Source: Gymnopus androsaceus JB14 | Taxonomy: Eukaryota; Basidiomycota; Agaricomycetes; Agaricales; Omphalotaceae | Assembly (NCBI GenBank): GCA_009733575.1 | Contig: ML769436.1 | Span: 1-64,000, forward strand | Direction of reading: 5' to 3' | Length of the DNA: 64,000 bases | Shown here: positions 1-64,000 of the stretch, in pieces | How the letters are laid out: the number at the start of each line of letters is the position of its first letter | Position numbering within the stretch: position 1 is the stretch's first letter | Notes under the pieces: model-generated | The model's input: only the letters and a program-made list of their open reading frames with translations | Databases searched by the model: none | Told to the model about the DNA's origin: nothing | Made by a program: the position numbers and the translations under genes

Positions 1-301
1 CCTGAACTACATTCTAAAGCAAGCTCGTCGTTTCACAAAAAATACTTTTCCCCGTCCTCGAAACCGTGATGATCGATGTAAGGGATTGTGCCAATGCGAT
101 CCTTGGAAATTCATTCATTCGCTGTCCTCGGCTTCAGTGTTCACCGCCTAAGCATCACCCTTCTTTGTGCTAGCGATAAAATCGAGCTCACGCACCTGAG
201 CAGGTTGAAAATCGTATGATATCAAGGATGCTCCTTTGCGGTTTTACTCGAAAAGTGACCAATGTTGGAAACTCTAACAGTGCACTGCATTAGCGACGCA
301 T

Positions 302-670
302 TTGAAGAACATCTCATTCCTCGCGTCCGTCATGCCCATCTCGAGGACCTTGGAACTGCACATCAATAAAGACTTCCTTGTTGCTGGTGCTTGGCAGTCC
401 GTTCAATTGCCTAATTTGACTCATCTCCAAGCTCAAGGCATCAACAAGGCGACATTTTGTGACGTCGCGAAACAGCGTTTTGACGAGGTCAAAGCGATGT
501 TATCTTACTCTCAATGCGTCCTAGAGCGTGTCCAGCTGCTTGGAGATATGGATCCAGACAGCGACATCGTGGCGTCGTTATTCCGCATACGTGTTCGCTC
601 GGAATCGAATAGTCGGTTTATCGGGGATCATTCTTACAATCTAACCACTACCGAGTCGCCTTCTTCCTAG
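302..670 (+). pseudogene. F-box/LRR-type protein, C-terminal fragment
   Basis: This 122-codon open frame resembles the LRR-like C-terminal half of the F-box protein encoded just downstream. Both contain an AWQS..LP.LT segment followed by a ...VK/RMML.(Y/F)SQ...L segment. No F-box, no N-terminal part and no convincing start are visible in the 300 bases upstream, and the frame closes in unrelated sequence. It is read as a relic of a second member of the family in opposite orientation to its neighbour. The family link rests on short similarity seen by eye. A diverged short gene is the alternative. Confidence 0.4.
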
Positions 671-1063
671 ACCGTATTCCATGTGTTGCGTAGACAGAGG
701 GTGCTTTATTTTGAACTAGAGAGTTAGTTTCACCTGGGGAGGCTTCTCTAGGCGATCAATTTACTTCATACTTACTTGTGCTTTGCTTTATTTTCTACCT
801 AAAGTATATACAGTACAGGTAATCGACTTCTCTATTGAGCCACGCGATGCGTTTGGAGGCGGACGCTTTGTGTGTACTGTTTCGATAGGAAGGAATATGC
901 GAAGCCGGTAGCCAAGAATCTTCCTCGGTCCATATATATAACTCGAAGAGTTTGCGACCGAAGAGATCAGATATCTTCACTTCCTGGTTCCAACAAGAAG
1001 TTGAAGAACTTCAATGTGGAATCCGCGTACTCGAAAAAAAAATGGCTATCTATACAAATTTGC

Positions 1064-2724
1064 TCAATTAAATGCGACATACACATCCGGAGCCAAAATC
1101 TTCAGCTTATGGAGGAGAGCAGTGATAACATCATCCGGTATGTATGGCAAACGAAGCGAGAGCTCTTGCAGAGGTACTCGATCCGCAGCTCCTTGAGAAC
1201 TCGAGCCTCCCAGTACCGCAACAGCCTTACATCTCGATTCTACCATCCGACAACAAGCGTCCAAAAACTCATCTGAGCTTTTGAACATAGACCCATGCGA
1301 CCACGTCCCGTCCATCTCCAGGGACAACGCAGAAAGATTGGGAATAATAATGTGGACTTGGTTGGGTGATATCACCATTTGATTGAAGATGGTTGCGGAT
1401 AATTCCTCGAGGGAGAGATAAAGTCGTGAAAGCGAGGGCATGTCCTTGATGAGCTCGATTGCCGTCTGCTCGGGAAAGTCGTACAGGTATAAATTCTGCA
1501 ATGTAGCCTGTGAGAACTTCAACATCATCCTGACTTCGTTAATTCGATTAAAGTTCTGTATGTCGTAGAACAAGGACAAGGATGTGAGACGGGGAAGAGA
1601 AAGAGACTGCCAAGCATCTCTGTCAAAGCGCCCGTCAAAGGCGAGCTTCAATTCTGAAAGACAAGAATGTTGAAGAGGAGGGTCTGGAATGATATTTTCG
1701 GGATTGATTGTGCTGTGAAAGCCGTGAAGCTGCAGAGTCTCCAGCAACGGGCATTGAGTCAGCAATTGAGTGATCGAAGTGCCTATAAACACCTCTAGAT
1801 CTAAAGTGGTGATATTTCGGATATCCAGTTTATCGGTAGTACGGTAAACATTGGTGCGGAAATGCCGCAAGCGAGGATAAGCGGGGAGCAAGTTGTAAAA
1901 TGATTCCTGTGGCATAGGCCACAGTGGTTCTGACATAATGGTCAGTTTCTCTAAAGAAGAGAAATCGAGTGTTCCCTGTCGCAAAAGACGTGAGGGAAGA
2001 TGAGAATATATCATCGTGACTTCGGTAAAGTCCAAGTGCAAATCTTTCCATTTCTTGGAACTATTGTTCAAGGCAGTCATTAGCCGTATTTGTGCGGGGA
2101 GAATATACTTCATGCATCCGAAGTTGAGGCGCAAACTCATCGGTGCGGCCTGCGAGCGCGAGAATGACTTTATGAGAGAGGGACTAGCTTTGAAGCCAAA
2201 GGGCAAGCCGGATCCAATGCATCTGAGGTCTATCTCGAACGACGACCAGAAAATGCCCCGTGAACGTATGATGTCTCGCCAAAAGGAGCACACCCACGAA
2301 AGTGGAAACACTGCACCAGAGGCTTTCCTATGTCTGACTGTTATGCCCATATCCGAGTCGGTGCGTGTGGCCCACACCAGCAAAAATATTTCGGTCAAGA
2401 TTTCGGGTGGTAATCTCCGGATGGGAGCGAGAAGAGAGCTGCTCTGGTTGACAAATTGTTCAATCTCCACCCGCTGTTTCAATAGGTCCTTCAGTATTTT
2501 CTCTATTTGGGAGATCTTGTAGTCGCAGTATGGTAAGCTCGTGTGATGCGGCTTCGGGAGAGTAAGATGAGGTGTGATTTCTCGATAGAGTTCGGAGCGT
2601 AATTGGACCGGACTTTGGCTGAGAGATTAGCGGAGCGCATACGGAGAATATCGTATCCCTGAATAGGAATGTTCTCTAGGGTAGAGTAGCAGGCGGAACA
2701 AAGCAAAGGCGCGGGTTTTGACAT
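1064..2724 (-). pseudogene. F-box-like protein with LRR-like tail (frame broken near the N terminus)
   Basis: F-box proteins select substrates for SCF ubiquitin ligases; this class is strongly expanded in mushrooms. An N-terminal segment (2503-2724) has a CSACY cysteine pair and an RSNYAP motif usual in this family. The main frame (2482 down to 1064) contains the F-box core LLAPIRRLPPEILTEIFLLV, then a long leucine-rich tail of about 400 residues. The two parts are in different frames: the coiled-coil linker continues as YKISQIEKILKDLL only if one frame change is made around 2530-2550. No splice pair explains it. The gene is either a recent pseudogene or carries a sequencing indel. It could also be read as starting at 2482, which would cut into the linker. 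Confidence 0.7.
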
Positions 2725-3294
2725 TGTCTAGCGGAACTTTTTCAACAATTAGACGAGTAGTTATGCGGTATAGACACATACTTCTGGAATCTCTGAGTTA
2801 ACGAACGTCGCCCGGAGCGAAATCGATGTCGGAAGTCGTGTGGTGGTGGTTTGAGTAAACGTTATGACAGGTCAAAGCTGTCACAATCAATCTTGTTTTA
2901 GATACACACGTGCATGGCAATTATGATTCTCCGACTCTCCGTTGATCTTGCATGTATCGAAGAGTTTTTCATGAGAGCATTCACAATCTGAAACATTCCA
3001 CTGACATAGACCGATTTCCCCTATCAATAGATCTCTACTTCTGGGGCACCCGTGCCTGCGACCTCTGAATTTAAAACTCCCTCCACGATTCAACAATCGA
3101 CACAACCGCCCCGCACCACTTCGGCGCAAGATCCAAGCTGAATAGAAGACTTCAGACTGCATTTAGAGTAACTTGAACAAAAGTCAAGCTTAGGTCACGC
3201 ATTCGCGCTCCAGGACGTTATATAGCTATAGCCTCCACCCTTCCAAGTACTTTACAAGTTGCATAGACAAGATTTACAAGTCCTATTACTGTTC
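2725..3294. other. Intergenic, no gene seen
   Basis: This stretch lies between the start of the F-box gene and the 3' end of the dioxygenase gene. Short open frames here show no family motif, and I see no repeat or RNA gene. Confidence 0.5.
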
Positions 3295-5231
3295 TCAATG
3301 GCCATATGTCTCCGCTAATTTAGCTTTCACGTACTCTCCTGCCGTGATAACTTCATACTGAAGAGGGCGCTCTGGAGACACACAACCAGGAATAGGCTGT
3401 ATGGACCGATGAAAAAAGGTATCGGAAATGACAGTTAAGCATACAGACCTCAAGTTTAGCATCCCAGTTGGCACCGACGAACTGAGCAAACAAAAATTTA
3501 GCGACAAGCAGGCGAATGAGTCGGGACCTACTAAGGGTATCGAAAATCTTCGTGCACCGCTTCGATTGATAGCGCGGTGGATCGTCGACCGGAATATACC
3601 ATCTGCATGGGAAATGAGCCATCCAGGATAAACGAAACATATGTTATTTTCTCTGCACTTACTCGTCCACTTCGTGAACTGATCGCCTAGACTGCAAAGA
3701 TTGAGATATAGCCATGTGTTGTGCCAAGAGACATACTTTACAACGAATGTACCTGTTTAGGACAAAAATTAAGCAAGCATTGTAGCTATAGCAAGGACGA
3801 CCAACCTGGAATAGGAGGGGCGTTGATCCATTCTCCACGAGAGTTGAGCACTTCGAGCGCCTGAAGACCGGGTTCTTGCCATAGGATTGTGAAGCACTGA
3901 AATCGAGGTTTAGGTTGTCTGTTGTCGTTGAAAATCGTGATAATACCTCCCAGCTGCTGTTTATCAGCTACATAAAATGGAGCGTGGTATACTTCCAGTA
4001 CTCACTCAGTATGCTGCCCGATCCCAACAACTCCTTCTCGAGGCTGGGGCGGATAATGAATGGTCCGCATGTGCGCAGATGCCTTGTTGGTCTGAAAAAT
4101 ACGGCGTATGCGTTTATTCCCCATGAGCATACTCTCTATTCAGAAGTGTTACGACCACACAAACCTTCTCTTCGAAAAAGTCTTCTTCGAGATCAAGAGC
4201 CAGCGCAAACATGGGGAATAAATGCTTTCCAAGGTCCACAACTGCATGACTAAATCCGCAATAATTCAGACCTTGCATATGCTGTGAAAAGGGTCCTTCT
4301 TAACTAATAACGAAGAGCAGCCTCTCGAAACTTTGGAAGTTCTGAAGGCCATGTATTGCGACCTATGCCCGAACTCTCATCCGCGGCATCGGAATCCAAT
4401 GGCTCGTTGGTAAACTCGAATCCCTCTTGATAATCACCTTCTCCGTTTGGATCGTTGTTGCCACTGGAAACATGATAGGATAGTATGATTATCATGTGGC
4501 TTGATTCTCCAACCTTACCTGAGTAAAGATGAATATCCCATCAAGTTGGGAGTGATTTTATTGTGAATCTATGTTCGAGCTGTGAGTACCAACGACTTAT
4601 AAGTGGTTATGGTCGACCTTCCTTAAGTTTGGATTCCAGCGGCAAAGAAAAGAACTCCTTGGATTCCGATAAGAAGTCTTCAATAAGGGCCCCGGGGACA
4701 CCGTGATTTTGAATGTAGAAAAAGCCGACATCGATGCATGCCTTCGGACTTCATCTAAAGTACTACTTACGACGACGACGATAAGCTTACCTTGCGTATC
4801 TCCCTAGCCAGACTTTTTCGTAGAGAAGCATCTGGACTATTGAGGTGTTTGAGATCACTGGAAGGCTTGTTAACGAAGTAAGTTGTTCGGGAAACTTCAC
4901 ACTGCATGCAGTAACTCATAAGTTTCTCAACAAAGGGAAAACTTATGGAAAACAGCCAAAATGCGCTGAAACAGAAGTTTCGGAACTAATGAAGATTTAT
5001 ACAAAACTTATGGAATAACTCCCTATTTTGGTAGTTTATTTCATAAGTTTTTCATAAATCTTTTCATAAGTTCAGAAACTTCTGTTTTAAGCTTTTCCGA
5101 GTGGTTTCCATAAGTTCTTGATTTGCTCGCTTGACTTATACATTGCTGCATGCAGTGTCAGGATCTATTTACATTATTGGGATACGTTCAAACGAAGATT
5201 GAGCAGCTTCTGCGCTTTGTATCAACGACAT
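3295..5231 (-). CDS. 2-oxoglutarate/Fe(II)-dependent dioxygenase, isopenicillin N synthase-like
   Basis: The gene reads as 14 exons (high to low): 5231-5173, 4857-4791, 4741-4618, 4568-4519, 4463-4305, 4249-4165, 4091-4006, 3953-3947, 3896-3806, 3752-3737, 3691-3663, 3602-3532, 3481-3449, 3396-3295. The start gives MSLIQSAEAAQ. Family marks in order are VGFFYIQNHGVPG, a GDYQEGFEF segment, the iron-binding HTD followed by WECFTILWQ, the second iron His in STIHRAINRSG, the oxoglutarate-binding RFS, and the C-terminal ITAGEYVKAKLAETY. All metal and cosubstrate ligands are present. Exon 8 is only 7 nt and supplies part of the Asp ligand. The exon 3/4 joint does not hold frame with standard sites, so one small exon may be missed there or two bases lost. 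Intron 1 carries a 258-bp foldback element. Substrate unknown; such enzymes hydroxylate or desaturate small molecules in the cytosol. Confidence 0.85.
3947..3953 (-). other. 7-nt microexon of the dioxygenase gene
   Basis: Reading CTGGGAG on the minus strand between an acceptor ending cagcag and a donor gtatta. With the GA left by the upstream exon it gives GAC TGG GAG, so the protein reads HTDWECFTILWQ. Without it the upstream and downstream exons are out of frame and the iron-binding Asp is lost. Confidence 0.8.
4900..5157. mobile_element. Foldback MITE with CACTG termini, inside intron 1 of the dioxygenase
   Basis: The 258-bp segment starts CACTGCATGCAG and ends CTGCATGCAGTG, flanked on both sides by TCA (4897-4899 and 5158-5160), which fits a 3-bp target duplication. 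The two halves are imperfect inverted copies of each other, with shared blocks such as ACAGAAGTTTC and ACTTATG, so the whole unit can fold on itself. CACTG-type ends with a 3-bp duplication are a hallmark of CACTA elements. There is no coding capacity, so it would be non-autonomous. Confidence 0.75.
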
Positions 5232-5733
5232 TGATATGGGAAATTTGAGCTGTCAAAGAGCACTGGTTATGAATGTAACAGTTAGAGAGAAGGATTGGGG
5301 TTATGCGACTGAGGAGATGAAAGTCGAGATCAACCTGTGAATAGGCGCCAGATAAGCGCCAAGAGCGTGCTCATCTGCTCAACGACTACCAAGACTAAAT
5401 TTCTCGACTTTCGATTTCCATCTAGATCTAGATCTCCTGCCTGCATCTTGTCTCATTACCATCTTCGCCCATTCTCTGATATACTCAGCAAATATCACCA
5501 AATTTCAATCATTAAACGTGTTTCTACTGCCATACTAGTCTACTCCATCGACTCATAGCATGATCTGCAATCAGCTCCGTTTAATTCCGAGTTTTTATGT
5601 GGGCTTTGATATTGGAAGACGCGTCGGAAGAGGAAGCACTGGGAATATCGTTTCTCAGATAGGGAATGCGGTATAAAAAGACGTTTAGCCATGGTGAGTC
5701 TCATAAACCTTTGAGGTTCTTCGTCGCGCTGTC
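5232..5733. other. Divergent intergenic region
   Basis: The region between the dioxygenase start and the carboxypeptidase relic would hold the dioxygenase promoter. I see no other feature. Confidence 0.4.
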
Positions 5734-7123
5734 ATGGTTGCCCTGTCACTCTTTTCTTCTGCTCTTGCTTCCCTTCTTTTGACCTTGGCCCTTCAGAATT
5801 GGAGCTCCCCTCACCATTATCCTGGCGAACCTACCGGTGATTACAGGACTGTGAGTTCGATCGCTTTGCTTGAAACACGTGTCGTCGAAACGTACCCTCA
5901 GCTCATAGGTATGATCACAAGTAACACCGCGAACAACAGCACGTATGCAAATTCGACCTCAACTTGACCTACCCGCAGACAGAGCGGTAAATTACCATAC
6001 ACGAGGATTTTATAGAGCTGCAGCATCGCCTTTGTAGGCCGGGGCGTCGGGATCTGGATGAGGAGGCAACCGGGGGTATATCTCTGCACGAAGAGACGCG
6101 GAGATTCATGTAGGACCTTCATTCGTGCTATCAGTCTTTTCTCGAAGGACAAAGGCGTGTCTCTCTAGAATCTCGCGGGGAGAAGAGACAATTTTGGATG
6201 CGGGAAAACGTTGGATCTTTTGAGGTGGCTAGGACTTCTGGTGCAACGCCCTCGCTGGCGAAATCCACCCGTTCTTTGGATGCGACATGCGTTGACCTAC
6301 GTATTAAACTTTACTTACCTATGGAGTATGTGTCTATTTCTTTGTCATTGCCAACTGCGTTGAGCGCTCTCTATAGATCGGCTTGGTTACTCTTTCAACT
6401 ACTTCGATATACCTTATACTGTCAATCCTGCTACCGAGAACTTTAATCCTCATCCTTGGATGAGCGGTATGTAACTACTTGATTTCATCCACTCTCCTTA
6501 TATAATTTCCTTTTTATTCAAAGATTATCAAACTCACGATGCCCATCATGCTCCGCACAACGAAGTATGGTATGTGCAAGCGATTTATTCATGAGTGACA
6601 CGGGGACCGATCTTAGTCCTCCGTGTGTCTGTATGGTCATGCATTTCCGTAAATGTTCACAGACCTACGACTTTTATAGACGAGCTCATGAAGAATACTA
6701 CTGAAAATTCCATCGGAATTTACTAGTACTCGGGCAACGATGATGCCCTTACGACTCAATGGCCCACCGAAGCTACCATCCAGGTGAGAACCCCTCATCC
6801 TCATATAAAGCTCAATGCTCATTCGTTCATCGTTCTAGAACACAACCTGGGGCGGTATACATGGCTTCATCATGGAACCTAATACCTCGTAGTATGATGA
6901 CTCGGGACTCTGCGATGGATGTATCCGTCAAGAACGAGATATATTATATATCTTGATCTATGGCGTCGGTCATCAGGTATGCTCGTATTATTATATTCGT
7001 CAATTTGAAGAACACGGTCTAATCTATGTATGCTGTCATTAATCCTTCGCGAACCTTTTCCTGGGTTCGCCAATTCTCTTCGTCGGCAACGAAACGACTG
7101 GCTTCTTGGTTGAGTCAAAGTAG
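5734..7123 (+). pseudogene. Serine carboxypeptidase (S10), decayed
   Basis: S10 carboxypeptidases are secreted or vacuolar enzymes with a Ser-Asp-His triad. The 5' frame at 5734 has a hydrophobic signal-like start and a YPGEPTGDY segment as in basidiomycete S10 proteins. From 6380 on, spliced pieces read GYSFNYFDIPYTVNP, then THDAHHAPHNEVW, then IYYYSGNDDALTTQW-like sequence with the catalytic Asp context, IQNTTWGGIHGF, and LIYGVGHQ with the catalytic His. The last segment, LFVGNETTGFLVES, lies in a different frame from the VINP...FSWVRQF segment before it. The region with the nucleophile Ser (ESY/GESYGG) is missing and replaced by unrelated sequence at about 5970-6370. It cannot encode an active enzyme. 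Confidence 0.75.
6178..6440 (+). repeat. Segment shared with 8741-8995
   Basis: Both copies contain ACAATTTTGGATGCGGGAAA, then a TTTTGAGGTGGCT block, then a GATATAC.TTA.ACTGTCAATCCT block. The first copy overlaps the carboxypeptidase relic, so the second is probably a displaced piece of the same gene. Confidence 0.65.
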
Positions 7124-7653
7124 ATTCGTGCATACCCAGGCCAAGCCGCCGTACTCTTCCTAATTTTTACGCGGATGAAGTGGCAACTGGACAAGCTGGC
7201 ATCTACCATGGGGATCCCACCGCACTGTAACTTAGCATTCTGCATCAGTAGCCAATTTCAATGCATATGTTAGCTCTGTCTTTTTTTGCGCTGCGACAGA
7301 GTCGCCCATCTTCCGTGCAAGCAGCATGAAGAAATTCAAAAACACATCCACATCCACATCCTTCAGTTCCGTTTAGACTGAACAAATTCTTTAGATATTA
7401 TAGACAGTGTTATATGCCATACCACTGCGACTATGTTTGTACGCAACCACGTCCTGTCGCTCTACGTAGGCAGCATTTCCGTATCACGAGACTCTCTTAG
7501 CCTTTCCATTCGAAGAGAGCCAATTAATGTGGTTGTAGCAAATTATATATAGCAATGGCGTTCTGTAAGCTGGGTATCACAAACTTGAATAGAAGTAAGA
7601 AAAAGCTTTACAAACAGCTTTAAATAATGCTGCCTCAGTCAAAAATGCTAATG
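7124..7653. other. Intergenic, no gene seen
   Basis: No coding motif was recognised. A stretch near 7500-7560 resembles the 3' flank of family copy B (CTATATAT.ATTTG.CACAACCA), so the duplicated unit of copy A extends beyond its coding part. Confidence 0.4.
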
Positions 7654-8642
7654 TCATTCAGAGAGAGGTACATATCCTACATCAATGCCAATATTATAAT
7701 CTGCAGCATTGAGCCCTGTCATAGAACCGCTGACTTTACCCCCATCAGTATTATACCTGACAAAGAACTACATGCATAATTAGTACTATAATGTAGATCA
7801 TGCAGGAGATACTACTCACCCATGCCCATATGCATTTGTGATGTCTATCATGGGTCAATGACCTGAGACGTTCCCATCGGCTTTGCATCATCCACAGCAC
7901 TAACTTTTCAAGCACATCATAGAGCTCTGCTATACAGCTTGCTATCTCGATCTGCCAGAACTGGGGTGTAGTCAAAACTGTGCAGGAGAGCCATTTGTGA
8001 TCCTCCGAGTCCTCTATCAAGTTAAAGTTCACTGTATGAGGGAACTGCATTGTCATACACCCCTCAAAGTTGTCGAATCCTCCATGGCGTACAACACCTG
8101 AGATCAGATTGGTAGCTACACACATAGGATGTGCGGGATGGGTGGCCCCTGGAGTCTGAGGGGCGTCCCGAGGATCTATGCAGTGGAAGGTGATGGATCT
8201 GCATAAACGACGAAACAGTGGGGCCGTCTAAACCTACGATGGTGGAATAGACACTGGGAAAGCCAGAGGTAATAGGCTTGTACCAGTATTTGGTATGTTC
8301 GCCACTGAGCAGATGTACATGGATGCAGGATTCACGAGCAAAAATGCTCATCCAGCTGAGACTGACCAGGAACGACGACTTGGTAAATTGGATCCGTTCG
8401 GAGGTGGTCAGTGGTAATGCCCAAGTCTCGTGTATGATTAGTTGAATTATTTCGATGGGGAATCGAGGAGGAAGAGGAGGACCGGAAAGCAATGCTGATT
8501 TTCGGAGGGGTTTGAGAAAGTATTTACTGGTAAGAGACACGAGTCCTCGGAAACGGCATCTTCGTTTCGAGTCTGAATCGGAAGTGCTTTCGGAAGGGCT
8601 TTCAGGAGAAAGACACAAGTCTTGCGGAGAAAGAGGCGGCAT
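7654..8642 (-). pseudogene. Three-copy unknown family, copy A (one frameshift)
   Basis: The protein starts MPPLSPQDLCLSP, has a Ser/Arg-rich stretch, then a proline run and the conserved core PPRFPIEIIQLIIHEAWALP, TTSERIQFTKSSFLVSLSWM, HVHLLSGEHTKYWYKPI. After GLDGPTV there is one extra base compared with copies B and C (around 8208), shifting the frame. The conserved part resumes as VATNLISG.VRHGGFDNFEG and FWQIEIAS...LYDVLEKLVLWMMQSRWERL. One intron follows (W|gtgagt), and the last exon reads FFVRYNTDGGKVSG...LNAADYNIGIDVG and ends at 7654. I do not recognise a domain. The overall look is that of expanded, F-box-like mushroom proteins. Two more copies lie at 21.1 and 43.8 kb. Confidence 0.7.
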
Positions 8643-8740
8643 GATGAAGTCGAAATTAAAATGATAGCACGGACCGTGGGATGAATGCCTCCAAGACAGG
8701 GGCAGCTATCCGCAACTGCGTAGCTATTAATCTCAATCTG

Positions 8741-8995
8741 CCCAGGAGAAGTAACAATTTTGGATGCGGGAAAACGCCGGATTTTTTGAGGTGGCTGGCA
8801 GGACTTCTGCCCTGCTCCTCCACTGTTCGCACTGGTGAAATCAACGCGTCCTTAAGCTTGGATATAACATACGGGACCTCATGTTAGGTGTCTAGGTGTC
8901 TATTTTCTTGTAAAATTTACTGAACGATCCACAAATGGTTATTCTTTCGACTGTCTCGATATACTTACACTGTCAATCCTGAAGATCGCAATCGG
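8741..8995 (+). repeat. Second copy of the carboxypeptidase-relic segment
   Basis: See 6178-6440. The copy sits immediately upstream of family copy A and has no open frame of its own beyond about 68 codons. Confidence 0.6.
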
Positions 8996-9501
8996 TGATG
9001 CGTCGACAGCGAAAAATGTGAACGGCTTAATCGTGATGGGTCCACAGCAAGTTTCTTAACTCGCTGAGGAGAATTGGAGATGAGTCCGAAGAGCAACTAT
9101 ACATACATGAACGGTCGCCGCTAGTCCGTTCGTTCGTTAGTCCAAAAATAAGTGAAAGACGTGTTTATCTCTCGGGCTGTGTCGTATTATCAACTCTTCT
9201 CCTAATGTCCCAAGCATCGCCTTCTCTGCAGTACCGGCATTGGAAGTAAAACGAGAGGATTCCATCGGAAAGGAAGAAGTGGACGAGTTTGATCTTTGAG
9301 GAAAAACGATTGGGCGCAAAATTTGAATTCGACAAACGGAAGGGATGGAAGAAAGGCTGGCTGGCACGCAATTGCCAATTGCGACTTGTGAGCCTATATA
9401 ATATGTTTCTTCCTTCTCTTTCCTCGGTCATCGGCGGGTCCGACAGATCTTTGACTTCTAACTGGACTAGTTGAATTATATCTACCTGCTCTCAAGACAC
9501 T
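8996..9501. other. Upstream region of the aspzincin gene
   Basis: No gene was recognised. The last 100 bp should contain the promoter of the secreted protease that starts at 9502. Confidence 0.4.
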
Positions 9502-10873
9502 ATGCGTCTCTCCCCTATCGCTATTTCATCCTTTCATCTTCTTGCGCTGGCAGTACGGGCAGCTCCAAGTGCTAAACACACAATAAACCCTCTAGTGGCC
9601 AGACTCGTCACTATCGATTCTAGCTGTGAGGGAAAAGTTGAGGAAGTGCTTTCAGACGCATACGCCATAGCGGAGGTAGCCCAAAATATCAAGAGCAGTG
9701 ATTTTGCGTAAGTTATATTGGCAATTTGCCACGGATCATCATGATTTATCTAATCTTTCAGCTTTACAAACTACTTCCTCCCCGGCGACTTTATCGAAGA
9801 GTTCGATAAAACCAAAACCTTTCCAATAGACCCCCAGCATGTGCTGGACACCAAGATGGTTCCAAACATGTTCAAGTCAATTCTTGCGGGTGGTAGAAAG
9901 GGCAGAAAATTCACTGCTAAATGCCCCTCATTAGTAGAATACCCGTCATGCTCGCGTTCGTGAGCGGTTTTTCTTATGTATTTCCCGTAAGTAACTTGAC
10001 AGGTCATTCTATCCTAGATTTGCCCGCACCCTTGCTCTTGCCCAATCAGTTCCTATAATGTACTTTTGGTATGTTTTACACAGTGCAAACAAACTTCCGT
10101 ACTTACTTATTATTCTATGCCTTAAAAGTCCATCTTTCTTCACCAGCTCTGAAACCAAAGCAAAAATCTCAGACAAGACGTTTGTGGATAGCCGGCTGAC
10201 ACTCAAGAAGCGGTGGTGTAAAGCTCCTCCACATAACTTGAGGGACTTCATCACAGGCGCGCACACTGTTCTTCATGAGATGACCCATCTTGCGTTTATA
10301 TTTTCTTACGCTCTGGAACTAACAGTTAGTGACCTACCGGAAACAGCACTCAATGCCATCCGGTGAGTGGAGTACTTGACTGGTTGATTTACCTCTTCGT
10401 CTTATACCACAAGATAGTGGTGCGACAGACATCAACAAGATGCGGGACGAAAGAGATCCGACAAAAACTTATGGTCAGCTTGGATCTCACCCTCGACAGG
10501 CTCGGATTCTGAAAGATCGCTGGACGAGTTTCCTTTCTCGAGCCAACCAAATCAGGCTCAAGCAAAGTCCTTCTCCGGCTGCGGCTGTCACCAAGACCGC
10601 AAATAATGATGCAGATGAACCAAGGGCCCTCGAAGGGAGAACAGAGGTCACTGAAGGATCGCTTATCGTACAGGCGAAAAACGCTAACAAAGGGTTGATG
10701 GTATTCAGAGATCCTCCTCCTCTCGGAGCAACGAATAACGCTGAAAGCTACGCCGCTGCTGCCACTGGTCAGAAAGGTTCTATATCTGCTATATCTGTAT
10801 TAACGTGCTTTTCTCAGAGTATTTCTTTCACATCAAGTGCAAGAATTTCAATTCAATGAGCGTTGAGACCTAA
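9502..10873 (+). CDS. Secreted aspzincin-type metallopeptidase (M35-like)
   Basis: Six exons keep frame: 9502-9707, 9762-9959, 10018-10068, 10147-10362, 10418-10767, 10818-10873, giving 358 residues. A signal peptide (MRLSPIAISSFHLLALAVRA) begins the protein. The zinc site is VLHEMTHLA (HExxH), and the third ligand is the Asp in GATDINK, matching the GTxD motif of aspzincins with Ala for Thr. It is followed by TYGQ and a C-terminal NAESYAAAATEYFFHIKC segment as in M35 proteins. Between YGQ and NAESY lies an unusually long, low-complexity insertion of roughly 80 residues rich in Ala, Ser and Pro. The enzyme should be secreted and cleave proteins outside the cell. A substrate preference cannot be inferred. 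Confidence 0.82.
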
Positions 10874-11312
10874 GGTCATCGTACAACGGAGATTTTATAT
10901 TTGTGTATTCATGATATATGTACGCGTTCTTTAGAATACCGGTACCGTTGGTGGCATGCATAGTTCCAGTCTCTTGTGTAAACATCAGACTCGTACTGCT
11001 CTGTTAGTATAGAGAGCTCCAACATGTTAGGATTGACGTTTAAACGTGTCGGTCTTGCAAAAAATGCGATTTGCGTATTCCCATTCAAACAGTCTTGTAT
11101 TGCGCGGACAATTGTGTGGAAGCAGTTCGTCGCATTCACAGCCTAAAGGACTCAGCGTTAAGGATCCAGCGTTATAGCTTAAGCAGTAATTAAGGTACAT
11201 GTTAGGATATCTCGACTGCGTGCTACGTCCGTATACATGATCACATCTATTTATCTATGCAGCTTCAAAGGGCCCGAAGAAAAGAAGTTCGGTAACAGGT
11301 AGTTGGATAGAT
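10874..11312. other. Convergent intergenic region
   Basis: Shared 3' region of the protease (plus) and peroxidase (minus) genes. I see no gene or repeat. Confidence 0.5.
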
Positions 11313-13340
11313 CTACTCCAAAACTTCAAGGAAATTAGCAGCGTTAGTCAAATCAAAGTTTTGTTGGGTAAAGGCAGCCCGGTCCACGATACTTGAGATA
11401 TCCAAGAACGACGTGGTGATACTAGTAATGTTGGTTGTAAAGAACGCGAACCCTCCTTCAGGAGGATTACTCTCGTCGAGGTGGAGATTGTACGATGTGA
11501 TCGTAGGAAGAAAAGGGGGGGCAGAGGAGATTGAAAGTGGGTCAAATGCAGTTAAAGAAATGCTCGTTGAAGCTCCGTCGCCGCGTACCTATGAAAATAT
11601 CAAACCTAGCGTCTATGAATATAAGAGGGGAAGACATACCGCCACAATGAGTTTGTAATAAATACTATTCGCAGTAATAATTATCTTAGTACGACCGATA
11701 TCTACAAACATCGAATCCTGGGCAATCACAAAGCCAGAACCACCGTTATCAACGATAATTGGATCCGACCCGTCGTTGTTATCGATTTCGAACCAAAAAT
11801 GGGATATCGAAGAAGTAGCATTGATAGTCGCGTTGAATGAATACCGTTCAGCGGTAAGACCTTGTGCTTTGCCGATTATATTGAAGAATGCCTGTTCGGT
11901 GCCGGATGATTGTATGGAGCATCCAGTAGATGGGCAAAATGAGGGATCGCCCTGTCGATCTGCCCACAGCATGGTTAGAGTGGGATTTGCACTGGGACTC
12001 AGAACCTATAGATGTATGTGAAGCAGGCGAACGTTCAATGTGAAAAGGATACGTACTCGAAGAGTGGTCGTCATAAATAATTCGCCGTTCTGGTAAGATA
12101 GATTTGGATCAGAGATGAGATAGTCAAACGGCTCATTCATGGGTTCGGTGAGGTTTACGCCGTTTGGAACATTATTTATCAATCTCTGGATCAAGTCTCG
12201 GCAGGTTGCGCTGAATGTATCGGGGGAGAGTAGGCTGAAACATCGTCATTATCGCTGAATTCGAAGTGGGAAAAGGAACATACCTTTGCATGGTCGCATT
12301 TCCGTCGCTCGAGAAAATGCGGAAGTCCGACCTTGTTGTGACATTGGGGCCGACTACCAGTACATCTTCAGTGGTGTTTTGAAGATACTGAGAGACTCTG
12401 GTTTCTTGTTAACGAGAATTAATGCAGAAAAAATGTAATTCACTCACATCGTGGTGTCAAAAGCAGGTGTTGTATCAAAGGTGTCGACATCAATTGAGCT
12501 ATCCGGCACTATCAAAGGGAAATCCGCTTGTCTGACTCCGCCTAGTGTGTGTCCGCACGCAACAAGGCTTATCATTTCCGTTTGGTTGAAGCCCTGGAGC
12601 CGGAAGGACTCTATATGCGACGCAAGAGGCTGCTGTGGCTGTGGCACAGTTGAGGGGCCTGCAGCAGTAGCATCAACTCGGCCAGCACTAAAAGGAATGA
12701 GTGGACCTCCGCATCCTACGACTGCAAATACTGCTCCGAGAGCTATTGCATCTGCCACTGTTTAGGTTAATGAACTAGGTCAGAGATCTTCCAATTGGGT
12801 TAATAATTGATACACACTCCCAAAAAATGGAGCAATCACGTCTCCAATATTGAAATCTAGCAGCGAAGCAGCCATCCCTACTCCGATGTTCTAAAAGAAA
12901 TGTCAGATCTACTCTGAGAAGTTTTGGGTCATCGTTACCTCAGGTCTGTCGAGTTCGTATTGAATCGATGCGTCCAGCCCTCCAGTCCCACCTTCTATAT
13001 CGTGAGTAGACGCATCATGATAAGCCTATATAGATCATCAGTGACGTCCAAAGGGTAATCCACAGTCCACTTTGAGTCTTACAATACGAAGCCATTGGGC
13101 CGGTACAGTCGTTCCATCCCGGCGAGGACAATCTGCAGCGTCGTCAGCAAGGCCACCTGAACCAATTTTAGTTGTTATTTACAATAAACCTACGAGAACC
13201 TTCAGCTCACCCTCGTAAAGCTGTAGATTTGCATAGCTAATCAAAGTGTTGGGCCACTGGAAGGTTGGAAAACTGTGAGCACAACCGAAAAGCATGCAAG
13301 CCAAGAAGGCTAGTTGGATAAACAATGCAATTTGCAGCAT
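11313..13340 (-). CDS. Secreted heme peroxidase
   Basis: The first exons are 13340-13211, 13156-13083, 13025-12939, 12890-12818 and 12757-12448, all in frame, with further exons down to the stop at 11313. The signal peptide region is LQIALFIQLAFLACMLFGCA. Distal heme residues lie in QWLRIAYHDAST (Arg and His), and the proximal His in MISLVACGHTLGGVR. Central segments such as GCGGPLIPFSAGRVDATA fit the plant/fungal heme peroxidase superfamily. The C-terminal part, after about residue 290, is a Ser/Thr- and Asn-rich extension with many N-glycosylation sequons, not the usual class II tail. The enzyme should use hydrogen peroxide to oxidise extracellular substrates. No Mn-binding or exposed-Trp site was identified, so no ligninolytic role is claimed. 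Confidence 0.85.
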
Positions 13341-14731
13341 GGTGCAGATGATTTGGGGCTAAGGAATGAGAGGCTAGTAGCCATTTGTACTTATAGGTAG
13401 AAAAACTACATTGTCTATAGATATCAGGGGTCAATACAAACAAAAATGCTTACAGATGAAGCGCGAGGAACGTTCAAGTTTCAAGAAGTTGTAAGTTACT
13501 TCCTAGTTCCCGGGCCTGCTGCACTCCCTTGATCATCGGAGGATTGACTTGGGAAGACCAAGGGGGAAGAGAATCGGGAGAGAACAGGATGGATGCACGC
13601 CCCTTCCTTTCCCTTTCCCCACCCATCCCGGTAATCCGTCCAATTTTTAGGCCGATTTGTAGGTCTCATCCTCAAAAACACCGAAAATGGCCTTATTGCT
13701 CGGGGGTTCAATCGCCAAGCGCCAAGCGCCGAATTTTGGGGGCGAGAGTGGCGAATATCTTCTGATACGGAAAATCAGCCCAAAACTTAAAAACAAAAGC
13801 TTAAAACCCGCAGAAGGAAATTAGCGCCTACGGGCGCTAATTTCCCGACAATACCCCCTGGTCTTGGTTCCGAAGGCCCCAAGCAAAAACGCAAGCAAAA
13901 AACGCCGAAAAAGGGCCATATTTGGGAAATAAAAAGGCCGAATTTGGGCCATCTTGGGATGAGGGCTACAATGAATTGCTAAGTGCAAATTTTTTCGTCG
14001 TACTTCACTTAGGGCACCGACCTGATACAGACAGCGCATGTTGCAAAGCTTCTCATACATTCCCTTAGGGGATCCGTCATAGAGATATCCTGCAATATAT
14101 CTAGAGGACGTAAAGTTTTCTTCGTATCTGAGTGCAACATGCTGCCTCTGTCTCGAACTTCTGATTCTGTTGGTGTTTACAGCCTTTCAAAGTTTCAGAC
14201 ATGCAAGGAACGCGGATGGGAAAATTCGCACTAACTGTCTAACCGTGTAGGCTTGAGAGGAATGAATCCTGAAGTCTGAGGCATTTGGTTATGACATTCT
14301 ATGTATTTGCTTTCTCCATTGAGCAGCTCAGAAGCGCAACAAAAGCGTCAAAGATACCTCGTCGAAGATACCCTGGCTGATGGAGATGCTGCAGAAGCTC
14401 AAAAGTCGAAGACCCTTTTGTTGGAGAAGGCCATCTAGGCCGTATACGCCGTAAGTCAAAAATCGAAGGAAATGTCGCACCATCCAATGCCAGGCCAGAA
14501 GCATCTGGAATCGGAAATGAAGGTACCATAGTTCAAACGTTCAAGTGGTGCGAGTTATCAAGGAAAGTTCGTATCAGGCATTAGCTGATTGTGGCCACGA
14601 TATATTTTTACCTATCTCCTGTCGGTGGTTAGATGGCCTCCCGCTAGGCGCAATTCAGAGCAGCACCTCCGGCCTTCTGCGGTGTAACGAACTCCAGCAC
14701 TGTATTTATTGATTCTGCAATAGATTTCTTT
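13341..14731. other. Long intergenic region with hairpin-forming, repeat-like DNA
   Basis: From 13500 to 14060 the DNA is rich in GCCGAAAA/GGGCC-type words and contains a perfect hairpin. No transposase or complete element was recognised. Open frames here lack family motifs. Confidence 0.45.
13816..13845. repeat. Perfect 13-bp hairpin
   Basis: GGAAATTAGCGCC and its exact inverse are separated by a TACG loop. It lies in non-coding DNA of repeat-like composition and may be part of a non-autonomous element or a structured terminus. Confidence 0.7.
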
Positions 14732-16882
14732 TTACCGTACCTTAAACATATGCACCACTATGTCAGGATTGATGTTCTTGCCCTCGGCGTCTTGGACAGT
14801 ATAATGTATCTCGACATCGAGTTCCCGGGAGTTAGAGTCACTCTTACGACAATGAAAGTGCCCTTGTACAACAGAACCTGAAAAAACGGGTTAACGCAAT
14901 GATGGAAAATAAATATAGACTGATAGATAACATACCTTCATCGACGATAAAGGGCTCTTTCAATAAGAATAGTGCCTGCTTCCAATGCGTAGCCATGCTT
15001 TTCGGCCCAGTACTGAAGCTAGTTACTACGTCTACGTCTGCTTTGGTAGAGTCGTCCTCTACAAGCTTCTCCTTTTTACTGTGTTGGTGACTCGCCCGTC
15101 TTTGTGGTGCGGGTCGTCCGCCCAGAGGCCATACTTCCGCGACTACTGGTTCGTTTTCGCGTACCACTTCCACCTCCGTGTCCTCGGAGATAGGAGTACC
15201 GGAAGCAGTGAAAAACGTGTCGAAATATAGAACGAAAGAGGTAACTTTTGTACGTCGATCAACGGAGGAGGTCAGTTTGAATGCAGAGGTAAAGTCGAGT
15301 TGGCGAGAGGTTATCGAGGAGAGATGTAGGTCCTATGAGTGCGATGCGAGTCGCACATGATGAGCAATAGACAATAAAGGATACTTGAAAGCGAAGATAC
15401 CTTTACCACACACGGTGCACTCAGCATTGTGTGAGGTCCAACCACATCAATTATAGCTTCGTCGTACGAGTCTTCGGCCATAACAGACATTTCAAAACCT
15501 GCGCCGGCGTGAGTTCAATATTGAATGTGCTAAACTTATCTACCCACCGTAAATGTCATTCCAGAAGGTTACGCGGTCCTTGATTATCTCGGTGGCGTCG
15601 CACAAGCCAAGCATCATTTTAGACTGGCTAGGAGCCATAACACCTCCGGGTTTCAGGAACCGGTCCCGAGCGTGTAGGACCGAGTCGAGCATGCTTTCAT
15701 ACAGGAGAGCATATCCCATCCATTCGGAGATGATCACATCAACTTTGATTCCTTCAGGCAGCTGTATGTCTTCAATCTTCCCTCGGATAACCGTAATAAC
15801 GTTATCCAAGTTGTTGGCTTTGACAATCTTTTCGGCCCTTGACTGCGATATCCGAAGCATCGACAGCAAAAACCCTTTTGGCACCCGCGCGCGCAGCAAG
15901 AAGAGACAGAATACCGGTACCACATCCCACGTCGAGGACGGTCGCATCTTCAAAGACGGAAGGTGTGCTAAGAATGTATCGTGCATATGTGGATGTCCGG
16001 ACTTTGTCCTGAATCATGATTGCGTGAATTTCGTTGGCGCCATAGGATTCAAAATAATGAGAATCATCGTCGCGTTTCGGTTCCGACGTCTTGGATGATT
16101 CTCCCGATGATGACTCTGCAATGTCAACGAGGCTGAAGCGTTGAGTTACGATCTTTCGATATTCCTCAAATTCGCGTTTAGCTTGAGCTAGCTTTTTTTC
16201 TAGGAGCTGGATGCGGCGCTCAGCGGGGATAGATTGTTCATCGTCTTCAGAATCGGTCCAGTCATCGGGCTGGTATTCTAAAACGCGTTAAATGATGATA
16301 AGGCTGAAAATAAAAATTCACTCACGAAGCATAGGATCATCCTCCAATGCCGGATGAAGGAAATCATCAGAAGTGAAGAATGATTCATTACCCGTGAGCA
16401 TCGCGATATTGGCTGGAGAGGCTCTCTAATGGAGAAATCATCAGCTCGGGTTTGTTTCAATTCATTTAAATTGACGCACCGTTTGTCGAATAAAATTTAT
16501 CAATCGAATACGACCGTGAACGTCCAAGGCTGCAAACAATCCTTTTGAGTGGCTGGTTTTGCTTGAATCATAATTTTTTTGCACAAACATAGTCTAGCGC
16601 AAGCTTCTCCCAGGTCGAAATTATCTGGGAAAACTGTCAAACATAGGTTCGACCAAAAGATTTGCACTAAAACTTACGCGCTGCCTTGTCATAAGCAAGG
16701 ATGCCCTCTACGCTGGGCAAAGTTTTGTCGTCGAAAAGAGAACGGCAATATTTGGTGACCGAATCAGAGACCCAATCGTCCCAGGTCTCTTCATCGTCTT
16801 CCCCGCTTGAGCTGGAAATTCCATCTTCTCCGTCGTGATCTTCCTCGATGCTATTTGGAGTTGGATGAATGTGGATACTCAT
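14732..16882 (-). CDS. PRMT3: Protein arginine N-methyltransferase, PRMT3 type (frame broken at one G run)
   Basis: The enzyme transfers methyl groups from S-adenosylmethionine to arginines; PRMT3 acts on ribosomal protein uS5 in the cytosol. The start at 16882 gives MSIHIHPTPN. Marks in order: acidic N terminus; CRSLFDDKTLPSVEGILAYD and LDVHGRIRLINFIRQT; acidic coiled region; then the catalytic core with YFESYGANEIH, MIQDKVRTSTY, the SAM-binding VLDVGCGTGILSL, the double-E loop EWMGYALLYESML, and the C-terminal beta barrel ending VVHMFKVR. Just after FAVDASDIAVK the frame changes. Dropping one base from the three-C run at 15836-15838 (plus strand) restores AEKIVKANNLDNV. A canonical N-terminal zinc finger is not clear. 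The gene is expected to be essential-like, so the break is probably a sequence error. Confidence 0.88.
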
Positions 16883-17027
16883 CAGACAGAAGAAAAGAAA
16901 AGGCTCAGTTTCGGCGTCTAATTTGCCTGCCTGTACAGGGTCGCTTATGGGCGTTAAATCATTATCGACGACCACCATCGATAAACTTGGTGCCCGAACT
17001 TCAGCACTTGAGCTGGGACCTATTCTA
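16883..17027. promoter_or_regulatory. Bidirectional promoter region of PRMT3 and GSH2
   Basis: About 145 bp separates the inferred start codons of two divergent housekeeping genes, so both promoters must overlap here or in the first codons. No TATA box is evident. Confidence 0.6.
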
Positions 17028-18751
17028 ATGCCACCCTTTGACTTTTCCCAATGGCCTCCTCGTATATCTGAAAAGGATCGCGAAACTTTGCAGTTCCGAG
17101 CTGCAAGTTATGCCCTAGCTCACGGATTGCTCTATCTTCCTGTAGGAGTCCAGCCTTCAGTCCCGACTTCCGCAATACATGCTCCGATTTCCTTGTTTCC
17201 TTCGCCCTTTCCAAGAGAACGATTCGAGCAGGCTCAAAAGTTGCAATCAATCTACAATGTCCTCTATTCTCGTATCGCGATGGACACCGAGTTTCTGGAT
17301 CAAGTAATGGGCACTGAACAAGGAGTAGGGCAGGTAGATGAATTCACGGGTCAGCTTTGGTCAGGCTGGCGGGACTTGCGAGACAAGAGCCTTGCTCAAG
17401 TATATATTCAGCTGTCTATCTTCTCCAAACACACGAGCTGATTTGCATCGCAAGCCATTGCATCTAGGTCTGTTCAGATCTGACTACTTGCTGCATCAAC
17501 AGGGCTCCGAATTGTCCTTGAAGCAGGTAGAGTTCAACACTATATCTTCGTCTTTTGGTACGCTGTCCCAGAAAACTGCCGAGATGCATCGGTACGCGCA
17601 TTGCTGCTCTACTTGATCAGAACCGCGTCTTACTGTTCATTGTTGCATGCAAAGGAGCTTAGAGTCCTCGACGCAATACTTTAATGTTTCACCTCATCTA
17701 ACAGCCAGCAATTTTCCTCCAAACCGCAGTACCGCTGGCTTGGTAGAAGGACTAGTTGCGGCACATACTGCGTACAATGTTGAAGGGTAACCACTTACAT
17801 TTTATCGTCATGAGCTCCGTCTGAATCATCCGCCCAGATCGAAGATCCTGTTTGTTGTCCAGGCCGGTGAGAGGAACGTATTCGATCAGCTCTGGCTAGA
17901 GTATGAACTGTTAGAGAGGTAAGGCGCCTCCTGGGATAAAATATCTCCCTAACTTCTCCAACAGGCACTCAATTCGCGTCGTCCGAAAAACATTCGACGA
18001 ACTCGCACAGCAAGCCAAGATCTCAGAGAGCAATTCTGCGCTTACTGTTGAGTCGCCTAACGAGTCCGCAGTGGAAATCTCCACGGTATACTACCGATCC
18101 GGCTATACCCCCGACGATTATCCTACAAGCGAACAGTATCAGACACGGTTCACTCTCGAACGCTCCAGAGCAATCAAATGTCCTACGATTCCGCTCCAAC
18201 TCGCAGGAGGCAAGAAAGTACAGCAAGTGCTCACCGAACCCGGAGTACTCGAACGCTTCCTTTGTGATGAATCAAAGTATGGCGCTCACGGCGTGTTTCC
18301 CGCTCATAAGCTGGCTGAGCTTCGAGAAAGTTGGATGGGCATGTGGGCATTGGATATGAATGGCGATGCTGGTGTCAAGCAGGCGAGAGAAAGGGCCTTG
18401 GGACTGGTGCTCAAGCCGCAACGCGAAGGAGGAGGAAATAATGTTTATAAAGAAGCAATCCCAGAGTTTCTTGATTCATTATCTCCGAGAGAGCGCTCTG
18501 CGTGGATTGCGATGGAGCTGATTTCCCCGCCAGTAGGTCTAAAGAACTACCTCGTGCGTGCGGGATCAGGAGCGAGTGTTGAAACAGAGGTGGTGAGCGA
18601 GCTTGGTATCTTTGGTTGGTCTTTGTTTGGACAAGGGAAAGTGATAGAGGAAAAGGAGGTTGGATGGTTGGTGCGGACGAAGGGTAAAGAAAGTAATGAA
18701 GGTGGCGTTGCAACTGGGTTTTCAGTCTTGGATTCTCTGCTTTTAATCTAG
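17028..18751 (+). CDS. GSH2: Glutathione synthetase
   Basis: The enzyme joins gamma-glutamylcysteine and glycine using ATP, the last step of glutathione synthesis in the cytosol. Five exons keep one frame: 17028-17399, 17455-17591, 17655-17786, 17838-17918, 17965-18751. The Met at 17028 (MPPFDFSQWP) was chosen because fungal homologues start there; an upstream Met at 16947 is in frame. Family marks are LFRSDYLLH, LKQVEFNTISSSFGTLS, the ATP-grasp LKPQREGGGNNVY, MELISPP, SELGIFGWSLFG, and the C-terminal NEGGVATGFSVLDS substrate loop. Length is normal for eukaryotic glutathione synthetases. It is one of the few genes here with no frame break. Confidence 0.95.
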
Positions 18752-19193
18752 CTGAGGTGATTGTATTGTGTACAGGTGCAAGATTTTTGATAAATCGTTC
18801 CACCGGCGTTAATCCGGTTCGCGCTGTCGGTCTCTTCTTCTTCCTCACCCTCATCGTCTTTTTTCTGTTATTCTTTGTGTCCGCTTCTCTTCTTTGTGGG
18901 ATAATGTTGAAGAAGCTGTAAAAAACCTTGCATTGCATACAAATCTGCGTCAGATCTGGATTCATCCAGTGACCCAGGCATGCAGTGATGCAAAGCAAGT
19001 CGGCCTTTCTTCCTCGGGGTTTTATCTGTTTACAGGCATAACAACAACGTCAAAAAACTGTATACGATCGTCCTACATATTTGGCTCAACTGCTGATTCT
19101 TAAACTTCCGATGTGTTCAAGTTGTGATGACCTTTTTCCGCAGATGATCCAGATGCCATATAAGTAAGAGCTGGCTCGTTGCTAGTATGGCTA
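18752..19193. other. Intergenic, no gene seen
   Basis: This region spans from the GSH2 stop to the GH131 start. No recognisable coding or repeat feature. Confidence 0.45.
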
Positions 19194-20367
19194 ATGCTTC
19201 TCTCTATAATCCTTGCTTTCGGACTCATTGTTGTCGCATCCGCGACGACCTCTCGAGACTTGATTTGGGATGGTCGAGTTGGAATGAACGAAACAGAATC
19301 AGATCTTAATTCCTCAATTGGCCCTTACTTAACGTACGTCTCTCCCCGCCCGCCCGCGGTTGCTTTTTGCTCGGCACTAATCGGTGTATGGGTAGAGTTG
19401 TGAAGGGAAGCGAGCCTGCTTCACATGTACGTACCGCTATCTATGATGCATTCGAACGCTGACACTGTTTGCTCACAGTACACGACTCTTCTGGGAACCA
19501 GGTCTTTGCCAACTCCCCTCTGGCGCAAAACCATTTCGGAACAAGTTATATCTGTCACGATAGACAACAGCTCTATTTTCATCCCTGGAGGCGGCACAGC
19601 GCAGAATGGTTTTCGTAGGACCGATCTCATTGCTCAAGTAAACGGTAGCAATTCCGCCCTCGACACCTTGGAAGTTGGCTTGACTCAATATTCACTTTTC
19701 GGTCAAATCCAATGAACGACTTCCTTTGAAACTACTCGCACGAATACCAAATCGTTTTCATTGAACCTGCAGATGGTACACATGTTTTCGAACTCCAGCT
19801 AGGTTTGTGTAGACTTCTCGGAAGTTCAGTATTTTGTATCAATCATCACGCGTAGGGACACCTTTCAGCAATCCGACTGCGTCTTCTCCTGCTGCTGATG
19901 CCACCAATTTGAAGGTGATCTCAGTCTCCTCTTCGAGACCCCATTCTAATAACCACCGGCATAGGTTCGTGATCATGCCCTAAATCTCCTTTTCGAAACA
20001 CCATTCACTGCGAATCACTGGCATAATTTCGCTGTTCAAGTTGATTGGAATAAATTGACTTTAGAAGTCTTCTATTCCACTGATGATGCGCGCCTGGAAG
20101 CAGTAACCTCGGTAGTTTCTAATCCCACCGCTTCAACAGGATCAGCCGGACAAGGCGATTTTCATATTGCCCTCTTGAAGGTACGTTTGACCTTATCTTT
20201 TCTCTCATCTTCCGAACTGATGCACTGATGCTCCGATATACTACATATAGCTACCCTTGGTCGATCCAAGTGATTCACCTGAAGAGCAGGGTAATGTGGT
20301 AGACTTTGGTATTCAAGAGGGGGATACGGAGGGGTTGCTGTTTTCTGGTGTGTTCGTAACGGGCTAG
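19194..20367 (+). pseudogene. GH131 beta-glucanase, frame broken twice
   Basis: GH131 enzymes hydrolyse beta-1,3/1,4/1,6-glucans. The signal peptide is MLLSIILAFGLIVVASA, followed by LIWDGRVGMNETESDLNSS, YTTLLGT...PTPLW, VISVTIDNSSIFIPGGG, GFRRTDLIAQ, then the HFSVKSNERLPL segment, NYSHEYQIVFIEPADGTHVF, NFAVQVDWNKLTLEVFYSTD and FGIQEGDTEGLLFSGVFV. The piece HFSVKSNERLPL is offset by one base from what precedes it (around 19690), and the next piece by one more (in the AAA at 19729-19731). Outside these two insertions every exon and splice site is intact, so this is either a young pseudogene or two sequencing insertions. The last stop is at 20365-20367. Confidence 0.8.
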
Positions 20368-21089
20368 GGTTTGGCCCGAAGTCTTACCTACCCCCAGCAT
20401 CCCCGTGTACAAAAACTGTATGACAATGGTATGAATCTATGACTGGAAAACCTATGAATCCCATGTTTTGGTGTTCCAGTTGAGGTGCCAGCGCATTGTT
20501 CAACTTATGATGATTTTTCTCCATAGATCCTCCACAGTGGCTATAATATATAAAGGGTTGCAGCTGCAGTTTTGGTCACATATCCATAATGACTCCTCAA
20601 AGCATTCCTTGTTTTTATCCTGCCTATTGCATTCACTTCTGCCTCATTGCTTCCGCGGAATGCCAGATTTCGTATGACCGATCTCAGAGATAGCAGGGTA
20701 GCCTGCCTTGCGCCCTTGACGCTAGTGAAGGAGACGGGAGTGGTAACCCAGCTCTCGTCGTTCGATTCTCAGACTCGATCTACTGAGCGAGTCGGAAGTG
20801 GTGATCTCAATCGCGGTCATCGATGCTACTGAAGGAGATGGCGTCGGTAACCCAGCTTGCCAACCTCTTGACGCCTCTAGTGCTCTCTAGTGCAATTATA
20901 ACCTAGGTTTGACGGATCTCCTTCCTGGACAGAATTGTGATGGTACTGTACTAAAAATTGTATTGAGGAAAATATCTTGAAGTGCTAGTGAAGTCAGTGC
21001 ACCCTTACATAAAGTGTAGTAGTGGTACTAGTGCTTGATATTATTGTTTGTTTCATAAAAACGTGGTGGTCCGATTTTCAACTTCCATC
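20368..21089. other. Intergenic with degenerate tandem repeats
   Basis: No gene is seen. The region contains the left repeat cluster described at 20722. Confidence 0.45.
20722..20872. repeat. Degenerate tandem repeat, left of family copy B
   Basis: Three units start CTA(G/C)TGA at 20722, 20780 and 20826, with the core GGAG.CGG.AGTGGTAA. Two similar units lie at 22176 and 22216, on the other side of copy B. Confidence 0.6.
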
Positions 21090-22100
21090 ATGCCGCCTCT
21101 TTCCCCGCAAGACTTGTGTCTTTCTCCTGAATGTACTTCCGAAAGCACTCCCGACTCTAAACAGCGACAGCAATTACTTCCTGTTATCCTCTTCCCTCAA
21201 AAATTCGTGCCTCTCACCTGTAAACACTTTCGCAAACTCCTTTCGTTCCGAAACCAGCATTGCCTTCCGGCCTCCTCCTCCTCCTCCTCGATTCCCCATC
21301 GAGATAATCCAGCTCATTATCCATGAGGCTTGGGCACTACCACTGACCACCTCAGAACGGATCCAATTTACCAAGTCGTCGTTCCTCGTCAGTCTCAGCT
21401 GGATGAGCAGTTTTGCTCTTGAATCCTGCGTCCATGTACATCTACTCAGTGGTGAACATACCAAGCACTGGTACAAGCCCATCACCTCTGGCTCTCCCAG
21501 CCCCTATTCCACCATCGCAGGTTTAGATGGTCCCACCGTCCGTCATTTATGCAAAACCATCACCTTCCATTGTATAGATCCTCGGGACGTCCCTCAGACT
21601 CCAGGGGCTACCCATCCCGCACATCCTATGTGTGTAGCTACCAATCTGATCTCTGGTATTGTACGCCATGGAGGATTCAACAACTTTGAGGGGTGTATGA
21701 CAATGCAGTTCCCTCTTTCAGTGAAGATTACCCTGATGGAGGTCAATTGGACCTACATAGTTTTGACTGCTCCCAAGTTCTGGCAAGTCAGAATAGCAAG
21801 TCGTATTACAGAGCTCTATGAGGTGCTTGAAAAGTTAGTGCTGGGGATGATGCAAAGCCGATGGGAACGCCTCGGGTCCATAATCTATGATAGACGTGCA
21901 GGCGCATGTGTATGGGCATGGGTGAGTGTAGTGTCTCCAAGTCTGCTGCATGATCTACCTTGCATTTCTAACCATGTAAACAGTTCTTTGTCAGGTACAA
22001 TTCTGATGAGGGTGAAAAAGTTAGTCGTCCAATAACAGGGCTCAATGCTGCAGATTATAATATTGGCATTAATGTAGACCGTGTACCTTGTGGTGAATGA
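21090..22100 (+). CDS. Three-copy unknown family, copy B
   Basis: The conserved core runs in one long frame from the proline run (RPPPPPPRFPIEIIQLIIHE) to ACVWAW, followed by an intron with donor gtgagt and a last exon FFVRYNSDEGEKVS...LNAADYNIGINV ending in TGA at 22098. Unlike copy A the mid-region after GLDGPTV is intact (RHLCKTITFHCIDPRD). However, the ATG that matches the other copies (21090, MPPLSPQDLCLSP) is in another frame, so either the true start is different (the main frame is open from 21022) or one base is lost in the CTCCTCC run near 21280. Function unknown. It lies between related tandem repeats. Confidence 0.6.
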
Positions 22101-22175
22101 CATTTAGCCTCAGCATTATTCATGCTCAGCTTACAGAAGGCTCATCGCTATATATGATTTGCCACAACCACTGAT

Positions 22176-22250
22176 CTACTGAGAGAGACGGAAGTGGTAA
22201 TCCGCGGTATAGATACTACTGAAGGAAACGGACATGGTAGTTCCTCTCGA
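22176..22250. repeat. Degenerate tandem repeat, right of family copy B
   Basis: Units at 22176 and 22216 match those at 20722-20872 (CTACTGA.GGA.ACGGA..TGGTA). Confidence 0.55.
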
Positions 22251-22461
22251 TGATGAAGGCAAGTGACTAGGTCTTTCCATCCTTCTGGATTAATGTTATT
22301 TCGCTACTAGCTACATCTGGCCCTGTTATCGGAAGCTTTTTAAGTACTTAGTGCAGAACTACTTACTACTTGGGAGAGTTTCCATTGAAGAACATCCTGT
22401 ACTCTATCACTACGGCCTGCAGCCGTACATTCATAACTTCAAACCATCGACTCCTTCAGAT

Positions 22462-24415
22462 TTATACTATGATTCCTGTTCCGTACCTTCCTTCCGTGTC
22501 CGACGGAACAGCTTCTCCTTTCGCTCTTTTGTGCCAGTCGAGAATCGAGCTGTGGCTAGCAGTATACCCCGAAAGCCCCTCATCAATATCCGAATTCGAC
22601 GGAGGAGCTGCCTTGGCATATCTAATCCGTATCTCTAGTCCAGCATCCACCAGTACTTGTATTCGTCGCAAGTCTCCATCAACAGGTTCGGCCGGTGGCT
22701 TTGGAAAGAATACATCACAGGATTGTAATGTCTGGGCACGACTTTCAATAAAGGTGAGAAGAGCACCGTAAGTGAGGCTTGGATTTTCGTCTTTGTAGAT
22801 GAGTCGTATATGTTGGAGAAGCCTCAAGTTGCCCGATAAGAATGTAAAAACAGAGTCTTCCACTGGATGAGAAGATGGAGAATGATTACTTTTGATTTCC
22901 AAGGAGCGGAGGTTCGGAATCAGCGAGAGACATCCGAGTAATGAATCTGGTGTCAATGCAATATTCAGTGAAAGTGTTTCCACTTCCTGCAGTGACACCG
23001 TAAAGGTAGAGAAGGGTACATGGGGGATGCATATCCGTGTCCCGCGCCATGAGACCGATAGCACCTTCAAGGAAGGGCAAAGAATGGAGCGGAAGAAGTT
23101 TCGAAAAAAATGTCTTCACGTCGTCCACTTCTACATTGTCTGGACCCCGATTTACAAATGTGAGCTTCAGCTTACACATTGCTGGAAGATTGACCGCAGT
23201 ATCGTATGTAGGCTCCCAGTTGCAGATATCAACTTGGAGTGTAAGCGATTTTAGGCGCGGCGTACGCCTCAACATGGATAGGATTTCCCCTGAGGAAGTG
23301 AGATCTGAAGCTACGTAGCATGGTAGGTTCCAGTAGGAGCTCGGTTATATTCTCCCAGTTCAACTGCAGTCGATTGTATTGGCTACCAGATTGACTGAAA
23401 CCACGGACACAAAGCTTCTTCAAGGCGGGCATGCATTGAACAACAGAAGCAAAAGGGAGCTCATTCTCCACCCAGTCGAGAAAGGCATTGTGTATTGCAC
23501 TTCGGACGCGGAACATGTTTAGGATAGGGAAGTTGTGAGAGAGTAGAGAGTCGAGATAAGTGGCAATGTGGGAAATTTTGACCCAGTAAAAGTCAGGTCC
23601 CCGACTCTTGTGCTAAACTAGATCAATATCTCCATGAATGCATGTCCGCCTGCCAATGGATCGGCGGGCATACTACGAATGTACATCCGTTCCTTAGTCT
23701 GCCTAGGACTGTGATCGCGAGAAGTGTCCAAATAGAGCGATATGGATATTGGAAGTGAGCCAGAGCGTTCCAACCAAAGAGTGCAGCCTATGACCATACT
23801 CTTGAGTATTCGGGAGCTCAGTCTCGAGGAAACGTATATATGCAGTGATCTCCACAGGGAAGGAGTACCAATAGCAGTTTGTCTCCACTCTCGAGATATA
23901 AAAGTCAAGAGAAGAGGTGCCTGTGATACGTCTCCAACTGGGTAGTGCACCGGAAGACAACGGAGGAAGATTTCCGAGAGCATTTCCGTAGGCAGACGCC
24001 GTATTGGAGACATCAACGCACGATGACTTTCGTTGTACTTTTTCACAATTTCCCTTCTGTGCGAGGAATCGTCCAGTACACTTTGTACACGAGCTACTTC
24101 CGATTCCAACTGGGAAAGTTGCAGCTGGGAATTGGAAAGAAGAACTTTCGAACGTACAAGTTCCTCTGCAGTTGGAGCGTAATTAGTTTGGATGACGGAG
24201 CGCAGGTGACTGGCGACCCAGTTCAAGTCGTCAGTGGAGTGATTCATGAAAGCGTTGTCGTCGTCGTCGTAGTTCTGGAACAAGTTGTTGTCATCAATGC
24301 GATGAATGGCTGTTAATACGTTAATGAGCGGCTGCCATTTACTCCGTGCCAACACTGCATACTGCATGAACAGATTGATATAGGCGAGATACAGCCATTT
24401 TATAACATAATACAA
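22462..24415 (-). pseudogene. F-box protein with LRR-like tail, several frame breaks
   Basis: The N-terminal part has IQTNYAPTAEEL, a coiled-coil linker, and the F-box core LMSPIRRLPTEMLSEIFLRC, then FISREWRQTAIGTPSLWRSL as usual for Agaricomycete F-box proteins. After GGHAFMEILI there is a stop and a frame change (around 23615). The leucine-rich tail then continues in pieces: HNFPILNMFRV...ITELLLE, a change near 23308, ILSMLRRTPRLKSLTLQV, another change near 23058, and LKVLSVSWRG...SLIPNLRSLEIK to the end at 22462. At least three breaks and one stop make it non-functional as written. Some could be sequencing errors, but the stop plus shift at 23615 looks like real decay. Confidence 0.75.
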
Positions 24416-24505
24416 TACGAACGATAATGGTCAATCCACAAGCACACATCAAGATACAACACACACACAATTAGTCGGCGTTCGTTGACATCCAATTCAG
24501 AGAAT

Positions 24506-27414
24506 TCAAATAGCCAGCCCAATCCAAACTGGAAGCAACGTCAGGTCAAAAAAAAAGTACGACGAGCAAAAAGAAGCACATGACTCGAATCCCATGCCCA
24601 TCGGTGCATCGTTCCACATGTTCCTAATTTGCTCGTCCGTATCAAATGTCGATGGAGTAGTCTGAGCTTGTTGCCCATGGAGTATTTGTGCGTATGCATC
24701 GTTGACGGATTGAGTGGAGTTGAGATTCGCGAAGACAGGATGGGGGATCGACAGACGTCGTTGCCGAGCGATAATTCGATGACACCGACGGGGTCGATGA
24801 TGTTGAGGGCAGAGGGAGATCACCCAATAAAGCGAGGTTGTATAAGATATCACTAGAACAAAGAAATCGTTTAGTCACAAGTGTAGTACTGCGAATTCCA
24901 CTCACCGGTGTTGTCCAGCAGCCCATAACCTATTTCACACCCCGTATACAGTCAGTCACTGTCAGTGAGAAAAAGAGAAAGGGTTTTCCACCTAGATTCA
25001 GCATTTTCCAACACTCGCATGCATCCATGAATTCCGGCCATCGTGCCCGCTACATCGATCGCTGTCCCCGCTCGTCGGGCGCTGAACAACTTGAAAAACA
25101 TGATTATCGCAGAAGTGAAGGCGGTATGCTATACATATGATCATGATTAGAAGAAAACCGCGAAACAATAGATACCCACCACTAGCACCGGAGCAAGGAC
25201 TATTGGTGTGCGAAGGGAATAAATTGATGAGATGGTGCTGCATGCACGAGCTGCGTTATCACAGCTTGCAAGGCATGAGTATGTGATAGATGACGGTTTA
25301 CCACCCGGGGCGATAAATGGGTGATGCGCCAGAATTCTCAGGTCATGATAGGCAGAGCTAATGACGGCGGCTTGTACGAAGAATATGGGGTCTTGAATCT
25401 TGGCATTGAATCGTACTATATTGTTGTTAGCGGGTTCCTATGCGTTCTGGGATAGAATCAGAATGACCTACAATGCTCCGGAATTTTAGCTTCCCAGTGA
25501 TTGATCCTCGAGTCTAGTTCTGCTACCAAACGCTCCTCCCATCCTGGTCCGGTGTAGCCCATGAACACTTTGGATTTGTTGATCGAATACTGAAGGGAAG
25601 TTAGCAAATCGTATGAAACCATTCGATCGACCAACGTACGACTGTTCTCAGAGCGTAGGAGAGAATGTGAGTCGCTTCTATGAATGCTACGACGAAAGCG
25701 ACTTTCGAAGGTTTGTCTGGGGGTTGTTTGAAGCAGTCTTCAGGGTTGGGTTGTACCCAATACTCGTCGTCCACTTCTAACGGCAAATCGAGATCGAAAC
25801 TGGAAATGGAATAGTCAGCGGATGTCCGCGTTGGAAGGGAAAAACTGACTCTTCGTCGTGTAAAGAACAAGGACGCCCCAGTGAAAGACAAAACTGCCTA
25901 TCTATAATATACAGACACCTAATAATATCATTTTTAGAACGAGTTTCTTGTCTGAAAAAGAAGTGTTTTAACCAAAATGCTCGCTTCCACAACTCGTCAA
26001 TGACAGTGATTTTTGATGCATAGATCTTTTTCCTGTGAGCACCAATCGCCTGAGCTAATCGAAGACCAGCCGAAGTTAGGGCCCAGCCCTCCTCTTGGGA
26101 AGGGCAATTTTGAATGAATATCGTATAAAGCTAGATAATCAAACCATAAATAAACGTGAAATTTTTAAAAGCAACGATTAGACACGCACGACGATCGCTT
26201 GTACATTGAATAGGCTGGGAACAGTGAGTGTAGCCTTGTTATAGATATCAACTTGTGAGAACCATTTCCAGCCACTTGATAGCCATGAACCAGTCCCTTC
26301 GAGAACTACTCTTGAATCTGTTGAGAATCTAGATGCATTTGCAATTACAAGTAGAAGGACGTTTGCAAATTGCGGATCGCGATGGTGAAGACCTTCGGCC
26401 ACAAAGGCTTCAAAAGAGGGCCGATGCAACAAGGCATAGAGGTAGTCAACATGTTCAAAGTACAGCGCCACAAGAGAGTCGAGGAGCTCTTTCTCAGGAA
26501 ACGTAAACATGTTGAGGAATATCCTCGACTCCGATTCCCACTAGAAATATGTAGTAAGAATGGGAAAAGACTCGACATGAGGCAGCCTACTGGGAAAGGA
26601 GACCAATACTCAGGTCGTTTTTCAAGCAGCACAGAGGGTGACGTGTTGTCTGAAGAGGGAGTAGAGGAATGTTCTGTGGCTTCTCGTTTCTTTTCAAAGA
26701 TGGCCGAAACAAGCTTGGAGCTGCTGGACCGTCCATGAAATCTAGGACTGATATTGAGCGAAGAAATGCCTTGCTGAAGCACATTATCCTGATCAAAATC
26801 TTCGTCGCTAAGTTCGAGTTCCGCTCCGTCATCTGGATTCGAGTGCTGGTGTTTTTTTGTACTGGGACCACTAACTGTAGTTGTGGGTGTGATTTCTCTG
26901 GAATTTGAAGATGAGGGACTTGAGCTTTGGGCCTGTTTCACATTTATTTAGCGAGAAACGGTCTACGACCATGTACGCACCTGCTTGAGTAAAAGTTCGA
27001 CCTCGGATAGTCTCGATTCAAGACGTTCGATGTAGCTTTTGCCTAACCAATCAGAGCAGCATATCGAGGTACTAAGTCGGCTTACTCTTTGGAGATTACT
27101 CGATTCTACATTTAATTAGAATAAAGAACCAAAACGACACCGTGAGCGCACCTTGAAAGTCCCTGTATATGTGCAATCAAGCTTTGCGGCCAGACATGTA
27201 TTGCAACTGCCATTATTTGAAGTAGCACCAATGCCTGCAACGACTCATCAGGCCTATCTATACGAAAATTCGAGACCGGACTGACATCGAACTGGAAAGT
27301 ATTTGAGAACAGGAAGAAGTAAGTTTATTTAGACTAACCTTTTCGCCTCTTGCATGTATCGCAGGAGGTACCATTGCGCCTCTTGGATCTATCAGGGCCA
27401 ATACTAGAGCTCAT
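24506..27414 (-). CDS. Zn2Cys6 fungal transcription factor
   Basis: A nuclear regulator with an N-terminal binuclear zinc cluster and a fungal-specific regulatory domain. The start at 27414 reads MSSSIGPDRSKRR. The zinc cluster is assembled from three small exons: SCDTCKRRKVRCQSG, then SCNTCLAAKLDC, giving CX2CX6C...CX2CX6C. A short exon (NRVISKD) leads into the coiled coil YIERLESRLSEVELLLKQ, and an acidic Ser-rich linker follows. The middle homology region has WESESR-type context, LLDSLVALYFEHVDYLYALLH, then DELWKRAFW|CLYIIDRQFCLSLGRP spliced across an intron, and DLDLPLEVDDEYW. The end contains MWNDAPMGMGFE, a C-terminal motif frequent in this class. About ten introns; several boundaries were only inferred. 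Target genes unknown. Confidence 0.82.
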
Positions 27415-28022
27415 CGAGGTTGATGAAAGAGATGAGAAGGTGAGTCAGCGTTAGCGCTCATCATCGGTCATGCTGTAAGCGTGCGCTTCCATCCGAACTC
27501 TCACCCGAACTCTCACCACGCATAGGTTTTGAAATCCCCCGTCCTCCCACCCTGTTATAGTGGCCTGTACTTCAGTTCGGTCAACTCAGGCCTTTTTTCC
27601 CGCGTTTCTCGTGTGCATCTAGGCCCAGCAGCCAAAAACACTCAATAATTATTGTCTGAATTTTCTGAATTAGATCGCTCGTCCTTGCGCTCATAGCCTA
27701 GCCTAACTTATCTCCAGCTCGGTCGTCCTTCTCGTGTTCAAGTTCCCGATCATCCGATTACCAAGGTCTTTTTTTGACTTTCTCAGTTTCCGCCATAAAC
27801 CCTATTCCGGAAAAGGCAATAGTCTAGCAGAACATTCTAATCTATTATGACATGTGCCTGCCAGTTGCCAAATCTAAGCGCTCAGTCGGACTTGTTACAA
27901 CTCGAATAAAATATACATTTAATACTATTGTAAACTACGCGTACCTAAACGAATGACTGAAAAACAAAGCGAACGGTATTACAAACCGAATAAAGTGAGA
28001 ATGCGTAGCGACGAAGGGAAAA
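27415..28022. other. Intergenic / promoter of the Zn2Cys6 gene
   Basis: C/T-rich tracts occur at 27540-27780, as in many fungal promoters. No gene is seen. Confidence 0.45.
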
Positions 28023-29334
28023 TTACAATACGAAGTCGCGAGACTGTACATAAGATATCCAGTCCATAGTGAGGAATGCTCCAGCTGCTTTATCTTCCTC
28101 CGGCATGGCTCGCCAGATTTCGTAGTGAAGATAGAAGTCGTCCGGGTTCCAAGCGTGCCCAAACTCCATCTCAAAGCGTCGTTGCGGCGAAAGCAATGAG
28201 GAGGCATCATCGAAGATGCTATTGAATCCTTCCGATAGCCGAGCAACAGTCAGACCTGCAGGCCATGACAGTACTGAAAGGGCTGGAGTAGAGGATGAGG
28301 ATGGCGGAGAAGAAGAGAATCGATAGTCTGGAGACATGGGAAATATTGAAGTGGAAGATGATGATGACTGAGAAGAAGATGGCGTTACTCGAGCTCGCTT
28401 CTTCGCCGGCATTCCCATTACATCGCAACGCCATGGCAGATCCCAGTCGGGTTCATCTGCTTCGAGCTCCTCCAGAGTACGATCAATGAGAGCTAGCTCT
28501 GGCGGAATCCGAGCCTGAGGGGTTATGCGAACCATGTCCTCGTCAGTGATAACGTTGAGACGTCCCGTGCGTGAGCTACGTGGGCGACGCTCTGGAATGG
28601 ATGTGTGTTGGGTGTGTTCGCGGGATGGAAGGGACATCTGAAAGGAGAACTGTGGTAGAGATGGTACAGGGGATTGCGAATGGCCAGAGGCTGCGCATCC
28701 ACCTAGAAGTAGACAGCAAACCTTGCAACGGGGACCGTTACAACATGAGCTATTGACTCTGCGCTGAGAGCAGCCCGGGCAGTTAGAAGAGGACGCTCTG
28801 CTGGCACGACGGGAGCGACTAGGTTGTTTTCTGGACGCTGGTGGAATCCAACCGTTTGCGATAGCACGCCGAGCATCCTCCTTGGGAAATGCATGAAAGA
28901 AATGACAGCCGAAGTCGTTGAAACACTGTAGGAGAGGATGAGCATGAGTATTAAAGTCAAAAAAAGTGTGAAAAGAGGACGTACTCTGATATAATAGTGT
29001 CCCGAATACTGGCCTCCTTCACTATACTTCAATATCAGTGCTTTTCTGCACCTAGGGCATATTTATCCTTCCCAGTCTTCTCTCCAACTCGCCGAAGCTC
29101 AATCGCCTTCGAAATCTCCTCATGTTCTAACCACTTTGAGAACTCCTCCCAAGTATTCCATCTCAAGTTGTATTTTGGTTGGCGCGAATCATACTCGAAG
29201 CTGCCATAAGATACGGATGGTGGCGCAGGAGCTACGCGGAAAGAGTTGAAGGAAGAGTCGGGACAAAAGTTGACCGGATTTTCAGGGATCGCAGGACTGG
29301 TTACCGAAGGATCAAGTCGGAATTTGAACTGCAT
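28023..29334 (-). CDS. Unknown protein with Cys/His-rich motif
   Basis: The first exon from the Met at 29334 encodes LRWNTWEEFSKWLEHEEIS and related sequence. The large last exon (about 28930 to 28023) contains a Cys-rich stretch: NCPGCSQRR, CCNGPRCKVCC, LLLGGCAASGH, which resembles a small zinc-binding motif. It is followed by a Ser-rich region and a conserved-looking C terminus (RRFEMEFGHAWNPDDFYLHY). A short piece (EGGQYSGHYYIR) at about 29020-28985 is probably a middle exon. The joint with exon 1 does not hold frame with a normal-length intron, so the model is uncertain or carries an indel. I do not recognise a named family. Confidence 0.6.
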
Positions 29335-29340
29335 TACTGT

Positions 29341-29415
29341 AGGGCGAGATAAGGTAGCGCGAGACAAGAGGGCGAGATAAGGTAACGCGAGACAAGGTAG
29401 CGCGAATAAGGTAGT
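29341..29415. repeat. Short minisatellite upstream of the unknown gene
   Basis: Units of GCGAGATAAGGTA / GCGCGAGACAAG alternate several times directly before the start codon at 29334, so they lie in the likely promoter or 5' UTR. Confidence 0.65.
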
Positions 29416-29651
29416 AATAGAGTAGGGATAACAGGCAGGTGACGGCGATGAAGAAATGGCAGGCAAATGCCATGCGAAGATATCACGCGAGCAGATACCA
29501 CGCGAGCTCATAGATAAGAATCTTCTGGCAGAATATTTCCTTTCCGGGAATAGGGTTTATGGCGGTATCTCAAAAGTGCTTTTTTTGAGACCTGTAAAGC
29601 TGGCTTGGCTCCTTTCTTTCTTCACTACTTCGATCACTCCCACCTCTAAGT

Positions 29652-30722
29652 ATGGCTTTCGAAGAATTAGACTCCCCTTCTAGACGAGACCTTGCATTCA
29701 AAGTCCTAGACGATGCGTGCAACGATGCCCTAAACGAAATAAGAAAGGTAAGTAGTTTTGCTTTGCTTTAATTCTTTTCTTGGCCTCACTCAAATTCTTA
29801 GGAAATGAACAAGTTAATCTCCTCTCGTTGGTACAGTGACCCTGTTATCGCGACTTTCAACATTTCAATTCTCCTTCTACCTGTGGTGCTATTTATCACA
29901 CCTGAAAACGCTTGGTTGTGGAAAATTGGCGCAGTTGTTATTATCGTCTCGGTAGCACTGATCCTTGCTTTGTCTGTGAGTAGCACTTGCTCGCTTCTTG
30001 TGTTTGATTGTTCGCTGACACGAAAAACATCTCCTACTATCAGCCTATCGTCCTAAAAGCGCTTCATATTTATTCAAAAGCGTCTTTGAACCTCAGAGAT
30101 GCCATTGCAGACTTCCAAAGACTAGAATCGAAAGGAGTGGATCCGGACGTTCTGGATACAACGGGTGTGGCTATGTTGAAAGAAGTCGTCAAGTAAGTTT
30201 GGCTGTTTCATTTTCTCGTTTTCTGATTCTTATTGTGTTTCCTGTAGAGCCTACATGGAAGCCAAAAGAATATCCCAGGTATTGACACAGGGCCGCTGGA
30301 ACCTGGCCTTCCTACTTGCCCTCAATGACGTACTCGTAAATTCCTACGTATGGATGGTAGACCTGGAGAAAAGCCAGTTTGATTGCTTCGTATCTTTGAC
30401 TCTTCTTGCAACTGCTAGACGTCGCGATGATCACTTCTGTGGATCAATCTCGCATCCAATTGGAGGAGTTGCGGAAATTTCGGTTGAAGTCTCTGGTGCT
30501 GCTGGATCGACTGCCAAAGAGTCATCGGTCTCGGGAGCCATTACAGCGACTACTACAGTCAAGTTTACCTTGGGAACCTCGAATAGGCCTGCACCGTCAA
30601 GTCAAATCGGAGAAGTTGCAGCTCCGGCCGAGTTTGTTCTAGATACAGGGACTTTGACTGTTCCCATTGCAATTGCTCTACACATTGAATTGGGTTCAAA
30701 CACTGGGTTTACGCAAGGCTAA
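29652..30722 (+). CDS. Membrane protein of unknown function
   Basis: The start MAFEELDSPSRDLAFKVLDD is followed by an intron, then two hydrophobic helices (FNISILLLPVVLFI and IGAVVIIVSVALILAL). Further exons encode IVLKALHIYSKASLNLRDAI, VDPDVLDTTGVAMLKEVV and YMEAKRISQVLTQGRWNLAF. At the 3' end two frames compete. The one reading SRIQLEELRKFRLKSLVLLD...SLPWEPRI (to 30642) looks more protein-like than the longer frame ending at 30722, so the last splice is uncertain. Similar small two-helix proteins occur in mushrooms without a known role. Confidence 0.6.
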
Positions 30723-31300
30723 TAGTAAGGTGAATTTAGTTCATGGTAACATCCTCTCGCGCCTCACTAAGGCTTTTTCTACCTACAGGATTCATGGGTC
30801 CGCGCGCCTGGTCTACAAGTGAAAAGGCCGCTTAGCAGTGTATTCGCTAGCCCTCTTTCATTTCTTTTACTGTGGTTTGTTCTTCCCCCGTCGTTGGCAT
30901 GTAAAACGCCGTTTTTTGGTGCATTCTATTATATTACCGATTCACCTTCTTGTCTCTCTCTTTTCTCTCCAGTCTCCTCACTCATTAATGTAGTACTGTA
31001 CATACCTGAAATTAGCCTCCACTAAACTCAACCGCGCTTTGTTGAACAAATCCCAGCTCTATGCATCTCTTTAGTAATGAAATAGTGACTGGAAACATTT
31101 AGATTGCATTGCGACGAAAGCGTTGGACGAAAAAGTAAGTATGTGATATGATAAAGATAATTTCCGAAATAAATGGGCATGAGCAGTAACAATGCATTGA
31201 AGTCGACGAACATGTGTAAAGGAAACGAACGAACGGATGTATATGCAAGAAGACCAAGCAATAATAACCAAAAAAGAAAGGGAAAAGTTTCAAAAAGTTT
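30723..31300. other. Convergent 3' region
   Basis: The sequence is T-rich with no recognisable gene. Confidence 0.4.
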
Positions 31301-34300
31301 TCACCCCTCCCGAGGTAATGAGATCCCCCCATTCGCAACTAATCGCGTGCCCTGACCTTGAGCCTGCTTCTTGACTTGCTTCTCCATCTTTACCCTTTGC
31401 TTCCTTACATCGTCGTCCTTGACTTTGAATGAAAACGCAAGCGTAATAAAGGCATCAGGCGTCGGAGGTAGCCATGTCGGGGAAGGACGTTTCAGATAAT
31501 ACAAGACAGCGTCTTCAGATGTGGCATCCAAGATGGCGCGACGACAGCAGTAGAGAATAGCGAGGCCTACACGAATTAGGATAGGTACCCCTACGCACAA
31601 AATATGTTCAATGAATAAAGAAACACAGCAATAAGGAGCACGTACCCTCATATAGAAACAGATCCCAAACTCTGTTCACATAATCCCCGGGCAAGCTATC
31701 AACATATAGCGTCGTGAACCTGGAATTTTCGGAAATCAGCACCGGCATGAAAGCAATGTGTATCGACTAACCAAGGAAAACAGATATGCGCAGGGTTGAT
31801 GACCCATATCGACTAGCACCTTCTTGGACACCTGTACGTCGTTCGCCTCGAGTGCACGACTAAATAACGCAGCATCAACCTCCATCTGCGTTGAATTCAG
31901 TGAGAAATAGGGTCGAGAGCAGAATCCATCATGGAGACAAAAATCCAGAATCCGTCTTCCTCTGGAGCAAGAAGAAGCGTGTGTCCAGCAATCAAAGTAA
32001 GCCCTAATAAACAAACCCATGAATAAACGTCAAAAACAAGAAGGAAACCCACGCACCAGCGGAATACTGCACATCCGGCACCATCGTTAGATATGCCTGC
32101 AACAGACTCAATAATGGGCCTTGTGTAGACTGAAGATGCGGGTGCTCCCCAAAACACTTCTTCACATCTCTCTCCATATCCGCAAAAGCCGCCACTCGCA
32201 CACGTTTACTCAACTGCGAATAGACACCTGCTACACCCTTTCGACTTGGCATTCGTGAGATGCGCCCAGACAAGGTATCTAACAGACGAAGGCACGCCCT
32301 CTCCCAGCAACTTCCGCACTTTCTTGTTCTTCTGCGCTTGCGCAGCTGGAATAGTAGATATGATCGTCATCCACTTTTGCTCTCGCTGACGGTGCGCATC
32401 CATCGAAGCTTCAGAATTACTCGACGCCTTCGAGCGGAATGCACTCGAGTCGGATGAGATCCCTGTAGTAGTAAGGCGGGACGTCCCAGAAATACCTGAA
32501 GAGACTGATATCGCGGGACTCTCTGACCTGAGATGGATCGGTCCCCCATCTGCAGCTCTGGATTCCGATCTCCTACCAGGCAAAGGAGAACTCGAATCCT
32601 CACTGGAGGTCCTACTCGCAATAGGGAAATTCGGTCTCACAAGCTCAAAGTCCATGTCCTGCACCTGCATAGTCTCGTTCTCGTTGATACCGATTGGTGA
32701 GCTGATACTTTCTCTGGGGGTGCCTCTGCGCAAGTTGGGCATTGAGAGTTTCATCTGCAGTGAGGATTGACGACCAACGGGGGGTGGTGATATTGCTTGA
32801 GACCTGGAGCTCGAGATAGACACGGTATCCGAGTCCTTGGCTGCTTGCTCGTTGGATCGAGGAGGTGATCGTGGTACCGTAGGAGACGCCGGATTCTCAT
32901 CCAATCCCATTTTCAACAGTCTTCGAGAGTGATGGCCTTCGCGGAGACGCTCCAGGGAGTGCAGCCATCGATGTTACTTTCCGTAACTGACTTGGACGCC
33001 CGTTTGTGCCAAAACCAGATGCAAGAGGACTCGTAGGAGCTTTGGCTGGAGACCGCGAGGAATCGTTAAAAGGCATAGACAGAGGAGACGGAGAATGCAC
33101 ATTGCGCAGCTTGGAACTTGATGCCGGTCTACGCAACGGCGACGAAGTCGGTGGGCCTTTCGTTGGTGATGGTGCCGTTGCCAACGGCGAAGATGTGAGA
33201 GAGGCTGATGATCCCCGAGCACGCAGTGTTGGAGGCTTGTTGGCATTTGGGATACTAAATAATTATGGATAAGCCGAAACACATCGATTTACAAAAAGAA
33301 ACCACACTCACGGTGATGAACTATCCTTGGCAGCGAGAGGAGAAGAAAAACCTGTAGAAAAACTTTTTGATCTCGGACGAGGTTTAGGTACCTGTGGCGT
33401 GTAACTGTCTCTAGGATTGACAGCACCAGATCCAGGCGGGGGAGGAGGGCTGGGAGACGCTACAGGCGGAGTAGAGACGGTAGGTATGGAAGCAGACGCT
33501 GTCGCACTCCGTTTGATACTATTCATCTGCGGAGGCTGCTGCTGATAAGGTTGGGGTGATTGAGAAACGATAGCACCATTTCCAGGTGGAGGAGTTGAAT
33601 TAGCCATACGAGAGGTGGTAGGTAAGGAAGCAGAGGCTGTCACACTCCGTTTCATGCTGTTTGGCTGCTGAGGCTGCATCGACGGATATTGTTGATCTAG
33701 GAACTGACGACGGGGAGAAGGAGGTGGTTGCATAGCAGAAGACTGTCTAAAGCTCACGGGATCATGAGCAGGAAGTGGTGGCGGACCCATAGGCTCTACA
33801 CTGAAGGTGATAGGTACAGGCCCATTTGAAGTAGACAAGTCTACATCGACTCGAGCATAGATGGTGGGACCACGGGGAAGGGGCGGAGGAGGAGCAGGAG
33901 GAGGAGCACCACGCGCACCACGGATAGGCATGGATGAAGGAGGGGGAAGCATGACTGGCGGTAAGGGTGGAGGCGGAGTATTCAGAACCATGCGTAGAAC
34001 ATGTGAGGCAAGCTTCTTGGGATCAGGTCCCTCTCGAGTTTGATTTGCGGTGGTCCTCGAGAGTTGTCGACGTTGCTGATCATCGGACCCGGACTCTGGA
34101 CTGGAGCTTTCGGTGCATTTGGATGAGGAAGGAAAAGAGATTGACGTTGTCCCTCACCCTCAACAGCAGAGTCCGGATAGCCTCGAAGCTCCGCAAGAGA
34201 AGGACGGGGAATCGGCTTGCTTGGTGAGAGAAATGGGGGAAACTGGGATGAGTTTGCAGGAGGCATCAGGTCCATTGGAAGATCTCCAGGAGAATACGGA

Positions 34301-37300
34301 GATCGCTGCGGAGATGGGAGAGGGGGAGCTTCCTGACACACCAGAACGTGGGGAACCAGGCGATGTGAGTTGGAAGCCTGGAACAGGGGGATTAGATGTG
34401 ATCACTAGATGCGGTACTCCCATCGTCTCGTTCTTGTTCTTTGGAGAGGAAGGCATAGAATAGACAGAAGGACTAGTTTCATTCGTGTATCGCGAGTCCG
34501 CACTGTCGAGAGTGGAATTCCCATATCGGAAATCCGCACTCTCCATGGTAGTCAAACTCATGTCCATCTCTCCCTTCTTGAGGATCCATCGCGTGCGAAG
34601 GTAGCTCCTCGTCATCCTCGATGACCAAGGGTCTACTACTACAGTCCAAATGTCAGACACCCATACTACGGTGAAAAAAAAAAAATTACTCACCTAGGTA
34701 TTGAGGAAAGGGATGAGTCGGGTCCTTCCATTGTTCTACTATCTTGCGTCTCAGCCCTCTGAGGTTGTGGATGCTCTTTCAACTGACCCCGTTCTTGTTC
34801 CTCATCCGATCCATGCGTGTCCATGAATGGAGGAGTAGGGTATCCCGCACTGCTTCTATCATCATACATGCTTCCTGCACTCTGCGTTGAGCTCTCCTGG
34901 ACTTCCCCAACGAGTATGTAATAATGGAGAAGGCCCCACGTCCCCATTCGTACCAGAACTAGCACGAGCCTGGTCTTTGGTGAGATCCAACGGAGACGGT
35001 CGCCGGCTGAGATGTTTACCGCCATTGGAAAGCTTCTCAGCGAATGAAGTGACACTCGGGGAGGGACTGTTCTTCACTACATTCAAAGCTGGCGTCGTGT
35101 TCACTTTTTCAGGTGTAAGTAATGATGCAGCGTGAGCCTCAAGGAGGGATAATGAAGGTTTCGACGACAGGCGAGAGTAGATGGATTCATCATCCGAATC
35201 ATCTGAATGGGGAGATGATCCAGAGTGGTGACTGGAAGTAGTGGAATGACGCGAGCCCGAACGAGATCCAACGACACTCGTGGGTCTTTGCATAGTGAGG
35301 GAATCATACCGCGGTGGGATCCGGGAAGGCGTTATGGTGGTATTAGTATCCGTTGAATCCGCCGAAAGGGAGCTATCTAGAGAATTCTCTAAATCTTCTG
35401 ACTCTGCAGGTGCAGGTGCAGGCTCAGCAGGAGGTAGCTCTGTGTCATCGGCATTGGTTTGAACGCTGAGGGGATGGAAATTCGGTAGAGAACCTGCAGC
35501 AGGCATGGTAGATCTTGAGGGGATACTGAAACCCGACTTTGCGCTCATCTGAGAGTGCCTTGAGTTTTTCGACGCCATCGAGTAACGATATAGATAATTG
35601 TCGTATATATCAGAAGCACCCTCCCAATCACTTGCGGAAGTACCTGATTTATGAGAGAAAGTGGGCGAATGAGGAGGGGGTGGCGGAAGGATATCATCAA
35701 CAACATTTTCATCCGGCCGTTGAGGTGGGAATTTAAAGTTTGGCGGAGGGAAAACAGGCGACCGATTCGGTGAAGCGGGTTGTATGGAGGGTGGCCGTTC
35801 ACCAGAAGAATAGACAGATTCTGAACGAGCAGAAACTGGCGGCGATTGCGATTCCTCTGGCTGCTCTGCCGGGTGACCGAGAGCAGTAGCCTCGCCGCTC
35901 TCTGAAGAGTCCGTTTCTTTAGATTCAACCGTCCCAAGCGATTCTGAACTTGTTATCGAGGGATGAGACTCGTGTGTAACTCTTCCCAGATTCTCAAATA
36001 TACCGCCCAATCCTCTACGCAAAGCAGGGTTCATTGTGCTTTGACCGAACGTTCCAAAAGGGTTAACTGGATCAGACGACGTGACAACTGCAATCTGAGT
36101 GGATGGAGGTCGAGGGAAAGCTGCGACAGCTTCTTTTGAGATACTAGGCGACTCGACGCTGAAACTGCTAGGTGAGGAACCAGAATCGTCGTCCACGGAT
36201 CTGGAACTCGCTCCCGAAGCATCCTGATGCGGTCTGCTCCCGTGTGCCTCTTCCTCATATTCGTCGTCGCTATCTCCTTCGCCTAGACTCGCTAGCAACG
36301 ATAACCCAATGCCTATTTCTCCGTCTGAACCCGTTGAAGTCATGGAAATGCGAGGATCACTCGTCTCTTCATCTGACATATTGCCGAGATAATTTGACGA
36401 GGCAACAGACACGACTGATTTCCGTTTGCCAGAAGGTTTTAATATGGATGAAGGAGATTTTGAGCGCATTGTAGAAGCGAAGGATCTAATAGAATCGGAT
36501 CTTTTGGGTAGTAAAACTTGGTCCGCATCCGACTCTGATAGAATGCTTGTCATGCTAGGTTGTCGAGCATGTTCCGCAAACATGGACGGCGGAGACATTA
36601 CCCGAGGTAAACCAAAATCAACGGAAGCCGACGCGTCCGACTGCGTAACAGAAGGATTATGGGCATGTGAAGCGGACGAAGATCTGGAGACGGGCTTTGC
36701 CTCGAACGTAGAACTCCGTTTTGGACTGCTAGCAAAAGCTGGAGTCTGCGGAGTAGGCGGATTGGAGGATGCCGGTGTAGAAGAAGGAGAATTCCTAAAC
36801 GTTGAAGTTGGAGATATTCCTGTCGGAGATTTGACTCTGGAGGACATGGCTGTAGAATTTCGCTTGGTCATAACTGGTCGTTTCAGTTTGGAATGGAAAT
36901 GAACAGTCTGCGCATGAAATTTCCCGACGACCCCTTCGCAATAACCCTGCATAAATCTATTAGATTTAAACATTAATTGGGAATTAATGACTTTTACCAG
37001 ATAGACACCATCGCCTTCAGGAATTTGCATCAACACTGTAATTTCATCGTCCTATACAGCTATTGACCACATAATTCAAAAAAGCTATTAAATCAAGAAA
37101 TACCTTTAAAAACATTAAATCTTCACTACTTTCCGCAACGCAATCCTCAGTCGCTGTACATTTCCCAATTCCCCCTTTGGCAGCAAATCGCGTCCACCGA
37201 GAAAGTTCTGCAGCATCCATGAAGGTTGAAGATGGAATTGCCGCAAAGCTGGTTCTGGGTCCTCGTATCACTGTGATGCCAACAGTTCTCCGTATTAGGC

Positions 37301-37506
37301 GTACGTAACAAGTATCGAGCTAGCAAAAGAGCGTAAAAGTTTCGTCGTAGAGCTGGAAAGAATGGAGAAACAACTCCTGGAGCATGAAGCTCTCTAGCCA
37401 AAATTTTGTCAGAGTCGTGAACAAAACGTAAAAGGCCTGTCGGCGCTTTTGAGTTGTCGGCCCGATTCGGCCGCCGGCCAACTGATGAAGAACTCGACAA
37501 CTTCAC
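31301..37506 (-). CDS. SH3-domain and TBC-domain protein (frame broken at four homopolymers)
   Basis: One long gene is inferred. The start at 37506 (MKLSSSSVG-like) leads to an SH3 domain spread over small exons: CVAESSEDLMFLK, then DDEITVLMQIPEGDGVYL, then GYCEGVVGKFHAQTVHFHS. About 1,100 low-complexity residues rich in Ser and Pro follow, including PPPP tracts. Near the C terminus is a TBC domain, the fold of Rab GTPase activators: RKLLGEGVPSSVRYLVWAHL, DMERDVKKCFGEHPHL, GPLLSLLQAYLTMVPDVQYS, RVWDLFLYEGVPILIR. The usual arginine finger (IxxDxxR) reads MERDVK and the YxQ glutamine finger is absent. Frame is lost at GGGG/GGG/CCCCC runs (plus 34905-34908, 34322-34326, 34088-34090, 32906-32908). 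One-base corrections restore continuous, composition-matched protein. Two separate genes (SH3 and TBC) remain possible. Confidence 0.72.
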
Positions 37507-37727
37507 AACGAACTCTATCTCTATTCTGGTTCATCTACAGATTTGACTACCAACAGAGAAATATACAGACCAACCAGGACGCTCTGTGCACACCCCACCA
37601 AAGTAGGACAAAGGAAGAGATATGCACAAATACTCTACATATGTACTATCAAAAAGCAGGAACCACACAGGAACCGCAAAAATCACTTCAGGAACTACCA
37701 AAAAATTTCATTTTGTCAAAAACTTCT

Positions 37728-39835
<2,108 letters not shown>

Positions 39836-40812
39836 AGTAAGTAGAAGGAGGAAACTTCAAATGGAGGTGTAATAATCTTTTGGTGACTCGATTTTATAAT
39901 CCCACTCCAAGTCCTAGTGAATGACCCGACAGATATAAAATTCCGCGTATACATTCGGGTACATTTGCTGCGCAGGGTGAAATTTAAGGCTGAAGTTTAT
40001 TCCCTATGAATTGCTCTTCAGTCTCGGACTCGGGGGTATGTGTGCAAGTCAATAGGATAGTGACGTTTAAAACGGCGTTGAATTGAGAATAAGCGGTCAG
40101 GCTGATGATTGTATGTATGGGAGATTATCCGCACACCAGAATCTTGTCCGACTCCGAGTCGGACAATTTCTCTCTATGAAAAAGTAAACGGGAATAGAGG
40201 ATTCCTTCAGATTGCTTGAAGTGTTTTATTATCAAACGGGAGGATTCATAGTAGTAGCTTCTGAATACTCACCTATTCCTTACCCTTCCATTTCTTTGTA
40301 TGCATCTCTCAGTTCCTCGTCCTTGTGTTGCCTCCTCAATCGATGGAAACGTGTTTACTTTTACTCAACTCACTCGTCATTATCCTCCTCTTGTTATGTT
40401 CACTGTAGAAGTTTGTGAATGATCAATGAATGGAGTGTCGGGCGGTATAAGTATTGGCTACCGCAGGGGCCACTGTCGGACTGGAAGGCGAATGAGTTAC
40501 CAGAGAGAACGACGGGACTTCGCAGGTCGCGGTGGTACAGACTCTGGCGGATATTGGGCTGAAGAGGGAGCGTTCCTCCCAAGGCCAAGCTCTCTTACCA
40601 ATATAGAAAGCGGGATCATCGATGGATCATGATCATGAGTAAGCACCATTCTCCTTGAAATTCAACGGTCATCACTGTTGGAACGATCCTTGACTTCATC
40701 GTAAGTATGTATGGTCCTACTGGCACACAATGTTAAACGCATTCGCATCCCAAGCCTTTCCACACTGATTCAGCTTGAACACCTCCCATACCCTAGGTGA
40801 CTCTCATGCAAG
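39836..40812. other. Divergent intergenic region
   Basis: No gene is seen. An exact palindrome-like GTCCGACTCCGAGTCGGAC lies at about 40147-40165, within the shared promoter region of the aminotransferase and MYND genes. Confidence 0.45.
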
Positions 40813-42221
40813 ATGGATTTGGCCGCAAAGCAAGCACTGGCAGAAATTGTCTCTAAGCAACACCTGCGATTATTGTGATCGACACTTGCAAGCAATCCAC
40901 AACGACGTTTCGACCGTTTGTGCGCGATGCTTATCCGACCGAGACATAAAACTCAGGACATGCTCAGGGTGTACTTTGAGGAGATACTGCGTAAGTTTGC
41001 ACTTTTCTACATAGTTATGGTACCTAAACCAATTGTCGTGAACGTTTCCTAGAGCACAGGAGTGTCAGAAAAATGATTGGCCGCAGCATCGACAGATGTG
41101 CTTGAGCTCCCAACAACAACACGAATTGCGAAAGCTTCATGGTCCGCACATTGATGCACGCCATGCGGCTTTTGAACGCTTTTCAAAGAAATCTCGAAGA
41201 ATATTTTCGTTTCTGCTGTTTGGGGTATGGGAATTGGTACAGAGTCAGATGTCTCCCGTGCGTTCCAATTTACTTCTGGTTTTTCTCTCAGCTGATAGGT
41301 TTTTCATGCTAAAGAATCTCACATCCTTCTCATATATGTCAATGTTGAAGAACATATTACCACTACGTCGAAACCCGAATTCCGTTTTTTATTCCGCGAG
41401 GCCCACATTGTGACAGAGTCGAATATCGTATCTCTATTTCAATCACGCTACAAGAAGCCTATACAGTTTGAAGCTGCGCAGACCAATTGCGTTAGAATCT
41501 GGCTTGTGGACGATGGCCTACCTGTTGGTCTAGATGTAACAAATTGTGTGGTGGAATGTGTGAATATGCAGGCAATTAGGAGACAAGTCTGGCCGGATAT
41601 GCAGTGCGACTGGCCTCAAATGATGAGCCGTTGCTTAGCTGAAGGTAGAGAGCTTCCACCAGATGAAGTTGTCTATTGTACGCAAGCGGATGACCAGAGG
41701 GTGGTAGATAACCAGAAATGGCTTAAAAAGAATGGTGAAAACATCGTTATGGTAGGATTAGTTGCAATGGGTGTTCAAAAGAACCCGAAAAAGCTTGGTA
41801 AGAATTATATTTTCTATCTGCAAAAAATATGATTGCTTCACACTAAAATGTTCTATTAGCCACTGAATGTTTTGTTATAAAGATTGATGTACAGGAAGAA
41901 ACAATGCCAAGCCCTAGATTTCGACGTAGTGTCAGGCATGCCACCGTCCAAACACTCGAGGAAATCAAAAAATTATATCATTATGATCTTTCGGGCTATG
42001 GCAGTGGTCGTCATCTTATGATTCAATCACTGCTGGTTGATCCACCGCGCAATTCAATGCGTTGTATCATTGTAGACAATGGACTACCTTTTGCAAAATC
42101 CATCCAACTAATCGCGATGGCTCCTGAACACTTCACCCACAATTACTTGAAGTTGTCCAAGAGAAAAGTTTTAGGCTCAGACTGGTTATCATCATTAAAG
42201 AAATTGGTTGACGAGAAGTGA
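40813..42221 (+). CDS. MYND zinc-finger protein
   Basis: MYND fingers mediate protein-protein contacts. The ATG at 40813 gives MDLAAKQALAEIVSKQHLRL. The finger reads CARCLSDRDIKLRTCSGC, RRYC, then after an intron (donor at about 40990, acceptor before 41054) AQECQKNDWPQHRQMC, giving the C4...C2HC pattern. Between the N-terminal segment and CDRHLQAIHND there is one extra base near 40872. Later exons encode EFRFLFREAHI, RIWLVDDGLPVGLDVTN and FRRSVRHATVQTLEEIKKLY, ending at 42221. The C-terminal part is a mushroom-specific region of unknown function. Introns between 41170 and 41400 are not resolved. Confidence 0.7.
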
Positions 42222-43807
42222 GAAGATAAAGGTAAAGGTAAAAACACTATCATTTATACAACCACACTGTGTATTATTTAATATATGAAAAGACCATTCT
42301 TGGCTTTCGTGGGTGCCCGGCCTGTGACCCCATGATGGTCTACTACTCTCCAACTCTACCTGGACTATTCTGAAGATACTCCGCTCTTTCTTGATGTAAG
42401 CTAAATAGAACTTATCGGCCTTCTCAACACCCTCTCCAAGGGAAATCATTCACCTATTCCAGTGCAATATCTCGAACAGGACACCTTCAGCCAGGAGGAG
42501 AGCTCCATAGCCTTGCTTACAGGTTAAATTACTTGTCCAAAATTTTCGCCCATTCTCAGGGGTCTATGAACTTGAATATATGAAGGCGTCATTTTAAAAT
42601 GCTTGCATACTCGGAACTTTCAAAGCCAGCCACTTCAGTGAATACTTGACGGACTAAACCCTGGAGACACACGAAACAACAGCAAAGACAATTATACTAT
42701 AAGTGTATTATACTAGTATCTATAAGTAAATTGCTATAAATCGAGCGCACATCATGATTTTGAGTCCGGTCAAGCACTCACTAATGCATGCTTGACTTGA
42801 GTAGGCTGAACAACTGGAAACATTAAATTCAGTAAGAAACAGCAAGGAAGAAAAGAATTTAAACTGCACAACTCACTACCACCAACGCTTATGTCTCAAG
42901 AGGAGCTATATGCCCCATCTGTGGTCAGAGCATATGAGATCGAGGCATTTCCTGGGGGACAGTTTTACACGAGCAATGGTAATGCAACTATAACGGTATT
43001 GTTGACCTGCTTGTGCGTAGTCGCGCAGTAGAACGGGCTACGTGACTTGCAGATTCAACTGGGCCGCAGCTTACACCGTATGCACTGTCTCTCGAAAAGG
43101 GAAAATATAACGCGTCGTTCAAGAGGGTCGACGCGTCGTACTCGCCGTGAAATAATATGTAATAGTAAGGATATAATAAAGGATACTGGAGCGTCATGAT
43201 GTGTGTAAGCGTCGTAAGTGAGGAAAGAGAGTTTCGTCGTGGTGTTATCGGAGGGAAGTACGATGGAGATCGTAATTGGAGGTCATGGATTCGACACAGT
43301 GAGGTTGTGGTTCCGAGTATGGTTATGAATCCATTCGAGTCGTAAACTGTGTCGAATTTGGTCTGTCGTAGAATTGGAGGTTGGAGATTCGGGGGAAATG
43401 ATATAGGAGTCGGTTTGTCGAAAGGCAGATGGAGACCACGAATAGGATGGTAATTTTTTACCAGGGCATCCCGGAAAAAGGAACAAGGATAAATGGCCGC
43501 AGACCTCGGGAATTGGAGGATGACCTAGTGGCACCGTTGTGGCAGGAGAAAGAAAGAAGATTTGGGCGCCTGTCATGAACCGGCGTCTCCATCAGCTGTG
43601 TCCGATCAGACATGTTCGGACTCGTTACTCAGTCTATACAAGAGTCTGTTGCAGGCATACCTATGTATTCATGGGTGGCTTAAACTGATCGCTGGACACG
43701 CTTCTCCTTACTCCGGAAGTTACTTGTTTAAGTATACGCCGGGAATTTGAAATAATGTACAATGTGAGAATTTTAGTCAGTCATCCTCTTGAGTTTTGAC
43801 TTTCATC
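42222..43807. other. Intergenic, repeat-bearing
   Basis: No gene was recognised. It contains the left copy of the repeat shared with 48488-48650. Open frames at 43283-43750 have no family signal. Confidence 0.45.
42712..42880 (+). repeat. Dispersed repeat, copy 1
   Basis: About 165 bp matches 48484-48650 in the same orientation, with small indels. Shared words include AAATTGC/GATTGC.ATAAATCG.GCGCACAT, GCTGAACAACTGGA.ACAT and CAGTAAGAAACA.CAAGGAAGAA. It is probably a transposon remnant or solo terminal repeat. Confidence 0.65.
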
Positions 43808-44840
43808 ATGGCGCCTCTTATCCTGCAGGACTTGTGTCTCTCTCCTGAAAGCCCTTCTATTGAAGGCTCTAAAGGCTCGGAACGAAGATATCGCTTCACT
43901 GCGGCCACACTCTTTCCTCGAAAAGTCCTGCCTCTCACCTTTCGCAGACCCCTTCTTTTCATTCCGAAAATCAGCATTGCCTTCCGCTCCTCCCGGCCCT
44001 CCCGGCCCTCCTCGATTTCCCATCGAGATAATCCAGTTAATCATCCATAAAGCTTGGGCATTACCACTGACTACCTCCGAACGGATCCAATTTACCAAGT
44101 CGTCGCTCCTAGTCAGTCTCAGCTGGATGAGCATTTTTGCTCGTGAATCCTGCATCCATGTACATCTGCTCAGCGGCGAACATACCAAATGCTGGTACAA
44201 ACCCATAACTTCCGGTCGTACAATATGTGTCTATTCTAACATTGCAGGTTTAGATGGTCCCACTGTGCGTTATTTATGCAGAACCATCACCTTCCACTGC
44301 ATAGATCCTCGCGACGCTCCTCAGCCTTCCGGTGCCACTCATCCCACACATCCTATGTGTTTAACTACCAATCTGATCTCTGGTATTGTACGCCATGGAG
44401 GCTTTGACAACTTTGAGGGGTATATGACAATGCAGTTCCCTCTTACAGTGAAGATTGACATGACAGAGGAGGAGGTTGATTGGTGCTCCTCTCATGCCAC
44501 CTACACAGTTTTGACTGCCCCCCAATTCTGGCAGGTCAAGATAGCAAGTGGTATTACAGAGCTCTATGACGTGCTCGAAGCGTTAGTGTTGTGGATGATG
44601 CGAAGCCGATGGGAACGTCTCCAGTCCATGATCTATGATAGACGTGCACATGCATGTGTGTGGATATGGGTGAGTAGTATCTCCGAGTCCAGTGATCTAC
44701 TTGCATTTGCTTACCATTTCAACAGCTCTTCATAAGATATAATGCTGATGAAGGTAAAGTTGATGGGTCTATGACTGCACTCAATGCTGCAGATTATAAT
44801 ATTGGCATCAATGTAGGATCTGTACCGAAATTCTTGTAAA
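43808..44840 (+). CDS. Three-copy unknown family, copy C
   Basis: The homologous ATG at 43808 gives MAPLILQDLCLSPESPS. The conserved core PPRFPIEIIQLIIHKAWALP, TTSERIQFTKSSLLVSLSWM, SGEHTKCWYKPITSG, GLDGPTVRYLCRTITFHCID and FWQVKIASGITELYDVLEAL runs uninterrupted to ACVWIW. An intron (gtgagt...aacag) leads to LFIRYNADEGKVDGS, then LNAADYNIGIN, ending TAA at 44838. As in copy B, the ATG segment and the core are in different frames, across the CCTCCCGG run near 43990. It is unclear whether this is a shared indel, an unrecognised intron, or a different start. No domain is recognised. Confidence 0.62.
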
Positions 44841-45563
44841 GTACTAGTTGGTTTAATCCATTCATACTATAATAACAATACCAATACTACAGTATGGTAT
44901 GCAGTCTTACACAGTTTATTTCAGGGCTCCTGAAAAGGTAGTGGTCACCATTTCAGCAGTCATTCCAGGACATACTTCGGTTGGCATCAGTAGTTTATAT
45001 TTTCGGGCTGGCTGAAGCAGATTACTTCATGTCAATATTGTTTTGGAAATTTGCAGAAAATCCGAATTTCAAATCATCTGAATTTATTTATTTCTTAAGC
45101 CCTAGGAAATATTTAATTTTGGTATTCCTCTGAAAAAGTACACTTCCCTCATGGATTGAAATAATATATTTCTCACAATGCCAACACAATGCTTCAATCT
45201 GATTGAAGCATAATTATTGGTGGTGTGAAGCAATCTTTGTGGTAACATTAATGAAATATGTTATTACTTAATATGGTGATGGATTATATTGAAAGATCTT
45301 TGGGAGGCAGATGATGTCTCAAGGTCCAATATTGTCATAGATTATAATTTGCTTGATCCTGAGATGTTGTGTAACTATGTGAGCATAAGATGACTGGAGA
45401 TGATAAAGACATGAGATGGCAAGCCAATGTAAAGCAATACCTCCATTGCATGAGGTTATACTTGCAGTCATTTCTGTATTGACTGAGCTATGATTGTTTT
45501 TCTTCAGTTCAATGCTGCTAACATGGGAGAAGATGTTTGAAAATAAACTGCACTGTAAAGCTA
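44841..45563. other. Intergenic, left flank of the transposon
   Basis: A/T-rich DNA without a recognisable gene. It contains long T- and A-rich tracts. Confidence 0.45.
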
Positions 45564-45783
45564 CAGTGGCGGCGCTTCGGAACAGAACAACGGTCCGTGA
45601 GACCAATTTCTTCGATGCACCTCGATTGTGTCAAAACATACATACTTTATGGACTAACATTTAGTGGCAAAAATGAAGCTATATACATGTTCTTGTAATG
45701 TACCGAAGGATTTTGAAAAATACAATGGAACGGTTACAGTACAGGTCAAACAAAGTGACAGAAGTGATTACTGTGCGAAATTT
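45564..45783 (+). repeat. Left terminal inverted repeat of the Tc1-like element
   Basis: 220 bp, inverse of 46972-47191. It starts CAGTGGCGGCGC and ends near GTGCGAAATTT. Confidence 0.9.
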
Positions 45784-45848
45784 ATGATGAGGGCCAAGAC
45801 TGCGACAATGACAACAAGCTCAAAAATAAAAGGAATGATTTCAACTCT

Positions 45849-46868
45849 TCAGTACTTGGTGTACTTGCCCTCTGCCTCCTTCAGAGCTTGTACACGACGC
45901 GGAAGCGAGTCGTACAGGTTGTCAATGTATGACATGTCCAAATTGGCCCACTCCTCCTGAAGTGCTGTCCACAACTGGTCACAGTTTGTCGGGAGAGGTT
46001 TGCGAGCACGTATTTTATCATCAAGTTGGTCCCAGGCATTCTCTATGATGTTCATATCCAGCGAAAACGGCGCCCAGCGCAAGGTTTTGACCTTGAAACG
46101 GTCAAGCCATTTTCGGACAAACTTGGATTTGTGCTTTGGGTCACTGTCCTGCTGCAAAACAATGCTTTCGACATCGATATTTTTGTCCTGCAGGGTCCCA
46201 AGAAGGTCTTCTTCCAATATCTGAGCATAAACAGGTCCGGTCATAATCCCTTCAATGCGATGAAGGTGACCTGGGCCAAACTCGGTAATGCAACCCCAGA
46301 CCATGACACTTCCACCACCATGCTTCACTGTCTTCTTGATATTCCTCTCTTCCAACTCTTCCCCAGGACGACGACGGCAGTACTGCTTCCCATCCGACCC
46401 AAACAAGTTAAATTTGCTTTCATCTGAGAACACTACACCCCTCCAATCATCAGCCGTCATATCACTCATGTCCTCTGCCCACTCTTTTCGCTTCTCTATG
46501 TGTTCTGTCTTCAGCAATGGCTTTGGTCTTCGCACCCGACCATTCAGTCCCTCCTGCGCCAGCATTTCGCGAACTCTCCGGGGAGAAATTTCAGGAAAAA
46601 GTTTCTTCTGGACATCAGAACCATCGCGACACTTTCCCGTGTCAATCGCCTGTACTGCTTTGCGTCGATCTCGTTTAGAAAAAAGAGGTTTTCGATTATG
46701 ATTGGTGGATTTCTGATAAGGGTTGGGGTTACGCTTCATTTTGGTATAGTTTCGGTGGGCTGTACTGGTAGAAAATCCGAGTTCTAGGCCAATATCGCGG
46801 AAATCCATCTTCTCAATGTCATGCATGCGTACCACACGAGATTTCTTTGTTGGACTGCATTTGACCAT
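45849..46868 (-). CDS. Tc1-like transposase (DD34E)
   Basis: The transposase cuts and rejoins the element ends. The Met at 46868 (MVKCSPTKKS) is the likely start. The frame is open further upstream into the inverted repeat (to 47042), but that part is repeat sequence. An N-terminal helix-turn-helix region (MDFRDIGLELGFSTSTAHRN) precedes the catalytic domain: first Asp in VVFSDESKFNLFG, GGGSVMVWGCI, second Asp in VLQQDSDPKHKSKF, and Glu in NIIENAW. Exactly 34 residues separate the second Asp from the Glu. The usual SPDLNPIEN is SLDMNIIEN here. At about 340 residues the length is typical, and no stop or frameshift interrupts it. Confidence 0.92.
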   Translation of the reverse strand: MVKCSPTKKSRVVRMHDIEKMDFRDIGLELGFSTSTAHRNYTKMKRNPNPYQKSTNHNRKPLFSKRDRRKAVQAIDTGKCRDGSDVQKKLFPEISPRRVREMLAQEGLNGRVRRPKPLLKTEHIEKRKEWAEDMSDMTADDWRGVVFSDESKFNLFGSDGKQYCRRRPGEELEERNIKKTVKHGGGSVMVWGCITEFGPGHLHRIEGIMTGPVYAQILEEDLLGTLQDKNIDVESIVLQQDSDPKHKSKFVRKWLDRFKVKTLRWAPFSLDMNIIENAWDQLDDKIRARKPLPTNCDQLWTALQEEWANLDMSYIDNLYDSLPRRVQALKEAEGKYTKY

Positions 46869-46971
46869 TGTATATGTGAAGGATAGAGTTGGTAAAGGAA
46901 TTATGACTGTTTTCTGCTGTTTTGGCCTGGTTTTGGCTGATGAGTGCGCTGTCGAAGTGGGAGCGCGTTTC

Positions 46972-47191
46972 AAATTTCGCACAGTAATCACTTCTGTCAT
47001 CTCGTTTGACCAGTACTGTACCCGTTCCATTGTATTTTTCAAAATCCTTCAGTACACTACAAGAACATGTATATAGCTTCATTTTTGCCACTAAATGTTA
47101 GTCCATAAAGTACGTATGTTTTGACACAATCGAGGTGCATCGAAGAAATTGGTCTCACAGACCGTTGTTCCGTTCCGAAGCGCCGCCACTG
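46972..47191 (-). repeat. Right terminal inverted repeat of the Tc1-like element
   Basis: See 45564-45783. It ends ...GCGCCGCCACTG before the TA duplication. Confidence 0.9.
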
Positions 47192-47372
47192 TATACAATA
47201 TATGCATGACTGTAGATACAAATAGTCTATGATAGCATGAGAGAAAAAAAGGGAAAAGGGACTTAGAGGATAGAAGGAGAGAGGCAGGAGGATTTTGACA
47301 TAGGCTTCTTCATCAGGAAAAACTGTTTGGGCCTTGGATGGCCTGAAGTTAACCTCAAGGTAACTCAAAGAC

Positions 47373-47640
47373 ACCTAGGCCACCTAGGCCACCTAGGTTG
47401 CCTAGGTTCCTTTAGGATGACCTAGGAATTAGGGGGTGGACTTTTGACAACCTGAGTCACCTGAGAAAACCTGAGAAAACCTGAGAAAACCTGAGAAAAC
47501 CTGAGAAACCTGAGAAAACCTGAGGAAACCTGGAAGAACCCTGGGGAAACCTCAGGCAGCCTGAGATAGGCCTAGGCTGCCTAGGCCATCCCAAGTCCAG
47601 CCCCTGTGACCTAGGAGGCTTAGGTTACCTAGGCTATCCT
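47373..47640. repeat. CCTAGG- and CCTGAGAAAA-type tandem repeats
   Basis: CCTAGGCCA-like units (47373-47430) pass into a decamer array of CCTGAGAAAA (about 47451-47550, with at least five nearly exact copies) and back into CCTAGG units (47570-47640). All units share CCT.AG. This looks like a simple satellite that spread by slippage. Confidence 0.85.
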
Positions 47641-48375
47641 TGGCCCAGACCATTTTTCCTGATGTTGAGGCATACAGAGAAGGCTTGAATGCTTGAGGAA
47701 TTGAGGACCATAGATTGAAACGGAACATGAGCAGCGGTTGAAGAGAGAAAACTTGAAGAACTTGAAGGAAATCAACTTGGAGGGTGGGAGGTGAAGCAAA
47801 TGGATGGCGGGAAAAATAAAATAAAATTGAACGACTGGAACGCTGTCCAGGATGACTTAAATATGCCTGCAGCATCAGGTGACCGTTGAACGCTCAGCGT
47901 CACTTTCGGGAAGGTGAACCTGAGTCCGCAGAAATTGAATGAACCTGGGGCATGAACTACAACGACAGTCCCTATGACAGAGAAGAACTTTGGTGAAATG
48001 TTCAACAAGGGAGTTTACAGTTCAGCACACTGGCAGATTAAATTGGCTTGATCAAGTAGAGGACTCACATAACACCTGTAAGGAATATGCTCATATGCCA
48101 AATCGGGCACTGAACTTCAAAGAATACACATGAAAGTTATTTGGTTATTACTGTGTCAGCAGTCCTAAGTATTCTGCAGGGTCATTTAATTGTCTGAAAG
48201 CTATCAGAAAGCTGGCAGGGCATGATAACCCATGATATTAATGGAATATAATTAGTGCATAGTTTGGTACATAGTCATACAATGATATTTACACAAAATA
48301 AAGTTTACTGAGTTAGCCATTCATTGCCATGTCTCAAGAAGGTGGAACAATATTGGCATGTAATGGAATTTGAGG
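47641..48375. other. Intergenic, no gene seen
   Basis: Open frames on the minus strand (47552-48008) show no family motif. They could be eroded transposon DNA. Confidence 0.4.
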
Positions 48376-50657
48376 CTAATAGCAACATTCATTGTAATGG
48401 ATCCCTCTTGATAATGCATTATATTGTATGGCAATAAAATAAAATAAATATCTCGCGTGCCATACGTCGGGCAATACTTTCCACGATTTACTGATGCATA
48501 AGTAGATTGCCATAAATCGTGCGCACATATCACTTTTAATTCCAGTTAAGCACTTGCTAACGCAGACTTGACTTGGGTGAGCTGAACAACTGGACACATC
48601 AAATGAGTCAGTAAGAAACAACAAGGAAGAAAGTATCCAAACCACGCAACTCATCAAAGGGAATGGATGTGACTCCATAGCACCTATCACGCGCTTGGAA
48701 AACCCAACAATCTGAGGCAATGTAAATGGAAGATTTGCAGGATTGCCTGGTCCTTTCAAGCGCAGAATTTCGTCGATAAAAACTTTACAGGCTATTGTCC
48801 AGATAATCTGCGAATAAACAAGATCGTCAGTCACTTGTACACATTTATAACAGCCATTGATCCTTACAGCCAGCATGGGATCAATAAATTCCAACTCCGG
48901 GACATGGGCCCATGTGTCAATGAGGTCTAGGATCGATTTCGCCGCATTGAGGATCCTTATACGAGAAGAAACACTTTCTGGTGCGAAAGGAAGGTGCAGC
49001 TGAATGTCAGCAGCGTTTGCAAGTGAATTAATGCACAGCTGGTAGTTTAGTGGAGGCAGATTAGCTCGATCCACAGGCAATAAAGTGCTAATGAATCTGG
49101 GTATGAGACTGTCCAAAATGTCGAAATTAGTTTGAGAAGTTGGATCTAATGTGTACGCAACTGAGCAGTCTAAACGGCTCCAGAAATATCCTGAAGCAAA
49201 CTTACCGTTCTTGAATTGAAGTCCAGTGAATGTGGCACGCTCAAACAAAATCGCTGCTTTGCACTGTGTCGCTCTTGGAGAATTGGCATCATCAGGCAGA
49301 CCCCTGAGGAAGTTTTCGATAGTGTGGCTGCTTCGAAAGTTGGGATCGAGTGGTTTCTGGACAATGCGCGTTAATAATTAATAATGAAGGAAAAAATATC
49401 AAGTTACAAACCTCGGCATATTCTTCCATGATAAGAGGCCACGGCGTATCGATCCTTACTGTAGATGAAGTATATGGGATGCTAGAGGGCGTGCCATGTA
49501 CACTGTTCCAGAAGCTATCCAAAGTCAGAACCGTCCAAAACGCGTTGATCAATTCCCCTTCTTCCACTGAATCCTTGGGCAGTGCTAGCGTACCCAAAGC
49601 CTCTGCAAGATACCCAGATTTTTCGGTGTCAGAGCTACGAATCTTGTGCAGTCCGCCACCCAAGACAAGAGATGCAGCGGCGGTTACATGGTATTTTCCT
49701 TCTACAGTTTTACCCGCGAGGTAAAAGTAGTTTCCGAGTAGGATTTCTGCCTGGATGAATTGAGTGATTTTTTGAGGATGGTTTTCGGATAGAGCATGAG
49801 CGGAACTTTGAAGTGCACGAGAAACAAGTGTGGCTTCTTGCTCCAAAGAGTTCTGCGAAGATGAGAGATGATTCCCCCATACGTAGGTGGTATTTAAAAG
49901 GGCGAAAGTTGGAGCCTCTCCCTCAGATTGTAGTACTGTCTTAATGAAGCGGCCTCTGTGCAAAAAGAAGCCCACCCAGCAGCAGTTCATAATAAAATTG
50001 TGCACCCTATTATGAAGTAAGTAGGTTATTGTCGACTTAGTTGGAAAGTTGCCGACTCACAAAAGACGGCGAAGAATCGGAGGTAAGTCCTGCCAAGGAT
50101 GCCAAGGATACATAGTCAGCTAAGGTAAATAACAGACAAGAATAGCTTTCTATTACCTCAAATCCTGATGCAGGCAATGGGCCTAGTATTCGGTTTGAAT
50201 GAGCGAACAGACCACTGATAACTAGTTTTACGCACCGAATGACGTCTCTGCCGAGGTCGAAAGTGGCCTTGTCTCAAGTCTCTGCAAATCTTCGGATGCT
50301 CCTCTGCTTTCAAGCTCATGCAATCGGGCTTCAAGCACGGATATTTGATCTTCAAGCATTTTGGCTTGTGAGATAGCGTTGTACCCAACATACTCACAGT
50401 CGCTGAAAGCTTCTGAGGAGGTTGTTTGACAAGGTGTGCATTTGGGTTTCCGGCCGTCGCATTTCTGCATAAAAAAATGTCGCCTAAGTGATACTGAACA
50501 ACAAGAAGTCTACGAGATATACACACGATCTTCCGTAGTCTGCGAGAACGTTCAGTGTACTAGGTAATATATTACGACAGAGATGCTCTAACCTGCAATT
50601 TGTGCAAGCCGTTCCTTTTTGCAATGGGACGCCGCTAGCGCTATAGTTTTTGGGCAT
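48376..50657 (-). CDS. Zn2Cys6 fungal transcription factor, possibly with altered 3' end
   Basis: The start at 50657 reads MPKNYSASGVPLQKGTACTN. The zinc cluster is split by introns: CTNCR, KCDGRKPKCTPC, then DCEYV, followed by a coiled coil (MLEDQISVLEARLHELES). The regulatory domain continues as GRFIKTVLQSEGEAPTFALL, ALGTLALPKDSVEEGELINA, FWTVLTLDSFWNSVHGTPS and RIDTPWPLIMEEYAE. Later exons include LPPLNYQLCINSLANAADIQ and LNAAKSILDLIDTWAHV. At the 3' end the frame runs from GAMESHPFP directly into the dispersed repeat copy 2 (48484-48650) and ends at 48376. The natural C terminus may therefore have been replaced by repeat sequence, or an exon boundary was missed. Targets unknown. Confidence 0.72.
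48484..48650 (+). repeat. Dispersed repeat, copy 2
   Basis: Direct match to 42712-42880. One end falls where the regulator's coding frame stops resembling its family. Confidence 0.65.
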
Positions 50658-51112
50658 ATTTTTGATCTTTAATGACGCGATGGTGAGTGATAAGAGAAGA
50701 AGACGCGCGTGCACAAATCAGTCCTACACGGGACTGTCGTCCTTTGGAACGATTTTTTGTGCTGGTACTAGTATTTGATGCGGACGCTTTTATATCTGTC
50801 TCGCCTCCCGCAGGATCACTCAGCAATCTTGTCCGATGCACAAAATTCTTCACATCCTTACACAGAGCTTTAATCAGCAGCGGCCGTAGACAGCGGATGG
50901 GTAATACTAATATGGAACTGCAATTTGCGATATCCGCTCTGTAAGCCACAGTGAGCTGACTCGAATGGAATTCTGCAATAAGAATATTGAAGTGGTATTC
51001 AAGGAGCTTCATCTGCGTGCTTGAGGGTCTTGGTTCGGTACCGACCGTGAAAGTCTGTGGGCTGGATACACTACCGTTCTACGTATGGCCGCTGGATGGC
51101 CGAAATCTTCCT
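50658..51112. other. Upstream region of the second regulator
   Basis: No gene is recognised; open frames here are short and lack motifs. Confidence 0.4.
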
Positions 51113-51745
51113 TCAACGGCTGTAAATGCGTTCATTGGCTGAGGAGGGATCCGGATCAACAGAGCGGAAAAGTACGACCAAAAACCACATACGGACGGAA
51201 ATCCTCGCATTCTCAGCCAGAACCTTCTCTGTCACCTTCCAAAACTCCACCGCCAACTTGGCATCTTCCGTAGCCCCAGAATCATCCTCAAGAGAAGGAT
51301 AACCAGACGGCATAACATAAGCTTCTGCTCATTTTAGATCTGAGTGTAAGTGCGCCTTGTAGAGTAAAAGCTACATCGAGTCTAGCCAAGTTGTCGGGGC
51401 CTACGAACTTGATGGCGCCATCTATCTATGATCGATTTTTTGGGCCTGGGAAGAGAGCACTACCCGGATTCGCCGCTAGAGAAATCGCCTGAACACCTTC
51501 AGCATTAAACTTCCTCTGCAGTTCCCTCACGAAGAGGATGTTAGCCAGAGAGCAGAGATTGAAGGAGACATCCCACGGAGTGCAGAAATCCCTGCTTGAG
51601 CTTTCTCAAGAGTGCGAGCTTGGAGATAGACTTGCGCCTTTGAGCGCAAGTTGGTGGGCTATTCCAGTCGATGCTGATCGGAGAGCTGTCGCGTCAGAAC
51701 AAAGTCCTATCGGATTGGTGCCCACTTTGAACCAGTAACTAGAGC
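51113..51745 (-). pseudogene. Short-chain dehydrogenase/reductase relic
   Basis: Pieces of an SDR protein are visible on the minus strand in several frames: an N-terminal GTxxG-like glycine region near 51720 with YLQARTLEKAQAGI-like sequence, then directly LANILFVRELQRKFNAEGV and LAANPGS, which normally lie after the catalytic Tyr-Lys. Near the end, YPSLEDDSGATEDAKLAVEF and WKVTEKVLAEN match an SDR C terminus. The middle third with the YxxxK motif is deleted, and the pieces are in different frames. It is clearly non-functional. Confidence 0.65.
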
Positions 51746-53137
51746 GTCTTTTCCTGTCAGATCAGGCAGCATGCTGAGATCGTATTGCTGAGAAGGAAGC
51801 AGGATGGAGACACATCATAGTCATAGACTCACTTCGCATGCTACCTAAGACTTTTCTGTGAGACGCGGTAGAGGGCCACTGAGAGATAAACGAGGCAGAC
51901 CTTTCGTATTCTGGCATTGGTCCTTCCTAATTCAACATACCAATAGGCAAACGAAGTCATTAGTCAAGGCAAGGTGGAAGTAAGACAAGCGCTGATCCAT
52001 GTCGGGCGCTTAGCCAACTTGCTTTTCCTTCAAAAACGTCGATGCAGCCATGGCGAAAGCCAAAGCAAGGTAGCTTCACCATTAATCCAGGAAACTAATG
52101 TCTCAACGCTTTGGACTAGAACCATCATCATCCGTCTAATTTCCACCGCTCAAACTGGCTTTTTCTACACCACGCAACGAGTGAGGCAGGGTTTAACATT
52201 GTCTGCTGTGAAATATGATCCTATAGGTGCGTAAAGGGTATCTGAAGTATTCAACTAGCAGCCAACTCCGTTCTTCTATAGTGAAGCGCCGTGTTTTATT
52301 CGTCGAGAGTAAAAAGTTGAAGAAAGGGCAGTAATAGGAAGACGTCTCGCGGTGGTGATACGAAGGTGTGTAAAACTCAAATTATCTATCTTTTGCTTTT
52401 GCTAAACCGATTCTCAATTTTACCAGTCGCTCTGCAACTTGCTAAACTCATTCGATACGCTTTGGACCGGCCGCCTCTGCGGATGACTAGATTTTTACCA
52501 TGTATTTTGCTCTTACTCATAACACGGTAATGCGATACGTTCTAGTGTTCATCTATGCGAGCAATAGCCTTTGCCCATTCCTGTCAACCTGGCGGTAGCA
52601 CTCATTAGAGAGACCGTGTATTCTACTAAACCCGCCCAAGCCTTCTATGACCTCGTTTCCACCAGTCTCCTTCTTTCCCAACTGACTCTGCAGTCCTGCT
52701 GGATAGTGACACATCACTTGAAACAGAGAATGCTTGGAGAGCTGTTTCTGTCAGAAGTTAAGCGGGACGAAATCTCACTGTTAACAATCTCTATTCAAAC
52801 TTGATCTAGGACCAGGACGCTCAATACGCTGTGTGGTACGGCTATGTAGTATAGGGCTTAGGGGAACGGCGTTGCGAGAGCTCCATATGCAATTTCACTG
52901 CGATTATCGCTAGTTTTGCCGGGTTGTTATAGGGTGGTATTGTATATACTTACCGTCAGTCCCATGCCAATCCTACGCCGAGAAACACGAAGATCCCTAG
53001 ACCCAGATATTCGATTTCGGTACCGTCGCTCATCCTTCCTAATGACTGTAACCCAGGTAGTTCATAAACAGCAAAGTTTGAAACGACCTCAAGATTTTAT
53101 TTGGGCTGTATCGAACCTCCCAAATCCAGTCCCGAGA
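51746..53137. other. Intergenic, no gene seen
   Basis: Several 60-90 codon open frames occur on the plus strand without motif, splice continuity or signal peptide. Nothing else is seen. Confidence 0.4.
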
Positions 53138-53565
53138 ATGACAACGAACATCCCCACCAACAATTCTGCCGCTTCTCTTGTATCCAATGCTAACACCGTC
53201 TCTTCTACGGTGCCATTGAACCCACGTCAGGTCCCACAAAAAGACTACGCGGCTGCTTTTGTAAATCTTCAGTCTCGGTACGGCGCCGTCCCTGCACATC
53301 TCCCCACTCCTACCCCGGCCGTTAGGCAGAAGAAGGCAAAGGACTCACCACAAGCCTCTGCAGGCCAGAGTACATCATCGGGCATCTCAGATGCAACCGA
53401 GGAGGCCTCAGGTAGTAAGGCGGACGCGCTACAACACCTTCTGGGACCCCTTCACCTGCCACAGAAGAATCCAAGAAGAAAGCAGAGGGAGCCAAGAAAA
53501 AACGCTTCTTGCTTCCATGGAAAGGTTCGTCCATCTTTTTTGAAACAGATACATCGCACTTATGA
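53138..53565 (+). CDS. Small conserved basidiomycete protein (KDYAAAF type), frame broken once
   Basis: The Met at 53138 opens MTTNIPTNNSAAS. The core VPQKDYAAAFVNLQSRYGAV resembles a short protein common in mushrooms, with Ser/Pro-rich flanks. The expected C terminus, a lysine-rich tail (EESKKKAEGAKKKRFLLPWK), is present but in another frame, which ends in a TGA at 53563. The change lies around 53421-53430. The role of this family is unknown; the basic end suggests nucleic-acid or membrane contact, which is inference only. Confidence 0.55.
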
Positions 53566-54346
53566 AAATTCCAAGCAAATAAATAATTTGGAAGGTATAT
53601 CAGTCTTCATACATGATGCGTGCTTTCTTTTGACGCTTCCGGTCTCATTAGGTTCAATGCCAACCTCCCTCGTTGTATTCTTCATCATATGTTATCTATG
53701 TCCGTTTAGTATATATGAATCTCCCAGTAAATGAGACCACCTGGATCACTAGCAGCATAATAAATCTACAACACTATTCGGACACAATTACTATATGTGT
53801 CTGCTTCGATTTTCCAGGGAAAGTCTTTGCGAAAACTTTTTATACATCAGGTACAGTGAGAATAAGTATTGCCCGTGAAGGTGGAAATGAGGGAATATAT
53901 AACCTGGAGATCAAAGTGACTCTACCATTAAAGTAGTAGATTTGTCTTGGGATCCGTCAATCGTATTTTCATCATTGATCACGAAGGATATGTCGTTTGT
54001 CTCCTCATACTTCATCTCGTGCCCTACACTTATGAGCATGATCACCGCTCTAACGGAACAAGATCAACATTCACGTTTGTGAATAAGGACAGAAGAACTC
54101 ACGATGCTATCGTAAAGAGACAGCTAACCCAGAGAAGGGACACGTATGCAATGTTTATTGCCCAGTCCTTATATTCTGAACAAGAGGAAAGTCAATTCAA
54201 AGCTCGATGGATTGCGGAAGGTTACGAACTGAGAGGCGGGCTAGAGAAGAAATCAGTGTATTGCTCTTGCATTGCTACAGGCGCGCCAGTGATGAACGCC
54301 GAGTGGGTGGTTACTACGACCTATTGATACCCGTCAAAAACTAATT
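53566..54346. other. Intergenic; one unassigned frame
   Basis: A 126-codon plus-strand frame (53947-54327) has no recognisable family and no clear splice context. It is not called as a gene. Confidence 0.4.
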
Positions 54347-55000
54347 CTATAAGGAACCAAGGATACGCACAGTGCTCAAGATAGCCGCAGCGAGGAGCCC
54401 AGCAGTAAAGACTATAGCCAAAGCCATCCGTGTGTAGTTATACCACCTGGGATAGATATGACGAGGCCATTGAACGACGAGGAGCAAATCTATATTGAAA
54501 AGGACGGACGCCAGTGCACCGAAAGTGAGGGTGAGGATCTCCGCAGCGATAATGTCGTCGTTGTGAAGCCCTACCACAAATGCAGGTGTGAGAGTGAGGG
54601 CGTATTGTTGTATATGGGTTTGCAGGCTATTGTATCTGTGCATGGAGAAGGTCGCTAGGCCCTGCGCAACGGCACCGATGTTCGTAGCGATCTGATAAGC
54701 AACTGCCAGTGGGTGACATGAGATGAATTCTCGGATTAAAGGAACGAAACATACTGAGGCGTTCACGACGCAGATGATGCGCACGCGAGTACATATTCTT
54801 GCCTTTGAAAGCATCCCACCTCATTTCATTGAGGTCAAGACCCCATAGCTTTGCTTGGAACGGCCATGCTTTGGAGATCGTGTGAGAGTGGAAGAACAAA
54901 GAGGAAAGGAAATGAAAAGCGATGGAAACTGAACTCACCACCGTTATAATTGGGTTCAGAGCCTGAAGTCTCACCCGTGAGAGGACTCGATGAGGTTCAG
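54347..55000 (-). CDS. Multi-pass membrane protein (frame broken at one A run)
   Basis: Exons read SPLTGETSGSEPNYNG, then AWPFQAKLWGLDLNEMRWDA, a stretch RICTRVRIICVVNAS, an intron (gtatgt...atcag), and IATNIGAVAQGLATFSMHRY. Hydrophobic helices follow (IIAAEILTLTFGALASVLFN and MALAIVFTAGLLAAAILSTV), ending at 54347. Between WDAFK and ARICTR the frame shifts; removing one base from the AAA at 54804-54806 restores it. No start codon is seen in frame upstream, so the 5' end is incomplete or also damaged. Function unknown. The pattern resembles small mushroom integral membrane proteins with four or five helices. Confidence 0.55.
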
Positions 55001-56781
55001 GACGGAGTGAATAACTGAAGGGAGAAGCGACATGGACTTGGCACGGACAGGTAATTAACCATTAAGTACATCGTGTGAAAACTTTCTCTACCCAAAGGAT
55101 ATAATCATTCCCATGGAAATCTACGTTGAAGGACGGAAAGGATATAATTTATGGTCTAATCATATATATATATAGCTCCAGGACAGGCATACACCCTCCC
55201 CATCTCCTCCTATCTCCCCTTCTACAGACATCTATTCTCGAGAATCGCTGTTGACACGTCAACGTGTCAATGAACCACGCGCGCTACATACCTTGTTATA
55301 CCAATGACCATACGATGCACAGCGACTACATAGCCTAAATAGTTCAACTTATCTCTAGAGTAAGTATATATAATACTGTACTTCGAATGGATCCCTTGCG
55401 TGTTTGCTAGGGCTTCCTGCTACTAGAATGAACTCACGAGCCATGGAGTGAGCTCAGCGTTCCAGATTTTTCTCCAACAGTCGTTCCCGTAGTAACGTCT
55501 TCAGGCTTTCGATGCTTCAGGATTGTGCTCCTTGGACAGTTGTTATCCTCACAGAGTCCAGCGGGTACCAGTTGCTAGATCCCACCCAGGCTGAGACGTT
55601 AGTGGCGCAGTGGAGGTATAATTGGGAGTATATTCATTTAACATTGAAGTCGAGCTACATACATCCTTGAATTTTCATGTTCCTTGAAAGCGTAGAATAT
55701 CAACGGCGTCACGATATAACAGCCAAATTTTAATGCAGGTTTCAGGGATTCTAATCACGAAATTAAATTCAAAGAGAATTCAAACCCCGTCATTAGGCCT
55801 AGGCACTTATGGTCGTATTACTCTGCCTACCGGAGACTTGGTAGAGAGCGCTTTGACCTTTTGCCGCCGCCACAAAATCCGGCATTTGCACCTTGCTTTC
55901 GACCACCATGGAATCATCACTACCAAATGCTCATCGAATGCGAAAATCTCTACTTTGATAAATCTGTCGAACATGTTCTTTGGTCAGAGGAACTAGGGTC
56001 TTTACCTCAACATGGCCTCTTCGAAGCGACCAAGCTTGGTGACTGTTTCGCTGTCATTGATAGCAATCCATGCCAGCCCACTTTCGTGGTAAGCATCTAT
56101 TATTCCGCTTTGATTATAGGTGTTGTAACTAATTTTAGCGAGCATTAAGATGTTGGGTTGACGGTCCGGGGATGGAATAATACGACAAGGTTCGGGAATC
56201 TTCCGCTTTAAAGTGAAGGCTTGCAGGGGTGTGAATAGCCAAGCATTGGGATGCATATGACGGATGATATATTATAATCTTATCTTTCCTCTCTCACCTG
56301 ACATTGGTATCCTCTGCTCCGCCTCTACTCATCCAACAAGACCATACTTGGAACCATGACATTTTTATCGAACTTGCAATCCGTGACCATTGCTCGATCA
56401 TCTGGTTACAATGGCGTCAATTACGGGCTGTTACCATGTCTCCGAAGATAGACCCCAGTGAATTCAAATATATTGATCCATCGCTTTACTAGTACTTCTT
56501 CGCAAGAAGCCCGACGGCCTAAAATTAATTGGGATACAAGAAAAGACGTATGAAAGTCGGATGGGAGGGAGAAGGGTTCACTGGAGTCTATTGGTATACT
56601 GCACGAGGCCGTCTGTATAGTTTCACTTTCTTCCGGGGCATATGCAACACAAAGAATGTGATAGTCTCCGGGATTCCCAAACGAAATGGTAATGAAATAA
56701 GGTATGTCACTATTCAATTATGAGGTATATAAACTATGAATCGATGTCTGGTTGCCCATAGTTCTCCTCGTCACTGCATTC
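55001..56781. other. Intergenic; possible unassigned exons
   Basis: Plus-strand frames at 55733-56150 and 56304-56720 contain protein-like stretches (for example ECENLYFDKSVEHVLW and RDHCSIIWLQWRQLR) but could not be joined or assigned to a family. They may be relics. Confidence 0.35.
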
Positions 56782-58514
56782 ATGATGATAGCATTTGGTT
56801 CCATCCTTGGGCTACAATGCCTCTTACTCGCATCACGCGTTGACGCCACAGCCGTGTTTGCCCATTTCATGGTATGCATGCAGTGACAAGGCTCCTTCAC
56901 CTCTCGAGCTCAAAAAAATTCACAGGTGCAAAACGCGTTCTCATACGACTCTGTGGCCGACTGGACTGCTGATATCGTGGCAGCTCAAGCTATAGGCATT
57001 GATGGATTCGGTAAATTTCTATTATTTCCTGTTTCTTTCTACCAATGACTCAATTCCAACACCTGCAGCTCTCAACACTGCTGTCGATGATTACGAAGTT
57101 GACCGGTACACCGATGCTTTTGCTGCTGCTGAGGCAGCAGACTTTAAGTTCTTCATCTCATTCGACATGACCTACGATTGGGCCTCAGCCGATATGGTAT
57201 CCCTAGTCCAGACTTATGCAAGCAGTTCGGCCTATTACCAGTGGAATGGCCTTCCTCTAGTGAGTAGAGTCTCCACTGGCCAGTATCCATGAGAGTGAGG
57301 AAAAATTATGCATAGGTCAGCACCTACGATGGTGATAACCAAGACAACGATTTCTGGCAAGATTTCAAGGACGCCCTCGAAGATGCGGGAATAACAATTT
57401 CTCTTGCGCCGGCTTTCGTTGACTTTCGGGACCCATCAGAGGCTACGGGGATGTTTGAGACGTATACTTCCATTGATGGTTTTTTCAACTGGTAAGTGCC
57501 TATTCTAGTCGCTGAACGGCGTTGAATTATTCCATTTTGCAGGTGGTCATGGTGAATTTGGCATGTCCTAGCTGGCTCGCTGAATGGTGTTGAGTACTTT
57601 TTTTAGGCCAGAAGATGTTGCTGCAGACCTTACTACCGCCACCGATCTTGCTTACCAGGCCGGCATCAGCGCTGCTGGTAGGACTGGTCCCTACATCATG
57701 GGTGAGTGATACTAGACAGGCCTCTACTGTATGTATTGACCTCATGATGATTTCTTTATTAGCGGTCTCTCCTTGGCAGTTCAAGGAGCTCGGAGGCGAA
57801 CTCGATTGGGTCGAACAAAGTGACGAGCTCTGGAAATATCGATGGGAGCAGGCAATCTCGGATGTTAAGCCTGACATTGTCGAGATAGTCACCTGGAACG
57901 ATTATGGTTTATCGCTTTCCTAGTATGTAGCGACTATCTCCTGATCTTTTTCTACAGGTGAAAGCCACTACATCAGCGACATCAACCCCAATGTCGATCT
58001 CGGAGATTTGGCTCCACTCTACGTCAACGGATTTGTTCATGCGGGTTGGAGAACTATGGCTCAATATTATATCTCTTGGTACAAAACTGGCACTGCGCCT
58101 GCCATCACCGTAAGCACCCTCCTCTAGTTGCATAAAATTTGGATGTGAACAGCGATACTATCACAGGAGGACCAAGTCGTGTATTGGTACCGCGCCTATC
58201 CAAAAGCAATAACCTGTAGCGAAGGTGACCTTCCGAGAAACTCAGACTTCCCCTCGGACTCGGTATTCGCATTCTCCATGTTGACGTCTGCGGCTACCAT
58301 TACTCTTACCGTTGGTGATAGCACGGCGTCGTTTGATGCGCCAGCGGGAATAGCTATTGGATCAGTTCCCTTTTCTACAGAGGACGCTCAATCGCCTGTG
58401 ATTGAAATCGTGAGGAATGGGGCGACTGTGAAGAGCGGAACTGGAGCAATAGCCATTAGTACCACCTCTTGCGCGTACTACAACTTTAACCCGTTGGTTG
58501 GAATTGTTGAGTGA
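56782..58514 (+). CDS. GH71 alpha-1,3-glucanase (mutanase)
   Basis: Secreted enzyme that cleaves alpha-1,3-glucan, a fungal wall polymer. Nine exons keep frame: 56782-56871, 56926-57010, 57069-57259, 57316-57491, 57543-57551, 57607-57701, 57763-57906, 57958-58109, 58167-58514, for 429 residues. The signal peptide is MMIAFGSILGLQCLLLASRV. Domain marks are VFAHFMVQNAFSY, IGIDGFALN, FKFFISFDMTYDW, GLPLVSTYDGD, ITISLAPAFVDFRDP, FFNWWSWPED, AGISAAGRTGPYIMAVSPWQ, EIVTWNDYGESHYI and VHAGWRTMAQYYISWYKTG, followed by a C-terminal beta-sandwich-like part (to TSCAYYNFNPLVG). Exon 5 is only 9 nt and supplies WWS of the conserved FNWWSWP. No carbohydrate-binding module was recognised. Confidence 0.93.
57543..57551 (+). 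other. 9-nt microexon of the GH71 gene
   Basis: GTGGTCATG lies between acceptor ttttgcag and donor gtgaat. With TG from the upstream exon and G from the next it encodes WWSW. The two flanking introns share a similar internal sequence (CGCTGAA.GG.GTTGA). Confidence 0.85.
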
Positions 58515-59773
58515 GACACGTTCACAATATTCAAGTTTATTATGTTACATTTTAGTATTTATTATTTATCCTTCATTAGTTGAATTTAGTGCTCTGGAAT
58601 CATTGTATTCATGCTTCTGTACCGCCAATTGGATCCACGTCAACCGTCGACTCATGAGGACCTGTGTACGGACTAGGGCAATGGAGATGGCGCGTACGAT
58701 GAGGCACGGGCTCGAGAAAGTTCAAGCGGAGGTGGAGGATGGGAATGAGTCGGAGCAGCGTCCAAGGTTACGACGCCATTCCTCATCGTGCAAGGGGTAT
58801 CGCAGGAAGGACATTTGCCGTTGGAGGAAGGGCCGGTTAACCACTAAGTTACAATGTTAGTGACCGTACAGAAGAGAACACGAGAACCTACGTCATTGAT
58901 ATGCTCAAGGCAAAACAGCGAACGACAACAAGGCGTTCGGCATCCCTTCCTGGCAAGTTCGGAACTGTTGAACGAGCACAGTCAATGCCTCATTCAGCTT
59001 GCGCAGCAGCACCTTGCTTGACATACCATATACCACAATCCCTGTCAACCTCCTTCTTCATCTTCGGATGCTCTTTCTGCTTCCTTTCGAACGAGTCCGA
59101 ACGCCAATTTCGCGGTCTCGTAGGAAGATCAGTAGTAGGGTGCGATACCGGATCTAGTCCAAGCATCTAGGTCGTCGATATTGTTGGGGGTTCCTCCGCG
59201 AGGAGTCGCGTGACCTAATTCTTTGTTTTCACCTTTCAAGGTGCCGGGAGGAAATTCGAGGATGGAAGAAGGAGTTTCAGTACCGAGGTTTATCTCCCAA
59301 TCGCCATCGGGGTTTCCTGTTCATTTATTTCAGCTATTCGGTCGGAGCTTGAAACGAAAGATTGCAAGAGAAAAGACCTCCTCGAGCTACGTACCAGTCG
59401 ATATTCGAGGGTCGATGCAATTGGGGCATATTGTGTTGATGAACTTCGAGGAAATTTCGAGTTTGAGAGTGAGAAATGGCGAGCACAATGGACGTAAAGG
59501 TTTAAGAAAGAAACTACTCGGTTCTAGTGTGGCGCACAACGTTTTACCCGTTACCCGTGTTGATGACGTCACGGAGAAAGGACCTGGAGTGAGACCTAGA
59601 GTGCATAACGTTCGAGCTTGCTGTAGGCTAGAGAAGAAAAATAAGGCGAGGCTTGAGCCTTGACAGTAAAGACACATAGAACAACATCATTATGATGCTA
59701 TGTACATAGCACAAACATAGCAGGTAAACTGCCCCACGCAAAAATCTACATTATCATATTCCAAGTACAATAG
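58515..59773. other. Intergenic, no gene seen
   Basis: Arg-rich open frames (58498-58860, 59223-59663) have no motif. The right end contains copy 1 of the segment duplicated at about 61247. Confidence 0.4.
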
Positions 59774-59775
59774 TC
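59555..59775 (+). repeat. Duplicated segment, copy 1
   Basis: It shares with 61230-61485 the blocks GATGACGTCACGGAGA, TTCGAGCTTGCTGTAGGCTA followed by GAGAAGAAAAATAAGGC, CGCATAGAACAACATC-like words and CAGTACAATAGTC-like words. It includes the palindrome TGACGTCA. Confidence 0.7.
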
Positions 59776-61203
59776 AAAGGGAACGAAAGGGAATCGAGAT
59801 AATGTCAGCATTCTGAGCCCACTTCTCGACCATGTTGATCTTCTGTTCATCACCTTTTATCTCCTCCTCCTCCTCAGAATCAGACTCATCTGAATCAAAC
59901 GGGCCTCGACAATACTGATCAAAGGGTATCCCTCCCATGCCCGCCTCCTCCCCAAAACTGATCTCGGTGCCATCTGTTTCTTTCATCTTGACATCGTCCT
60001 GCTCTAGAATAAGCCCCAAATCAGAATCCCCCTCCTTTTTCGACTCCTTACCCTTAGTGTTGCCCTCGCCCATTTTGTTAGTTTTGTGTACCGCAAAAGG
60101 ATTTCTAATGTTGTCGAGGTTGAGTTTCGCCACATCGACGTTGTTGATCATCTTCACCACCTGTTTATGATAGTCTCAGAGATGACAAAGAAAACTATGA
60201 AAGCGCCAGAATGAAATGGGTGTTCGGACGTTAAAAGCTGAGGGAATGATCTAGTAAAGATAATGGAAATCCTAGACCGACAGATGAATGACAATGCCTC
60301 AAGTTCAACGATACAATACTCACATTGTTGTCATCTTCCCTCCAAGTCGAGACGATCACATCAATATCACCATTCATACCATGAATACTGAACGCATAGT
60401 TGACAACACCCTTGAGACGCAATAATCTGTTAACGCCCTGCAATGACGCACTGGCCAAGATCGCCTGTCTCATGTAATTATCGTCTTTGACTTTAAACTC
60501 GACGACGGACGATTTATAATACTGAGAGAGGTGGGCAGGTAAGGCGGGAGCGAGGTAGGAGAGGCTGACATGATTGACGACACCACCGTCGACTTTCGCC
60601 GGAGAATTCGGATACACCAGCATGCCCGTCGGGTCAAAGTCAACCAAATCCACCGGTACTTCATGCCTTGTATCCCAGTGTAAGAATCAATGGCACAAGG
60701 CAATAAATACAAAGGGACATACCAGTAATCGTCCATCTCCTGTAACTCTCCATGATCTGTAAACACCGAGCGGAAGACATCATCAAAACCTTGACGAAGC
60801 TCGCTTTCACTACGTGGCCCGAATTCGCGTGCGTGCTTCATATGATCGTACACGCGACACAAATCATGGTAATAGGTCCCAACGTCAAATTCGTCAACAT
60901 CGACTTTCTTGTAAGCGCTATTGAGCATATCCTGGTCTGTAACGACAAGGGAGTTGCGGCATCTCCTTTTCTGTGCAAAGAGTTGATGTCCCTGTTGAGT
61001 GAGTTGGACAAGATTTTGGGGCAGATGCGGCCGATACAAAAATTCGTGCTCGAGACGATCGTTGTCAGCGTACTTCTCAATTTTCGACCGTTTGAGAAGC
61101 TCTTGGAACTCTTCCTGTGTTCTTTTGCAATTGAATACACTATATACAATGGATGGAATACACGTACGTGGATGGGGAGATCACCGAACCTGACAGGGGT
61201 CAT
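59774..61203 (-). CDS. Unknown conserved-looking protein
   Basis: The Met at 61203 gives MTPVRFGDLPIH, followed by an intron and EEFQELLKRSKIEKYADNDR, LEHEFLYRPHLPQNLVQLTQ, VDEFDVGTYYHDLCRVYDHM, then a second exon with EVPVDLVDFDPTGMLVYPNS and FSIHGMNGDIDVIVSTWRED, and a third with VVKMINNVDVAKLNLDNIRN. The end is acidic (SDESDSEEEEEIKGDEQ) before the stop at 59774. The first intron's boundaries are uncertain because the expected phase does not match. I recognise no domain. The acidic tail and lack of signal peptide suggest an intracellular protein. Confidence 0.6.
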
Positions 61204-61586
61204 TGGTGGACGACAAACGCGTTAATAAATTGCCCCGTCGTTGTGCGCGATGACGTCACGGAGAGAAGGAAATCATAAGTCAAAAGGAAATGGAAGACTT
61301 GGACTAACCTCGAGTGCATACCTTGAGTGCAGACGTTCTTTCATGTTCGAGCTTGCTGTAGGCTAGAGAAGAAAAATAAGGCAAGTCTGACCATTGCTTG
61401 ATGAAAACGCATAGAACAACATCGACTATATTATGTAGCTATAGACTCCATGCAAAAAATATACATATCCCAGTACAATAGTCTGTGTTCAAATAAACAG
61501 AATCAAAAAATCTGCAGCAAAAAGGAAAAATTATCCTCAATTCATATCTAAAAGAAGTCCAAAGTAACTAGTACGCAGCTAGCACA
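61204..61586 (+). repeat. Duplicated segment, copy 2, within intergenic DNA
   Basis: The match to copy 1 runs from about 61230 to 61485 with insertions. Its TGACGTCA lies about 50 bp upstream of the start codon of the unknown gene at 61203, a plausible bZIP/CRE-type site. Copy 1 lies just past the 3' end of the same gene. Confidence 0.65.
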
Positions 61587-63200
61587 CTAAAACATCGAAA
61601 GCAACCCCAAAAACACCAACGAAATAGGCGCGAGGATGAATTCCTTGATACCAGCTACAGCCGAGTAAGATGATCCCGAGTTCGAGCCCGAAGAACCCGA
61701 GCTACCAGACCCAGATGATCCAGTAGTAGACGCGCCAGCGCTGGCGCTAGTTGAGGTGGAGGTGGAGGTATCGTTTCCGCTGTGTAGTATGGTAAGTAAA
61801 GGAAACAGAACAGAAAGAGGACGGGAGCAGAAACATACAAAACCTGGAGATAGTTGATTTCCCAGTATGCGTCATCGTAGTTGGAAGGATTGGCAACCAA
61901 GGATGTACAGTTAGGGGCAACCTGACTGCAAGTCTGGGCGAAAGTACTAGCGTCACCGGCAAAGGCACCGCAGATATCGGTGTACTGTAATAAGCATCAA
62001 CAGATGAATCAACGATGTATAATGATAGAACAGCATACGATGGTGATAATCTGTGGTCCAAATGCCGTGGAAGGATTACACGAAGAGGCAGGATACCACG
62101 CGCTAGCCTCTCCCCACGTCGTTGGATCCGGAGACGCATTGGAAATGGAGATATCACTCGGAACACTTCCCCTCGGAAAATACCACATTGCAACTCCATC
62201 CGAATCCCAGAGCATGCCAAACACGCCTCCTCCCTGTGATGCAAAACCGGATCCAAACGAGTTGGGTTTGTTTTCGGTGACGACGCAGCCAACCGTGTTC
62301 GTGCCTGTGGAAGGAACTACCGTGCTAAGAAAAACAGTCAGTGAAGATCATGGAGATTTCAGGGGTGAAGCGAACCAGTTGGAGATATCGCCAGTAGCTG
62401 TAGAAATCGTTCCGGTTTGGTTAGAGCCAACGGAGGTGGGTTGGTTGCAGTTATCATCGCCTACCTAGAAATAGAGTAAGTCAACATTGCATGCAGTATA
62501 CAATAACTGCCTACATGGAGAGAAAAACGGTTCTGTGTGGCGAGGTTGACGTTCTCTATGATGTCGATTTCGCCTTGAGCTGGCCAGTTTTGACCTTGGG
62601 TGAAGAGAGAGGGCCAGACGGAGCACTGCGAGGAGGGTAAGATGGAGAATATGATTGAAGAATGTGAAACGAACACCGAATGGGATGTGGTTGACGTCGA
62701 ATATGAGCAAACTTTTCGACAGTTCTTAGTAAGCTATAAGCCTCAATACAAGTAGAATCGACCAATGTACCTTCCAATCTCCATCAGGTCATTACTCTCG
62801 AGATACGTAGTGTTTCGTCCAAAGGTATCGTCCCCGACCCCGCTTGTTGTGTTATCTACCTTGAGAATGACTTGTCCGTTGGAATTAACAGAAGCTAATC
62901 CGGCTGATTCGGCGGTGGCTTGAGAAACAAAATGCACATTTCCTGTTAGAATTCTCCGATTAAAACTCGCCTCGACCACTACACGAAGAAAAACTCGCCA
63001 AAGTTGTTAAAGTCGATAGCACTCTCGTTAAACTTGAACGCTGAAAGGCTGCAAAGAGTCAGTCGAACTCACGGCCAAAACTGCCCGACGCACAAGCTTT
63101 GACCAGTAAGATTTTGAGAAAGATTATAGGCGTTTGACAATTGAACGAGCGTGGAAGCTAGGACAGCGAGTCGCAAGCTGAGTGCTTTACCAGAAGACAT
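61587..63200 (-). CDS. GH16 endo-beta-glucanase, probably GPI-anchored
   Basis: Secreted or wall-bound enzyme acting on beta-1,3(4)-glucan. The Met at 63200 starts a signal peptide (LSLRLAVLASTLVQLSNA). Central segments are GNVHFVSQATAESAGL, VNSNGQVILKVDNTT, VWPSLFTQGQNWPAQGEIDI, where the GEIDIIENVN motif carries the catalytic ExDxxE. Later pieces are DDNCNQPTSVGSNQTGT, GGGVFGMLWDSDGVAMWYFP and TTWGEASAWYP. A Ser/Thr/Gly-rich stalk follows (SASAGASTTGSSGSGSSG) and a hydrophobic end (FILAPISLVFLGLLSMF), the layout of a GPI signal. The joints between the signal-peptide exon and GNVHFV do not fit standard introns, so one N-terminal boundary or base is wrong. Confidence 0.85.
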
Positions 63201-63774
63201 CGTAATTTTGGTCGTGGTGGAAGAGAAACAAGAAAGGATGCAGCCGGCGATCTTAAGTTAAGTGCAGTACAAATCAATGGTGGGAACTGATCGTTGCGTG
63301 TCGGATGGCGAGCGCTTGATTCAAACCGTGAATGTATGAATGAAATTTGTACTGCAAATAGCAGTCCTGCACCCCAGTCCGTGGAGAGAATCAAATAGCC
63401 TCCGCGTAGCCGCCGGCCGGGAAGCTCGCCTCTGAAAATTGTGGGAGGATATGCCTTTACCAGGTACCGAGATGAAATCCTGCAGTTCGTAAAATTGACT
63501 TCGAATTGAGCTGTATGCGTGTCTGATCACACGAGGATCGACTCCAAAACACGTTGGGAAACGCAGACAGAAAAAGACTTGGAATATCGTAGCGTTCATG
63601 AGAGAAGAGGAGCAATGGCTGCTGCGGGTTTGCTGCGCTTCCAAGAACGGTATGGCAAATTGCGAGAAGGAGCGAAGTTAAATTGCAGTCAAAGCGTCGA
63701 CAAACTTGAAATAAACATAGGTATCCATAAATAGATCAGATCCTACGCCAACCATATTCTTCAATTAAGGAAGA
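63201..63774. other. Intergenic between GH16 and the S53 gene
   Basis: This region should hold the GH16 promoter. No gene or repeat is seen. Confidence 0.4.
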
Positions 63775-64000
63775 GCAAGCCACAACTCCTTCAGCTTCTC
63801 GAAATTCGGAGTCCCAAGTCCCTATCATATCGCGGCGTCTGTCAGTACTTGTTCTGTATTCGGGTTTCAGGGCAACACTCACCGTAACCGGATCCCATCC
63901 AACAGCAGTACTAAATCCCTCTGTTCCACATCCAGGATTTCCACCCACGGTGATGTCGTTGAAAGCGGCTTGGAATGGTGCGGAGTATATCTTTGGACAG
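63775..64000 (-). CDS. Sedolisin (S53) peptidase, 3' end only
   Basis: S53 enzymes are secreted, acid-acting serine-carboxyl peptidases such as tripeptidyl peptidases. Two exons are visible. The one cut by the window edge (64000-63883) reads YSAPFQAAFNDITVGGNPGC, then FSTAVGWDPVT. After an intron (gtgagt...gatag) the last exon (63831-63775) reads GLGTPNFEKLKELWLALP and stops. NDIT..GNPGC...GWDPVTGLGTP is the C-terminal calcium-binding region of sedolisins. The catalytic part lies beyond the window. Confidence 0.9.

What the first reader, a model, noticed from the sequence alone, without database searches (positions are those of the whole stretch)
14732..54998. One-base frame breaks at homopolymers in otherwise intact genes
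PRMT3 (CCC at 15836), the SH3-TBC gene (34905, 34322, 34088, 32906), the membrane protein (TTT at 54804, plus strand) and GH131 (AAA at 19729) each regain continuous protein when a single base is removed from, or in one case (34088) added to, a short homopolymer. Most are extra bases. PRMT3 is not expected to be dispensable. The simplest reading is homopolymer error in the assembly, so several pseudogene calls may be false. Breaks with deletions or stops (S10, SDR, F-box at 22.4-24.4 kb) do not fit this.
Basis: partly seen in the sequence, partly recalled or inferred. Interest (0 to 1): 0.75.

Follow-up and report, generated by a model that had tools for sequence, protein, structure and literature searches.

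The report
Assembly errors mimic broken mushroom genes
Several genes in this mushroom genome look broken by single surplus bases, but the same flaw turns up in genes the fungus could hardly live without, so the breaks are almost certainly mistakes in the genome assembly that have also distorted at least one published protein.

Summary
The window is the start of a 288,635-base contig of the litter-decay mushroom Gymnopus androsaceus JB14. No in-frame stop was accepted in these three. The membrane-protein break is not supported: three genomic copies share its TTT run and flanks, and the stretch upstream varies like an intron. Similar breaks lie elsewhere in the genome in genes essential in yeast (recalled): CCT5 (8 surplus bases, no stop, 97.2% identical to Lentinula), CCT7 (at least 1) and RPA2 (at least 2). 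CCT5 and PRMT3 show little or no excess amino-acid change. Assembly error is by far the best reading for PRMT3 and GH131 and the likely one for TBC, whose protein drifts slightly faster. The public JB14 PRMT3 protein has SR in place of 12 conserved residues because its gene model contains a 31-base intron just before the break. 'Homopolymer' is only partly right: scored sites are mostly runs of 2 to 4, some single bases. Errors are patchy; the neighbouring glutathione synthetase gene reads intact. A known kind of artefact: low biological interest, practical value for users of this proteome. No reads were available.

The parts
14735..16882 (-). PRMT3 gene (type I protein arginine methyltransferase 3), 8 exons, one one-base frame break
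   Evidence: aligned end to end with 3 of 3 orthologues used (75.7-80.9% identity), 0 in-frame stops, one FS+1; PDB PRMT3 match 2fyt_A
15836..15840 (-). The PRMT3 break: one surplus base at a three-base run
   Evidence: same place with P0002, P0003 and P0004
15843..15873 (-). 31-base stretch spliced out as an intron in the public JB14 PRMT3 model (P0001)
   Evidence: splicing it out gives text found in P0001; the orthologues keep the residues; the seven introns aligned in this gene are 48-68 bases
16589..16624 (-). 36-base exon of PRMT3 missing from P0001
16947..18751 (+). Glutathione synthetase, control gene that reads without a break
   Evidence: five exons with GT..AG introns give an open 529-aa reading (one of several splice choices listed there); Pfam PF03917 and PF03199
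19260..20358 (+). GH131 glucanase gene, two one-base breaks (aligned at 19689-19692 and 19735-19738)
   Evidence: against PDB 9k7o_A: two FS+1, 0 stops, 52.6% identity; Pfam PF18271 pieces
31297..37220 (-). SH3-TBC (Rab-GAP TBC) gene, eight breaks: six surplus and two missing by frame
   Evidence: P0121 and P0122; five of the eight are FS+1 or FS-1 with both
54350..54998 (-). Membrane-protein gene; supposed break at 54804 not supported
   Evidence: three copies share the TTT run and flanks; mostly non-triplet gaps just upstream
22465..24430 (-). F-box-like gene: frame switches that look one-base, one at a seven-base run 23104-23110, plus an in-frame TAG
   Evidence: read by eye; no Pfam match for two of its ORFs

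Best explanation
The breaks in PRMT3 and GH131, and probably those in SH3-TBC, are consensus errors of the JB14 genome assembly, mostly one surplus base, often a copy of a neighbouring base. They occur in patches through the genome. The genes themselves are probably intact in the living fungus. The gene caller dealt with the PRMT3 break by placing a false short intron, so the public protein lacks conserved residues. Shown: the breaks, the absence of other damage, similar breaks in CCT5, CCT7 and RPA2, the 31-base intron. Inferred: that reads would not carry the surplus bases, and that noisy single-molecule reads at low depth are the source.
For: Same assembly: C54 is 288,635 bases, the contig length given for the JB14 protein P0001. 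PRMT3: one break, 0 stops, 3 of 3 orthologues used agree. CCT5 on C29: 8 surplus bases, 0 missing, 0 stops, 97.2% and 95.5% identity to two orthologues; only full copy found. CCT7 on C6: one surplus base inside an otherwise ungapped 235-residue match to yeast CCT7. RPA2 on C31: two breaks. Protein distances: CCT5 is as far from outgroups as the intact Collybiopsis gene (89.8 vs 89.8%; 90.5 vs 90.4%); PRMT3 is 79.2 vs 80.0, 75.0 vs 75.0 and 65.6 vs 67.1%. The 31-base intron reproduces the P0001 text. None of the 65 TBC homologues listed is named G. androsaceus; 3 have no name.
Against: No reads or transcripts could be examined. How JB14 was sequenced was not established: PMC8480192 says its genomes were sequenced with Illumina and PacBio and assembled with Velvet, AllPathsLG or Falcon, and JB14 is not in its accession list. 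Errors are patchy: glutathione synthetase reads clean; in the adjacent-piece test 2 of 51 pairs over four Pfam families were flagged, though that test missed the RPA2 breaks; a likely allele pair has five one-base gaps in 2,885 aligned columns. The second RPA2 break lies where the PDB match has a gap. The N-terminal end of the CCT5 alignment is poorly placed (16-residue insertion). The TBC gene is further from relatives than its orthologue P0121 is: whole length 63.8 vs 71.4% (P0122), 60.6 vs 65.1 (P0123), 44.9 vs 50.5 (P0124), 45.1 vs 51.0 (P0125); TBC part 88.2 vs 89.1, 72.7 vs 75.0, 71.0 vs 73.3 (P0122, P0124, P0125). Real decay of TBC is therefore not excluded.
Confidence: 0.88

Rival explanations
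1. True pseudogenes or recent null alleles: the genes were really broken by one-base mutations in this strain, perhaps in one nucleus of a dikaryon.
For: TBC carries eight breaks and its protein drifts somewhat faster than its orthologue; a second TBC copy on C207 lacks most of the middle, so copies of this gene do decay.
Against: No accepted in-frame stops in PRMT3, GH131, TBC or CCT5; CCT5 carries eight breaks at 97.2% identity and normal evolutionary distance; one full copy each of PRMT3 and CCT5 was found.
Confidence: 0.07
2. Mosaic consensus of two collapsed haplotypes: indels between alleles mixed by the assembler give frames that neither nucleus has.
For: A proteasome subunit appears on C328 and C69 at 92-96% identity, as haplotigs would. 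PMC8445201 reports apparent frameshifts corrected by allele-specific assembly in Trypanosoma brucei (title and abstract start seen).
Against: The C328/C69 pair shows only five one-base gaps in 2,885 aligned columns (not sorted into exons and introns). It would not obviously predict such a surplus of extra bases.
Confidence: 0.1
3. Programmed +1 frameshifting: ribosomes skip a base at these sites.
For: 20 of 22 breaks have the same sign.
Against: By eye the site letters share no motif and no common stop-codon context; the orthologues of PRMT3 and CCT5 are annotated as continuous proteins.
Confidence: 0.005
4. Introns missed by the reader: the frame change is normal splicing.
For: Best reading for the membrane gene at 54804.
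Against: For PRMT3 and CCT7 the flanking residues are contiguous with orthologues; the splice used in the public PRMT3 model loses conserved residues.
Confidence: 0.02

Closest known systems
Residual indel errors in long-read assemblies that fragment predicted genes
   Same: One-base, mostly surplus, frame breaks scattered over conserved genes with little other damage; PMC12007338 (abstract start seen) describes such gene-fragmenting errors.
   Different: Technology and read depth of JB14 were not established here; the density is patchy, up to 8 breaks in one gene of about 1.6 kb of coding text.
Decayed pseudogene
   Same: Frames are broken at several places.
   Different: Little or no decay of the protein text in CCT5 and PRMT3, no accepted in-frame stops, introns kept.
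PRMT3 (type I protein arginine methyltransferase)
   Same: End-to-end alignment to basidiomycete PRMT3-like proteins and a match to PRMT3 2fyt_A.
   Different: One surplus base in the assembly; the public JB14 model lacks two stretches.

Membership tests
Assembly base error | Breaks are one base and nothing else is damaged | tested here: met
   16 of the 19 breaks placed by alignment are FS+1 or FS-1 with every near reference used (PRMT3 1, CCT5 8, GH131 2, TBC 5); three TBC breaks are given as two bases with one or both references, same frame effect; no accepted in-frame stop
Assembly base error | Same breaks in single-copy genes that the organism needs | tested here: met
   CCT5 8, CCT7 at least 1, RPA2 at least 2; essentiality is recalled from yeast
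Assembly base error | Absent from reads and transcripts | not testable with these tools
   No reads held
Assembly base error | Preference for homopolymers | tested here: inconclusive
   Run lengths 1-4, mean 2.35, between the random and neighbour-copy models; 17 of 22 breaks scored, by eye
Pseudogene | In-frame stops or longer disruptive indels | tested here: not met
   PRMT3, CCT5, GH131 and TBC (one apparent TBC stop at an intron edge set aside); the F-box gene does have a stop
Pseudogene | Relaxed constraint on the protein | tested here: inconclusive
   Not met for CCT5, at most 1.5 points for PRMT3; TBC 4.5-7.6 points lower over its length and 0.9-2.3 in the TBC part
Programmed frameshift | Shared slippery motif, conserved in relatives | tested here: not met
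   No shared motif by eye; orthologues are annotated as continuous proteins
PRMT3 | Full-length match to PRMT3 and to its solved methyltransferase core | tested here: met

The most novel reading that the evidence does not exclude
Some breaks, above all the eight in the TBC gene, are real one-base null alleles carried by one nucleus of a dikaryon and sheltered by the other (whether JB14 is a dikaryon was not tested), so that the assembly has caught nucleus-specific gene decay next to ordinary sequencing error.
Probability: 0.05. Interest if true: 0.55.

Novelty: not a real feature. Interest (0 to 1): 0.2.

Why it matters
Gene-loss, pseudogene and intron counts drawn from the JB14 genome, and possibly from others made the same way, may include false entries. 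The PRMT3 case shows how: the break becomes a 31-base intron and the public protein loses conserved residues with no mark in the protein text. Checking CCT5, CCT7 and RPA2 is a quick quality test for this assembly.

Tried and rejected
A home-made coding HMM with frameshift states was dropped: it found the PRMT3 break but bridged others with false introns and gave at most 3 of the 8 CCT5 breaks. The adjacent-piece test on Pfam matches is coarse: 2 of 51 pairs flagged, RPA2 breaks missed. Pfam scans of 30 further window ORFs gave matches for 3 (glutathione synthetase, DDE_3 transposase, fungal transcription factor). The peptidase S10 search found nothing on C54. The TBC alignment to the distant P0124 (51.3% identity) adds frameshifts in disordered parts, some in cancelling pairs, that I take as noise; an extra FS+1 at 31309 against P0122 only, at the C-terminus, was not counted. 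Searches for how JB14 was sequenced showed no statement in the listings and passages seen. Exon anchors went wrong for PRMT3 exon 1 and for glutathione synthetase; one search replaced the latter.

Full report
Identity of the window. The window is C54:1-64000 of an 83.27-Mb, 934-contig genome. The nearest protein to the window's PRMT3 is P0001, Gymnopus androsaceus JB14, with a contig of 288,635 bases. C54 is 288,635 bases long, so this is that assembly. PMC3961408 used isolate JB14 of this species as one of three litter fungi (passages).

PRMT3. The residues on both sides are contiguous with the orthologues. The public JB14 protein has SR where query and orthologues have the 12 residues VFAVDASDIAVK or their like. 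Splicing out a 31-base GT..AG stretch, 15873-15843, gives that text. P0001 also lacks the 36-base exon 16624-16589 and begins with a 32-residue extension that by position runs antisense into the first exon of glutathione synthetase as I model it.

SH3-TBC. Against P0121 and P0122 (Collybiopsis luxurians and C. confluens; 67.8% identity over the aligned codons of each) there are eight breaks. Five are FS+1 or FS-1 with both references; three are given as two bases with one or both, with the same frame effect. P0121 shows no in-frame stop. One apparent stop against P0122 (33310) sits at what I take for a misplaced intron edge, and one extra shift at the C-terminus (31309) appears with P0122 only; neither is counted. 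The four in the disordered middle (34897, 34576, 34304, about 34058) are less exactly placed than the others; the distant P0124 agrees on 34897 and on the four from about 32908 down, and differs in the middle. Distances: in the TBC part the gene is 88.2% to P0122, 72.7% to P0124 and 71.0% to P0125, where P0121 has 89.1, 75.0 and 73.3; over the whole length it is lower than P0121 to all four relatives compared (63.8 vs 71.4, 60.6 vs 65.1, 44.9 vs 50.5, 45.1 vs 51.0). The mapping runs through P0121 and so favours it. A second copy on C207 matches P0121 residues 57-94 and then only 1182-1757. None of the 65 homologues listed is named G. androsaceus, and 3 have no name (candidates are limited to 0.55-1.75 times the query length).

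GH131.

Membrane gene. The genome search found three copies. All share GATGCTTTCAAA at the supposed break, and just upstream they differ by gaps of 2, 12, 19 and 1 bases. Substitutions between 54700 and 54380 fall 24, 18 and 27 on the three phases, without a clear codon bias. The simplest reading is an intron boundary, or a family that is not under strong constraint; it is not a one-copy homopolymer error.

Elsewhere in the genome. CCT5 on C29 aligns over all 542 residues of P0186 and P0195 with eight surplus bases, none missing, no stop, and 97.2% and 95.5% identity; the N-terminal end is poorly placed. The only other close CCT5 text found is a C-terminal fragment on C29 near 23.2 kb. CCT7 on C6 has one surplus base inside an otherwise ungapped 235-residue match to yeast CCT7 (4v81_G; frames); the rest of that gene was not aligned. 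The Pol I subunit RPA2 on C31 has two in the stretch examined; the second lies where the PDB match has a gap. That these genes are essential in yeast is recalled, not tested. Distances: CCT5 vs Armillaria 89.8% (Collybiopsis 89.8%), vs Pleurotus 90.5% (90.4%); PRMT3 79.2 vs 80.0, 75.0 vs 75.0, 65.6 vs 67.1.

Sign and context. By frame, 20 of 22 breaks are surplus: PRMT3 1, GH131 2, TBC 6 of 8, CCT5 8, CCT7 1, RPA2 2. For 17 of the 22 that I could localise by eye (5 TBC breaks left out), best-case run lengths average 2.35; simulated random insertions give 1.73 and neighbour copies 2.62. Surplus bases therefore tend to copy a neighbour, but long homopolymers are not the main sites.

Patchiness. 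Glutathione synthetase (16947-18751), next to PRMT3, is open over 529 residues with one of the splice choices listed. In 51 adjacent pairs of Pfam pieces from four families, 2 lack room for an intron (the test misses some breaks, as RPA2 shows). A likely allele pair (C328 and C69) differs by five one-base gaps in 2,885 aligned columns. Patches of low read depth would explain this, but depth was not available.

Literature. PMC8480192 says its genomes were sequenced with Illumina and PacBio, assembled with Velvet, AllPathsLG or Falcon, and polished with Quiver; JB14 is not in its accession list (passages and data-availability section). PMC10216425 (passages) describes S. pombe with rmt3 deleted, with more free 60S subunits, so PRMT3 alone would not prove the case. 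PMC12007338 and PMC8445201 (titles and abstract starts) show that this kind of artefact is known.

Verdict. Assembly error for PRMT3 and GH131; likely for TBC; not for the membrane gene. The F-box gene has an in-frame stop besides frame switches that look one-base and stays undecided.

Noticed in passing
window 16882-16947: PRMT3 (minus) and glutathione synthetase (plus) start 64 bases apart head to head in my models; the public PRMT3 model has a 32-residue N-terminal extension that runs antisense into the other gene.
   Followed up: partly
C29:23110-23324 (table): A fragment copy of the C-terminal end of CCT5 about 7 kb downstream of the full gene.
   Followed up: no
C207:66510-68460 (table): Second SH3-TBC copy with no match between P0121 residues 94 and 1182, perhaps a real decayed copy.
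   Followed up: no
L034 (C328:10001-18000) and L035 (C69:177001-185000): A proteasome subunit on two contigs at 92-96% identity, perhaps two haplotypes.
   Followed up: partly
window 45852-47048: DDE_3 transposase match in an open frame of 399 aa.
   Followed up: no
window 22465-24430: F-box-like gene in three frames; one switch at a seven-base run, another place has an in-frame TAG (by eye).
   Followed up: partly
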